From assembly GCA_021825365.1 (NCBI GenBank), contig JAKAHR010000026.1, positions 1-48,509 of the forward strand: a DNA stretch of 48,509 bases, given 5' to 3'. Made by a program: the position numbers and the translations under genes. This document shows positions 1 through 48,509 of this stretch, one piece after another (the stretch's first letter is position 1; each line of letters starts with the position of its first letter). A model generated the notes under the pieces. It was not told the origin of the DNA. It did no database searches and saw only the letters and a program-made list of their open reading frames with translations. This DNA comes from Nitrospirota bacterium (GTDB lineage Bacteria > Nitrospirota > Thermodesulfovibrionia > Thermodesulfovibrionales > UBA6898).

Positions 1-137
1 CCCAGCTCCTGGATCGCACGCTCCACCGTGCTCGACCCCACCACCCGGTACCCCTCCTCCGCCAGTATCGCCGACAATACCCGTACCGCATTGGGCTCGT
101 CGTCTACCACCAGTACCTTGCCTGTCTTGTCATCCAT
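1..137 (-). CDS. Response regulator, receiver domain N-terminus (partial, runs off left edge)
   Basis: The minus strand reads MDDKTGKVLVVDDEPNAVRV and continues as a CheY-like first helix, so this is the start of a receiver domain with the acidic pair (VVDDE) that binds Mg2+. Only about 45 residues lie in the window, so the phosphoacceptor Asp and any output domain are off the edge. The ATG sits inside the last codons of the upstream kinase gene (overlap of 8 bases), which implies translational coupling and a two-component pair. An NtrC-type regulator would be typical after an NtrB-like kinase, but the output domain cannot be seen. Confidence 0.8.
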   Translation of the reverse strand, partial: MDDKTGKVLVVDDEPNAVRVLSAILAEEGYRVVGSSTVERAIQEL

Positions 138-1158
138 CGTGATGCAACTCCTTTCCATCCTCTGCCGGAAAATAAAAGCGTGCGACGGTACCGGTTTCCG
201 GGGTACTCCTGATAACGATGCGGCCGCCGTGGCGCCTGAGCGTTTCGTCGGCGATCCGCAGAACAGCCAGTTTTTCCCCGAAGTCCGCGCCCGACCGCGA
301 CGCAATCCCGTTATGCCGGGGGACCCGCACGGCGTTGCTCAGGACTTCTATCATGACCTGGGGGCTTTCGGCGGATCCGCTGCATCTCGTCCTGATGCAG
401 AGCCTCTCCTCCGGGCGCATCGCGTCGAAGAGCTCGTTGACGATGTGCAGGACCGCCTGTTCGACAAAGAGGGCGTTCACGTGCACCGGGGGTATGTCGC
501 CGTACTCACACGAGCAGATGATATTACGGACAGCCGCCTGGAAACGCGAGAGGCGTTCGATCCGTTTCACCATCGCGTTGACGTCCGTCGGAGTCCTGCC
601 CAGTTCCACCCGCGGGACTTTGTGAAAGCGGGTTATGAATTCGGAAAGCCTTTCTATCTCTTCATCCATGATCTTCCAGAACTCCATGAGGGCGGTCTCG
701 CACGCGTATCTCTCGCCGACATAGACGAGCGCTCCCTTGAGTGTATTCAGGGAATTTCTCATCCCGTGCACAAGCTCTGCGGTCGCCCTTCTGCGGTCGG
801 ACCCGTTCCACACCTCCCGAAGTCTTCCCGACAGGGGGGTAAGAGAGATGTTGGAAAGAACGATCTTTGCGCCGGTGGCGACTCCGCCGGCGACAACGGG
901 CTCGATCCTCACGTCCGACAGCAGGTGGCCGCTGCGATCGGAAGAATAATTGATGACGCATCCCTTCAGGTCGACGCTCTGCATCGAACTGATGGCGAGT
1001 TCGACCGCATCGGCATTATCGACAATCATGCGGGGCACGACTTCGTAATACTTCCTGCCGTCGACCGGCGCCGTCGACCCTCCCAGGAGCCTTGAGATAG
1101 CCTTTTCCCATGCGGTAATGGAGAGCTGCCTGTCAGTGCAAAATGATAATGGCTTCAT
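130..1158 (-). CDS. Two-component sensor histidine kinase (NtrB-like, cytosolic)
   Basis: 342 aa, no membrane segment or signal peptide. Residues 1-110 look like a PAS-type sensory region. An H-box around residues 125-140 (ELVHGMRNSLNTLKG) puts the phosphoacceptor at about His131, and a rather weak HATPase_c region follows (N-box-like VNELFDAMRP, late Gly-rich stretch and the usual ending GTVARFYFP). The ATG at 1158 is chosen over an upstream start at 1197 because GGGAGAA lies just before it. The gene overlaps the response regulator that follows, so the two form one unit. Signal and target genes are unknown. The degenerate G-boxes could mean weak ATP binding or simple divergence. Confidence 0.8.
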   Translation of the reverse strand: MKPLSFCTDRQLSITAWEKAISRLLGGSTAPVDGRKYYEVVPRMIVDNADAVELAISSMQSVDLKGCVINYSSDRSGHLLSDVRIEPVVAGGVATGAKIVLSNISLTPLSGRLREVWNGSDRRRATAELVHGMRNSLNTLKGALVYVGERYACETALMEFWKIMDEEIERLSEFITRFHKVPRVELGRTPTDVNAMVKRIERLSRFQAAVRNIICSCEYGDIPPVHVNALFVEQAVLHIVNELFDAMRPEERLCIRTRCSGSAESPQVMIEVLSNAVRVPRHNGIASRSGADFGEKLAVLRIADETLRRHGGRIVIRSTPETGTVARFYFPAEDGKELHHDG

Positions 1159-1209
1159 GGTTCTCCCAAGTAAATACTCTGTCCCCGATCGAAACACCTA
1201 TCTGTGGTA

Positions 1210-1237
1210 ACTGTATCCCAACTGGCCCAAAAGTCAA
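1210..1237 (-). promoter_or_regulatory. Candidate sigma70 promoter (proximal) for the kinase/regulator pair
   Basis: On the minus strand TTGACT (1237-1232) and TACAGT (1215-1210) are separated by 16 bases, about 50 bases upstream of the kinase ATG. Confidence 0.4.
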
Positions 1238-1309
1238 GCAGAAGGACCAGGACCCTACCGTGTTTCGCGCGGACCGCGCTGGCGCCAAAAGAAACATACC
1301 CCTCATTTC

Positions 1310-1337
1310 ATCATAGTGATTTTCGCCGAAATGTCAA
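1310..1337 (-). promoter_or_regulatory. Candidate sigma70 promoter (distal) for the kinase/regulator pair
   Basis: On the minus strand a perfect TTGACA (1337-1332) is followed after 16 bases by TATGAT (1315-1310). It is exactly 100 bp upstream of the proximal candidate, and the two share the sequence CTGCTTGAC around the -35 box. This is a better consensus match than the proximal one. Confidence 0.5.
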
Positions 1338-1459
1338 GCAGGACCGCCCGCCAGGGCAGGGACAGTCCGCTAAAAAGCCTTTGCTGTCCGCACATCACGC
1401 TGAACAACCTCTGCTGCGAGATCAGCGGCATCGATATTGCTTCATGAAAGCAGAAGGTC

Positions 1460-1479
1460 CGGGGAACCGCTATTCCCCG
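1460..1479 (+). promoter_or_regulatory. Leader hairpin directly in front of the glmS ribosome binding site
   Basis: CGGGGAA and TTCCCCG form a 7-bp perfect stem with a 6-base loop. The stem ends immediately before the Shine-Dalgarno GAGGAGG of glmS, so it could influence initiation. There is no similarity to the glmS ribozyme core that I can recognise. Confidence 0.3.
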
Positions 1480-1490
1480 AGGAGGGCACC

Positions 1491-3329
1491 ATGTGCGGCA
1501 TTGTAGGATACGCAGGTAAACGGAACGCCCTGCCGATCTTGATTGACGGTCTCGAGAGACTCGAATACAGGGGGTACGACTCGGCCGGCGTCGCCTTTCA
1601 AAACGGCGGGGGCATCGAGATATTCAAGACGCAGGGAAAAATCAACGACCTCCGGCAGATCATGCCGGCGCCCCTCCCGCATGCGCATACAGGCCTCGGC
1701 CATACGCGGTGGGCCACGCACGGCGTGCCGTGTACGCGGAACGCCCATCCCCATTCGGCGGACAACGTGGTCGTTGTCCATAACGGGATCATCGAAAACT
1801 ACCGCGAGCTGCGCGCGATGCTGGCGGACCAGGGGCATACCTTCTTCTCCGAGACGGATACCGAGGTCATCCCGCACATGATCGCGCAGTATGTGCGCTC
1901 GGGCCTCAGCCTGAGGGAGTCGATCCGTACGACGATGTCGCACCTCCGGGGCACCTTCGCCCTGGGGATCATGAGCGGGGCGGAACCGGGCGTACTTTTC
2001 GCGGTGCGCAGGGGCAGCCCTCTCGTCGTCGCTCTCGGCGCTGATGAACATTTCTTCGCCTCGGACATCCCGGCCGTCCTGCCCTATGCCCGGAAGGTAG
2101 TGTTCCTCGATGACGGCGAGATATGCACTCTGACAAAGGACAGCATCGAGGTCTCTTCGTCGGGAGCTGCGGAAGACGCGGGGAGCGTATCGATCGGAAA
2201 CAGGGTCGTCGAGATCGACTGGACCCCGTCCATGGCGGAAAAAGAGGGACACCCGCACTTCATGCTGAAGGAGATATTCGAGCAGCCCCGGACCGTGGCC
2301 GCCACCTTTTCAGAATGGCTCCGGAGGCCGCAACGTCTCCTCGATGCCTGCCGCCTGACGCCTGAGGCCGCCACCCGCCTGAAGCGCCTCCAGATCGTCG
2401 CCTGCGGCACGTCGTATCACGCCGCCCTTGTCGGCAAATATCTTATTGAGGGGCTGAGCCATCTCCCCGTGGACGTGGACATCGCATCGGAGTACCGCTA
2501 CAAGCAGCTCTTTGTCGACAAGGGTGCGCTTTTCGTATCGATCACCCAGTCCGGCGAAACAGCGGATACCCTCGCGGCGCAGCGGGAGGCAAAACGCCTC
2601 GGGGCCCATACGCTTACGATCTGCAACGTCGTCGGCAGCACCTCATCGCGGGAGGCCGACGCGGTGCTCTATACGAGGGCCGGCCCGGAGATCGGGGTCG
2701 CCTCTACCAAGGCTTTTACTGCGCAGGTCACGCTCCTCTCCCTGTTGGCGCTGACGCTCGGCATTACGCGGGGCACCCTGCGTCACCATGAGTGGGACGT
2801 CATCCCCTCCCGCCTCGAACAGATTCCCCGGCTCATCGACCACCTGCTGAAGGCCTCCGATGCGCTGCGGGACCTCGCCGGTCTCGTCTTCCGGTCGGAT
2901 CATTTCCTCTATCTCGGCAGGGGCATCAACTGTCCGATCGCGCTTGAGGGAGCGCTGAAGCTCAAGGAAATATCCTATATCCACGCCGAAGGGTATCCTG
3001 CGGGTGAAATGAAACACGGCCCCATCGCCCTCATCGAGGACGGGCTCCCCGTTGTCGCCATCGCGCCGGGCGACGGGCTCATGGAAAAGATGTTTTCGAA
3101 CATCGAGGAGGTAAAGGCGCGCGGCGGGCGCGTCATCGTCGTGAGCGACCGTCCGGAATTCTTCGCGGACAAGGTCGACCATATCATCGAGGTGCCGGAA
3201 GCATACCCGGCACTCTCCCCTTTTCTCACGGTGGTGCCCCTTCAACTGCTCGCGTACCATATCGCCGTGCTGCGGGGATGCGATGTTGATCAGCCCCGGA
3301 ATCTCGCCAAGAGCGTTACCGTCGAATAG
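1491..3329 (+). CDS. glmS: Glutamine--fructose-6-phosphate aminotransferase (isomerizing)
   Basis: 612 aa, the usual GlmS length. It makes glucosamine-6-phosphate from fructose-6-phosphate and glutamine, the entry to UDP-GlcNAc, peptidoglycan and LPS. The mature N-terminus MCGIVGYAG supplies the class-II glutaminase nucleophile Cys, and residues 1-220 are the GATase domain. Two SIS domains follow, with CGTSYHA, SQSGETADT and the active-site stretch KLKEISYIHAE...KHGP (catalytic Glu and His) and the C-terminal LAKSVTVE (catalytic Lys). The ATG at 1491 is chosen because it puts Cys at position 2 and follows GAGGAGG; earlier in-frame starts would bury the nucleophile. It is followed at 54 bases by a shortened paralogue. 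Confidence 0.97.
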   Translation: MCGIVGYAGKRNALPILIDGLERLEYRGYDSAGVAFQNGGGIEIFKTQGKINDLRQIMPAPLPHAHTGLGHTRWATHGVPCTRNAHPHSADNVVVVHNGIIENYRELRAMLADQGHTFFSETDTEVIPHMIAQYVRSGLSLRESIRTTMSHLRGTFALGIMSGAEPGVLFAVRRGSPLVVALGADEHFFASDIPAVLPYARKVVFLDDGEICTLTKDSIEVSSSGAAEDAGSVSIGNRVVEIDWTPSMAEKEGHPHFMLKEIFEQPRTVAATFSEWLRRPQRLLDACRLTPEAATRLKRLQIVACGTSYHAALVGKYLIEGLSHLPVDVDIASEYRYKQLFVDKGALFVSITQSGETADTLAAQREAKRLGAHTLTICNVVGSTSSREADAVLYTRAGPEIGVASTKAFTAQVTLLSLLALTLGITRGTLRHHEWDVIPSRLEQIPRLIDHLLKASDALRDLAGLVFRSDHFLYLGRGINCPIALEGALKLKEISYIHAEGYPAGEMKHGPIALIEDGLPVVAIAPGDGLMEKMFSNIEEVKARGGRVIVVSDRPEFFADKVDHIIEVPEAYPALSPFLTVVPLQLLAYHIAVLRGCDVDQPRNLAKSVTVE

Positions 3330-3383
3330 ACCGGCCCGCGCCGACAACGGCGCAGCCGGAGAAGAAGGGAACAGGTGCAGGTC

Positions 3384-4562
3384 ATGTGCGGAAGCATCGG
3401 GTATATAGATGTGGACAACGTGTGGCCGGATCAGGTCAGGCCCCCCGCCGGGGCGCGGAGTCCGTCCGCCCCCGGGAAAGACGGATATGAGCATTTCATG
3501 CTGAAGGAAATCTATGAACAGCCCGAGGCGCTCGGCGAGACACTCGGTGAATGGGTGGAGGACCTCGGCAGCCTCGTCGACACCCTGGGTATAGCCGACT
3601 GCGTCACCAGTCTGAGGCGTCTCCACATCGTCGCCTGCGGCTCGTCATACCATGCCGGACTCATCGGCAGGTACATCATCGAGAAGTTCGTCCACATCCC
3701 GGTCTGCGTCGACATGGCATCGGAATTCCGCCACATGGCGCCGATCCTGACAAAGGGCACTCTCCTGGTGACGATCACCCAGTCCGGCGAGACGGTCGAT
3801 GCGCTCGCCGCCCAGCGCAGCGCACAGGCAAAGGGGATCCAGAGTTTTGCGATCTGCAATGCCGTCGGGAGCACGGCCGCCCGGGAGGCGGATTCGGTCC
3901 TGTACACGAGGGCAGGCAGGGAGGTCGGGATAGCTGCCACGAAGACCTTCACCGCCCAGATCGCGGCGCTCTGCCTCGTCGGCATCGCTCTCGGGGTTTA
4001 CCGCAGGAAGCTCCCTGAGGTGGAACTGCAGACCCTGAAATCATTCCTCGCCGTACTCCCGGCCCTTATACGGAAAGTGCTCGGCAAGGACGAGGAGATC
4101 CGGGAGATAGCCGCCGGCCTGGCGCATTCGAGGGGGATCCTTTACCTCGGCGAGGGGATAAACTATCCCGTCGCGCTCGAGGGCGCCCTGAAGATGAAGG
4201 AGGTGGCATATATCCATGCCGTGGCATACCCGGCAGGCGAGATGAAATACGGCCCCCTCGCCCTTGTGGAATCCGGCACCCCGACGGTGGTCCTGGCCCC
4301 GATGGACAGCCTCGACTACGGCATCCTGTCGACGATGGAGAAGGTGAAGGCGAGGGGAGGCCGCATCATCGCCGTAACGGACGCTCCGGCCGCCCTTCAG
4401 GACGTGGCGGACGTGGTCGTTGCGGTACCTGCGACGCACCCGGCCTTCATCCCCTTCGTCTCGACCGTCCCCCTGCAACTCCTCGCGTACCACGTCGCCG
4501 TGCTGAAGGGACATGACATCGACCGGCCCCGGAACCTGTTAAAGAGCGTGATCTCCGATTAG
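3384..4562 (+). CDS. GlmS paralogue without glutaminase domain (SIS-SIS sugar-phosphate isomerase-like)
   Basis: 392 aa. It starts with MCGSIGYIDVDN, the first residues of a class-II glutaminase, then passes through a short linker straight into the two SIS domains (EHFMLKEIYEQP onward). About 200 residues of GATase are absent. The SIS part keeps CGSSYHA, SQSGETVDA, KMKE and the terminal LKSV Lys. The catalytic His of GlmS (KHGP in the neighbour) is Tyr here (KYGP), and IHAE is IHAV. It cannot use glutamine by itself. Possible roles are a sugar isomerase, an ammonia-dependent amination, a deglycase, or a regulatory partner of the upstream GlmS. The ATG at 3384 is preferred for the MCG start; a GTG at 3375 is possible. 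Confidence 0.85.
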   Translation: MCGSIGYIDVDNVWPDQVRPPAGARSPSAPGKDGYEHFMLKEIYEQPEALGETLGEWVEDLGSLVDTLGIADCVTSLRRLHIVACGSSYHAGLIGRYIIEKFVHIPVCVDMASEFRHMAPILTKGTLLVTITQSGETVDALAAQRSAQAKGIQSFAICNAVGSTAAREADSVLYTRAGREVGIAATKTFTAQIAALCLVGIALGVYRRKLPEVELQTLKSFLAVLPALIRKVLGKDEEIREIAAGLAHSRGILYLGEGINYPVALEGALKMKEVAYIHAVAYPAGEMKYGPLALVESGTPTVVLAPMDSLDYGILSTMEKVKARGGRIIAVTDAPAALQDVADVVVAVPATHPAFIPFVSTVPLQLLAYHVAVLKGHDIDRPRNLLKSVISD

Positions 4563-4599
4563 GAAGCAGGGATCGCCCCGCGGGAGAAGCCGGCTGCCG

Positions 4600-4977
4600 T
4601 CACTTCTTCCCGGCGAGGAGTGAGTCGATCAGCTTCTTCAGCTTGCGGAAATCCAGGGGTTTCACCAGGTACGAGAAAGAACCGACGGCAGATGCCCTTT
4701 CCCTGACATCGTCATCCGCATAGCCGCTCATGAAGATGAACGAGGTGGGGCCGAGCCTCGAATGGATCGCACGGGCGATCTCTATCCCGTCCGTCCCGCC
4801 CCTGATGCCAATGTCCATGAGGACGAGGTCCGGCCTCTCCCGGTCGGCGACTGCCATCGCCTCCCGGGCCGAGGAGACCGGGGGGCAGGCGGCATAGCCC
4901 CACCGCTCGCACAGCATCTGCAGATTCATCGCTGCGATGGCTTCGTCTTCCACTATCATGATCTTCGCTTTTTTCAC
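4600..4977 (-). CDS. Single-domain response regulator (CheY-like)
   Basis: 125 aa with GTG start. A complete receiver: acidic patch VEDE near residue 10, phosphoacceptor Asp55 (LVLMDIG), switch Ser84 (FMSGY) and Lys106 (LVKP). No output domain. The GTG at 4977 is preferred to the ATG at 5019 because CAGGGGATC precedes it and the residues added by the longer form are not receiver-like. It lies downstream of another receiver and a HisKA_2 kinase on the same strand, and could serve as a phosphate sink or relay for it. Confidence 0.85.
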   Translation of the reverse strand: MKKAKIMIVEDEAIAAMNLQMLCERWGYAACPPVSSAREAMAVADRERPDLVLMDIGIRGGTDGIEIARAIHSRLGPTSFIFMSGYADDDVRERASAVGSFSYLVKPLDFRKLKKLIDSLLAGKK

Positions 4978-5031
4978 GATCCCCTGTCCCCATTGCTGCG
5001 GCGAACGACTCAACGGCATGCCGCCATGTCA

Positions 5032-5640
5032 TTAATCTCCCGTGTCTGCCCCGCCGGAATGTTCTATTGACGCGCATTCGGGGCACATGCCATGGCCGGA
5101 ATCCGGCCCTGCGCCCGCCTTCATATATTCCCCGACCTTGTCCCAATAGCCGTCGTCCTGCCGTCTCTTCCCGCAGGAGCAGCACAGGGGGAGCAGCCCG
5201 CGCACGGTCATCACCTCTTCACGGGCATCATCCAGCTGCTGCAACAGCCATTTCCGTTCGGCCTCCATCTTTGACTTGTACAGGGCGAAGGCGATCGCGA
5301 TAAGCAGGTCCCTTTCCCTGAACGGCTTCACGATGTAACCGAAAGGCTCCGTGATCTTGGCCCGCCGCAGCGTATTTTCATCGGTATGTGCGGTGAGGTA
5401 GATCACCGGGATACTGAAGAGGGCGCGGATCTTGTCGGCAGCGTCTATCCCGTCGACAACGCCCTTCAGGACGATGTCCATGAGCACGAGGTCGGGCCTC
5501 TTCTCCATCGCCTGCATGATCGCGTCGTCCCCTGAGGCGGCAGTGCCCGCAACCGTATACCCGAGCCGCTCGATCGTATTCCTGATATGCAGGGTTACGA
5601 TTCCCTCATCTTCCACGATCAATATCTTTTCGTTTGCCAT
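5032..5640 (-). CDS. Response regulator with C-terminal cysteine-cluster domain
   Basis: 202 aa. Residues 1-118 form a receiver with Asp55 (LVLMDIV), Thr84 (YLTAHT) and Lys105 (IVKPF). A helical linker (about 120-145, likely coiled coil) leads to a C-terminal segment of the type LPLCCSCGKRR...GYWDKVGEYM...HGMCPECA with Cys153/154/156 and Cys186/189. This tail recurs at the end of many bacterial kinases and regulators and probably binds a metal; its function is not known to me. The gene lies 24 bases downstream of the hybrid kinase, so it is likely a cognate regulator. Confidence 0.85.
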   Translation of the reverse strand: MANEKILIVEDEGIVTLHIRNTIERLGYTVAGTAASGDDAIMQAMEKRPDLVLMDIVLKGVVDGIDAADKIRALFSIPVIYLTAHTDENTLRRAKITEPFGYIVKPFRERDLLIAIAFALYKSKMEAERKWLLQQLDDAREEVMTVRGLLPLCCSCGKRRQDDGYWDKVGEYMKAGAGPDSGHGMCPECASIEHSGGADTGD

Positions 5641-5664
5641 GATCTTCCGACTTCCCTGCCGTGT

Positions 5665-7206
5665 TCAGACGCCGCAGCGCAGGGTGAACGAGGTCCCCTC
5701 CGTCCTGTCCAAGTCTAACACACCGTCGAGCTGGCCCGCCAGGGCGACTACGAGTCTCATTCCCAGGGAGTGCGTGTTCCGGTAATCAATATCAGCGGGG
5801 AAGCCGACCCCGTTGTCCCGGACGACCAGAGTAATTTCCTCCCCGGTTCCGCTGCGCATGCGGATGTCGATGGAGCCCGTCCTGTCCTCCGGGAAGGCGT
5901 GCCGGAGGGCGTTCGATACCAGTTCGTTGATGATCAGACCGCAGGGGATCGCCCTCGTGACGTTGAGCAGTACCCCCTCGATGTCCACCTGCAGGCGGAT
6001 ACGGTCCGAGGCCTGCGGGACGAGGGCCATCAGGTTCGCGCAGAGCTCGTCGACATACTCCTTGAAGTCGATCCGGGCCAGGTCCTTCGACCGGTACAGC
6101 TGATCATGTATCAGCGACATCACCTCAACGCGCTTCTGGCTCTCCTCGCAGAGCAGTCGCGCCTTCCCGTCCTCGATGTAGCCCGCCTGCAGCTGGAGCA
6201 TGCTCGCCACGAGTTGCAGGTTGTTCTTGACCCGGTGGTGGATCTCCTTCAGGAGAATCTCCTTTTCAGCGAGGGCGGCCCTGATCTTTTCCTCGGTCTT
6301 CTTGCGCTCCGTGATATCCAGGACGGTCCCGATCATGCTGACCGGCTTTCCGGAGCCGTCAAAGACCGCCTCCCCCTGCAGGAGGACATGGATGACGCCG
6401 TAGTCCTTCCGGTAAAGCCTGCATTCCGCCCCGATGGCATTCTGTCCTTCATACACCGTATCGAGCGCCCTGTCGAACGCCGGCTTGTCTTCCGGATGGA
6501 CGAGGCCGGAGAATTCCCTGAAGCAGGGGATAATCTCGCCGGGAGAGTAGCCGAGTATGCGGTATGTCTCATCGGACCAGAGCTGCTCGCCGGTCTCCAT
6601 GTTCCATTCCCAGCTCCCTATGCGGGCGATCCGCTGCGCCTCGGAAAAACGGCTGTTCGTCTTTTGCAGTTCGCCTTCAGCCCTCTTGCGCTCCTGCACC
6701 TCCTTCTCCAGCGCCTGGTTGGCCTGTTCCAGCTCCACCATCTCGTTTTCGAGCTTATGGAAGAGGACCTCGTTGTATTGCCGGAAGAACTCCATTTCTC
6801 CGCCGGCCGTATCGGGGGAGCCCTCTCCGCGCGGCCGGTGTGTCTCGAGGACCTTCTTCAGTTCGGCCACGAGCGTCGCGGGGTTCTGCGGCTTGACGAT
6901 GAACTTCTCGGCCCCGATGCTGAGCGCAAACTGCCTGTCCTTCTCGCCCGTGTAGGCCGCGGTGTAATAGACAAAGGGAATATGCCGCAGGGACTTGTCC
7001 GACTTCACCTGCTTGCAGAGGGCAAAGCCGTCCATCGTCGGCATGAGGATATCGCTGACGATCAGATCAGGAGGGTCCTCCCTGGCCAGTTTCAGGGCCT
7101 CAACCCCGTTGGCGGCGATGGTCGCCTCAAACCCGTATTCCTTCAGGATGCATTCGAGCATCCGTGCATTATGCCTGTCGTCGTCGGCCACGAGGACCCT
7201 TGCCAT
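5665..7206 (-). CDS. Receiver-PAS-HisKA_2 sensor histidine kinase
   Basis: 513 aa, soluble. Residues 1-120 are a receiver (Asp52, Lys105). Residues 140-185 look coiled-coil. Residues 190-302 are a PAS/PAC unit (GSWEWNMETGEQLW ... ITERKKTEE). Residues 318-390 carry the HisKA_2 box LKEIHHRVKNNLQL with phosphoacceptor His323/324, followed by an ATPase domain with N-box NELVSNALRHAF and G-box DNGVGFP. The ATG at 7206 follows AGAGGTGATC and starts the receiver exactly; an upstream frame extends to 7380 but adds non-homologous residues. Kinases of this type with an N-terminal receiver usually act inside phosphorelays, here probably with the two receivers downstream. Confidence 0.92.
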   Translation of the reverse strand: MARVLVADDDRHNARMLECILKEYGFEATIAANGVEALKLAREDPPDLIVSDILMPTMDGFALCKQVKSDKSLRHIPFVYYTAAYTGEKDRQFALSIGAEKFIVKPQNPATLVAELKKVLETHRPRGEGSPDTAGGEMEFFRQYNEVLFHKLENEMVELEQANQALEKEVQERKRAEGELQKTNSRFSEAQRIARIGSWEWNMETGEQLWSDETYRILGYSPGEIIPCFREFSGLVHPEDKPAFDRALDTVYEGQNAIGAECRLYRKDYGVIHVLLQGEAVFDGSGKPVSMIGTVLDITERKKTEEKIRAALAEKEILLKEIHHRVKNNLQLVASMLQLQAGYIEDGKARLLCEESQKRVEVMSLIHDQLYRSKDLARIDFKEYVDELCANLMALVPQASDRIRLQVDIEGVLLNVTRAIPCGLIINELVSNALRHAFPEDRTGSIDIRMRSGTGEEITLVVRDNGVGFPADIDYRNTHSLGMRLVVALAGQLDGVLDLDRTEGTSFTLRCGV

Positions 7207-7422
7207 GATCACCTCTGCCCCCGGCCGCGTCGTCCGGGAGGCGCGTTCTTTTTCCCCATTATAGCGGACATCGCCCGGATTTGATACGGCTTCCGGAGAT
7301 GCGTGGACACGACCGACATTCGGTTGGCATCGTGACGAAAAAGCGGGAGGGGTCTGAGAGGGGTAATCAGGGCAGGTCAATCCCCTTCATGTTCCTGATT
7401 GCAGGAGGCGCCGCCGCGGTCA

Positions 7423-9462
7423 TCAGCTTTCCGCATACGCAACGGCATTCTTGTTGCCGGCGGCCAGGCCGATGAATTTTATCCCGCATTCGTAGGGGAA
7501 GCCCTTGCCGTCGCTCTTCACACCGGCCCTCGACGGCTGGGTCCACATCACCATTCCTTCATGGCTGACTTCGCCCTGGTCCGGCGTATGTATCCTCATA
7601 CTGAACGTCCGGTACGGCGTCATCTCTCTTGCCGTGGCGATGCACAAGCCGGCGGAGCTGACATTGCGTATGTCGGCCGCTCCGAACCCCTCGATCTCCG
7701 CCCACCAGGAACTGTCGACCGGCACCCGGTCATGCAGACGCTTTTCCACGCCGGGGAATAACAGACCCGCGGCCTTACGCCGCTTCTTTTCCCTGTACAT
7801 CATCGCATCCGAGGCGGTCAGGAGGTCGGCGATGTCGCAGGGCCGCTCCGGGTCGTAGTAGGCGGTGCCCATGCTCAGCGAGAGCGGATACGGCCGGCCT
7901 CCCTGCGCGTTGTGATGCCGCAGCTGCCCCTGCACGTGGCCGCAGATGACGCGTTCGATGCCGGGCCCCGAGGGATCCGTCAGGAGCACGGCGAATTCGT
8001 CGCCTCCCATGCGTCCGATGATATCGGATTCACGGAAGGTGCTCTTCAGCAGGGCCGCCGTGTCCATCAGCGCCTGATCGCCTTCCTTGTGGCTGAACCT
8101 GTCGTTGATTTCCTTCATGTTGTCGATGTCCAGGTACAGCAACAGCAGGCCCTTCCTGTTGCGGCCGGCGGCGCGCAGCTGCTGCTCGGCAAGGGCGAAG
8201 AAGCCCCGCCTGTTGAGAAGCCCGGTCAGCGCGTCCGTTATCGCGGCCTCCCGGAGCCTTTCCTCCATCTTCTTCCTTTCGGAGATGTCCCGGCAGACCT
8301 GGACAAAGCCTTTCACCGCGCCCTCCGGTGAGCCGATCGGCGTCACGCTGATAAGAAAATACCCCTGCAGCCTCTCCTCGAATATCTCCTCATAGTATTC
8401 CCTGCCGGTCGTATCGGCCATATCGTAGGGACAATACGGAGGCGGCTTCTTCATGCCGTGGAAAACGGTATGGCAGAATTTCCCGATGATCTCTTCGCGG
8501 GCGATACCCATCTTTTCGGCCATCGCCCGGTTCGCCTTCGTGATGATATGGTTGTCGTCAATCACCGCCACCATGTCCGGAATCGCGTCGAAGGTCTGTT
8601 CCCATTCCTCCTGGCCGCGCCTGATCTTTCCCTCCGCGTCCTTCTGCTCGCTGATGTCGACTGAGGAGCCGACCATCCCGATAATCTCCCCCTGCTCGTC
8701 CCTCAGCAGGGACAGCAGGAGAAGGGCCCAGAACTCTTCGCCCGTCTTCCTCTTCAGGCGCACCTCGCGCTTGAGTTCCCCCTTTTCCCTGAGGGGCCCG
8801 ATGATCTCCAGGTTGAGGTACTCGTGCAGGTCCTCGGGATACACGAAGGAGATATGCCTGCCGATCGCCTCTTTCGCGGTGCAGGCGAACAGCCTTTCGG
8901 CGCCCCTGTTCCAGCCGTTGATAAGGCCGTTGAGGTCGGTGGTGACGACGGCATCCTGTATCTGGTCCAGGGTCTGCGCCTGTCTGCGGATGATTTCTTC
9001 CGCCTGCTTGTGCCCGGTTATGTCCCGCGCTATCGTTGAGGCTCCGATGATTCCGCCGAAACCGTCCCTGACCGGAGATATCGTCAGGGACACGATGATC
9101 TGCCTGCCGTCTTTCCGTGCCCGTAACGTCTCGAACGGCTCGACGACTTCACCGCTGCGGATCCGTTCCAGGATATCCGCCTCCTCAGGGGCCTGCCCGG
9201 CCGCGGCGAGCAGGGAGACGGGACGGCCGATCGCCTCTTCCGCGGTGTACCCGTATATCCTTTCCGCTCCCTTGTTCCAGCTCGTGATGATGCCGTTGAG
9301 GTCTTTTCCGATGATCGCGTCATCGGACGATTCGACGATCGCGGCCAGCCGGGCGTTCAGCTCCCCAATCTTCTTCTGCAGGGCGGACTGCATTTCCAGT
9401 TCCCTGATCTTTCTCTGGCGGAAATCGTCGAGCTCGGAGTTCTTCTTTTCTCGCGCTTTCAT
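7423..9462 (-). CDS. PAS-PAS-PAS-GGDEF-PilZ diguanylate cyclase
   Basis: 679 aa, no membrane segment. An N-terminal helical region (1-40) is followed by three PAS domains at about 40-150, 163-275 and 287-397 (each ending in a PAC-type DIT/DIS motif) and a GGDEF domain from about 405. The GGDEF active-site loop RMGGDEF (486-490) is intact, so cyclic-di-GMP synthesis is expected. The C-terminal 100 residues look like PilZ (KRLHDRVPVDSSWWAEI), a c-di-GMP receptor. Product and sensor in one chain suggest feedback control. The third PAS contains Cys330 and CPYD, which may mark a cofactor or metal site. It is separated by 216 bases from the kinase genes downstream. Confidence 0.92.
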   Translation of the reverse strand: MKAREKKNSELDDFRQRKIRELEMQSALQKKIGELNARLAAIVESSDDAIIGKDLNGIITSWNKGAERIYGYTAEEAIGRPVSLLAAAGQAPEEADILERIRSGEVVEPFETLRARKDGRQIIVSLTISPVRDGFGGIIGASTIARDITGHKQAEEIIRRQAQTLDQIQDAVVTTDLNGLINGWNRGAERLFACTAKEAIGRHISFVYPEDLHEYLNLEIIGPLREKGELKREVRLKRKTGEEFWALLLLSLLRDEQGEIIGMVGSSVDISEQKDAEGKIRRGQEEWEQTFDAIPDMVAVIDDNHIITKANRAMAEKMGIAREEIIGKFCHTVFHGMKKPPPYCPYDMADTTGREYYEEIFEERLQGYFLISVTPIGSPEGAVKGFVQVCRDISERKKMEERLREAAITDALTGLLNRRGFFALAEQQLRAAGRNRKGLLLLYLDIDNMKEINDRFSHKEGDQALMDTAALLKSTFRESDIIGRMGGDEFAVLLTDPSGPGIERVICGHVQGQLRHHNAQGGRPYPLSLSMGTAYYDPERPCDIADLLTASDAMMYREKKRRKAAGLLFPGVEKRLHDRVPVDSSWWAEIEGFGAADIRNVSSAGLCIATAREMTPYRTFSMRIHTPDQGEVSHEGMVMWTQPSRAGVKSDGKGFPYECGIKFIGLAAGNKNAVAYAES

Positions 9463-9565
9463 GACATCTTTCTGCCCTTTCGGCCGTTCCGGGAAGCTCC
9501 GGGAAGAAACACGCCCGCCGGCCCCGTCTTACGGACCTCAGGCGCGCTGTCCCACGTTCAGAAGG

Positions 9566-9745
9566 CTACGCCACATATCGGCGCAGCTTATACGGACACA
9601 CGTTATACTCTCTGTTCACCTCATTGATCCTGCCTGCCTTGCATACGAAAAGACGCTTCGCCTTCGGCGGGATCGCATAGCTGCAGTTGCAGCATATTTC
9701 CTTCACCATGCGTTCCTCGCTGCGGGTTTTTTCCGGCAATTCCAT
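9566..9745 (-). CDS. Small cysteine-containing protein
   Basis: 59 aa. The sequence has CCNC...C...C (KEICCNCSYAIPPKAKRL then FVCKAG and YNVCPYKLRR), suggesting a small zinc- or iron-binding fold. The ATG at 9745 follows GGAGGAGAGGGGGCC. It lies downstream of the anti-sigma gene (191 bases) on the same strand. I do not recognise a family with a known function. Confidence 0.6.
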   Translation of the reverse strand: MELPEKTRSEERMVKEICCNCSYAIPPKAKRLFVCKAGRINEVNREYNVCPYKLRRYVA

Positions 9746-9936
9746 AGGCCCCCTCTCCTCCTGCAGACTGACGCAGGGGTTTCCCGTATGCGCAATGCTC
9801 AGCGCTTGCAGATAAGGAGCAATTATGATGCCCGGAAATGCATGCTTTATTTTCAAGGTGTTATGAGAATGAGGGCTGGACCTCACCGGAATATTGTATC
9901 CAGGGGAAACAGTGTGCAGACGGCGGCGCAGGATCT

Positions 9937-10980
9937 CTAGTGCAGGCCGGGATGCAGCCAGGGCCACGGGCGGCCGGACGTTCCCTGCCTCGGCCTGCCC
10001 CCGGCGTCATACTCCCGGATCCAGTCCACCCTGCCGTGCTCGTACCTGACCTCGGCCCAGGGCCTGCCGGCCGGGTCATAGGCTGTCTGAACGCCGTGTC
10101 TGTTGCCCTGTGCGTCGAAACGTTCTTCCATGATCTTCTTCCTCACGCCACCGGACGCCTCGTAGGTCACAACCGTCTCGGGGCTGCCGTCGGCATGCCT
10201 CTGCTCCACCGACCTCTCATAGGTCAAGCCTTCCGGCCGGCCGGCCTTCATCTCCTTCTTTCGGACACCCGAACCTTCTGAATCAGCCCGTGGGGCGACC
10301 GCCGGCGCGGAGGTTTCTCCCGGCATCTCGGCCTGCCGCAATGCGCCCGCAGCCTTTCCTGCCGCAGGGGGGGCAGGGGCAACGCCGCTCCCTGCCCGCT
10401 CATGCGACTCAGAGAGCCTTTGGGGTTCAGGGGCTGATTCCTGTCTGTCCGGAGCGGCCTTCTCAGCGGCGTCTTTTTGACCCGGGGCTGATACATCCCT
10501 GCCCTTGATCTCTCCATGAGCTTCCGTCTTCCGTCGTGCCGCACTCCCTGCCGGTGATCCGGTGACTGCCGGGGCCTCGCGAGGGGGGGCCTGCTGCGCC
10601 TCCTCGCCAGCGGGCCGCATCCGGCGGCCTATTTCCGGCTGCATGCTCCTCATGAGAACAACCGCAAAGACCGCGATAACGACTGTTGCGGCGGCAGCGA
10701 CCGGTATTCCCGCGGAGAAACGGCCGAAGAGGCGGCTCAGGAGATGCCCCCTGACAGGCTGTTCCTCCCTGATCCGGGCCATCACCTTCTGCGTCAGCCA
10801 GGCAGGCGGCTCCACCTCATCCAGCCCCTTTACGCTCAGGACGGTCCGCTGCAGGTCTTCGAGGAATCTCCGGCAGTCGGCGCAGGAGGCAAGATGCTCC
10901 TCGACAAGGGTCTTCTCCCCGGCGGAGGAGAGACCCTCGAAATAGTCATGCAGAAGTCGTCTGGTCTTTTCGCAATCCAT
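9937..10980 (-). CDS. Anti-sigma factor, zinc-finger type, single membrane pass
   Basis: 347 aa. The N-terminus is a zf-HC2/ZAS anti-sigma domain with H29-x3-C33-x2-C36 plus Cys3. A hydrophobic segment at about 90-111 (AAAATVVIAVFAVVLM) should cross the inner membrane, leaving a long Pro/Ala-rich, low-complexity outer region of about 130 residues. The last 80 residues contain MORN-like or RHS-like short repeats (DAQGNRHGVQTAYDPAGRP, then a WAEVRYEHG unit and a WIREYDAGGRP unit). It starts one base after the ECF sigma gene stop, so the pair is co-transcribed. It should hold the sigma factor inactive until an envelope signal arrives. Confidence 0.88.
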   Translation of the reverse strand: MDCEKTRRLLHDYFEGLSSAGEKTLVEEHLASCADCRRFLEDLQRTVLSVKGLDEVEPPAWLTQKVMARIREEQPVRGHLLSRLFGRFSAGIPVAAAATVVIAVFAVVLMRSMQPEIGRRMRPAGEEAQQAPPREAPAVTGSPAGSAARRKTEAHGEIKGRDVSAPGQKDAAEKAAPDRQESAPEPQRLSESHERAGSGVAPAPPAAGKAAGALRQAEMPGETSAPAVAPRADSEGSGVRKKEMKAGRPEGLTYERSVEQRHADGSPETVVTYEASGGVRKKIMEERFDAQGNRHGVQTAYDPAGRPWAEVRYEHGRVDWIREYDAGGRPRQGTSGRPWPWLHPGLH

Positions 10981-10981
10981 A

Positions 10982-11581
10982 TCAGGGACTCCCCAGCAGT
11001 TTCTTCAGGCATTTTCTGACTGATTCCCGCGCCCTGAAGAGCCGGGACTTGACCGTGCCTGCCGCAAGCCCGAGCAGGGAGCTTATCTCTTCGTAGCCGA
11101 ATCCCTGTACGTCCCGCAGGACAAGGACCTCCCTGAACTCCTCATCCAGGCGATTGATGCACTGCTGGACCCGGGCCTGCACCTCCCGCTGCTCGAGGGT
11201 GTCGAGGACGGACGGCTCCTTCGAGGCCGGCTCCAGACAGACGCCGCCTTCCTCGGACCGGACAGGGTCATCCAGGGACACCTCCCTGCGGCAGGCGACG
11301 GTCTCCGCCTTTTTCAGGTGGTTGCGCGTCTGGTTTACCACAATCGTATAGAGCCAGGTCGAAAACCGGGACCGCTCCTCAAACCGGGTGATGTTCTTAT
11401 GCGCAGAGACAAAGGCGTCCTGGACTATCTCGCAGGCGTCCTCATAGCTTCCGGTCATCCGATAGGCGATATTGAGCATCTTCTTCTGGTGCCTCTTCAC
11501 CAGTGCCTCGAAGGCGTCTGTATCACCATTTCTGCAGAGCGATACCAGCGGCCCGTCTTCGTCGTGCGCCGCTTCAGTCAT
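10982..11581 (-). CDS. ECF RNA polymerase sigma factor (RpoE/SigW-like)
   Basis: 199 aa from the ATG at 11581. Region 2 (ALVKRHQKKMLNIAYRM...EDACEIVQDAFV...FSTWLYTIV) and region 4 (LDEEFREVLVLRDVQGFGYEE, then a helix-turn-helix and TVKSRLFRARE) are both complete. The 11581 start has no Shine-Dalgarno, and neither does the upstream ATG pair at 11641. An ECF-type promoter would place the transcript start almost on this ATG, so leaderless translation is possible. It is coupled to the anti-sigma gene immediately downstream. The divergent secreted gene carries the same promoter signature and is the best target candidate. Confidence 0.92.
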   Translation of the reverse strand: MTEAAHDEDGPLVSLCRNGDTDAFEALVKRHQKKMLNIAYRMTGSYEDACEIVQDAFVSAHKNITRFEERSRFSTWLYTIVVNQTRNHLKKAETVACRREVSLDDPVRSEEGGVCLEPASKEPSVLDTLEQREVQARVQQCINRLDEEFREVLVLRDVQGFGYEEISSLLGLAAGTVKSRLFRARESVRKCLKKLLGSP

Positions 11582-11588
11582 ATAGTAA

Positions 11589-11615
11589 GACAAGCAACCG
11601 TCATAAAAAGTTTCC
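11589..11615 (-). promoter_or_regulatory. Candidate ECF promoter for the sigma/anti-sigma operon
   Basis: On the minus strand GGAAAC (11615-11610) is followed after 18 bases by GTCTTA (from 11591). It matches the spacing and motifs of the divergent promoter at 11722-11747, suggesting autoregulation. Confidence 0.45.
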
Positions 11616-11721
11616 TCTGACAATACGAACGATCTCATCACAAACGGAATACACGTATCTCCACCCTGTTGTTATATCATGCCATACCCGCCAGGCATGT
11701 TGAAAAGGGGTGCTGCCGCCG

Positions 11722-11747
11722 GGAACAAATATCATCCCCGTGTTGTC
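11722..11747 (+). promoter_or_regulatory. Candidate ECF promoter for the divergent secreted-protein gene
   Basis: GGAAC at 11722-11726, then 18 bases, then GTCTCA from 11745. The layout GGAAC-N18-GTC is typical of ECF sigma factors. It lies about 40 bases before the ATG at 11786. Confidence 0.45.
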
Positions 11748-11785
11748 TCAGTCGGTAAGAACCACTTTCAGAAAGGAGAAGAAAC

Positions 11786-12577
11786 ATGAAAAAGGCAGTT
11801 GTCGCCCTGGTTTCTATCATCTGGCTGTTGTCGGCAGCACCGGGATTCGCCCATGGCGGAGGGAACGTAGAGGTGGACGTTGTGGCCGAAGGAGGGGAGA
11901 CTCTCCACACGATACCCCACAAGGATTATCAGGCAGGCGACACCCACGTCTTCAAGAAATACCTTGAGGCGAGGAAGGGGCAAAACTACACTATCGTCAT
12001 CCGGAACAATACCGCAGACAGGGTCGGCGTGGTGATAGCGGTTGACGGCAGGAATATTATCAATGGAAAGGCGTCAAACCTCCGAGCGGGCGAGGCGATG
12101 TATATCGTCGGCCCCTACTCCTGCGAAAGACTCGACGGCTGGAGGACCGGCAAGGACACAACGCACCAGTTCTATTTTACGGATGCGGCAGATTCCTATT
12201 CCCAGAGGACCTTCGCCGACTCCTCCGCCATGGGGGTCATTGCAGTGGCGGCATTCCGTGAAAGGGTGCGCTACGGACATCTGAAGGAAAAGTCGCTGCA
12301 GGCCCCTGCACCCGCAGCCGGAGCGCCTGCGCGTGAGGAGGCACGGAGCCAGAGCAGCGGAAAGGCGGGGACAGGCTTCGGCGACGAGAGGTATTCGCCG
12401 ACCGTCACTGTGGCATTCGAACCGGAAGGCGCACCCTTCCTCAAGACGCTCATCAAGTACGAGTGGCGCGAGGCGCTCTGCCGGAAGGGCATCCTGAGAT
12501 GCTGGGCAGAGGAGCGCAACCGCTTGTGGGACGAAGGCCGCTATGCCCCGTTTCCTCCCGGATATGTAAACCGCTGA
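11786..12577 (+). CDS. Secreted protein of unknown function, probable ECF-sigma target
   Basis: 263 aa. A classic signal peptide (MKKAVVALVSIIWLLSAAPGFA, cleavage after AHG or GFA) leads to an exported beta-rich domain with NYTIVIRNNTADRVGVVIAVDG and DSSAMGVIAVAAFRE, a pattern I associate with uncharacterised exported proteins. A Pro/Ala-rich linker (about 170-200) separates a C-terminal region with two Cys (ALCRKGILRCWAEE) that could form a disulfide. The start follows GAAAGGAGAAGAAAC. It is transcribed divergently from the ECF sigma gene, and a strong hairpin terminator follows. Envelope-stress or surface role is inference. Confidence 0.85.
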   Translation: MKKAVVALVSIIWLLSAAPGFAHGGGNVEVDVVAEGGETLHTIPHKDYQAGDTHVFKKYLEARKGQNYTIVIRNNTADRVGVVIAVDGRNIINGKASNLRAGEAMYIVGPYSCERLDGWRTGKDTTHQFYFTDAADSYSQRTFADSSAMGVIAVAAFRERVRYGHLKEKSLQAPAPAAGAPAREEARSQSSGKAGTGFGDERYSPTVTVAFEPEGAPFLKTLIKYEWREALCRKGILRCWAEERNRLWDEGRYAPFPPGYVNR

Positions 12578-12596
12578 GAAGGCGCCCCACCCGAAG

Positions 12597-12635
12597 ACAA
12601 AAGGAGGGGTGCGGCAGCCGCACCCCTCCTTTTGT
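12597..12635. terminator. Bidirectional rho-independent terminator between the secreted protein and pgi
   Basis: A perfect 18-bp stem (12597-12614 with 12618-12635) and a 3-base loop CAG. The stem begins with ACAAAA and ends with TTTTGT, so each strand has a short U-run. It sits between two convergent genes. Confidence 0.9.
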
Positions 12636-12648
12636 TCATCCGGCCGGC

Positions 12649-14313
12649 CTATCCTGATATATCCCGGCGCATCTTCTTGAACGTGGTGATCAGCCCGTTG
12701 GTGGAAGAGTCGTGAGCGGTGACCGGCCCGTCTCCGGAGAGTTCAGGGAGGATCTGCTGTGCAAGCTGTTTGCCCAGTTCCACGCCCCACTGGTCGAAGC
12801 TGAAGATATTCCAGATCACGCCCTGCACAAAGATCTTATGCTCGTACAGGGCGATCAGGCTGCCGAGTGTCCGGGGCGTAATCTTCCTCACGAGGATGGA
12901 GTTGGTCGGCCGGTTGCCGCTGAAGACCTTGAAAGGCGCGAGCCTCCTGATCTCCCCGACGCTCACCCCCGCCTTCCCGAGTTCCGCGGCAGCCTCGTCA
13001 TACGACTTTCCTGCCATCAGGGCCCTCGTCTGCGCAAAGAAGTTCGACAGCAGTATGGCATGGTGGTCGCCTGTGGGATTGTGGCTGACCGCAGGGGCGA
13101 TGAAGTCGCCGGGGATGAGCTTTGTGCCCTGATGGATCATCTGGTAGAAGGCATGCTGGCCGTTGGTCCCCGGCTCTCCCCAGATGACCGGGCCTGTCTG
13201 GTAGGCGACGTGGTGACCCGACCGGTCGACCGCCTTTCCGTTGCTCTCCATATCGCCCTGCTGAAAATAGGCGGGAAACCGGTGCATATACTGGTCATAC
13301 GGCAGGATCGCCACCGTCTCTGCGCCGAAGAAGTTGTTGTACCAGATGCCCAGGAGGGCCAGGATCACCGGCATGTTTCTTTCAAAGGGTGTCTCCCGGA
13401 AATGCCTGTCCATCGCATGGCCGCCATCGAGAAGTTCCGCGAAGTTTTCGAATCCAATCGAGCAGGCGACCGACAGGCCGATCGCCGACCAGAGGGAATA
13501 CCGGCCTCCGACCCAGTCCCAGAAGACGAACATGTTCTCAGCCGCTATCCCGAATTCCTCGACAGCCGCCCGGTTCGTCGATATCGCGACAAAGTGATTC
13601 TTCACGAACCGCTCGTCCCGTGCGGCATCAAGGAACCACTTCCGGGCGGTATGGGCGTTCGTCATCGTCTCCTGCGTGGTGAAGGTCTTGGAGGCGACCA
13701 GAAAGAGGGTAGTCTCGGGAGAAAGGCCCTTGAGAGTCTCGACCATATGCGTCCCGTCGATATTCGACACGAAATGCGTCCTGATGTGGGGCTTGCGATA
13801 CGGCCTCAGCGCCTCGGTCGCCATGACAGGGCCGAGGTCAGAGCCGCCTATGCCTATGTTGACGATGTCGGTGACCGCCTTGCCGGAATATCCCTTCCAC
13901 TCCCCTGAGATGACCCGCGAAGAGAATACCTCCATCTGCCTCAGGACGGCATTCACCGCCGGCATCACATCCTGTCCCTGCAGGAGGACGGGCGTGTTCG
14001 AGCGGTTTCTCAGGGCGGTGTGGAGAACCGCCCGCCCCTCTGTCTCATTGATCGTATCTGCAGCGAACATCTTCCCGATCGCCTCCTGCACCCCGGCCTC
14101 TGCCGCAAGTTCTGTCAGCAGGCCGAAGGTCTCGGCGTTTATGATGTTCTTTGAATAATCGAGAAGGATATCCTCAAACCGCGTCGAAAACCGGGAAAAC
14201 CTGGCCGGGTCCCGCTCGAACAGCTCCTTCATTTGGACAGCCTTCATGGATTCATAATGGCCTGCCAGCTTTTTCCATGAGGCCGTCTGAAGCGGATTCT
14301 TCCTGCCGAGCAT
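12649..14313 (-). CDS. pgi: Glucose-6-phosphate isomerase
   Basis: 554 aa, full length for the classical PGI family. It interconverts glucose-6-P and fructose-6-P, linking the glucokinase product with GlmS and glycolysis. Family signatures are visible: [56 protein letters not shown] with the catalytic region around [12 protein letters not shown], and the C-terminal signature with catalytic Lys ([10 protein letters not shown]). The start follows GGGGGCGCTC. It has its own candidate promoter about 100 bases upstream and shares the terminator at 12597-12635 with the convergent gene. Confidence 0.98.
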
Positions 14314-14409
14314 GAGCGCCCCCTGTTTCCGGTCGTGCGGGGTTCAGGCGCAGCCTGTCTCACCACGTCCGACCGGTCTCTTCTTGTCTGGATTTTTTCT
14401 GACGCCCAC

Positions 14410-14438
14410 ATTCTACTAAATGGGGATGAGCTTTGCAA
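14410..14438 (-). promoter_or_regulatory. Candidate sigma70 promoter for pgi
   Basis: On the minus strand TTGCAA (14438-14433) and TAGAAT (14415-14410) with 17-base spacing, leaving a leader of roughly 90 bases. It lies in the 344-base divergent spacer between pgi and the secreted protein gene; apart from the two candidate promoters I see nothing else in that spacer. Confidence 0.5.
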
Positions 14439-14573
14439 TGCAGGGGTGCGGCGTGAGGCTGACGAAGCACGAGCCGGATCGAGAGAAATGACGTTCAGCG
14501 TTGTGCTGACAAGCAATCATCACATTGGCGGGAATAACCCTGCATTTAGGCTGTTCCGGCCTCTGTTTAGCTA

Positions 14574-14602
14574 TTGCGAAACTCTTTATCGCGCAATAAG
14601 AT
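14574..14602 (+). promoter_or_regulatory. Candidate sigma70 promoter for the secreted Gly/Ser/His-rich protein
   Basis: TTGCGA (14574-14579), 17 bases, TAAGAT (14597-14602), about 50 bases before the ATG at 14658. Confidence 0.5.
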
Positions 14603-14657
14603 GTAGTGAGAAGGACAGGTGCGATCTCTCTCTTGATGAGAAAGGAGAGTGAGACAA

Positions 14658-15893
14658 ATGAAAGGCTTGGTTGTTCTGTTGATAGTATTAATGACGTTCA
14701 GCCTGGCTCCTGCAGTCGCCAGTGGCCTGTCTGACCAGGCAGGAAGCAACAGCCCGCCGATATCGCAGCCGCTGGTGCGCGAAGGCACGGTTGCGGTGAA
14801 GTTGGCTGAGGTGCTGAAGATAGGGACTACGACGAACGAGGCTGAGGCAGAGAGTCTGCTTGCAGCGGCCGGCGTCGCCCCGCGCAACGGCTGGGTCGCC
14901 GATTATCCGGTAACGCCTGATATTGTCGGAGAACTGCAGACAGCGGTCGCAGCTGCTGCCGAGGCGCAGAGGATCTCCATGGCAAAGGACGATGCCCTTA
15001 CGGCTTTTCAGGGAGCGATGGGCGAGTATAGTCTTACGGTGCGTCCGGACACTCAGGGAAATACCGGGGATAACACCGCTGAGGCGATTCCCCCTGACCC
15101 TGCGGTAATAAACAACTATTACTACGACGAGGGTCCGCCCGTAGTAACGTACTATGCGCCGCCTCCGGATTATGCATACCTGTACACATGGGTCGGATAT
15201 CCGTTCTGGTGGTGGGATGCCTGGTTCCCGGGGTTCTTCGTCCTCGTGGACTTTGACGTTCATCACCATCGCCACCATTTCACGAACCATGTTTTTGATC
15301 ACAACAGGAACAGGTTCTTCAGTATCGACCCGGCAAAGAGGGCTCACGGTGGCACGTTTGCCGGCAACGACAGGCCGAGGGCATTCCGTGCTTCCGGGAC
15401 GCAGGCGATGCAATCCCGAGGGTTTGCGGGCAGCATCACCGCTACAGGCTCCCCGGCTTCCGACAACCGCAGATGGGCAGGACCTTCTGCCGCAGGCAGC
15501 GTACATAGTCCTGGGGTGCAGGGTGGCAGCCCGGCCACGTTGCGGTACCGGGGGACCATGCCGGTGCAGCCATCCGGCGGAACCTATAAGGCAGCCCCGT
15601 TCAGAGGCAGCGGCATGACCGGTTCAGCAGTCGGGGGCACGCTCGCCTCGCCGCGTTATGCGGGGGGAGCTTCCGGACCGCAGTTCAGCGGCGGGTCTTA
15701 CCGATACGCAGGCGGAGGTCATAGTCATGCAGCATATTCGCCTGCCGGAAGCTATTCGCCCCCTGCGGCAAGGTCGTTTTCCGCGCCGTCAGGAGGCTAC
15801 CGGTCTTTCAGTGCCCCCTCAGGCGGAGGGGCGATGGTCCATTCCTTTACGCCCGGCTCCTTTGGAGGAGGCGGAAGGTCATTTCGGAGGTAG
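14658..15893 (+). CDS. Secreted Gly/Ser/Tyr-rich protein with aromatic and histidine-rich centre
   Basis: 411 aa. A signal peptide (MKGLVVLLIVLMTFSLAPAVASG) is followed by a helical region (about 30-120) with Ala/Glu-rich sequence. A central aromatic block has NNYYYDEGPPVVTYYAPPP, GYPFWWWDAWFPGFF and the His cluster DVHHHRHHF. The last 170 residues are low-complexity Gly/Ser/Tyr/Arg with imperfect repeats such as RSFSAPSGGYRSFSAPSGG. The C-terminus ends RSFRR without an anchor. This composition suggests an extracellular or surface-associated protein, and the His cluster may bind metal. The ATG at 14658 follows AAAGGAGAG. No functional family is recognised. Confidence 0.8.
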   Translation: MKGLVVLLIVLMTFSLAPAVASGLSDQAGSNSPPISQPLVREGTVAVKLAEVLKIGTTTNEAEAESLLAAAGVAPRNGWVADYPVTPDIVGELQTAVAAAAEAQRISMAKDDALTAFQGAMGEYSLTVRPDTQGNTGDNTAEAIPPDPAVINNYYYDEGPPVVTYYAPPPDYAYLYTWVGYPFWWWDAWFPGFFVLVDFDVHHHRHHFTNHVFDHNRNRFFSIDPAKRAHGGTFAGNDRPRAFRASGTQAMQSRGFAGSITATGSPASDNRRWAGPSAAGSVHSPGVQGGSPATLRYRGTMPVQPSGGTYKAAPFRGSGMTGSAVGGTLASPRYAGGASGPQFSGGSYRYAGGGHSHAAYSPAGSYSPPAARSFSAPSGGYRSFSAPSGGGAMVHSFTPGSFGGGGRSFRR

Positions 15894-15903
15894 GAGGTGA
15901 CAC

Positions 15904-16071
15904 ATGGTACTGGAGATTGACGAGAGGGAACGGGAGATTCTGAGACACGCCCTTGAGGTCTACGAGGACGAGTTGAAGAACGAAAAGGCGAAAACAGACA
16001 ACCGGACATGGAAGGCGGCATTGCGGGACGAGGAGAAAGTTATCGACACCATCCTCAGAAAGGCCGCCTGA
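15904..16071 (+). CDS. Small helical protein (55 aa) of unknown function
   Basis: 55 aa, start ATG after GGAGGTAGGAGGTGACAC, ten bases after the stop of the secreted-protein gene, so the two are probably co-transcribed. The sequence is highly charged and should be all helical (EIDEREREILRHALEVYEDE, then a Lys-rich turn and WKAALRDEEKVIDTILRKA). It looks like a small cytosolic adaptor-type protein; no function is known to me. A strong terminator follows 32 bases later. Confidence 0.75.
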   Translation: MVLEIDEREREILRHALEVYEDELKNEKAKTDNRTWKAALRDEEKVIDTILRKAA

Positions 16072-16102
16072 GAAGACGACATACATGCAAGGATACGCTT
16101 CG

Positions 16103-16128
16103 GGTCCCCGGATCGGGGACCTTTTTTT
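16103..16128 (+). terminator. Rho-independent terminator after the 14658-16071 unit
   Basis: GGTCCCCG/CGGGGACC, an 8-bp perfect stem with loop GAT, followed directly by seven T residues (16122-16128). Confidence 0.93.
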
Positions 16129-16149
16129 GTAAGGGGAGTGCCCTGCATC

Positions 16150-16848
16150 TCAGGGCAGCATCCGCCTTCTCTTCCGGTGCCAGGAGACGACCTTCTTAGC
16201 CGCAAGGGGGAAAAGCCCCAGAAGGACCAGGGACCCCAGCAGTGAAGGGGAGATGATCCCCCGTACCGAGTCGATCCTGGCGAGTTCCCTTCCTGCATTC
16301 ACATATACGAGGGTCGCCGGGAGCATGCCCGCCTGTGAAACCCAGTAAAAGGTGGTGAGCCTCATCTTCGTCACCCCGACCGCCAGGTTGATCAGCCAGA
16401 AGGGAAAGACGGGCATCAGCCGGAGGGTGAAGAGGTAAAAGGCGCCTTCCTCCTGAAGACCTTTGTCGATCCTGCTGATGCGGTCCCTGAACCTCGCCTC
16501 GACCCACTCCCGCAGGAGAAACCGCGACACAAAACAGGCGATCGTCGCGCCGATGGAACTCGCAAAAGAGACGACGATCGTGCCTGTTGCAAGGCCGAAG
16601 AGAGCGCCTCCGGCGAGGGTCATCACCGCAGCGCCCGGCAGCGAAAGGGATGTCACCAGGATGTATACGGCCATGTATCCGGCGATGACAGCCGCCCGGC
16701 GGCCTTCGTAGAGCTCAAGGTACTTATGCTGGGAGGCCTTGATATGCGCCAGCGTAAGGTACCGGTCGAGATGCAGATAGTAGAATGCGGCGGCAAGCCC
16801 GATTATCAGCAGGGCGACAGCGCCCTTTCTCAGGCGGTCGTTTGGCAC
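16150..16848 (-). CDS. TVP38/TMEM64 (DedA-superfamily) inner-membrane protein
   Basis: 232 aa with several hydrophobic segments, the first at about 9-27 (AVALLIIGLAAAFYYLHL) and the rest around the SNARE-associated (VTT) core. The family signature is visible in ITSLSLPGAA-like text, TLAGGALFG, and RLMPVFPFWLINLAVG with its re-entrant loop residues. Members move lipids or small solutes and support envelope integrity; the substrate here is unknown. The GTG at 16848 is chosen (GAAGAAGGGCGA precedes it). It overlaps the end of glk by 19 bases, implying translational coupling. Confidence 0.85.
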   Translation of the reverse strand: MPNDRLRKGAVALLIIGLAAAFYYLHLDRYLTLAHIKASQHKYLELYEGRRAAVIAGYMAVYILVTSLSLPGAAVMTLAGGALFGLATGTIVVSFASSIGATIACFVSRFLLREWVEARFRDRISRIDKGLQEEGAFYLFTLRLMPVFPFWLINLAVGVTKMRLTTFYWVSQAGMLPATLVYVNAGRELARIDSVRGIISPSLLGSLVLLGLFPLAAKKVVSWHRKRRRMLP

Positions 16849-17807
16849 TCGCCCTTCTTCAGCACCTGCCGACCGTAGCCGGCAGCCCCCCACAGGCCGC
16901 TCTCCTCGTCGGTGATCAGGAAGACCGGTATCCGGGAAAGTATCCCGGACATCGTCTTTGAATCGCGGAACTCCGTTGCAAAGGCCTCATGGGTGACAAG
17001 CTCCGGAGCCTTCGCGGCGACCCCCCCGGCTATGTAGAGCCCCCCCCGGGCCAAAACCTCAAGGGCATAGTCGCGGCACGATCTCCCGTAGAAGCGTGCT
17101 GCCCACGCCAGCGTTTCACTCCCCGGGCCGAACCCGGCGGTAACATCCCGCGGATCGAGCCTCTCGCCCGTGAGGAACTGATGGATGAGGCTGAGCCCCT
17201 TTCCGGAGACAACGTCGTTTCCCGTCGGGTACCCTGTTCCGAGTTCCCGCTGCAGAAACCGCATGAACCCGCATTCAGCCTCGGAGACAAAGGGAAAGGC
17301 GGCGTGGCCGCCTTCCGAGGGCACGGCGACAAACCCGCCTCCCTGCACCGGGACAAGGGCGGCCTTACCCAGGCCGGTGCCTGCGCCGATGACCCCGGCA
17401 GCATCCCCCGGAGAAATCGTGCCGGCAAGTATCTCACGGGCCTCTTCGCCCACCCGCGAACGGCAGGCGTATGCCTGGGCGATGAAGTCATTGATCAGGA
17501 GTGCCCTTTTGCAGCCGAGACGCGTTTGGGCATCAGAGATATCCACGGCCCACGGGATGAGGGGAGGAGCGCTGTAGGTGCCCTGTCTTTCGATCGGCCC
17601 GGCCACCGCCATCACGCTGATATCAGCCTCCTGGGGTTTAAGCGATAGGCCGCCTTCCCGGAGCATCTCCATCAGCTGCCCGAATGACGCGGCGTCCCCC
17701 GTCCTGTACCAATGCGAGCGGACGAGACGGAGACCGCCGTCAGGTTCGGTCTCGAAGAGGCCGAACCGGCTGTTCGTCCCGCCGATGTCTGCTGCGAGGA
17801 TCTTCAC
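16830..17807 (-). CDS. glk: Glucokinase (Glk family)
   Basis: 325 aa, GTG start after AGGGAAGCCA. It phosphorylates glucose with ATP to feed Pgi. Non-ROK bacterial glucokinase signatures are present: N-terminal phosphate loop LAADIGGTNSRFGLF, the catalytic-Asp segment LLINDFIAQAYA, the GAGTGLGKAAL motif and the sugar-binding EGGHAAFPF. The C-terminal GGVAAKAPE is the adenosine site. Together with pgi 3.5 kb away and glmS it suggests internal hexose or glycogen-derived glucose use. It is the first gene of a two-gene unit with the TVP38-like protein. Confidence 0.95.
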   Translation of the reverse strand: MKILAADIGGTNSRFGLFETEPDGGLRLVRSHWYRTGDAASFGQLMEMLREGGLSLKPQEADISVMAVAGPIERQGTYSAPPLIPWAVDISDAQTRLGCKRALLINDFIAQAYACRSRVGEEAREILAGTISPGDAAGVIGAGTGLGKAALVPVQGGGFVAVPSEGGHAAFPFVSEAECGFMRFLQRELGTGYPTGNDVVSGKGLSLIHQFLTGERLDPRDVTAGFGPGSETLAWAARFYGRSCRDYALEVLARGGLYIAGGVAAKAPELVTHEAFATEFRDSKTMSGILSRIPVFLITDEESGLWGAAGYGRQVLKKGECQTTA

Positions 17808-17900
17808 TGGCTTCCCTATTTGTCCCTGTTACATGCCGGATCAGGGGAATGCACGCCCCCCTGTTGCACTAGATTGTACCATGTCCTGCAAGCGGGGATT

Positions 17901-17909
17901 TGCTATAAT
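17901..17909 (+). promoter_or_regulatory. Extended -10 promoter for the ABC export operon
   Basis: TGC followed by a perfect TATAAT (17904-17909) without a good -35 box, about 50 bases before the GTG at 17958. An extended -10 (TGn) can compensate for the missing -35. Confidence 0.5.
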
Positions 17910-17957
17910 ATCGCAATCCGAGTCTCACGGCGGAAATCATTCTATAAGGGGTAAGGG

Positions 17958-19175
17958 GTGGCAGGGGAAGATCTCTCAAGGCTGAGGATAGACAAGACGG
18001 TTGCAGCCGGTCAGCCGCGGACGAAGCGCAGGCTCTTCCGCTGGATCGTCGCCGGATGCGCGGTTGTTCTGGTGGTCATTCTGTACGTCACGGGCATCTT
18101 CACCCCGGCCGTCACGGTCGAGACGGCTGGCGTCACGCAGGCGTATCCCTCGCAGGCCTTCACCCTTCTGCATGCAAGCGGCTATGTGGTCGCCCAGCGC
18201 AAGGCGGCCGTGGCGTCAAAGGCAACGGGCCGTCTGGTCGAACTCCTGGTTGAGGAGGGAAGCAGGGTGAGCAGGGGCTCCGTGCTCGCAAGGCTCGAAA
18301 GCGAAGATGTAGTCGCCGCGAGGGACCAGGCGGCTGCGAACCTGAACGCGGCCGGGGCAAACCGTGAACAGGCGAAGGCGGAACTGCATGACGCTGACCT
18401 TGAGTTCAGGCGGAGCAGGGAACTGGTCGGCAAGGGGTTCATCAGCCGCACTGACTTCGACGCCGCGGAGGCCCGTTATAAGAAGGCCGTTGCAGCCGTC
18501 GGCGGCGCCGAGTCCTCTGTCACATCGGCAAAGGCCGCTCTCCAGGCAGCCAACGTTGCGATCGAATACACCCTGATCCGCGCCCCGTTCGACGCCGTCG
18601 TCCTGACGAAAAACGCCGATATCGGCGATATGGTCACGCCCTTCGGCGCGGCGACGAATGCGAAGGCCGCCGTCGTCTCGATCGCTGACATGGGTTCTCT
18701 GCAGGTGGAGGTCGATGTCTCTGAATCGAATATCGAAAAGGTACGGAAAGGGCAGCCCTGCGAGATCCAGCTCGATGCCCTCCCTGATACGCGATTCCGC
18801 GGCTCGGTGCATATGATCGTGCCGACCGCTGACCGGACAAAGGCGACGGTGCTGGTCAAGGTGGCCTTCGTCGACAGGGACGATCGCATCCTCCCGGAGA
18901 TGAGCGCAAAGGTGGCATTCCTTGAGAGGCCGGTTTCGGCAGCCGAAGAGAAGCCCCGCACTGCGGTCCTCTCGTCCGCCGTCGCCACGAAGAACGGCAG
19001 GGCCTCCGTCTTTTTGCTGAAAGCTGACCGCGTCTTCGAGACACCGGTCTCCGCGGGCCCGCGGATCGGCGACATGACCGAGATAACCGCCGGACTCAAG
19101 CCGGGCGACAAGGTGGTCATCAAACCATCCCCTGCGCTGAAGTCAGGCACAAGGATAAAAGTTGCAGAGCACTAG
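17958..19175 (+). CDS. MacA-like periplasmic adaptor (membrane fusion protein) of an ABC exporter
   Basis: 405 aa. An N-terminal membrane anchor (about 26-47, WIVAGCAVVLVVILYVTGIF) is followed by the lipoyl half-motif ASKATGRLVELLVEEGS, a coiled-coil hairpin rich in Ala (about 110-205), the second lipoyl half (IRAPFDAVVLTKNADIGD) and beta-barrel and membrane-proximal domains. It links an inner-membrane ABC transporter to an outer-membrane or periplasmic exit. The GTG start follows a GGGGTAAGG stretch. The next gene, an ABC ATPase, starts directly at the base after the stop. No TolC-type gene is in this operon. Confidence 0.92.
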   Translation: MAGEDLSRLRIDKTVAAGQPRTKRRLFRWIVAGCAVVLVVILYVTGIFTPAVTVETAGVTQAYPSQAFTLLHASGYVVAQRKAAVASKATGRLVELLVEEGSRVSRGSVLARLESEDVVAARDQAAANLNAAGANREQAKAELHDADLEFRRSRELVGKGFISRTDFDAAEARYKKAVAAVGGAESSVTSAKAALQAANVAIEYTLIRAPFDAVVLTKNADIGDMVTPFGAATNAKAAVVSIADMGSLQVEVDVSESNIEKVRKGQPCEIQLDALPDTRFRGSVHMIVPTADRTKATVLVKVAFVDRDDRILPEMSAKVAFLERPVSAAEEKPRTAVLSSAVATKNGRASVFLLKADRVFETPVSAGPRIGDMTEITAGLKPGDKVVIKPSPALKSGTRIKVAEH

Positions 19176-19886
19176 ATGGCCGATACCCGCCCGATCATCG
19201 TCGAGATACGAAACGTCTTCAAGTCCTACCGTCGCGGCAGCCAGGTCGTGCCGGTGCTCCAGGACATCACCTTCGACATACCGGAGGGCGAGTTCCTCGC
19301 CCTGATGGGCCCCTCGGGTTCAGGGAAGAGCACCCTGCTGAACCTGATCGCGGGCATCGACAAGGCGGACTCGGGCGCCATCAGGGTCGGCGGCGTCGAC
19401 ATCACCACCCTCTCCGAAACGGAGCTGGCCGCATGGCGGGCGACGAGCGTCGGGTTCATCTTCCAGTTCTACAACCTGATACCCGTCCTCACCGCCTTCG
19501 AGAACGTCGAGCTGCCGCTCCTGCTGACCGGCCTTTCCCGCAGGCAGAGGAGGGAGCACGTCGCGACCGCCCTCGCCGCCGTCAGCCTCTCCGACAGGGT
19601 GGACCATTACCCGTCCCAATTGTCCGGAGGCCAGCAGCAGAGGGTGGCGATCGCCCGGGCCGTGGTCACCGACCCGACGATCCTCGTTGCCGACGAACCG
19701 ACCGGCGACCTCGACCGCCGCTCCGCGGAGGAGATCCTGGAGCTCATGGAGAGGCTCGTCCATGAGGTCGGAAAGACGATCATCATGGTGACGCACGACC
19801 CCCGGGCGGCAGGGAAGGCGCATATCATCAAACAGCTCGAAAAGGGCGTGCTGAACGACCATGTTCTCTCTCAAAATCCTCTTTAA
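19176..19886 (+). CDS. ABC transporter ATP-binding protein (MacB/LolD type)
   Basis: 236 aa. All ABC motifs are intact: Walker A GPSGSGKST, Q-loop FIFQFYNLIP, signature LSGGQQQRVAIARA, Walker B ILVADEPTGDLD and H-loop MVTHD. Sequence type is the LolD/MacB/FtsE group that powers FtsX-like mechanotransmission exporters. Its 3' end overlaps the next permease gene by 26 bases and it abuts the adaptor gene, so the four genes form one operon. Confidence 0.96.
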   Translation: MADTRPIIVEIRNVFKSYRRGSQVVPVLQDITFDIPEGEFLALMGPSGSGKSTLLNLIAGIDKADSGAIRVGGVDITTLSETELAAWRATSVGFIFQFYNLIPVLTAFENVELPLLLTGLSRRQRREHVATALAAVSLSDRVDHYPSQLSGGQQQRVAIARAVVTDPTILVADEPTGDLDRRSAEEILELMERLVHEVGKTIIMVTHDPRAAGKAHIIKQLEKGVLNDHVLSQNPL

Positions 19887-21018
19887 GAACGCCTTCCGCC
19901 ACAAGCTCCGCACCACCCTGACGGTGCTCGGCATCACGATCGCCATCCTCGCCTTCGGCATGCTGCGGACGGTCGTGGGCGCATGGTATGCGGGCGTCGA
20001 GGCCTCCTCGGCGACGAGGCTGATCACCCGCAATGCGGTCTCCCTCGTCTTCTTCCTTCCGATCTCCTATAAGGAGCAGATCCGCCAGGTGCCGGGCGTG
20101 ACGGCTGTCGGGTATTCGGACTGGTTCGGCGGGGTGTATATAGACGAAAAGAATTTCTTCCCCAGCTTCGCGACGGAGGCGAGGACGGCGATGGAGCTGT
20201 TCCCTGAATTCCTCGTGCCGAATGACCAGAAGAACGCCTTCTTCCGCGACCGGAAGGCGGCCGTCGTCGGCAGGAAGACGGCCGAGAGATTCGGCTGGAA
20301 GCTGGGTGACACGGTGACGCTGAGGGGGACGATCTTTCCCGGCAACTGGGATTTTACGATCCGCGCGATCTACCGCGGAGCCCAGAAGGGCACGGACGAG
20401 ACGCAGTTCTTCTTCCACTGGGACTACCTCAACGAATCCCTCAGGAAGACCGCGCCCTACCGGGCCGACCGGGTCGGCTGGTTCCTCGTCGGGGTGAAGA
20501 GCCCGGACATGGCCGCCGACGTCGCCGTGGCGATCGACAGGCTCTTCAAAAACTCCCTCGCCGAGACCGTCACGGAGACGGAGAAGGCATTCCAGCTGAG
20601 CTTCATCTCGATGACCGAGGCGATCATCGTGGTGATACGCCTCGTCTCCTACATCGTCATCTTCATCATCATGGCGGTCATGGCGAACACCATGGCGATG
20701 ACGGTGAGGGAAAGGATCGGCGAATACGCCGTCATGAAGACCCTCGGGTTCGGCGGGTGGCATATCGGCGGGCTCATCTTCGGGGAGTCGCTCGTGATTG
20801 CGGCGATCGGCTCCGCCTTCGGCATCGGGCTCACCTTCCCCGCTGCACAGGCCTTCGGCGATTACCTGAGCCAGTACTTCCCCGTCTTCAACGTAGCCCG
20901 GAGCACCATCTATATGGACATGGCTGCCGGGCTGACCATCGCGGTCGTCTCGGCCCTGTTCCCCGTCTGGCGGACGGTACGGATACGCATCGCCGACGGT
21001 CTCCGGAGGATCGGCTAG
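19861..21018 (+). CDS. FtsX-like ABC permease (MacB_PCD plus FtsX)
   Basis: 385 aa. One N-terminal membrane helix (about 17-38), a periplasmic domain of roughly 220 residues rich in aromatic residues, and three C-terminal helices (from about 258) containing the FtsX signature (TVRERIGEYAVMKTLGFGGW). It starts inside the ATPase gene. It pairs with the following permease to form the heterodimeric membrane part. Substrate not evident. Confidence 0.92.
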   Translation: MFSLKILFKNAFRHKLRTTLTVLGITIAILAFGMLRTVVGAWYAGVEASSATRLITRNAVSLVFFLPISYKEQIRQVPGVTAVGYSDWFGGVYIDEKNFFPSFATEARTAMELFPEFLVPNDQKNAFFRDRKAAVVGRKTAERFGWKLGDTVTLRGTIFPGNWDFTIRAIYRGAQKGTDETQFFFHWDYLNESLRKTAPYRADRVGWFLVGVKSPDMAADVAVAIDRLFKNSLAETVTETEKAFQLSFISMTEAIIVVIRLVSYIVIFIIMAVMANTMAMTVRERIGEYAVMKTLGFGGWHIGGLIFGESLVIAAIGSAFGIGLTFPAAQAFGDYLSQYFPVFNVARSTIYMDMAAGLTIAVVSALFPVWRTVRIRIADGLRRIG

Positions 21019-22185
21019 GTGGCGATACCCGTCTCCTACAGTTTCAGGAACCTCTGGACGCGGAGGCTCACGACGATACTCACCGCAGGGGGCATGGCGC
21101 TCGTCGTCTTTGTCTTTGCCTCGGTCCTGATGCTCGCCGAGGGGTTGCGCAAGACGCTCATCGAAACGGGGTCATACGACAATGTGGTCGTCATCCGCAA
21201 GGCGTCGCAGTCGGAGATGCAGAGCGGCATCGACCGGCTCCAGGCCTCTGTCGTCGAGACGGAGCCCGGGATCGCGATCGGCCCCGGCGGCAAGCCCTTT
21301 CTCGCTAAGGAGCTGGTGGTGATCATCAACCTCCCCAAGCGCGGAAGCGACAAGCCTTCGAACATCACGATCAGGGGCATAGGGGAGTTTTCACTCGCCT
21401 TGAGGCCCCAGGTGAAACTGGCGGAGGGGCGCATGCCGAAACCCGGCTCTGCGGAGGTGATCGCCGGCGAGAGCGTTGCGAAGAGGTTCCGGGGGGCGGG
21501 CATCGGCGAGACGATCCGTTTTGCGATGCAGGACTGGAGGGTCGTCGGGCTGTTCGAGGCGGGAAGGACAGGGTACAGCTCGGAGATCTGGGGCGACGCC
21601 GACCAGCTGATGCAGGCCTTTCGCAGGCCTTCGTATTCCTCGGTACTCTTCAAGCTGGCGGACTCCGGCCGGTTCGCTGAACTGAAAGACCTGATCGAAA
21701 ACGATCCCCGCCTCACCCTCGAGGCGAAGCGCGAGACACGATACTACTCCGACCAGTCCGAGATGATGGCCAAGTTCCTGAGCGTCCTGGGGATATCCCT
21801 GACCGTCATCTTTTCCCTCGGCGCGATGATAGGCGCGATGATCACCATGTACGCCGCGGTGGCGAACCGCGTAGCCGAGATCGGGACACTGCGGGCACTC
21901 GGCTACCAGAGGAGGAATATCCTTGCGGCATTCCTGCTCGAATCGATGTTCCTCGGCCTGACCGGCGGGCTCATCGGGCTTCTCTTCGCCTCCTTCATGC
22001 AGTTCATCACGATCTCGACCGTAAACTGGCAGACCTTCTCGGAACTCGCCTTCTCCTTCACCCTCACCTTTCCGATCGTGTATCAGTCGATCCTGTTTTC
22101 GCTTGTCATGGGGTTTGTCGGAGGAGTGCTCCCCGCCTTCAGGGCTGCGCGCATGAATATCGTCGACGCCCTCAGGACAGGATAG
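21019..22185 (+). CDS. FtsX-like ABC permease, second subunit
   Basis: 388 aa with GTG start at the base after the previous stop codon. Same architecture as its neighbour: helix at about 20-42, large periplasmic region, three C-terminal helices, with NRVAEIGTLRALGYQRR as the FtsX coupling motif. Two different permeases plus one ATPase and one adaptor resemble MacAB-like or lipoprotein/peptide export systems with split permeases. Confidence 0.92.
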   Translation: MAIPVSYSFRNLWTRRLTTILTAGGMALVVFVFASVLMLAEGLRKTLIETGSYDNVVVIRKASQSEMQSGIDRLQASVVETEPGIAIGPGGKPFLAKELVVIINLPKRGSDKPSNITIRGIGEFSLALRPQVKLAEGRMPKPGSAEVIAGESVAKRFRGAGIGETIRFAMQDWRVVGLFEAGRTGYSSEIWGDADQLMQAFRRPSYSSVLFKLADSGRFAELKDLIENDPRLTLEAKRETRYYSDQSEMMAKFLSVLGISLTVIFSLGAMIGAMITMYAAVANRVAEIGTLRALGYQRRNILAAFLLESMFLGLTGGLIGLLFASFMQFITISTVNWQTFSELAFSFTLTFPIVYQSILFSLVMGFVGGVLPAFRAARMNIVDALRTG

Positions 22186-22187
22186 CG

Positions 22188-22310
22188 GTGGCCCCCCAGG
22201 ACAAAGGCGGCTTCTATCATTTTGTCCGGGTGGTCGTCGACGGCGCAGCCGTATTCGCGGAGGTCATCGACTCGTCCGGCACGGTGAGGGACAGGTTCGA
22301 TCTCCGCTGA
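22188..22310 (+). pseudogene. Short reading frame resembling a metallophosphoesterase C-terminus (possible remnant)
   Basis: A 40-residue frame from GTG 22188 (GGFYHFVRVVVDGAAVFAEV, then an IDSSGTVRDRFDL ending). It resembles the last beta-strands of calcineurin-like phosphoesterases, where a YHFV.V.VDG...V.DS.G.V.D.F pattern is common, but no catalytic part is present. It follows the permease by two bases. It may be the leftover of a deleted gene or a small co-translated peptide. Confidence 0.35.
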
Positions 22311-22316
22311 CAGGCC

Positions 22317-23183
22317 TTACTCGGCAGCGGGGCCGAGGGTCTCCTCGTCAAACCGCCATGCAGACTTTTCTTTCGAGAACTGGGCCTCCCCGATCACCTT
22401 CCCCGCCTCACCCTTCCCTTCGAGAAGAAGAAGCGCCTTGTCCCCTTTGACATATGCAGCGGTCACGCGGACGTCCCGGGGATGCTCGGCCCGCAGAAAC
22501 TCCAGGAATGCGGCTCCCCGTCCCTGGCCCTCCGCCTTTGTCCAGGCCGACCGCCGCTCCTCCGACAGCAGCGCCATGATCGCACGCTGGTCCTTACCCG
22601 CTAGCGCACGGTGATAGGCGAGGTACGCCTTGCCCGGCTCGCCACCGCCAGGACCCTGCGCCTTTCCGTGGTCGTCGTTTGAGACAGGCACATCGATCGA
22701 TATCTCGAACCAGCGGTTTGGATCTTTGCCCTCGGGGAAACTGAGGTTGCCGGTCATCTTATTGTCCTTCAGCCGTACCGTCGACTTCACCGAGCTGTCT
22801 GCGCAGTAGCCGCACCCATTTCCCGAGCCGAAGTAGTAGGACAGGCCGCGATACCGTCCGTCGGTGCTGAACTCAAGATAGACGAGTCCGGTCTTTTCGT
22901 CCTTGAAATAGCGCTCCAGAGAGGTCTTCCTGTCCCAGTATTCGTCCAGCGCGGCCTTGACAAAGCCCTGGTTGCTCACCACGACGATGATCACCTTTTC
23001 CTTGCCGCCGAGAGACGGCTTCCCCAGGAAGGCGTAGGCATCCTTCACCTCCATCACCATTTCACCGCTCTGGAATGTGCCCGAGGCCCTGCCCCCTTCC
23101 TTGGCGGCAGCGTGGGTAATAGCAATCAATAGCCATAGACAGGCCAGGAGACAAATAGCATTTCGTTTGAACAGATTATGCAT
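22317..23183 (-). CDS. Exported protein of unknown function
   Basis: 288 aa. The N-terminus (NAICLLACLWLLIAITHAAA) is a signal peptide. The exported part has a first beta-rich domain with a CGYC pair (GNGCGYCADSS) that could be redox-active or bind metal, and a C-terminal domain with an NTF2/DUF4878-like pattern (KAYLAYHRALAGKDQRAIMA, then AFLEFLRAEHP). It stands alone, convergent with the ABC operon; a 227-base spacer upstream contains no gene. Function unknown. Confidence 0.8.
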   Translation of the reverse strand: MHNLFKRNAICLLACLWLLIAITHAAAKEGGRASGTFQSGEMVMEVKDAYAFLGKPSLGGKEKVIIVVVSNQGFVKAALDEYWDRKTSLERYFKDEKTGLVYLEFSTDGRYRGLSYYFGSGNGCGYCADSSVKSTVRLKDNKMTGNLSFPEGKDPNRWFEISIDVPVSNDDHGKAQGPGGGEPGKAYLAYHRALAGKDQRAIMALLSEERRSAWTKAEGQGRGAAFLEFLRAEHPRDVRVTAAYVKGDKALLLLEGKGEAGKVIGEAQFSKEKSAWRFDEETLGPAAE

Positions 23184-23387
23184 GGAATATCCTTTCCTGG
23201 AAAAAGAGGTAATGAGAGGAGTCTACCGGAAATAGGGAGCAAACTCAAGAAGGGGTGTTGGTCGGTGAAGGAAAGACCGTGGCAACGATGAGTGAGACCT
23301 ATTGTCCAGATGCCATGTCCCATCCCTTTCTTCTTCTGATTCCCGATTGGAACCGCTTGTCCCTTGACTTAGCAGAGCCTTATACGT

Positions 23388-23908
23388 GTTAGACGCCACT
23401 TCTTCAGTTCTCAACGGTTACGTCCTATGGGATTCTCTCGGGAAGTCTGCTGCCCGAGCTGTTGGGCGAGCCCGATGAGAATCCCTTCGGGACCCCGGAT
23501 GTAGCAGAGCCGATACATGTTTTCATACTGGACCACCTCGCCGACGCGCTTCGCGCCGCGTGTGCCGAGCCGGACGAGCGTATCGTCGATGTCCTCCACG
23601 GTGAACATCACGCGTAGGTAACCGAGAGCGTTCACTGGGGCGCTGCGGTGATCGGCGACCACGGGCGGCGCGAGGAAGCGGGACAGCTCGAGCCGGCTGT
23701 GACCGTCCGGCGTACGCATCATGGCAATCTCGACGCGCATGCCGCGCAACCCGGTGACGCCATCTGCCCAGTCTCCTTCAACTGTGGCACGCCCCTCGAG
23801 ATCGAGACCAAGTTCAGTGAAGAACTCAATGGCGGCATCGATGTCTGCCACCACGATGCCGACGTTGTCCATACGCATGACTGTCATGATGTCTCCTTGG
23901 CGTCTAAC
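23388..23908. repeat. 11-bp inverted repeats flanking the VOC-fold gene (attC core-like)
   Basis: GTTAGACGCCA at 23388-23398 and its exact reverse complement TGGCGTCTAAC at 23898-23908 frame a 521-bp segment that holds only the VOC gene. GTTAGAC and GTCTAAC match the GTTRRRY and RYYYAAC core sites of integron cassettes. No full imperfect-hairpin attC (59-be) is visible on either side. Confidence 0.45.
23411..23887 (-). CDS. VOC-superfamily (glyoxalase/bleomycin-resistance fold) protein
   Basis: 158 aa, two beta-alpha-beta-beta-beta units: MRMDNVGIVVADIDAAIEFF and LGYLRVMFTVEDIDDTLVRL, ending with YIRGPEGILIGLAQ. The Glu/His metal ligands cannot be assigned safely; substrate unknown. It is bracketed by inverted GTTAGAC/GTCTAAC repeats, and VOC genes are frequent integron cassettes, so lateral acquisition is possible. 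The start is taken at the first Met; GGAGACATC precedes it. Confidence 0.88.
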   Translation of the reverse strand: MTVMRMDNVGIVVADIDAAIEFFTELGLDLEGRATVEGDWADGVTGLRGMRVEIAMMRTPDGHSRLELSRFLAPPVVADHRSAPVNALGYLRVMFTVEDIDDTLVRLGTRGAKRVGEVVQYENMYRLCYIRGPEGILIGLAQQLGQQTSRENPIGRNR

Positions 23909-24040
23909 GAGTCTGTAGAAAAAGTCCTTTTTTGAATCCCCAATCTCTTTTTTTGCATCTTTCCGTTTGAAGCTGTGGGCTTATTCCCCGTTAACGAACA
24001 GGTCATGGGGTCACATGGCCTTCACTCAGCTGTACCAGGA

Positions 24041-24071
24041 AACAAGAAGGGGCAGCCTGCCCCTTCTTGTT
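24041..24071 (-). terminator. Terminator of the RND efflux operon
   Basis: A perfect 14-bp stem (24041-24054 with 24058-24071) and loop GCC. Read on the minus strand, the descending arm ends in CTTGTTTCC, giving a modest U-run. It lies 16 bases after the outer-membrane component gene. Confidence 0.8.
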
Positions 24072-24086
24072 GAATGCGTCCCTGTC

Positions 24087-25565
24087 TCACTCTCCCGACC
24101 CTCCGCCCAGCACCTTGTAGAGCGTTACCAGATTGGTGAGCCGGGAAAGGCGGACAGCGATCAGCCCCTGCTGCGCACTATACAGGGAGCGCTGCGAGTC
24201 GAGCACATTCAGGTAGCTTGCTATGCCTTTTTCGTAGCGCGCCTGCGATAGGAAATAGCTTCTGGCCGTGGCGTCTGTCAGAGACTGCTGTGCGTCCATC
24301 TGATCGCCTATGGTCCCGCGCTGCGCGAGGGCGTCGGCAACTTCCCTGAAGGCGTTCTGTACCGCCTTTTCATACTGGGCAAGGAAGATGTCGCGGTCGA
24401 CCTCTGTCACCTTCAGGTTGGCACGGTTTCGCCCTGCATCGAAGATCGGGAGGGATATCTGCGGTGCAAACATCCACGTTCCCGTTCCCCCCTTGAAGAG
24501 TCCGGACAGCTGATCGCTCGATAGGCCGACGCTCGTCGTGAGGCTGATGCGCGGGAAGAACGCCGCACGCGCCGCGCCGATATTGGCGTTGGCAGCCTTG
24601 AGGAGATGTTCCGCCTGCATGATGTCAGGCCGGCGGTGCAGGACGTCGGAAGGCAGACCCGCGCCAGGCTCTTTCACAGCGGTAATCTCACTGAGGCCGG
24701 ACGGCAGGAGATCGGCCGGCACCGGCGAGCCGATGACTACGCTGAGCGCATTTTCATCCTGCGCCACCTGACCCGTGAACCGTGCGATATCCGCCCGGGC
24801 CGAATCGACGCTGGTCTGCGCCTGACGGAGGTCCAGTTCCGAGGAGACACCGGCTTCGAAGCGGCTCCTGATAAGGTTGAACGAGGCTTTCTGGGCCTCA
24901 AAGGTGTCCCGGGCGATCTTGAGCCGCTCCCTGTCGGCGGCAAGGGTCAGGTAGTTGCTTGCCGTCTCGGCGATAAGACTGATCTGCATGCTGCGGCGGG
25001 CCTCCTCGGTCGACAAGAACTCTTCCAGCGCAGCGTCCTTAAGGCTGCGCACGCGGCCGAAGAGATCGAACTCGTAGGCGCTGAACCCGAGGTTGACGCT
25101 GTACTGGTGTGTTGTGATGGCGTGCCCGGTGGAGGAGAGCACGCCCGGCGTCCGCGCCTCCACGGCGCTGCCGGCGGCGTTGACCGTAGGGAAGAGATCG
25201 GCCCGCCGGATCCCATGCAGTGCCCGCGACCTTTCGATGTTGAGCGCCGCGATACGCAGGTCACGGTTATTCTGAAGCGTAAGGCTGATCAGTTTCTGCA
25301 GCTGTTCATTGATAAAAAACTCCTGCCATGTGACGTCCGCAACAGCCTTGCCGTCCGGCCTGACTGCGCTGTCCCTGTAGGCCTGGCCGTTCGGCCATTC
25401 GGACGGAACAGGCGCTTCAGGCCGCGCATATTTCGGGGCCATGCTCGCACAGCCGGAAAGGGCCAGCAACACAAGGGCGATAATTGCGGCGCCGAGCCTG
25501 GTCCCTCGCCCCTCACGGTTATCCCAATATTTCATTCTATGAAATGCTCCGAATCGTCTGTTCAT
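24087..25565 (-). CDS. RND efflux outer-membrane lipoprotein (NodT/OprM type)
   Basis: 492 aa. A signal peptide with lipobox LALSGC (hydrophobic stretch [13 protein letters not shown]) gives an acylated Cys. Two OEP repeats follow, with the family patterns [37 protein letters not shown] and [15 protein letters not shown], ending [14 protein letters not shown]. It forms the trimeric TolC-like exit duct. The start at 25565 follows GGAGGGACAGTAAT and overlaps nothing; the permease stop is two bases upstream. A shorter start at 25535 is also possible. Last gene of the efflux operon. Confidence 0.93.
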
Positions 25566-25566
25566 A

Positions 25567-28500
25567 TTACTGTCCCTCCCCGGCAGTCGCAACCTCGGGT
25601 GCTGACTCCTGCCTGTTTTTTGACCGGGCAAACAACCGCGACACCATCACAAAGAAAAAGGGAATAAAGACCAGGTCGATGAACGTGGCCGACAGAAGTC
25701 CGCCCGTCACGGCGGTGCCGATGGCGTTCTGGGCCGCGGCACCGGCTCCCTTGGTCAGTGCCAGAGGCAGTGTGCCGAAGAAGAAGGCGAGCGAGGTCAT
25801 GATGACCGGACGAAGCCTGATCTTCACCGCCATTAGGGTGGCCTCCATCAGCTCGTGGCCCTGATTCATCTGGTACTTGATAAACTGGATGATCAGGATG
25901 GCGTTCTTGGTCGAAAGCCCCATGGTGGTGAGCAGACCTATCTGGAGATAGACGTCGTTGGGCAGCGCCCTCAGCGTAACCGCCGTGACCGCTCCTACCA
26001 GGCCCAGCGGCAGCATCAGCAGGTTGACGAAGGGGATATTCCAGCTCTCATACAATGCGGCCACGGAGAGAAACACCACCAGAAGCGAGATGGCATAGAG
26101 GGCCGGGGCCTGTTTCCCCGCCTGTTTTTCCTCGTAGGAGAGACCGGTCCATTCGTATCCGATCCCGGCCGGAAGCTGGGCTGCCATCTTTTCCATCTCA
26201 GCCATCGCCTCACCGGTGCTTATCCCCGGCGCCGCCTGTCCCATGATCTCGACCGATGGCATGCCGTTATATCGCTCGAGACGGGGCGAGCCGTACTGCC
26301 AATGGGCATCCGCAAAGGCTGAAAACGGTACCATCTCGTTGCCGTTGTTTCTGACATACCAGCTGTTGATATCCTCAGGCAGCATCCGGTACCTGGCCTC
26401 GGACTGGAGATAGACCTTCTTGACCCGGCCGTTCTGGATAAAGTCGTTAACGTAGGAACTGCCCCAGGCGGTTGCAAGGACATTGTTGACATCAGCCACG
26501 GAGACCCCCAGGCTGCCGGCCCGCACATCATCGACATCCAGCTTGAACTGGGGCGAGTCATCCTGACCATTGGGGCGCACGGCGATCAGTTTAGGGTCTT
26601 GCATCGCCATGCCAAGGAGCTGGTTGCGCGCCTCCATCAGTTTTTCATGTCCCAGGCCGCCGCGGTCCTGCAGCTGGAAGTCGAAGCCGTTGGCCTGTCC
26701 CAGCTCAATAACCGCCGGGGGGGAAAAGGCAAAGGCCATGCCGTCACGGATCTGCGAGAATGCCTTCATCGCCCGGCCGGCGACGGCAGGGGCCTTCAGG
26801 TCGGCGGACTCGCGCAGATGCCAATCCTTCAGCTTCACAAATGCCAGTCCCATATTCTGGCCGCGACCGGCAAAACTGAACCCGGCCACGGTGATGATGG
26901 CCTCCACCGTCCTGGTCTCCTGCTCAAGGAAATGCTTCTCTATCTGGCGTATGACCTGGACGGTCCGTTCCTGGGTGGCGCCGGCAGGCAGCTGGATCTG
27001 GCAGACGATAAACCCCTGGTCCTCATCCGGCAGGAACGCGGTGGGCAGACGCAGAAAGAAAAACGCCATGGTGGCGACGAGGGCGCCGTATATCACCAGG
27101 TAGCGAACCGGCTTGCTGAAGGAGCGATGGACGATCCGCTCGTACTGCGCCCTTCTGTTTTCGAACAGCCGGTTAAACCATTTAAAGAACCACCGGAACC
27201 AGCCGGTCTCACCGAAGTGATGCCCTCTCCCGACCGGCTTGAGGAGGTTGGCGCAGAGCGCCGGTGTCAGGATCATCGCCGTCAGCACCGAGAGGATCAT
27301 GGCCGAGATGATCGTAATCGAGAACTGCCGGTAGATGACGCCCGTCGAACCGCCAAAGAAGGCCATCGGCAAAAAGACCGCCGTCAGGACGGTGGCGATA
27401 CCCCAAAGGGCACTGGTAATCTGGCCCATGGATTTGACCGTGGCGTCGTGGGGAGACAGGCCTTCCTCCGACATGATACGCTCCACGTTTTCAACGACGA
27501 CGATAGCGTCGTCCACCAGAAGGCCGATGACAATCACCAGGGCAAACATCGTCAGGGTGTTGATCGAAAAACCGGCTGCAGCCAGGACGCCCATGGTGCC
27601 GAGCAGCACCACCGGGACGGCGATAGTGGGGATCAGGGTGGCCCGTATGTTCTGGAGGAAGACGAACATGACGAGGAAGACCAGAAAGACCGCTATGATC
27701 AGCGTCTCGACGACTTCCGCGATCGAGATCCTGACGAACGGCGTGGTGTCGTAAGGATAGACCACCTTCATGCCGGCGGGGAAATACTTCGACAGTTCCT
27801 CCATCTTGGCCTTGACCCGATCGCCCGTTTCGAGTGCATTGGCACCGGCTGCGAGCCGGATCGCCATACCTCCCACCGGTTTCCCCTTATAAAACGACTC
27901 GATTTCATAATTTTCCGTCCCTATCCGGCTCTCGGCTACGTCCTTCAGTTTTACCGTGGAACCGTCAGGGTTCGTCTTCAGGATGATGGCATCGAACTGC
28001 TCCGGGGTCTGCAGCAGCGTGCGGGCCGCGATGGTCGCGTTGAGCTGCTGTCCCGCGCTGGCCGGGGCGCCGCCGAACTGACCAGCCGAGACCTGGGCAT
28101 TCTGGGCCTGCAGCGCCGCAATCACGTCGTTGGTGGTCAACCGGTAGTTGTTCAGCTTTGCGGGGTTCAGCCAGATCCGCATCGCGTTCTGGGTGCCGAA
28201 CAGCTGCAGCTCGCCGACACCTTCGAGGCGGCTGACTATATCCTGGACGTTCGAGACCAGGTAGTCGGTGAGGCCGTTGCGGTCCAGCGAACCGTCTTCC
28301 GAGACGAGCCCGACGATCATCAGGAAGTTCCTGGTGGACTTGACCACCTGGATCCCCTGCCGCTGCACGATCTGGGGCAGAAGCGGCGTGGCCAGCTGAA
28401 GCTTGTTCTGCACCTGCACCTGGGCGATGTTCGGGTCAGTGCCGGCCTTAAAGGTCAGGTTGATCGCGACCGCGCCTGCGGAATCGCTGGCGGATGACAT

Positions 28501-28731
28501 GTAGATCAGGTTGTCGATGCCGTTGAGCTTCTGCTCGATCACCTGGGTGACCGTATCCTGAACGGTCTGCGCGGAGGCGCCGGGATACAGCGCATTAATC
28601 GTGATCTGGGGCGGAGCGATCGGCGGGTACTGGGAGACCGGAAGGGTCCTGATCGCCAGCAGGCCGGACAGCATGACCATGATCGCGATTACTATCGCAA
28701 AGATAGGACGCTCTATAAAGAATCTGGGCAT
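25567..28731 (-). CDS. RND multidrug efflux pump, HAE1 inner-membrane transporter (AcrB/MexB type)
   Basis: 1054 aa, standard HAE1 length. Twelve membrane helices with two large periplasmic loops. The proton-relay residues are present: the Asp-Asp pair in [16 protein letters not shown] and the Lys in [15 protein letters not shown]. Other family marks are the N-terminal [20 protein letters not shown] and [13 protein letters not shown]. It captures amphiphilic drugs, bile-salt-like compounds or solvents from the periplasm and inner leaflet. It is flanked by its adaptor and its outer-membrane duct, all on the minus strand. Confidence 0.97.
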
Positions 28732-28743
28732 AAGGCGCCTCCC

Positions 28744-29961
28744 TTATTTCTTTCCCGCTGCCTGCGGAGCAGCGGCGGGGGTTCCCTCGGCCTTGCTGCC
28801 AAACGGCACGGCCTTGACCGGAGTTCCCGGCCTGGCCTTCTGCAGCCCTTCCAGGATGACACGGTCGCCCGCCTTCAGCCCTTCGCTGACGAGCCAGTTG
28901 TCGCCGATCGTCCGGACGACCTTGATGACCCGGGGTTCCGCCTTTTCTTCCGCTCCCACAACCATGACCATGGCATTGCCGGCCGGGTTGCGGGTGACCC
29001 CCCGCTGCGAAACGAGGATCGCCTGCTCGCTGATCCCTTCCTCGATGATGCCTCGGACAAACATACCCGGCAGCAGCGTCTGCCTCGGGTTCGGGAAGAC
29101 CGCCCGCAGCGTAATGGATCCGGTACTCTGGTCGACCGTCACCTCAGAAAACTTCAGGGTGCCCGGCAGGGGATAGGTGCTGCCGTCCTCAAGCAGCAGC
29201 TTGACCCGTGCCTGGTTTGGACCGCTGCTCTTCATGAGGCCGCTGGCAAGGTTCTGCTTCAGCCGCAGCAGCTCGGCGCTCGACTGGGTGACGTCTACAT
29301 ACATGGAGCTTAGATCCTGTATCGTGGCAAGCGCGGCGGACTGACTGGCGGTTACGAGGGCGCCGTTGGTCACCGATGACCTGCCGATTCGTCCGGAGAT
29401 GGGAGCCGTCACCCTGGTATAGGCCAGGTTGATCCTTGCTGTCTCGAGTGCCGCCTTGCCGGCCTCTACATCCGCCTCAGCCTGCTTCAGCTGCGCGCTT
29501 GCATCGTCGCAATCCTGCTGACTGACTGCGTTGATCTTAACAAGCTCCTGATAGCGGCCCGCCTTGAGCCGGACGGGAATCAGATTGGCCTCAGCCCTCG
29601 CAAGCGCCGCCTTGGCGCTGTTATAGGCCGCCTGATAGGAAGCAGAGTCGATCTGGTAGAGCACCTCACCGGCCTTGACGTCGGTACCTTCCGTAAACAG
29701 GCGTTTCTGGATGATCCCTCCTACCTGGGGCCTCACCTCGGCAATGAGGTAGGCGGAGGTCCGGCCGGAAAGCTCGGTGGTCAGCGCCACACGCTGCGGC
29801 TTCACCACAGCGACTCCCACTTCGGGTGGTGTGCCCCCCGCCTTTGCGGTGGAGCTCTTCTTTCCGCAACCGGCTGCCATAAGGCATCCGGCAAGTATTC
29901 CCATAGCCGCAATCATCCCGGCTTTTCTCGTGAGTAGCATAAACGGCTCCGTAAGCGTCAT
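28744..29961 (-). CDS. RND efflux periplasmic adaptor lipoprotein (AcrA/MexA type)
   Basis: 405 aa. Signal peptide with lipobox MAAGC (about residue 30). Lipoyl half-motifs (AEVRPQVGGIIQKRLFTEG and TRVTAPISGRIGRSS) flank a coiled-coil hairpin. Beta-barrel and membrane-proximal domains follow. The ATG at 29961 has GGGAGGAAACTGAC before it. It lies 12 bases upstream of the AcrB-type gene and is the first structural gene of the pump operon. Confidence 0.95.
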   Translation of the reverse strand: MTLTEPFMLLTRKAGMIAAMGILAGCLMAAGCGKKSSTAKAGGTPPEVGVAVVKPQRVALTTELSGRTSAYLIAEVRPQVGGIIQKRLFTEGTDVKAGEVLYQIDSASYQAAYNSAKAALARAEANLIPVRLKAGRYQELVKINAVSQQDCDDASAQLKQAEADVEAGKAALETARINLAYTRVTAPISGRIGRSSVTNGALVTASQSAALATIQDLSSMYVDVTQSSAELLRLKQNLASGLMKSSGPNQARVKLLLEDGSTYPLPGTLKFSEVTVDQSTGSITLRAVFPNPRQTLLPGMFVRGIIEEGISEQAILVSQRGVTRNPAGNAMVMVVGAEEKAEPRVIKVVRTIGDNWLVSEGLKAGDRVILEGLQKARPGTPVKAVPFGSKAEGTPAAAPQAAGKK

Positions 29962-30014
29962 GTCAGTTTCCTCCCGTTTCTGAAACCATCTTGTATGTCA
30001 ATGAGCCTCGCGGC

Positions 30015-30095
30015 TCATTTGTCCTTTTTTATACTGATGAGCACACCGGCTGCAAACAGCACCCATAGGGCGGTCATGAGAAGAATGATAAGCAT
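30015..30095 (-). CDS. Possible 26-aa single-pass membrane peptide
   Basis: On the minus strand, between the TetR gene and the adaptor gene, a frame reads MLIILLMTALWVLFAAGVLI and ends SIKKDK. It is one transmembrane helix with a positive tail, a layout typical of small accessory peptides of pumps. No convincing Shine-Dalgarno is present, so this is a suggestion only. The stop overlaps a small hairpin (ATGAGCC/GGCTCAT, 30001-30018). Confidence 0.3.
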   Translation of the reverse strand: MLIILLMTALWVLFAAGVLISIKKDK

Positions 30096-30155
30096 AATGA
30101 AAACCGGGCACCCTTGTCTGCCGGCTGAAACTCCGTTGCGGTCACCTGGCCCATA

Positions 30156-30764
30156 TTACTTCTGCAATCCCCGCCACAATACGTCGATCAGCGTATGGGC
30201 TACCCTGTCGCTTCTTTCCTTCAGGAAATTGGCGCAATATATATTCTTCGCCACTACGCCGTGAGATACGACGGTCAACGTATCCACGATCACATCCACC
30301 TCTATCTCACGCAGCTTGCCGGCGCTAATGCAGTCCTGCACGATCTCTTTAAATACGAAGTAGGTATTTCGCGCCATGGATTCCTTTTCGAATAATTCCT
30401 CCCGGGTTCCGTAAACACTCTTCGTAAAAAAGATCAGCTTGTATTGATCCGGGTTCTTCAGCCCGAAATTGATAAAATAAAAAAAGGCCTGATGAAGGGT
30501 CTCGACAGGGTCCGGGGAAACCGATCTGATACGATTCAATTCGGCCAGGAAATGCGCAAAGAACTCTTCGCATATGGCAAAGAGCAGATCATCCTTGTTC
30601 CTGAAATAGAGATAGATGGTCGTCGGCGAATAATCGATCTTTTCAGCAAGTTTTCGCATCGAAAACCCGTCGTACCCGTCATTGATGAATATCTCGCGCG
30701 CTGAGTCGAGGATTTCCCTCCGAAACGCTTCCTTGTGCTTGGCTCTCTTTTCCGTGACGCCCAT
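30156..30764 (-). CDS. TetR-family regulator of the RND efflux operon
   Basis: 202 aa. N-terminal helix-turn-helix of TetR type (ILDSAREIFINDGYDGFSMR then KIDYSPTTIYLYFRNKDDL). The C-terminal ligand domain contains KNPDQYKLIFFTKS, similar to the AcrR/TetR_C_13-like group. The ATG at 30764 is chosen; TTG 30767 just before it is unlikely. It lies upstream of the pump genes on the same strand, so it can repress its own transcript and the operon. A palindrome near its promoter is the likely operator. Confidence 0.92.
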   Translation of the reverse strand: MGVTEKRAKHKEAFRREILDSAREIFINDGYDGFSMRKLAEKIDYSPTTIYLYFRNKDDLLFAICEEFFAHFLAELNRIRSVSPDPVETLHQAFFYFINFGLKNPDQYKLIFFTKSVYGTREELFEKESMARNTYFVFKEIVQDCISAGKLREIEVDVIVDTLTVVSHGVVAKNIYCANFLKERSDRVAHTLIDVLWRGLQK

Positions 30765-30793
30765 CAATCCCGTCCTAACATCGTAATTTGATA

Positions 30794-30834
30794 TTAACAG
30801 TGTTAAGCTAACAGACCACCCAAGTCATTGTCAA
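30794..30834 (-). promoter_or_regulatory. tetR promoter region with palindromic operator
   Basis: A perfect palindrome TTAACA-G-TGTTAA (30794-30806) lies 30 bases before the tetR ATG. On the minus strand a perfect -35 TTGACA sits at 30834-30829, with a weak -10 (TTAGCT) 17 bases further, just ahead of the palindrome. A dimeric repressor bound there would block transcription. Confidence 0.5.
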
Positions 30835-30931
30835 CTTCTTAGTTGCGGGTCTTCGTGGATGCTGATAACGGCCGGATGCCCTTACCGGCAGTGGCGATCG
30901 CCATGCTGCTTCCCGGCAGGCGGCCCCCCTA

Positions 30932-31810
30932 TCAGGGAGCAGGTTGAAGAACCGACTGCAGGCCTTCTTTGTCCAGTTCCCGGCCGATGACGACGAGGCG
31001 GCCTTCGGAAATGTCGCTGCCAAAGGGGGCAGCGTCGACCTTGCCGAAGGAAAGATCAAAGCGGTACGGCCCTTCCGACGTCTGCACGAGCGCCTTGGCC
31101 CGTACCGCGGCGCCGTATCTTCCGCCGATAAACTCCCTGAACAGCGACTCGACATCCGCATAGGGAACCGGACCGCCAACCCGGACGGACACCGTATCAA
31201 AATTCAGATGGGAAGGAAGGTTCGCCAGTTCCCGGCTGCGTCTTTCAGGCAACGGAAGCGGGATATCCAGGACCGCATTGACGGTGGGGAGTATCACCGC
31301 GGCCGGGTTCATCCCTCCGACGAGGGAGATGGTCCTGTCCGCCATGCCGGCATCGGCGAGATCGACCTTGTTGACGAGAAGGAGGTCGGAGTTCCTGATC
31401 TGGTCCTGGAAAAAGCCGCCGAACATCCCGGCCTCGTGCATCTCGGCAAACTCCGTCGCATCGATGATGCCGACGACCGTCACGCCGGAGAGCCTGAGGG
31501 AATCAAGCGCCTCAAGCACGCCGGAGGGAGCTGCGACGCCGCTGGGTTCGATGATGAGATGTTCAGGGGAGAATTCCCTGATGATCTTTTGTATGGTGGT
31601 GATGAGGTCGAACTTCAGGGTGCAGCAGACGCAGCCGCTCGGCAGTTCGATCGCCTCGATGCCGGCTGCTGAGAATATCTCGCCGTCGATCCCCGCCTTT
31701 CCGAAATCATTGACAAGGACGACGGTCCGCTCCTTCGAGCTTTTGATGTAATTTTGGATAAAGGTGGTCTTGCCGGAGCCCAGCAGACCACAGACAACCG
31801 TGGTCTTCAC
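30932..31810 (-). CDS. CobW/COG0523-family GTPase (metallochaperone-like)
   Basis: 292 aa. P-loop CGLLGSGKTTF (about 8-18), the metal-binding CxCC motif (GCVCCTL, about 59-65), Walker B-like LIIEPSG and base-recognition NKVDLAD. C-terminal CobW_C-like region is short. COG0523 proteins deliver metals or help cofactor insertion. CobW-type genes often lie beside corrinoid methyltransferase clusters, and a corrinoid cluster starts 1.2 kb away on the other strand, so a role in Zn or cobamide loading of those proteins is possible (inference). Confidence 0.9.
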   Translation of the reverse strand: MKTTVVCGLLGSGKTTFIQNYIKSSKERTVVLVNDFGKAGIDGEIFSAAGIEAIELPSGCVCCTLKFDLITTIQKIIREFSPEHLIIEPSGVAAPSGVLEALDSLRLSGVTVVGIIDATEFAEMHEAGMFGGFFQDQIRNSDLLLVNKVDLADAGMADRTISLVGGMNPAAVILPTVNAVLDIPLPLPERRSRELANLPSHLNFDTVSVRVGGPVPYADVESLFREFIGGRYGAAVRAKALVQTSEGPYRFDLSFGKVDAAPFGSDISEGRLVVIGRELDKEGLQSVLQPAP

Positions 31811-31905
31811 TATCCGCCGGCTCCCCGGCTAAAAGATAAGCGTCTCAAAGGTCCCTCGGCTCAAAGCAGACTGACCTGAAGAATACGGCCGAGCAGCCGG
31901 CAGCC

Positions 31906-32133
31906 TCAGACCGCCTCGACGGCCCTGACGTCGGGGATCATCCTCTTCATCTCCGCCTCGATGCCGCTCTTGAGGGTCATGGTCGACATGGGGCAATGGC
32001 CGCAGGAGCCCTTCAGGCGCACCTTCACCACGTTGTCCTCCGTCACCTCGACCAGTTCCACGTCTCCCCCGTCCCTCCGCAGAAACGGCCTCACCTTCTC
32101 TATGACCTCTTCAACCTTCGCCCTGTCAAGCAT
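31906..32133 (-). CDS. NifU C-terminal (Nfu) domain Fe-S scaffold
   Basis: 75 aa, single Nfu domain. It carries the cluster-binding CxxC in GSCGHCPMSTMTL and the family opening VIEKVRPFLRRDGGDVELV. It holds and passes [4Fe-4S] clusters to apo-enzymes. The ATG at 32133 follows AAGGAGGCTATC; a longer start at 32151 lacks a good site. Many 4Fe-4S proteins are encoded in the neighbouring plus-strand cluster, but house-keeping use is equally likely. Confidence 0.93.
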   Translation of the reverse strand: MLDRAKVEEVIEKVRPFLRRDGGDVELVEVTEDNVVKVRLKGSCGHCPMSTMTLKSGIEAEMKRMIPDVRAVEAV

Positions 32134-32162
32134 GATAGCCTCCTTGTCCAATCTATATGGTT

Positions 32163-32192
32163 ATCTTATCCTACCGTTCGGGGTGACGGCAA
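32163..32192 (-). promoter_or_regulatory. Candidate sigma70 promoter for nfu
   Basis: On the minus strand TTGCCG (32192-32187), 18 bases, TAAGAT (32168-32163), about 30 bases before the ATG. Confidence 0.4.
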
Positions 32193-32218
32193 CACCATGA
32201 GCAGGATCATAGGCGGGA

Positions 32219-32247
32219 TTGGAGACGATGCCGGAACGTAGTATGAT
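32219..32247 (+). promoter_or_regulatory. Candidate sigma70 promoter for the OsmC gene
   Basis: TTGGAG (32219-32224), 17 bases, TATGAT (32242-32247), about 33 bases before the ATG at 32281. It is divergent from the nfu promoter. Confidence 0.5.
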
Positions 32248-32280
32248 GAAAGACAAACCCGAAGACCGGAGGAGATACGC

Positions 32281-32805
32281 ATGGAGAAAGACCAGAACAC
32301 CAGACTGAAGGAAATCGTCGGACGCCGCCTCGAGTTCTTTAAGAAGAAGCCGGAGTCGGCCATCTACAGGCCCAAGGCATCTTCCAGGCACGTCAGCGGC
32401 CTCTATACCGAATCTTCCGTCAGGGAGCATATCGTAAAGTCGGACTACGGGGAGGCGGCCGGAGGCACGAACCTCGCCCCCAACCCGATCGAACTCCTCC
32501 TCTCGGCGATGGCTGCCTGCATCGAGGCGGCTTTCTACGAATTCGCCGTGCATAAGGGATACCGTATCACCTCCCTTTCGGTTGACGTCGAGGGCACGCT
32601 CGACCTGAGGGGGTTCTTCATGATCGATGACGTGGAGGCAGGGTTCAGGGACCTGAGATACACCTTCAGGATCGAAAGCCCGGACGACCCGGGAGAGCTG
32701 AAGAAACTCGCCGGGGAGGTGATAGCCCACTGCCCTGTCGTAGACAGCCTGGTGAAAGCGACTCCGGTCTCCGGCGAGATAACCGTCACGGCCGCGCTGC
32801 AGTAG
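32281..32805 (+). CDS. OsmC/Ohr-family thiol protein
   Basis: 174 aa. OsmC fold with the two conserved redox Cys: Cys80 (LLLSAMAACIEAAF) and Cys151 (IAHCPVVDSL). The N-terminal 30 residues are longer than in plain Ohr and highly charged. Family members reduce organic hydroperoxides or handle persulfides. Downstream lies the methyl/CoM cluster; a thiol-protection role there would be speculation. Confidence 0.88.
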   Translation: MEKDQNTRLKEIVGRRLEFFKKKPESAIYRPKASSRHVSGLYTESSVREHIVKSDYGEAAGGTNLAPNPIELLLSAMAACIEAAFYEFAVHKGYRITSLSVDVEGTLDLRGFFMIDDVEAGFRDLRYTFRIESPDDPGELKKLAGEVIAHCPVVDSLVKATPVSGEITVTAALQ

Positions 32806-32992
32806 AGAAGAAGAATATGTGTTGTCGTGCTCCTTTCAGCTCCACGGACCCGGTCATCGCTGTCTCCGGGAATCAGCGGCCGCCGCGCCATGGGTAATAT
32901 TTCCCCAAAAGGCGTGGGGCAATTTTCAACGGGGAATGGGGGCACCGGAGGGACAATCCAGCAGAAACAGCGGCTTGCGCGGCCCATTTCCG

Positions 32993-33008
32993 TGGCACCG
33001 GAATTGCT
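32993..33008 (+). promoter_or_regulatory. Sigma54 (-24/-12) promoter of the methyltransferase cluster
   Basis: TGGCAC-CGGAA-TTGCT: both boxes match consensus fully, and the invariant GG (32994-32995) and GC (33006-33007) are 10 bases apart as required. Upstream lies an inverted repeat CCCCA-N7-TGGGG (32904-32920), at a distance usual for an activator site. The predicted start point is about 33019, just before the first gene of the array. An AAA+ activator would be needed to open it. Confidence 0.8.
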
Positions 33009-33022
33009 GACCCTATACCGCC

Positions 33023-33367
33023 GTGATCAATATCCTCTTATGCACGAACAACCGCATCCTCATCAAGAGTCTCTACGGGATGCTGCGCGACGAGGGCTTC
33101 GGCGTCGACATCGCCGAGCACCCCTCGACCGCGGTCCAGATGGCCCTGCAGGGCGGATATGCAGCGGTCATCATGGACTCAGAGCCCTTCGGGCTTTCCG
33201 TAGAGGACGCCATTCGCATCATCAAGACGATCCTGCCGAAGATCGTCGTCATCTTCGTCGGGTATGACCAGATGGACACGGACGTCCTGAGCATCGAGGC
33301 GCCGATTGACCTCGAAAAGTTCAAGAGGACGATCCACAGCATCGGCGGCATGCACAGCGTTCACTAA
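33023..33367 (+). CDS. Receiver-like protein without phosphorylation pocket (pseudo-receiver)
   Basis: 114 aa, GTG start. The fold pattern is CheY-like (INILLCTNNRILIKSLYGML, AAVIMDSEPFG, KIVVIFVGYDQMD, PIDLEKFKRTI), and an Asp sits at the phosphoacceptor position (IMDSE). The acidic pair after strand 1 is replaced by TNN and the conserved Lys of KP is missing (API), so classical phosphorylation is unlikely. The GTG has no Shine-Dalgarno, and the sigma54 start point lies about 4 bases upstream, so leaderless translation is possible. It precedes the first methyltransferase by 20 bases. Confidence 0.65.
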   Translation: MINILLCTNNRILIKSLYGMLRDEGFGVDIAEHPSTAVQMALQGGYAAVIMDSEPFGLSVEDAIRIIKTILPKIVVIFVGYDQMDTDVLSIEAPIDLEKFKRTIHSIGGMHSVH

Positions 33368-33387
33368 ATCCAGAGAAGGGGGAACAG

Positions 33388-34428
33388 ATGGAACCACGCG
33401 AAATTATCTTAAAGGCATTCGAGGGAGGCAGACCCGAAAGGGTCCCGGTCACGCTCTTCGGCGGCGGCATGTGGAGCATCAAGGACTACGGTTCTTCGTT
33501 TGAGGAACTCGGCAAGGATGCGGCAAAGATGGCGGACATGTGCATCAGGGAAGCGGAGAAGATCAGGAGCGACGTCGTCTACGTCGGTTCGGGTTACAAC
33601 AACTTCCACGCCTCCTCCCTCGGCGCGGCCTTCGGGGCCGGGATCAAGTACCGGGAGATCGGCGCGCCTGACCTCACCGCCCATTTCGTCCATTCCGAGG
33701 AGGACATCGACAAGCTCAACATGGACGACCTTTTCAGGGACCCGGTGCTCAAGAACGTCCTGGAGGCGACGCGGATCGTCAAGCAGAAGATCGGGAAGAA
33801 GTACCTCGTGACCATGACCTGCTGGGGCCCCTTCACCCTCGCCGCCCGCTTCGTGGGCGAAGAGGTGTTCATGAAGAACACCTTCAAGAAACCGGCATTC
33901 GTCGAAAAGATGGTGAATTTCTGCGCCGACCTCCTCATCCACCTGTACGAGCCGCTCGTTGCAGAAGGCTCCCTGGAGTGCCTCAGCATCGCCGACCCCA
34001 CCGCATCGGGCGACCTCATCAATCCCAAGCAGATGGCCAGGTTTGCCGTCCCCCCTCTGAAGAAGATGAGCGACTGGGCGAAGTCGAAGAACGCGCATAC
34101 CATCCTTCATATATGCGGCAACACCAGCGACCGGATCGAGCAGTTCATCGACACCGGCTGCAGCGTCATCTTCTTCGACCAGAAGGTCGACATCGCCAAG
34201 GCGAAGGAGGTCCTCTTCGGCAAGATGTGCTTCGGCGGAAACGTCGCCCCGGTGCATGTCCTGCTGAACAAGACGGCTGCCGAGGTGGACGCTGCCTGCA
34301 GGGAAGTGATCGAGGTCGCCGGAAGGGACGGCGGGTTCGTGCTCGTGCCGGGCTGTGACATCCCGCCGACGATCCCCTTCGAAAACCTGAAGGCGTTCCA
34401 TGATGCAGCCTTCAACTGGAAGTACTGA
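33388..34428 (+). CDS. MtaA/UroD-family corrinoid methyltransferase (1)
   Basis: 346 aa. TIM-barrel of the uroporphyrinogen-decarboxylase-like methyltransferase superfamily (MtaA, MtbA, CmuA, MtvB). The zinc motif H-x-C...C is present as His241-Ile-Cys243 (ILHICGNTSDRI) and Cys323 (LVPGCDIPP). UroD catalytic features are absent, and the context rules out haem synthesis. The members activate either CoM thiol or methyl donors such as methoxy-arenes. Start follows GAGAAGGGGGAACAG. As the first methyltransferase behind the sigma54 promoter it may be the substrate-side enzyme, with the second homologue on the CoM side (inference). Confidence 0.9.
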   Translation: MEPREIILKAFEGGRPERVPVTLFGGGMWSIKDYGSSFEELGKDAAKMADMCIREAEKIRSDVVYVGSGYNNFHASSLGAAFGAGIKYREIGAPDLTAHFVHSEEDIDKLNMDDLFRDPVLKNVLEATRIVKQKIGKKYLVTMTCWGPFTLAARFVGEEVFMKNTFKKPAFVEKMVNFCADLLIHLYEPLVAEGSLECLSIADPTASGDLINPKQMARFAVPPLKKMSDWAKSKNAHTILHICGNTSDRIEQFIDTGCSVIFFDQKVDIAKAKEVLFGKMCFGGNVAPVHVLLNKTAAEVDAACREVIEVAGRDGGFVLVPGCDIPPTIPFENLKAFHDAAFNWKY

Positions 34429-34516
34429 CAGGATAAGGTTCCGAGTAGTTGTTTCAGCGAAGGGAGGTGAGGTCGCTTACAGGCGTCAATAAGCCCTGGA
34501 AAAGGGGAGGGAAAAC

Positions 34517-35032
34517 ATGGGATTGTTTGATTTCATCAAGCAGATGCTGGCCCCCGGGCCGGGAAAAAATGCAAGGGAGGAAAGAAAGATGGCAGACAAG
34601 AAGATGACAGTCGAGGAAGTAAACGCCTACATGAAGCAGCAGTGCGGTTTTGTCCCCCGGATGTTCCAGATCATCAACACCGTCACCCCGGAACCCGGCA
34701 GGACCTTTGCCGACTTCTATGCGAGCATCTTCAGCGACGGCGCCCTGTCAAAGAAGGTGAAGGAGCTCATGTTCATGGCAGGCGGAGTCGCCTACTGCTC
34801 GCCGCGGTGCATCATCCACGTGATACCCGCCATCAATTCGGGCGCAACGACCGGAGAGATATTCGAGGCGGCGTCCGTGGGAATGATCCTCGCCGGGTTT
34901 GTCCCGGGCGGCCCGGGCATCCCCTATGCCTTTGAGTATGCCCTGAAATGCCTTGACATCGAGGCGAAGTACCGGAAGGGCGAGACATGGGAATACCTGC
35001 CTCAGCCGAGATTCGACCACGGGGTATTTTAG
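34517..35032 (+). CDS. AhpD/carboxymuconolactone-decarboxylase-like protein with CX3C motif
   Basis: 171 aa. The CMD fold is recognisable (FADFYASIFSDGALSKKVKE, then LMFMAGGVAYCSPRCIIHV). The redox centre reads Cys94-x3-Cys98-x2-His101, whereas AhpD proteins normally have CxxCxxxH, so spacing is altered. A second ATG at 34589 (MADKK) also follows a good GGAGGAAAG site, so a form without the first 24 residues is possible. It is embedded between methyltransferase genes and may protect or reduce a thiol or cob(II)alamin state; function unknown. Confidence 0.75.
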   Translation: MGLFDFIKQMLAPGPGKNAREERKMADKKMTVEEVNAYMKQQCGFVPRMFQIINTVTPEPGRTFADFYASIFSDGALSKKVKELMFMAGGVAYCSPRCIIHVIPAINSGATTGEIFEAASVGMILAGFVPGGPGIPYAFEYALKCLDIEAKYRKGETWEYLPQPRFDHGVF

Positions 35033-35046
35033 GTCGCCGCCCCCCT

Positions 35047-35076
35047 CCCCCGTCCCCCCATCCGGGGGGACGGGGG
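35047..35076. other. Very GC-rich hairpin in the spacer before the MtrH-family gene
   Basis: A 13-bp stem (35047-35059 with 35064-35076) and loop ATCC, followed on the plus strand by CACAAAAAAAG rather than a T-run. It could slow RNA polymerase or stabilise the mRNA end of the upstream genes; it is not a classical terminator for the plus strand. Confidence 0.5.
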
Positions 35077-35171
35077 GCACAAAAAAAGAGGGCGTCCTAT
35101 TCGCGGGAATAAGATCAGCCCCCAGTGAAACGATAGCCTATTTTAGCACAATTCCCTGAAAAGGAGAGCTG

Positions 35172-36131
35172 ATGTTCAGATTTCAGAAAGAGCAGAAGGT
35201 CTACAGCCTGCACGGCATCAAGATAGGCGGCCAGCCGGGAGAAAACCCGCCGCTGATGATCGCATCGCTGTTTCACAATAAAGACAGTGTCACGAAGACC
35301 GATCGGAAAGGCAATTTCGACCGCGAAAGGACGAAGGAGATGCTCCGCCAGATGGAGCAGATATCCGGGGCCACCGGCGTCCCGGCGATGGTCGCCATGG
35401 TCGCCAACACCCCGGAAGAGGCAAAACTATATATCGATTTCTATCTCGAAAACACGTCCATGCCGTTCGGCATCGACATGTGGGTCGCGGAGCAGCGGGC
35501 CAAGGCGACGGAATACGTCTCGAAGCTCGGCGTGCAGGACAAGTTCCTCTACAACAGCATCACCCCGTGGGACAAGGACATCCCCGGCCAGGTGAAGCGG
35601 CTGAAGGACCTCGGCATCAGGCACGTGGTCGTTCAGGCGTACGACGATGCCGACCAGACCCCCGCGGGCAGGGTGAAATCCCTCGAGTCGATCCTGGGCC
35701 AGGGCGCAGACTCGTTCCAGACCGTCATTGTCGATACCTCGGTGATGAACATGCCGTCCACCTCCTTCTCCCTCGTCGCCAACCGGCTGATCAAGGAAAA
35801 GCACGGCCTCCCCTGCGGCGGCGCGTACTCCAACGGGACGCATATGTGGAAGGAGTGCAAGGAAAAGTGGGGGCTCGACGGGTTCAGGGCGATGGACGCG
35901 GTCGTCCAGGGAATGGCCTCGGCCCTCTGGTCTGATTTCAACTTCTGCGGACCGGCCGTCACCGCGCCGCGGGTCTTCCCGGCCGTCGCCAGCGCGCACA
36001 TCCTGCTTTCGACCCTGGTGTACGACGAAAGCGGCGTCATCTTCGATAACCCGGACCTGCCCATCCGAAAGCACTTCGCGGACTTCATCGCCAAGATGCA
36101 GGAGGGCGGCTCGAGGAAAAAAGGAAAATAA
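35172..36131 (+). CDS. MtrH-family methyltransferase (methylcorrinoid : tetrahydropterin/folate)
   Basis: 319 aa. The N-terminus MFRFQKEQKVYSLHGIKIGG followed by QPGENPPLMIASLF is diagnostic of the MtrH family, as are ENTSMPFGIDMW and DKFLYNSITPWDK. The fold is a DHPS-like TIM barrel that binds the pterin. In methanogens MtrH handles methyl-tetrahydromethanopterin. Bacterial relatives (MtvA, MtgA) move methyl groups between a corrinoid protein and tetrahydrofolate, which is the likely role here. Start ATG follows AAAAGGAGAGCTG. Its presence ties the cluster to one-carbon metabolism. Confidence 0.93.
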   Translation: MFRFQKEQKVYSLHGIKIGGQPGENPPLMIASLFHNKDSVTKTDRKGNFDRERTKEMLRQMEQISGATGVPAMVAMVANTPEEAKLYIDFYLENTSMPFGIDMWVAEQRAKATEYVSKLGVQDKFLYNSITPWDKDIPGQVKRLKDLGIRHVVVQAYDDADQTPAGRVKSLESILGQGADSFQTVIVDTSVMNMPSTSFSLVANRLIKEKHGLPCGGAYSNGTHMWKECKEKWGLDGFRAMDAVVQGMASALWSDFNFCGPAVTAPRVFPAVASAHILLSTLVYDESGVIFDNPDLPIRKHFADFIAKMQEGGSRKKGK

Positions 36132-36164
36132 GAGCAGAGGATACGGAAAGGAGATTTACCGTTC

Positions 36165-37190
36165 ATGAATTCACGAGAGAGAGTCCTGAAACTGTTCAAG
36201 AAGGAGGCGATCGACAGGGTCCCCTGCTTCAGCGGCATGGGGAACATCACCGAGACCGGCATCAACAAACTCGGGTACCGGTTCGCCGGCATCCATCTTG
36301 ACGCAAAACAGATGGCGGAGACCGCCGCGACAACCTATAAGCTCTTCGGCTACGAATGCGGCGTCGTCCCGGTCGACCTCTGCGTCGAGGCCGAGGCGAT
36401 GGGCTGCATCATCAATGTCTACCCTCACGCCGAGGGCATCCTCTACCCGACGATCAAGGAGAAGCTGATACACGGGGAAGACGATATGGATATCTCGGTG
36501 CCGAAGGACCTGGCGACGCGCGGCCGGATACCCCTGCTGAAAGAGGCGATCAGGCTGCTGAAGGCCGACATCGGAGACAACGTGGCGGTCGGCTCGTACG
36601 TCCTCGGACCCTTCACGCTCGCGGGACAGATCATGGAGCTCAACGACCTGCTGAAGCTCTCCTTCAAGAAGGCCGACAAGGTCGCGAAACTTCTTGATGT
36701 CATGGCCGACGCCCTCGTCATCGTCGCGAAGGAGTACGAGAAGGCGGGCGTCGACTACATCACCGTCAGGGAAATGGGCGCCACCAGCGACGTCCTGAGC
36801 CCGAGGGTCTTCAAGAACCTGATCCTGCCGCCTCTGCAGAAGGTGATCAGGGCGATATCCGGCTTCTCGGTCCTGCATATCTGCGGCAAGACGAACGATA
36901 TCGTCACCGCGATGATGGAGGCGGGGCCGACCGCGATCAGCGTGGAGCAGAAGAATGATGTCGCCGAATCGAGAAAGAAGCTCGGCAGCGACGCCCTCAT
37001 CTTCGGCAACTTCGACCCCTACAATGTCCTGGTATCCGGCACCGAGGACCTCGTCCGCTCGACGATGCGCAAGTGCATCGACGACGGCGTCAGCGCCGTC
37101 TGGCCGGGCTGCGACATATGGCCGACGGTGCCGCCCCAGAACATGACCGCAATGATTGACGAAGTTAAAACATACGGAGGTAAAAAGTAA
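36165..37190 (+). CDS. MtaA/UroD-family methyltransferase (2), candidate methylcorrinoid:CoM methyltransferase
   Basis: 341 aa, same superfamily as the 33388 gene but clearly different in sequence. The zinc site is His238-Ile-Cys240 (VLHICGKTNDI) and Cys316 (WPGCDIWP), a spacing close to that of archaeal MtaA/MtbA. Start ATG with AAAGGAG upstream. The stop overlaps the ATG of the corrinoid-protein gene (TAATG), so the two are translationally coupled, supporting direct partnership. Because CoM-synthesis genes lie downstream, a role in methyl-CoM formation is a reasonable inference. Confidence 0.9.
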   Translation: MNSRERVLKLFKKEAIDRVPCFSGMGNITETGINKLGYRFAGIHLDAKQMAETAATTYKLFGYECGVVPVDLCVEAEAMGCIINVYPHAEGILYPTIKEKLIHGEDDMDISVPKDLATRGRIPLLKEAIRLLKADIGDNVAVGSYVLGPFTLAGQIMELNDLLKLSFKKADKVAKLLDVMADALVIVAKEYEKAGVDYITVREMGATSDVLSPRVFKNLILPPLQKVIRAISGFSVLHICGKTNDIVTAMMEAGPTAISVEQKNDVAESRKKLGSDALIFGNFDPYNVLVSGTEDLVRSTMRKCIDDGVSAVWPGCDIWPTVPPQNMTAMIDEVKTYGGKK

Positions 37191-37876
37191 TGGCTGACGA
37201 AGCTCGCAAGAAAGAGATCTATGAGAAGCTCAGGACCGGTGTAATACAGTATGATGAGGACGCCTGCAGGGAAGGGGCCCAGGAGGCGGTGTCCGAAGGG
37301 CTCGACGCCAACGAGGCGATCTTCGACGGCCTCGTCTCGGGCATGGAGGAGGTCGGCAGGCTCTTCGAGGCGCAGGAGTATTTCGTGCCGGAGATCCTGA
37401 TGTGCGCCGACGCCCTGTACGCGGGCCTCGACATCCTGAAGCCCCACTGCAAGCAGATGGACCTCGGGGTGAAGGGCTCCGTCGTCATCGGCACGGTGGA
37501 AGGCGACGTCCACGACATCGGCAAGAACCTCGTCAAGATGATGTTCGACGTCGCCGGGTTCACCGTCTATGACCTCGGCAGGGACGTGCCCCTCGACAAG
37601 TTCGTCGACGAGCAACTCAAGACGGATTCCGAGCTGGTGTGTCTGTCCGCCATGATGACCACCTCGATGGTCGGCATGCCGAAGGTCATCGAAAAGATCA
37701 AGGCGAAGAACCCCAACTGCATGATCATGATCGGCGGCGCGCCGACGTCCAAGGAGCTCGCCGACAAGTGGGGCGCCGACGGGTACGCAGAAGACGCCAG
37801 CAACGCGCTGAAAGAGGCGATCAAGATGGTCGCGTTCCTGAAGAAGCTGAGGGACGAAAAGATACAGAAGAAATAG
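37190..37876 (+). CDS. Corrinoid protein (MtaC/MtbC/MtgC type)
   Basis: 228 aa. An N-terminal four-helix cap (residues 1-90, B12-binding_2: EAIFDGLVSGMEEVGRLFE) and a Rossmann B12-binding domain with the lower-ligand motif D106-V-H108-D-I-G111 (VEGDVHDIGKN), then LSAMMTTSM and IMIGGAP. It carries the methyl group as methyl-Co(III) between the methyltransferases. Coupled to the upstream MtaA-like gene; followed after 6 bases by an Fe-S protein gene. Confidence 0.96.
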   Translation: MADEARKKEIYEKLRTGVIQYDEDACREGAQEAVSEGLDANEAIFDGLVSGMEEVGRLFEAQEYFVPEILMCADALYAGLDILKPHCKQMDLGVKGSVVIGTVEGDVHDIGKNLVKMMFDVAGFTVYDLGRDVPLDKFVDEQLKTDSELVCLSAMMTTSMVGMPKVIEKIKAKNPNCMIMIGGAPTSKELADKWGADGYAEDASNALKEAIKMVAFLKKLRDEKIQKK

Positions 37877-37882
37877 GCTGCC

Positions 37883-38533
37883 GTGGACGCTGACCCGCTG
37901 AAGCAGTTTCTGCAGGCAGAGGGGGCCACGCTTGTCGGAGTCGGAGACGTGAGGAGGGCCCTGTCGCAGGAGATCATGCATCTCGGCAGAGGCATCGCGA
38001 TCGCGGTCAACCGGGGCCTCACCCGGGACACCGTCGACCTGCTCATGCGTCTCCAGGCCCTGACCGAAGGGTGGCTCCGGGCAAAGGGATACCGGAGCCT
38101 GTCGATCCCGCCGGACTCGGACCGGAGGATGGGCAAGATGATCTCGAAGCTCTATAAACTCTTCTGCCACAAGACCGCGGCGACCTGCGCCGGCCTCGGC
38201 TGGATCGGCAAAAACGGCCTGCTCATCAACGAGCGGTACGGCTCGAAGATGACCTGGGCCACGGTCCTGACGGATGCCCCGTTGGCGACCGACCGGCCTT
38301 ATGTCTCCTCCCGATGCGGAGACTGCGACCTGTGCGTGCGCCACTGCCCCTCCGGTGCGGTGCAGGGCCATCTCTGGTCCCTCGGCGACCCGATGCGCGA
38401 GATCGTCTCGTACGACAAGTGCAGGTCGCTGAAGTCGGGCCGGACGTCGCTCAGGGAAAAGCCGAACTGCGGGTTCTGCGTAACCGTCTGCCCGTATTCG
38501 CGCAATGGAGGAGAGCAGCAGAAGGCGGGATGA
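37883..38533 (+). CDS. QueG-like double [4Fe-4S] protein
   Basis: 216 aa, GTG start. Two cluster motifs: CGDCDLCVRHCPSGA (CX2CX2CX3CP) and CGFCVTVCP with a further upstream Cys (YDKCRS). The region KTAATCAGLGWIGKNGLLI resembles the epoxyqueuosine reductase core, but the protein is much shorter than QueG (about 300-380 aa), and its cobalamin-binding domain appears reduced. Relatives of this length are often near corrinoid methyltransferases and could supply electrons for reactivation of Co(II) corrinoid. Role inferred from place in the operon. Confidence 0.82.
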   Translation: MDADPLKQFLQAEGATLVGVGDVRRALSQEIMHLGRGIAIAVNRGLTRDTVDLLMRLQALTEGWLRAKGYRSLSIPPDSDRRMGKMISKLYKLFCHKTAATCAGLGWIGKNGLLINERYGSKMTWATVLTDAPLATDRPYVSSRCGDCDLCVRHCPSGAVQGHLWSLGDPMREIVSYDKCRSLKSGRTSLREKPNCGFCVTVCPYSRNGGEQQKAG

Positions 38534-38704
38534 CCGGAGGGTCCTGCCGGTGCAGCCATCCCGGCGTCTTTGGGAAGGGCAGGCACCGCCTCCCGGTTCC
38601 CCTCCCCGTCGCGGAGGGAAGAAGGGGAAGGTCATCCGGGCGGGCCGGAAACAGCAACCATTGTTGACCGATATCATTACTACGACAACAGGAGGAATGG
38701 ATAG

Positions 38705-40696
38705 ATGGGCCGTACGTTTAAGGTAATATTCCAGCCGGCAGGCCGGCGGGGAGAGATAGAGGAAGGGACAACGATACTCAAGGCCGCTCAGCGCCTGGGC
38801 GTTGACCTCGAGGCGCTCTGCGGAGACAAGAAGGTCTGCGGGAAGTGCAAGGTCAGGATAGAGGAAGGGTATTTCGAAAAGGACAACCTCGAATCCGGAA
38901 TGAAACACATAACCCCCTTTGAGCCGACCCCCGATGAGCTCAAGCATATCAAACCGGAAGACGGACCGGGCATCAGGCTCGCCTGCTCCTGCGAGATCCA
39001 TGGGGACCTCAAGGTGTTCGTGCCGGAACGCTCGAGGGCGGGAAAGCAGGTCGTGCGAAAGGCGGCAAAGGAACTCTCGATCGCCCTCGACCCGGCGGTG
39101 AAGAAATACACCCTTGCACTGACCGCCCCGACGCTGCACGACATGACGACAGGCGACTATGAGCGGGTCGTCAGGGCGATGGAGGAGACCTACGGGATAA
39201 AGGACCTGCAGTTCAATTTCGAGGTGCTGCTCCAGCTGCAGGACGCCCTGCGCGAGGGAGAATGGACGATAACCCTGACGGTCTGGATGGGCAGGGAGAT
39301 CATCAAGGTCGAGCCGGGTCACGTGGACGTCTGCTACGGCCTCGCCGTCGACATCGGCACCACCACCTGCGTCGGATACCTCTGCGACCTCTCGACCGGA
39401 AAGGTGGTGAACACCGAATCGATGATGAACCCGCAGGTCCCCTACGGCGAGGACGTGATGTCGCGGATCACTTACGCCATGACCAATCCCGAAGGCCTCA
39501 AGACGATGCAGGACGCGATCATCACCGGCCTCAACGAGATCATCGAGAAGGTGGTCGCCGAGGTGAAGAAGGACGGCCCCCATCCGGGAGTTGCGATCGA
39601 TGACCTCACCATCGTCTTCAACACGGCGATGCACCACATATTCCTCGGGCTGAACCCGGTCTACATCGGCCGTTCCCCCTTCATCCCGGCGGTGCAGCGC
39701 TCCCTGGACATCAAGGCCCGCGACCTGGGGCTGAGGATCAACCCGGGAGCCTACATCCACGTGCTGCCGATCGAGGCGGGGTTTGTCGGGGCCGATAATG
39801 TCGGCGTCCTGATCGCCCAGGAACAGTATTTCCAGGACGACATGGTCCTCATCATCGACATCGGCACCAACGGCGAGCTTCTCCTGGGCAACAGGGACCG
39901 GGTATGCTCCACCTCCTGCGCGACCGGCCCCGCCTTCGAGGGCGCGCAGATAAAGTTCGGCATGCGGGCCGCCCCCGGAGCGATCGAGAAGGTGAAGATA
40001 GACCCGGAGACCAGGGAGCCGAAGTATAAGGTCATCGGCAAGGCGGACTGGCATACCCATATCGAGGGGAAGATCAACGCAAAGGGCATCTGCGGCTCCG
40101 CCATCATCGATGTGATCGCCGAGATGTTCCTGGCAGGGGTCATCGACAGGACCGGGAAATTCGTGATGGACCTCGGCACCAGCAGGATCAGGAAGGATGT
40201 GACTGGGAAGCCCGAGTATGTCCTCGCCTGGGCCGAAGAGACGTCGATCAACCAAGACATCACGGTCACGCAGGGCGATGTGCGGGCGCTGCAGCTCGCA
40301 AAGGGCGCCCTTTACACCGGCGCGAAGCTGATGATGCAGAAGATGGGCGTCACCAGGCTCGACCGGGTCGAGCTTGCCGGGGCCTTCGGCAGCCATATCG
40401 ACCGCGAGGCGTCTCTCATGCTCGGCATGTTCCCCGACGTGCCGATCGACAAGGTGGTGGTCGTCGGAAATGCCGCCGGCGACGGCGCGAGGATGGCGCT
40501 CCTGAACAAGGCCAAGCGGATCGAGGCGGACGAGCGCGCCCGCTGGGTCGAGTTCGTCGAGATCGCCACGGAGCCGACCTTCGAGAAGGAATTCATGCAG
40601 GCGATGCATATCCCGCACATGAAGGACAAGTTCCCGAACCTCAAGAAGATGCTCGAGGAGCAGAAGTCTCTGGTCGCCCCGGGCATCAAGGGATAG
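38705..40696 (+). CDS. Corrinoid reductive activase: N-terminal 2Fe-2S ferredoxin plus ASKHA ATPase domain
   Basis: 663 aa. Residues 1-105 are a plant-type ferredoxin with Cys39, Cys45, Cys48 and Cys94 (ALCGDKKVCGKC ... LACSC). The C-terminal ASKHA (DUF4445-type) part has phosphate loops AVDIGTTTCVGYL and LIIDIGTNGELLLG, and ends with ELAGAFGSHIDREASL. It belongs to the bacterial RACE/AcsV-like activators that use ATP to reduce inactive Co(II) corrinoid to Co(I). This contrasts with archaeal RamA, which has two 4Fe-4S clusters and a different ATPase. Start follows AGGAGGAATGGATAG. A 171-base spacer without a gene precedes it. Confidence 0.95.
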   Translation: MGRTFKVIFQPAGRRGEIEEGTTILKAAQRLGVDLEALCGDKKVCGKCKVRIEEGYFEKDNLESGMKHITPFEPTPDELKHIKPEDGPGIRLACSCEIHGDLKVFVPERSRAGKQVVRKAAKELSIALDPAVKKYTLALTAPTLHDMTTGDYERVVRAMEETYGIKDLQFNFEVLLQLQDALREGEWTITLTVWMGREIIKVEPGHVDVCYGLAVDIGTTTCVGYLCDLSTGKVVNTESMMNPQVPYGEDVMSRITYAMTNPEGLKTMQDAIITGLNEIIEKVVAEVKKDGPHPGVAIDDLTIVFNTAMHHIFLGLNPVYIGRSPFIPAVQRSLDIKARDLGLRINPGAYIHVLPIEAGFVGADNVGVLIAQEQYFQDDMVLIIDIGTNGELLLGNRDRVCSTSCATGPAFEGAQIKFGMRAAPGAIEKVKIDPETREPKYKVIGKADWHTHIEGKINAKGICGSAIIDVIAEMFLAGVIDRTGKFVMDLGTSRIRKDVTGKPEYVLAWAEETSINQDITVTQGDVRALQLAKGALYTGAKLMMQKMGVTRLDRVELAGAFGSHIDREASLMLGMFPDVPIDKVVVVGNAAGDGARMALLNKAKRIEADERARWVEFVEIATEPTFEKEFMQAMHIPHMKDKFPNLKKMLEEQKSLVAPGIKG

Positions 40697-40705
40697 CGTT
40701 TCCCG

Positions 40706-41029
40706 ATGGCACGGGTGAGGGTCGATCCGGGACAGTGCGGCATGCGTGTCGTCGTGCAGGTCGACAGGAAAGGGAAGGACGTCTTCGAGCTGCTGATCAC
40801 GAGTGACTGCGAGATGGCCCGGAAGCTCGGGGAAACGCTCCCCAGCCTCACGCTGGCCGATGCCTTCAAGAAGTTCCCAGACAACCCTGTCTACAAGAAA
40901 GGCGCGGCATGCCTCAGGCATGCCGCCTGCCCCGTACCGAGCGCGGTCCTCAAGGCTCTCGAGGTAGAAGCGGGCCTCGGGGTGCCGCGGGACGTGACGA
41001 TCGTCTTCATGAAAGATGAAGACGAATAG
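40706..41029 (+). CDS. Small Cys-containing protein (DUF6951-like) of methyltransferase clusters
   Basis: 107 aa. The sequence has VDPGQCGMRVVVQV near the start, an internal ITSDCEMARKL and the terminal block KKGAACLRHAACPVPSAV with Cys-x4-(H)-x2-Cys. I recognise this pattern from uncharacterised proteins that accompany MtrH/UroD-type methyltransferases. The Cys/His pattern suggests metal binding. It lies 9 bases after the activase stop, so it is part of the operon. Confidence 0.75.
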   Translation: MARVRVDPGQCGMRVVVQVDRKGKDVFELLITSDCEMARKLGETLPSLTLADAFKKFPDNPVYKKGAACLRHAACPVPSAVLKALEVEAGLGVPRDVTIVFMKDEDE

Positions 41030-41085
41030 CCCCCGCCGGGGAGTATCGGGATACCCCCTGCCCGCCGGCTGAGGCACGTCGCCCC

Positions 41086-41895
41086 ATGCCTGAAATAACC
41101 TATTACAAGCCATGGGTCCTCTTCTGGGTCTGCGCTGTCCTCGCCCACGCATACATGGACCGTTCCCTCTGGCTGAAATGGAGTTCATGGAAACGGGGAC
41201 AACCGCAGTCCTCCGGCCGTAACTGGACGTTCGGCAGCGTGCGGATATGGCTCATGGAGGTCCTGCTCCAGAGGCAGCTCCTCGGGCTCTCCTTCACCCG
41301 CTGGATGATCCACCTGCTGATCTTCTGGGGCTTTCTCTGCCTCGCGGCCCTCTCCCTCTTCCTCTTCTTCCTCTCGATCGCGGGATCGATCGGCATCGCC
41401 GGGGGCCTTCGGGAATTCTTCCTGCGGGGAAGCGGACACGCGCTGGCAAAGGTATGGGGGGATTTCTTCGGACTCTGCCTCCTCCTGGGACTGACCGCAG
41501 CCGGTATCAGGCGTCTCATCATGCGGCCGCACCAACTCCTCAATGACCAGGGAGACGGGACTCTCCTCGTCTTTCTCCTGTGGCTCGTTATCAGCGGGTT
41601 CCTCCTTGAGGCGCTCCGTCTCGGCCAGGCGCATCATGATATGGCCCGGTATTCCTTTGTTGCGTATTCCCTCGCGCCTCTCCTTGCGATCGACTCCATG
41701 GATGCGGGTCAGTGGCTGACAGCCGCCTGGGTCATTCATTCCCTCAGCGGCATCGGACTGCTCCTCTACCTGCCGCAGAGCAAACTCATGCACAGCCTGC
41801 TCGCCCCTGTTGTCATCGCACTGAACGCCTCCGAAGAACAGGGGAGAAAGGATATCTATTGGCCGGGGATAAAGGGCCACAGGCCGACAAGATAG
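41086..41895 (+). CDS. NarI/HdrE/DsrM-like membrane cytochrome b subunit (1)
   Basis: 269 aa with about five or six membrane helices (for example FTRWMIHLLIFWGFLCLAAL, FFGLCLLLGLTAAG, GTLLVFLLWLVISGFLL, WVIHSLSGIGLLLYL). Histidines in helices (His82-like in WMIHLL, SGHALAK, WVIHSL, KLMHSL) are suited as haem b ligands. It should exchange electrons between quinone/menaquinone and the Fe-S subunit encoded next. Its 3' end overlaps that gene by 37 bases. No strong ribosome site is present; GAGG lies 12 bases upstream of the ATG. Confidence 0.82.
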   Translation: MPEITYYKPWVLFWVCAVLAHAYMDRSLWLKWSSWKRGQPQSSGRNWTFGSVRIWLMEVLLQRQLLGLSFTRWMIHLLIFWGFLCLAALSLFLFFLSIAGSIGIAGGLREFFLRGSGHALAKVWGDFFGLCLLLGLTAAGIRRLIMRPHQLLNDQGDGTLLVFLLWLVISGFLLEALRLGQAHHDMARYSFVAYSLAPLLAIDSMDAGQWLTAAWVIHSLSGIGLLLYLPQSKLMHSLLAPVVIALNASEEQGRKDIYWPGIKGHRPTR

Positions 41896-43139
41896 CAGCG
41901 GGACTTACCCGGAGGCAGCTGATCGAGATCGAGGCCTGCTCCCGGTGCGGGGAGTGCCTTCTGTGGTGTCCCGTCTTCCCGCACGATCCGCGTGAGGAGA
42001 TCTCATCCCGCGGGAAGCTCGGCAGGATCAGGAAGCTGGCGGGCGGGATCGCCTCCCCCTCGGATGAGGCGGCCCTGCTCGATGGTCTCTACGCCTGCTC
42101 CGCATGCGGCCAGTGCCATGTCGTCTGTCCAATCCGCATCAATACGCCGGAGTTGTGGGAGCAGGCACGCCTGGCATTGGCAAACTCCGGACTGTTGCAG
42201 CCCGAGGCGCAGATACAACAGCTGAAGACGATCCGGGAGTACGACAATTCATATGGCAAACCCCGGGCGCAGAGGGGGCTGTGGGCCGAGCGGGCCTCTC
42301 GGGCCGGATTCTTTCTCGGCCCTGTCCCGACATGGAGCGAACAGCAGTCGGAGGTCCTCTATTTTGCCGGGTGCACTGCGAGCTTTGATGAGACGATGCA
42401 GCCGGTGGCAGTTCAATCCGCCCGTCTCCTCCAGGAGGCGGGTGTGCGTTTTTCGATCCTCGGGGCTGATGAGCCCTGCTGCGCGAGCAAACTCCGGCGC
42501 ATGGGAGACAACGAATTCAGGACAGAGGCGTCACGGCGGGCGGAGATGCTCGCCGGAAAGAAGGTGCGGACGATCGTCGTCTCCTGCGCAGGCTGTTTCA
42601 AGGGACTGCATTCCGACTACCGCGGGATCCTCCCGCCGTCCGTCGAGGTACTGCACCTCACCGAATTCCTCTGGAGGCTGATCCGGGAGGGCAGTCTCAA
42701 GCCGAGGCATGAAGTGCCCCTCACCGTCACCTATCACGACCCCTGCCACCTGGGACGGCATAACGGCATCTATGAAGAGCCGCGGAAGGTCCTGGGGTCG
42801 ATCCCGGGTCTGCACGTCGTCGAGATGAAGCGGTCCGGCCCCTTCTCCGCCTGCTGCGGCATGGGCGGCGGGTTGAAGCTTGCCCGGCCTGATCTGCAGA
42901 AGAAGATGTCGGCAGCCAGAATCAGGGAGGCGGAGGCTGCCGGAGCGGAGGCTGTGGTAACGCCCTGCCAGACCTGTCTCATGGGTCTCTCCGCAGGGGC
43001 CGCTGCAGCCGCTTCATCGCTGCCGGTATTTCACCTCAACGAGATGCTGGTCCGTTCCGTCTGCCCGGAGATCACCTTCGATACGATCGCGGCCGGACTA
43101 AAGTCTTCTGATGGACAGGGCGGAAGGTCTGCTCCATGA
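41859..43139 (+). CDS. HdrD-like iron-sulfur protein (HdrC-HdrB fusion) (1)
   Basis: 426 aa from a TTG start at 41859 (AAAGG precedes it); an upstream in-frame extension to 41712 overlaps the membrane gene and is not protein-like. Two [4Fe-4S] ferredoxin motifs: Cys27-30-33-37 (CSRCGECLLWCPVFP) and CSACGQCHVVCPI. Two CCG domains follow, the first with YFAGCTASFD...EPCCASKL...CAGC, the second with HDPCHLGR...ACCGMGGG...CQTC. CCG domains bind the noncubane cluster that splits disulfides in heterodisulfide reductase. GlcF, DsrK and LutA share the fold, so the disulfide substrate is inferred from context. Confidence 0.88.
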   Translation: MAGDKGPQADKIAAGLTRRQLIEIEACSRCGECLLWCPVFPHDPREEISSRGKLGRIRKLAGGIASPSDEAALLDGLYACSACGQCHVVCPIRINTPELWEQARLALANSGLLQPEAQIQQLKTIREYDNSYGKPRAQRGLWAERASRAGFFLGPVPTWSEQQSEVLYFAGCTASFDETMQPVAVQSARLLQEAGVRFSILGADEPCCASKLRRMGDNEFRTEASRRAEMLAGKKVRTIVVSCAGCFKGLHSDYRGILPPSVEVLHLTEFLWRLIREGSLKPRHEVPLTVTYHDPCHLGRHNGIYEEPRKVLGSIPGLHVVEMKRSGPFSACCGMGGGLKLARPDLQKKMSAARIREAEAAGAEAVVTPCQTCLMGLSAGAAAAASSLPVFHLNEMLVRSVCPEITFDTIAAGLKSSDGQGGRSAP

Positions 43140-43306
43140 GATCAGGTTTATGCCTGATGAGGCTATAATAGGATCAGGAGAGGAAATAGAGGCCGCACAG
43201 GAGAATCCATGCCTTCCATGGCAGCCGTTGCCGCACCGCATACGTCGCACGCAACTCAAAAAAGAGCCTCCTGCAGAGGGGCGGCCGGGGTGTCGGCCTG
43301 ATACGG

Positions 43307-43993
43307 ATGGGGGTCCTCCTTGCATGCGCAGCCTATGCCGTCTATGCCGCATTCATCTGCCGGCTGTTCTTCCATATCCTGCTGTGGGTCCGGGCGTCGG
43401 AACAGGCGTTCACGAGACCGGCGTATGCCGTGCGCATCCGTCCGAATACGGTGGCCGTCACCGCGCTTGACCTCCTCTTCTTAAGAAGGCTCTTCAGCCA
43501 GAACAAACTGCTCTGGATCGGGTCGTGGACCTTCCACCTCTCGTTCCTGCTCGTCTTCCTGGGTCATATGCGGTATTTTCTCAATCCGGTGCCCGCGTGT
43601 ATCACCTGTTTGCAGCCCTTTGGACTCGTTGCCGGATACCTGCTGCCCCTGTCGCTCATCCTGCTGCTTATTCTGAGGACATCATCAGGGAAGAACCGGT
43701 ATGTATCCGTGTACAACTATTTTCTGCTGGGAACCGCCCTGGTGATCAGCCTGAGCGGCCTCGGCCTCAGGGTCTTTATCCATCCCGACCTGGCGGAGAT
43801 CAAGGCGTACATCCTGGCTCTGTTCACCTTCAGGCCGGAAGCGCTGCCGCAGAGCATCGTCTTTGTCGCGCACTTCAGCCTCGTGCTGTTCCTGCTGCCC
43901 TTCCTCCCCCTTCATATGGTGGCAGCCCCCCTCGTCACGCTGGATGCCCGCCGCAGGGAAGATGAACTCAGGACGGTGATGCATGAAAGATAA
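43307..43993 (+). CDS. NarI/HdrE/DsrM-like membrane cytochrome b subunit (2)
   Basis: 228 aa, five likely helices. The pattern WTFHLSFLLVFLGHMRYF in one helix and FVAHFSLVLFLLPFLPLHMV in the last resembles the haem-ligand helices of DsrM/HdrE. Start ATG at 43307 is the first in frame; the 167 bases before it contain no convincing gene, only a TATAAT at 43164. It overlaps the following HdrD-like gene by 11 bases. Different in sequence from the first module, so it is an old duplication or separate recruitment. Confidence 0.82.
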   Translation: MGVLLACAAYAVYAAFICRLFFHILLWVRASEQAFTRPAYAVRIRPNTVAVTALDLLFLRRLFSQNKLLWIGSWTFHLSFLLVFLGHMRYFLNPVPACITCLQPFGLVAGYLLPLSLILLLILRTSSGKNRYVSVYNYFLLGTALVISLSGLGLRVFIHPDLAEIKAYILALFTFRPEALPQSIVFVAHFSLVLFLLPFLPLHMVAAPLVTLDARRREDELRTVMHER

Positions 43994-45194
43994 AGACACC
44001 TTCACCGGATGTCTCAGCCGGCGACAGCTGCTCGAGATAGACGCCTGCACGCAGTGCGGGGAGTGCCTGAAGTTCTGCCCCGTGCAGGAGGTGACCGGGA
44101 ACCCCCTCATCTCTCCGCCCGAGAAGATCCGCCTCTTCAGGGAGTTCATCAGGGCGACCGAAGGCCTCGGGGCCAGGCTCCTCGGAGGCCGCGAGATCGA
44201 CCGGAAGCTGCTCGAGGACTTCAGCCACGCTGTCTTCGAATGCACCACCTGCGGGGCCTGCAGCCGGCACTGCACCGTGGGCATCTCCACCCAGCGGCTC
44301 TGGCCGATGCTCCGGAAGGAGATGGTGCGGAGGGGCCTCGGCCCGCTCGGTCCCCAGGCGGGGATGCCGGGTGCGATCCGGGAAACGGGAAACCCTTACA
44401 GCAAGCCGTCAGCCGAACGCTTCGCCCCCTGGTTCCCCGAAGGGGTTGTTGTTTCAGAAAAGGCGGAGATCGCCTACTATGCAGGCTGCACAGGGGCTTA
44501 TGAGGCGCAGCCGATGGTGCGGGGAGATGTCAGTGTCCTTAGCGCAGCAGGCGAACCCTTCACCATGCTCCCCCCTGAAGAGGAGGTCTGCTGCGGCTTC
44601 CCGCTCTTCATCACCGGCCAGCACGATCTCCTGGAGGACCTCACGAAGAGGCTCGTCAGCGCCTACCAGGAAAGGGGCGTGAAGACCCTGGTCTGTTCCT
44701 GCCCCTGCTGCGTCAACATCATGTCCCGGGACTGGCCGATCTTTTTTGGAAAAGACCTGCCGTTCAGGATCAGACACATCACCCAGTATGCCGCCGAGGC
44801 TCTCCGCAGCGGCAGGCTCCGCATCGCGGGAGAGCTTCGGGAGCGGCTGATCTATCACGACCCCTGCTACCTGAGCAGGGGCGTCGGGGTCATCGATGAG
44901 CCCCGGGAAGTGCTCCGGGCGATACCCGGCGCCGAACTCATCGAGTTCGATCGCCACGGCCTCGCGTCGCGCTGCTGCGGGGCGGGGGGGGCCGCGCGGA
45001 AGGTCTTCCATGACAACGCGATCGCGACGGGCAGGCTCGCGATAGACGAGGCGGTTGCAAAATCCGCTGACAGGCTCATCCTGAGCTGCCCTGCGTGTTA
45101 CGCCAAGGTGAATGAGGCGCTGCAGGGTCATGACAAACAGGTGAGGATCACCGATATCATGGAGCTCCTTGCAGGGCTGGTGGAAAGAAGATAG
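43983..45194 (+). CDS. HdrD-like iron-sulfur protein (HdrC-HdrB fusion) (2)
   Basis: 403 aa. Ferredoxin motifs Cys22-25-28-32 (CTQCGECLKFCPVQE) and CTTCGACSRHCTVGI, the second having Thr instead of Pro after the last Cys. CCG domain 1: YYAGCTGAYE...EVCCGFPL...CSCPCC; CCG domain 2: HDPCYLSRG...RCCGAGGA...CPAC. Same architecture as the first HdrD-like protein, coupled to its own membrane subunit. With the pair upstream, the locus encodes two HdrED-like complexes in a row. The CoM genes start 100 bases downstream. Confidence 0.88.
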   Translation: MKDKDTFTGCLSRRQLLEIDACTQCGECLKFCPVQEVTGNPLISPPEKIRLFREFIRATEGLGARLLGGREIDRKLLEDFSHAVFECTTCGACSRHCTVGISTQRLWPMLRKEMVRRGLGPLGPQAGMPGAIRETGNPYSKPSAERFAPWFPEGVVVSEKAEIAYYAGCTGAYEAQPMVRGDVSVLSAAGEPFTMLPPEEEVCCGFPLFITGQHDLLEDLTKRLVSAYQERGVKTLVCSCPCCVNIMSRDWPIFFGKDLPFRIRHITQYAAEALRSGRLRIAGELRERLIYHDPCYLSRGVGVIDEPREVLRAIPGAELIEFDRHGLASRCCGAGGAARKVFHDNAIATGRLAIDEAVAKSADRLILSCPACYAKVNEALQGHDKQVRITDIMELLAGLVERR

Positions 45195-45295
45195 GGACTG
45201 GGAAATGTGCTTGCTGGACTGGTATTCTAGGGCATGCGGATTTCGCGGATGCTTCGGGCCTTCTGCACGGCATGTTCCGGACCGGAAGTGCTGAC

Positions 45296-46549
45296 GTGAG
45301 CCACTTTACCATACGTTGCAGGAAGTGCGGCAAGGTGCTCGTTGATACCTACTGCACCTTCTGCGAGCATTGCGCAAACTCCCTGCTGGTCACGGAATAT
45401 CAGGTGCCCTTCAGGGGAGACTGCGGCAGCGGCATCTGGAAGTTCAACTGGCTTCCGGTGCACACGCCCTCCTTCGATCAGCCGGGCACGCTCGTCTATC
45501 GTTCCGAATGGCTCGCCCGCCACCTGGGGCTCGAAAACCTCTACATCGACTTCAACGGGTACTGGCCCTCCCGCGGCGCCTTTATCGAGACCTGCACCTT
45601 CAAGGAGTTCGAGGCTGCCGTCGTCCTCCAGAACGCGGTCGAAAACAGGGTCAGGGGGCTTGTCGTCGCCTCTGCGGGAAATACGGCGCGCGCCTTTGCC
45701 CATCTGTCGGTCGTATCCGGCTTCCCGGTCATCATCGTGGTGCCGAGGATGTGCCTCATGGAGATGTGGTACCTCGAAAGCTCCTCTGCCGTGCCGACGC
45801 TTGCGGTCGGAGACGGCGACTACTCCGACGCGATCGACGTCGCCCGGAGGATCGCCGCCATCGCGAACTTCCCCTTCGAAGGGGGGGTAAAGAACGTCGC
45901 AAAGCGCGACGGTCTCGGCTCAACGATGCTCGAGGCGGTCCTTAAGATCGGCTCTCTTCCCGATCATTATTTCCAGGCAGTCGGCAGCGGCACCGGGGGG
46001 ATAGGCGTCTGGGAGATGTGCGAGCGGCTGCTCCGCGACGGCCGGTTCGGGGGCAGGCTCCCGCGGCTGCATCTTGCGCAGAACCTGCCGTTTGCTCCCA
46101 TGACAAAGGCGTGGGAGAGGCGCAGCAGGGACCTCGCCCCGGAGGACCTCAGGCCGGAACTCATCGGCCAGATATCGACCCGCGTGCTGTCGACCAGGTA
46201 TCCTGCCTACAGCGTACAGGGCGGCGTCTTCGATGCACTCGCCGCAACGGACGGGAAGATGTACGGGGTCACGAACCGGGAGGTCTTCGAATCCATGGAG
46301 CTCTTCAGCAACCTGGAGGGTGTCGATATCGTCCCTGCATCGGGCGTCGCGGTGAGTGCGCTCGGCCAGGCGGTCAGGACCGGCGCGGTCGGGAAGAAAG
46401 AGGTGGTCCTGCTGAACATCACCGGCGGCGGGGAGATGATCGTCGGCAGGGAAAAAAAGACGTATAACGTGGAACCCGCCTTTATCTCGAAAAAGGTGAC
46501 GGATGAGGAGATAGAACACCTGGTATGCGATATCCTGAAGAAGAGCTGA
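45296..46549 (+). CDS. Cysteate synthase (threonine-synthase-like, PLP)
   Basis: 417 aa from GTG 45296 (GGAAG precedes); ATG 45272 would add eight residues but has no ribosome site. N-terminal Cys-rich motif CRKCGK...CTFCEHC as in cysteate synthases. PLP Lys103 in IETCTFKEFEA, PLP phosphate loop SAGNTARAF, and GSGTGGIGVWEM. The family makes L-cysteate from O-phosphoserine and sulfite (EC 2.5.1.76), the committed step of the Methanosarcinales route to coenzyme M. It differs from threonine synthase in the active-site segment around Lys103. The next gene, ComDE-like, overlaps it by 25 bases and takes sulfopyruvate, obtained from cysteate by transamination. Strong functional pairing. Confidence 0.88.
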   Translation: MSHFTIRCRKCGKVLVDTYCTFCEHCANSLLVTEYQVPFRGDCGSGIWKFNWLPVHTPSFDQPGTLVYRSEWLARHLGLENLYIDFNGYWPSRGAFIETCTFKEFEAAVVLQNAVENRVRGLVVASAGNTARAFAHLSVVSGFPVIIVVPRMCLMEMWYLESSSAVPTLAVGDGDYSDAIDVARRIAAIANFPFEGGVKNVAKRDGLGSTMLEAVLKIGSLPDHYFQAVGSGTGGIGVWEMCERLLRDGRFGGRLPRLHLAQNLPFAPMTKAWERRSRDLAPEDLRPELIGQISTRVLSTRYPAYSVQGGVFDALAATDGKMYGVTNREVFESMELFSNLEGVDIVPASGVAVSALGQAVRTGAVGKKEVVLLNITGGGEMIVGREKKTYNVEPAFISKKVTDEEIEHLVCDILKKS

Positions 46550-47652
46550 TAGCGGCCCTGCGGGAAAGCGGCGTGGATTTCACCGCGTCCCTGCCCTGCG
46601 AAAAGATCAAGTCACTCCTCGTGATGGTGGCAGAAAGATTTCCCCACGTGCCGCTGACGCGCGAGGAGGAAGGCGTCGGCATCTGTGCAGGCGCCGCCCT
46701 TGCCGGCAGAAGACCCGCCCTGTTCCTTCAGAGTTCAGGGATCGGGAACATGATAAACGCCCTCCTGTCGCTCACCTCTTTTTATGAACTGCCGCTCGCC
46801 CTCTTCATCAGCCGGCGGGGAGTTTACCGGGAACAGATACAGGCGCAGCTGCCGATGGGGAAGGGGCTGCCGAAGCTGCTCAGGGGAGCGGGCATCCCCT
46901 TCACCCTCATCGAGGCCAGGTCTGATCTTGGACGCATCCGGAAGAGACTCGATGAAGTCTACCGGAAAGACCGGCTCCACGCCTTCCTCATGAGCCCCGC
47001 CGTCTGGGAGGGATCGTGCAGTCTCGAGCCGCCTGCCGCCCTGTGTCCTGTTGCCCATGCGGCAGCCCGCCCGAAGACAGGGCATCAGCGCCCCCGCCTC
47101 ACCCGGTTCGGGGTCCTCGAGACGATCGCCCCGTTTCTGGAAGGAAGGGTTGTCGTCTGCAACCTCGGGTTCCCCTCAAAGGAGCTCTTCCACATCAAAC
47201 ACCAGCCGTCTCATTTTTACATGCTCGGGAGCATGGGCATGACAACGCCGATCGGCCTCGGCATCAGCCTCGCGACGGACAGGGAGGTGGTCGTGATCGA
47301 CGGAGACGGCAGCATCCTGATGAACCCCGGCACTCTCGCCACGGCAGCCGCCTTCGGGAGGCCTAATCTCACCATCGTCTGCATTGACAACGGTTCGTAC
47401 GGGTCGACCGGCAGCCAGCCGACGCTCACCGGGGCCTGCGTTGACCTCGAGATGGTCGCCCGGGGGTTCGGGTTCAGACAGACAGCAAAGGTCGCGGGCA
47501 AACAGGAGATCAGGGATATCATGAGGAAGAAGGCAGACAGGGTGAGGTTCATACACATCCTCGCCCTCCCCGGCAACAGGAACGTCCCGCCTATCCCCCT
47601 CGACCACTTCACCATCAAGAAGGCTGTCATCGCCTATCTGGCCGGAAAATAA
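46525..47652 (+). CDS. comDE: Sulfopyruvate decarboxylase, fused alpha and beta subunits
   Basis: 375 aa. Residues 1-165 match the ComD (pyrimidine-binding) half with the cofactor-activating Glu in LTREEEGVGICAGAALAG. Residues 190-375 match the ComE (pyrophosphate-binding) half with the TPP motif DGDGSILMNPG...CIDNGSYGSTG (GDG at 260-262, Asn289). It decarboxylates sulfopyruvate to sulfoacetaldehyde in CoM biosynthesis. Methanosarcina also has a fused ComDE beside cysteate synthase. Phosphonopyruvate decarboxylase is a close alternative, but no PEP mutase is nearby, while cysteate synthase is. It begins inside the previous gene. Last gene of the array. Confidence 0.88.
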   Translation: MRYPEEELIAALRESGVDFTASLPCEKIKSLLVMVAERFPHVPLTREEEGVGICAGAALAGRRPALFLQSSGIGNMINALLSLTSFYELPLALFISRRGVYREQIQAQLPMGKGLPKLLRGAGIPFTLIEARSDLGRIRKRLDEVYRKDRLHAFLMSPAVWEGSCSLEPPAALCPVAHAAARPKTGHQRPRLTRFGVLETIAPFLEGRVVVCNLGFPSKELFHIKHQPSHFYMLGSMGMTTPIGLGISLATDREVVVIDGDGSILMNPGTLATAAAFGRPNLTIVCIDNGSYGSTGSQPTLTGACVDLEMVARGFGFRQTAKVAGKQEIRDIMRKKADRVRFIHILALPGNRNVPPIPLDHFTIKKAVIAYLAGK

Positions 47653-47656
47653 CCTC

Positions 47657-47673
47657 GGGGCAGGCGGTGCCCC
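47657..47673 (+). terminator. Weak hairpin after comDE (possible terminator)
   Basis: GGGGCA/TGCCCC, 6-bp stem, 5-base loop, shortly after the comDE stop. No T-run follows. It sits between convergent genes. Confidence 0.3.
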
Positions 47674-47716
47674 TCACTCGTCAGAGAAGGCCAGCCCGGT
47701 TGCGCGGCGCCGGGTA

Positions 47717-48052
47717 TCAGTGGTGCCCTCCTTCCGCATGGCCGCCGGCGATGATATAGACAGCGTCCGTCTCCCCGGGATTTTCGAGACGGCACTCCTG
47801 GTCGCCGGAGAGATGAAGGGCCGAGCCTTCCGGCAGCATCCCGGTAAAATAGCCTGACACGGACAGACCCCCCTTCGCCGACAGGACGATCTCTTCATGC
47901 CCCGCGCCCGGCCTGACCAGCCGGCCCTCTTCTCCGGGGGCCAGACGTCCGTAGATCATATAGCAGGCATGACTGCCTGTCTGCCTTGCGCCAAGGACGG
48001 TCTCCCCTTCTTCAGACTCAAGCGCGGCCTTCCGCAGATCAAATATCTTCAT
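47717..48052 (-). CDS. Small cupin-fold protein
   Basis: 111 aa, single cupin-like beta-barrel (YMIYGRLAPGEEGRLVRPG, GHEEIVLSAKGGLSVSGYF, then GSALHLSGDQECRLENPGE). The first cupin motif is partial; few metal-binding His are conserved. The tail GGHAEGGHH may bind metal. The ATG at 48052 follows AGAGGTGGAGC. It is convergent with the CoM array, and a promoter-like sequence lies 20 bases upstream. Function unknown. Confidence 0.8.
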   Translation of the reverse strand: MKIFDLRKAALESEEGETVLGARQTGSHACYMIYGRLAPGEEGRLVRPGAGHEEIVLSAKGGLSVSGYFTGMLPEGSALHLSGDQECRLENPGETDAVYIIAGGHAEGGHH

Positions 48053-48069
48053 GCTCCACCTCTCATTGT

Positions 48070-48097
48070 TTCTTAGAAAAACAGTTGCGGAACTCAA
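48070..48097 (-). promoter_or_regulatory. Candidate sigma70 promoter for the cupin gene
   Basis: On the minus strand TTGAGT (48097-48092), 16 bases, TAAGAA (48075-48070), about 20 bases before the start codon. Confidence 0.35.
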
Positions 48098-48471
48098 CCT
48101 GCGGTAAAAGACTGCGGGTATTCGGCTGAGACCGCCGGTCTTATGAACGGGTATTTTACCAACATTTGTTAATAACCTGTTAGTTGAGGCAGAAAAACCG
48201 GCAACAGACGCATTAAACTCGCTTAACGGAGCACTTTGCCTGTTTTTTAAGCACCCAATAATACTAATAATTTCAACCAGATGCGACCAACTTGTTTCAC
48301 CTCTTCGACAGAGGCCCGCGAGATGCCGTCCGAGCGTTATGCATCAAGGATTCCCGTCCCTTAAGTTATAACTTGAGATGTCGGGCTACAATCAAAAAGT
48401 GTGTAAATAGATAGAAGGCGGTGTATCCTTTTCAAGTTGCGACCAAACAACAAGGAAAAGGAGACACCACC
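48098..48471. other. AT-richer spacer with a 12-bp palindrome, possible insertion-element end
   Basis: No gene is visible in these 374 bases. They are clearly more AT-rich than the rest of the window. AAGTTATAACTT (48363-48374) is a perfect palindrome. About 20 bases further the text ATCAAAAAGTGTGTAAAT (48391-48408) resembles the terminal repeats of IS256-type elements, which would make the following gene a transposase. The other end is outside the window, so this stays tentative. Confidence 0.3.
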
Positions 48472-48509
48472 ATGGGAAAGGGTATCACCGAGGCGGCGAG
48501 GCCGTCAAG
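48472..48509 (+). CDS. Start of a gene cut by the right edge (possible transposase)
   Basis: ATG preceded by AAAAGGAGACACCACC; it reads MGKGITEAARPS to the window end. Too short to assign. The insertion-element-like sequence 65 bases upstream suggests a transposase. Confidence 0.4.
   Translation, partial: MGKGITEAARPS

Follow-up and report, generated by a model that had tools for sequence, protein, structure and literature searches.

Coenzyme M (CoM) is a cofactor best known from the methane-producing archaea. In bacteria it has so far been tied to alkene and epoxide metabolism, for which it is made by a different route (PMC12068725; PMC12713407). In the archaeon Methanosarcina acetivorans, the genes for cysteate synthase (MA3297) and the sulfopyruvate decarboxylase ComDE (MA3298) are neighbors, with MMP16 encoded by MA3299 (PMC12068725). 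Among the methyltransferases, a His-Cys-Cys zinc site has been described as marking those acting on sulfur or selenium rather than on oxygen (PMC10418091). In the open-access literature searched, we found no report of a bacterial island that brings such elements together.

Here, we describe an island of this kind from a Nitrospirota bacterium. It lies in a window of 48,509 nucleotides, by which we mean the whole stretch of DNA analyzed (contig JAKAHR010000026.1 of assembly GCA_021825365.1). The first-pass annotation had claimed a one-stranded bacterial array of corrinoid methyl transfer, two HdrED-like modules and CoM biosynthesis. All the genes it named were recovered on the + strand between 33023 and 47652, as are all the features given below, and the array holds up as a real and largely single unit. 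The bacterial host also stands: the nearest named cysteate synthases are from Nitrospirota, the other scanned genes of the window are bacterial, and three chromosome-level Nitrospirota records carry the island, with the latter two observations ruling out contamination or a mis-binned archaeal contig. Going by its sequence, we predict that the island makes CoM and, as the account we favor, that it probably uses CoM as the methyl acceptor of a corrinoid system.

Conservation of the island in Nitrospirota

The island core consists of the genes for UroD1, an AhpD-like protein, MtrH, UroD2, a corrinoid protein, a 4Fe-4S protein, an activase, DUF6951, HdrE, HdrD, cysteate synthase and ComDE. Of these, the AhpD-like protein, the 4Fe-4S protein and DUF6951 are conserved additions to the genes named in the first-pass annotation. 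The core recurs across Nitrospirota, being conserved in dozens of genomes from more than one class of the phylum, with the same order in other families; Candidatus Sulfobium mesophilum is one of the carriers. Five tested markers precede cysteate synthase in 20 of the 22 loci of relatives and, among named loci whose sequence extends far enough for them to be seen, in 38 of 42. Across 395 genomes of the phylum, cysteate synthase, UroD2 and HdrD2 were found together in 57, one or two of them in 10 and none in 328; UroD2 was solitary in two genomes, and cysteate synthase and HdrD2 in none. HdrD2 as such is present in 63 of the 395. The order repeated in other families and the co-occurrence of the three markers by genome argue for an island assembled by more than chance. 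A Fisher test on the co-occurrence was set aside, because it takes no account of relatedness among the genomes.

The earlier view of a single array survives in most respects: it does not break into unrelated operons, and where it is split, the parts mostly share a genome. Thus, in G030 and G042, the parts lie on separate contigs of the same genome, with cysteate synthase–ComDE off the methyl-gene contig and HdrED remaining with the methyl genes, while in G052 and G053 UroD2 is on a different contig from HdrED and cysteate synthase. The exceptions are G302 and G360 (88% and 91% complete), which keep the methyl genes with no match for cysteate synthase, and, in G360, none for HdrD2 either, and G308, which has a divergent version of the island.

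With duplicate contigs included throughout, distance correlations were 0.58–0.70 within a synthesis half (cysteate synthase, ComDE and HdrD2), 0.70–0.83 within a methyl half (UroD2, corrinoid protein, MtrH and the QueG-like protein) and 0.22–0.50 between the two. This tighter correlation within the halves suggests that they might be two co-resident modules. In such a case, a corrinoid system for methyl-sulfur or methyl-selenium compounds or for methionine salvage, comparable to the type 1 mlp clusters, would neighbor a CoM-synthesis–HdrED module in which CoM is a redox thiol and not a methyl acceptor. We regard this as unlikely, albeit with a real chance of being correct. The grouping of distances and the contig splits of G030/G042 and G052/G053 speak for it, as do the AhpD-like gene nearby, the OsmC-like gene of some loci, the protection of M. 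acetivorans from oxidative stress by overexpression of comDE (PMC12713407) and the occurrence of His-Cys-Cys Mlps in type 1 mlp clusters with no CoM role in the account of PMC10418091. However, UroD2 is present in all 59 of the 395 genomes with cysteate synthase, which is more than a mere thiol buffer would need. Further, it is with the methyl genes and not with cysteate synthase that HdrED is found in G030 and G042, and UroD2 exceeds the cutoff of a CoM methyltransferase model.

Cysteate synthase and ComDE

The predicted cysteate synthase (45296..46549) scores 456 against a TIGR03844 cutoff of 324.9, and its nearest solved chain is the cysteate synthase 9k3c (E 2.4e-91), with the best threonine synthase at 1.5e-15. 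The curated cutoff and the nearest structure thereby dispose of threonine synthase, which had been named as the identity that would undo the first-pass reading. Among 14 control genomes, M. acetivorans alone matches the protein at E 1e-90. Its start is more likely at 45296, as originally annotated, given that M9 of the ORF beginning at 45272 is nearly invariant among 10 sequences.

The adjoining gene (46525..47652) is predicted to encode a fused sulfopyruvate decarboxylase ComDE. Here, the earlier assignment is borne out for the alpha half (TIGR03845, 186.8, above 147.95), but the beta half falls 9 bits short (TIGR03846, 212.4 against 221.5). Curated cutoffs also led us to reject phosphonopyruvate decarboxylase, whose model gives 196.9, far below its cutoff of 312.5. 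Four further Nitrospirota ComDE proteins exceeded the alpha cutoff in all four cases and the beta cutoff in one. An archaeal protein (L117) has similar ComDE scores with its beta half above the cutoff, and in an Alkanophagales archaeon cysteate synthase adjoins a ComDE with scores resembling the Nitrospirota ones.

Besides CoM, cysteate also feeds sulfonolipids. A very unlikely alternative is hence that cysteate synthase and ComDE serve the synthesis of a different sulfonate, such as isethionate, taurine or a sulfonolipid precursor. It draws on the lack of a match to the CoM synthase MMP16 (PF01837) in any of the 61 genomes searched, 31 of them cysteate synthase carriers, with the controls M. 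jannaschii and M. acetivorans both matching. Against it, the ComDE step lies beyond the branch from cysteate to sulfonolipids, the family scans named no sulfoacetaldehyde reductase or acetyltransferase among the array genes, and the genes lie next to MtaA-like and HdrD-like ones.

Methyl-transfer genes

The first-pass annotation had recognized two zinc-type MtaA/UroD methyltransferases. Both show by sequence the type of zinc site seen in S/Se-methyltransferases, with the His-Cys-Cys ligands in 35 of 35 distinct UroD1 and 51 of 51 distinct UroD2 sequences. UroD1 (33388..34428), an MtaA/CmuA-type protein predicted to serve the S-methyl donor side (MT1), has the HxCG and PGCD motifs in all 35 distinct sequences and MtaA (4ay7) as its best PDB match (E 9e-30), but is below all curated family cutoffs (TIGR01463, 188 bits against 235). 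UroD2 (36165..37190), the predicted corrinoid:CoM methyltransferase (MT2), passes the PRK06252 cutoff (254.8 against 244), as do those of three of three further relatives tested, and matches 4ay7 at E 2.9e-47. It misses TIGR01463 by 2 bits and is below the equivalog cutoffs for MtaA (236 against 400) and MtbA (170 against 600). Its modeled fold is nearest to MtaA, with TM scores of 0.91–0.93 to 4ay7/4ay8, followed by UroD decarboxylases at up to 0.84; the zinc ligands are H238, C240 and C316. One UroD2 sequence reads HTCG.

Between and beyond these lie the remaining methyl genes. The MtrH-family methyltransferase (35172..36131; NF002142, 314.7 against 287), for which a methyl-corrinoid:tetrahydrofolate step is predicted, has as its best solved relatives an MtrH (8z9u, E 3.9e-46) and a methylcorrinoid:tetrahydrofolate methyltransferase (6sj8, E 4.6e-38). 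The corrinoid protein (37190..37876), the presumed methyl carrier, is above the cutoffs of PF02310 and PF02607 and under that of TIGR02370 (199.5 against 215.3), and shows a mean identity of 81% over 66 copies, duplicates included. It is followed by a double 4Fe-4S protein with invariant cysteines (37883..38533; PF13484, 32.6 against 30), resembling the C-terminus of QueG and reductive dehalogenases and possibly the electron donor to the corrinoid, and by a RACo/AcsV-type corrinoid reductive activase (38705..40696), which exceeds the cutoffs of PF14574 (319 bits), PF17651 (180) and PF17650 (78).

A gene set of this composition also raises the prospect of an aromatic O-demethylase island of the Mto/Odm/Mtv type, with the UroD proteins demethylating methoxylated aromatics, MtrH passing the methyl group to tetrahydrofolate and the CoM genes being incidental. 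The Mto set comprises an MtvB-like enzyme, an MtrH-like protein, a corrinoid protein and an activase (PMC8630106), and in one anoxic groundwater the dominant taxa labeled from 13C-veratric acid included uncultured Thermodesulfovibrionia (PMC10602745). Yet, we consider this reading highly improbable: O-demethylases have one or both cysteines of the site replaced (PMC10418091), whereas every distinct UroD1 and UroD2 retains His-Cys-Cys, and this reading gives no reason for the conservation of cysteate synthase, ComDE and HdrED.

Three smaller genes complete this part. A small protein with no Pfam or NCBIfam match (33023..33367) is likely the first of the island; its homologs precede UroD1 in relatives, with 20 other distinct sequences aligned. 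The AhpD/carboxymuconolactone-decarboxylase (CMD)-like gene (34517..35032; PF02627, 27.7 bits against 23) is kept between UroD1 and MtrH in relatives, and an OsmC-like gene is seen near the island in some loci. DUF6951 (40706..41029) has invariant C11, C35, H72 and C75, and its fold is possibly IscU/SufU-like, the likeness being middling. It stays with the methyl genes where cysteate synthase has no match (G302, G360) or lies elsewhere (G030/G042), and its relatives bear names from Methylomirabilia and Anaerolineales. As a candidate for the missing CoM synthase it was set aside as an idea only, in view of the middling fold likeness and its travelling with the methyl genes and not with cysteate synthase.

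HdrED-like pairs

Both HdrED-like pairs of the first-pass annotation are present, but they are not equivalent. The conserved pair comprises the NarI/DsrM-like membrane protein HdrE2 (43307..43993) and the HdrD-like protein HdrD2 (43983..45194). HdrE2 is below the cutoffs of the DsrM-like NF038037 (62 bits against 300) and, slightly, of PF02665 (22.0 against 22.9), with four histidines (H77, H87, H189 and H203) that do not vary across 52 sequences. In HdrD2, two complete CCG motifs (C-X31-39-CC-X35-36-CXXC) are present in 63 of 63 distinct sequences; an identity as DsrK was rejected (91 bits against 400).

The extra pair is rare. Its NarI/HdrE-like membrane protein HdrE1 (41086..41895; PF02665, 31.3 against 22.9) counts as the best match at 10 of the 71 named loci, with identities of only 22–26% at several. 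The CCG/ferredoxin protein HdrD1 (41859..43139; PF02754) occurs in five of the 71; each of three full-length copies has a single complete CCG motif, which places the protein outside HdrD as defined by two motifs. By inspection, the TTG at 41859, which follows AGAAAGGA and lies inside the end of HdrE1, is a more likely start than the GTG at 41712.

Pathway ends and proposed mechanism

The first-pass annotation had pointed to mcrA, late-step CoM genes and Wood-Ljungdahl genes as further parts to be sought in this genome and its relatives. A match to the CODH/ACS beta subunit was found in the own genome, which also has a dsrA match. Like the MMP16-type CoM synthase, methyl-CoM reductase (MCR, PF02249) had no match in the 61 genomes, with the methanogen controls positive. 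Methylthioalkane reductase, which we take to belong to PF00148, was rejected as a general methyl-CoM user: this nitrogenase-like family is without a match in this genome and in 11 more of the carriers, and the matches in 19 of the 31 carriers count nitrogenase and other members together. Hence, a known methyl-CoM user is not in hand.

In the account we favor, CoM synthesis would follow the Methanosarcina-type route from phosphoserine via cysteate and sulfopyruvate to sulfoacetaldehyde. UroD1 would demethylate a methyl-sulfur (or methyl-selenium) compound and so load the corrinoid protein 37190, which MtrH would connect with the tetrahydrofolate pool and from which UroD2 would methylate CoM at its zinc-bound thiol. 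Oxidized corrinoid would be reactivated by RACo, perhaps assisted by the 4Fe-4S protein, and HdrE2–HdrD2 would draw electrons from the membrane to reduce a CoM disulfide. Sulfoacetaldehyde might be converted to CoM by a replacement for MMP16, or by way of sulfide, which this bacterium, having dsrA, might produce. M. acetivorans deleted for MMP16 grows, with a defect, in high-sulfide medium with no added CoM, and abiotic formation of CoM from sulfide and sulfoacetaldehyde is reported (both PMC12068725). Counting against the favored account are the missing matches for MMP16, for MCR and for any known methyl-CoM user, the slightly low beta score of ComDE, the methyl genes of G302 and G360 that stand with no cysteate synthase match, and the tighter correlation inside the two halves. 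A more far-reaching and quite unlikely version is a methanogenesis-like metabolism lacking MCR, in which a putative enzyme splits methyl-CoM to yield a CoM disulfide, HdrED reduces it at the membrane with conservation of energy, and the last step of CoM synthesis is new, possibly with the IscU-like DUF6951 as a sulfur carrier.

If our favored account is true, CoM would have a new role outside the archaea, in an island that combines its Methanosarcina-type synthesis with corrinoid methyl transfer and an Hdr-type reductase. The island would then bear on how methanogenesis came by its CoM and Hdr components and point to an unrecognized methyl-sulfur step in these Nitrospirota.

Comparison with known systems

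The type 1 mlp clusters of Kountz and Balskus (PMC10418091) resemble the island in having two MtaA-like proteins, a corrinoid protein, a Ram/RACE-type activase and His-Cys-Cys sites. Matching their definition, the island has at least two Mlps, a corrinoid protein and a Ram in one direction with gaps of at most 2 kb. The definition, however, bars a tetrahydrofolate methylase homolog within 20 kb, and the island has the MtrH-family gene at 35172, to which it adds the CoM-biosynthesis and HdrED genes. The strings Nitrospir, cysteate and MtrH have no match in the main text of that paper. With the Mto/Odm aromatic O-demethylase clusters the island shares UroD-family enzymes, an MtrH-like protein, a corrinoid protein and an activase, and differs in its His-Cys-Cys in place of O-type zinc sites and in its CoM genes.

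The alkene/epoxide system of Xanthobacter is likewise a CoM pathway in a bacterium, but its route is distinct and begins at phosphoenolpyruvate (PMC12068725). Methylotrophic methanogenesis (MtaA/MtbA, HdrDE) offers counterparts for the MtaA fold and zinc site, the corrinoid protein, the activase, the double-CCG HdrD-type protein and its putatively cytochrome-like membrane partner. The island departs from it in having no MCR, in the soluble MtrH-type protein joining the corrinoid and in an identity to MtaA of just 29% (UroD1) and 32% (UroD2). Finally, the island shares with Methanosarcina CoM biosynthesis a cysteate synthase adjoining a fused ComDE, and is set apart from it by its bacterial host, by the MMP16 family matching none of the 61 genomes and by the methyltransferases and HdrED encoded alongside.

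The Island and Its Genomic Setting

The window (G000:C52:1-48509) belongs to a genome of 3.26 Mb in 52 contigs that is 91% complete. Family scans of the window delineated an island of fifteen genes, all on the + strand, spanning 33023–47652 in this order: a small unknown protein, UroD1 (33388), an AhpD/CMD-like protein, an MtrH-family methyltransferase (35172), UroD2 (36165), a corrinoid protein (37190), a QueG-like double 4Fe-4S protein (37883), the RACo/AcsV-like activase (RACo; 38705), DUF6951 (40706), HdrE1 (41086), HdrD1 (41859), HdrE2 (43307), HdrD2 (43983), cysteate synthase and a fused ComDE. The rest of the window, as scanned, holds ordinary bacterial genes, such as those for phosphoglucose isomerase, sensor kinases and RND pumps. 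Among the best 120 matches, the closest named cysteate synthases are from Nitrospirota, including that of Candidatus Sulfobium mesophilum (81% identity to the window's), while two lower ones (70–71%) carry the labels Acidobacteriota and Betaproteobacteria. The gene array in bacterial surroundings described by the first-pass annotation is confirmed, on stronger grounds than its author could have known.

Several features adjoin or overlap the island. A 1389-residue open frame (37019–41188, − strand) covers four array genes completely and two others partly in antisense, and most likely arose as a base-composition artefact. Directly upstream lie a CobW-type GTPase (30932–31810, −) and an OsmC-related protein (32281–32805, +), which possibly supply metal to the zinc methyltransferases; their clusters (c3 and c2) also flank the island in loci L033, L045 and L049, with c2 occurring without c3 in L026 and L038, and c3 without c2 in L029. 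DUF6951 (40706–41029) has invariant Cys and His residues and possibly, as modelled, an IscU/SufU-like fold; its named relatives also include members of Methylomirabilia and Anaerolineales.

Conservation of the Island as a Unit

We compared the gene neighbourhoods around cysteate synthase from 30 relatives and from 71 loci of named genomes, two overlapping sets with some contigs in both. Where at least 9.9 kb was available upstream of this gene, all five markers (MtrH, UroD2, corrinoid protein, RACo and HdrD2) were found there in 20 of 22 relatives' loci and 38 of 42 named loci, nearly always in the window's order; L087 was tallied as positive on an HdrD-like match of just 38%. The array is mostly one unit across related genomes. 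Markers are missing from L023 and L032 (family f5), from L090, whose contig is as long as that of L032, and from L093, L112 and L117. L093 pairs cysteate synthase–ComDE with RACo, QueG-like and DUF6951 genes and an HdrED1-type pair on the opposite strand; L112 has four markers, without HdrD2; and L117 is an Alkanophagales archaeon. In G042 (L023) and G030 (L032), the methyl genes and HdrED sit elsewhere in the same genome, on separate contigs (L129 and L128). No gene past ComDE or ahead of the small protein is common to most loci, so the island has edges. It is also present in the chromosome-level records CP070788, CP070737 and CP070669.

Labels other than Nitrospirota among the 71 named loci are Thermoleophilia (L110), "bacterium" only (L111) and archaeal (L115, L117). 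The Thermoleophilia-labelled MAG (Kmv30; L110:1182-12360) has the greater part of the island, from UroD1 through ComDE, and lacks a match to the QueG-like gene; either the bin is mislabelled or the genes were transferred to a different phylum. A related insert (cluster c5) lies between DUF6951 and HdrE2 in L024, L039, L041 (in two pieces) and L043; the L039 product is chemoreceptor-like, with an MCP signalling domain, and might sense the substrate of the pathway.

The following counts of co-occurrence are descriptive, as genomes were counted regardless of relatedness. Among 61 genomes (our own and 60 relatives), cysteate synthase over its cutoff and a UroD2 orthologue (at least 68% identity, two counted from partial matches) were both present in 29 and both absent from 29; G020 (83% complete) and G023 (66%) had only the former, and G021 (82%) only the latter. 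For 395 genomes sampled evenly across the phylum, with four or five first-look candidates scored per genome (E 1e-90 for cysteate synthase, 1e-130 for UroD2 and HdrD2), the totals were 59, 67 and 63, respectively: 57 genomes had all three and 328 none. The ten partial genomes comprised two with cysteate synthase and UroD2 without HdrD2, six with UroD2 and HdrD2 without cysteate synthase, and two with UroD2 alone. Among these, HdrD2 (G234) or cysteate synthase (G356) is split in two pieces, cysteate synthase is interrupted by a contig end (G131), or HdrD2 lies at a contig end where cysteate synthase would come next (G127, G370). G302 (88% complete), G360 (91%) and G308, the last of them divergent, appear to be genuine exceptions.

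The UroD2 of G127 (G127:C189, 32-1054) is 92% identical to the window's, though G127 belongs to another class of the phylum and two genomes of its genus have versions only 69% identical; recent transfer and mis-binning are the alternatives.

Predicted Methyl Transfer and Redox Functions

UroD2 scored above the PRK06252 methylcobalamin:CoM methyltransferase cutoff in the window and in all three relatives tested, and below the narrower MtaA and MtbA cutoffs; UroD1 fell below all three. The AlphaFold model of UroD2 (pLDDT 91) superimposes on the MtaA structures 4ay7/4ay8 with TM 0.91–0.93, ahead of UroD decarboxylases at no higher than 0.84. All distinct sequences of UroD1 (35/35) and UroD2 (51/51, one reading HTCG) retain the His-Cys-Cys zinc ligands. 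According to Kountz and Balskus (PMC10418091), this set marks the superfamily's S-methyltransferases and suits S or Se, and O-methyltransferases have one or both cysteines replaced. Because both UroD proteins keep the set, their sequences speak against a methoxy-aromatic role; as a counterpoint in its favor, PMC10602745 reports that Thermodesulfovibrionia took up label from veratric acid in a single groundwater. One of UroD1 and UroD2 would act on CoM, with the choice between them and the direction of methyl flow conjectural. The MtrH-family protein resembles both the solved MtrH 8z9u and the methylcorrinoid:tetrahydrofolate methyltransferase 6sj8. Together with a CODH/ACS beta-subunit match in the genome, this makes it likely that the island is tied to the Wood–Ljungdahl pathway.

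HdrD2 has both C-X31-39-CC-X35-36-CXXC motifs in 63/63 distinct sequences, and HdrE2 has four invariant histidines; two such CCG-type motifs are typical of HdrB/HdrD. HdrD1 has one motif in each of three full-length sequences, two further extractions being short, motif-free fragments. Because other reductases share the double motif, it favours a disulfide substrate for HdrD2 without proving one. HdrD2 adjoins cysteate synthase in most loci, but not in G030, G042 and G302. With duplicates included, its distances track those of cysteate synthase and ComDE (0.58 and 0.63) more closely than those of UroD2, the corrinoid protein, MtrH and QueG-like (0.22–0.39); the values for RACo and UroD1 are 0.64 and 0.50. 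A CoM-linked methyl pathway best explains the island, and we regard it as moderately probable; the leading alternative has two modules residing together, with CoM as a thiol buffer.

Predicted CoM Synthesis and Comparison with Known Systems

Cysteate synthase scored 456 bits (cutoff 324.9) and matched the solved cysteate synthase 9k3c at 2.4e-91; threonine synthase, at just 1.5e-15, was rejected as its identity. ComDE lies above the alpha cutoff and 9 bits below the beta cutoff, and a phosphonopyruvate decarboxylase identity was likewise rejected at 116 bits below that family's cutoff. All four other Nitrospirota ComDE proteins tested exceed the alpha cutoff and one the beta. A ComDE-type protein of Alkanophaga, an alkane-oxidising archaeal lineage that uses CoM, exceeds both and falls below the phosphonopyruvate decarboxylase cutoff.

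The open-access literature (titles, abstract starts and passages, with subscription journals mostly outside its scope) yielded no account of Nitrospirota making CoM or using it in methyl transfer, an absence of report rather than proof of absence. The CoM reading is weakest in that none of the 61 genomes has a match to PF01837, the MMP16 family. The own genome has dsrA above cutoff, and therefore sulfide production by the organism is plausible. According to PMC12068725, cysteate synthase and ComDE have adjacent locus numbers in M. acetivorans, followed by the CoM synthase MMP16. The weak point is softened because, in the same paper, an M. acetivorans strain with MMP16 deleted grows without CoM in high-sulfide medium, but with a defect, and sulfide and sulfoacetaldehyde are reported to form CoM abiotically.
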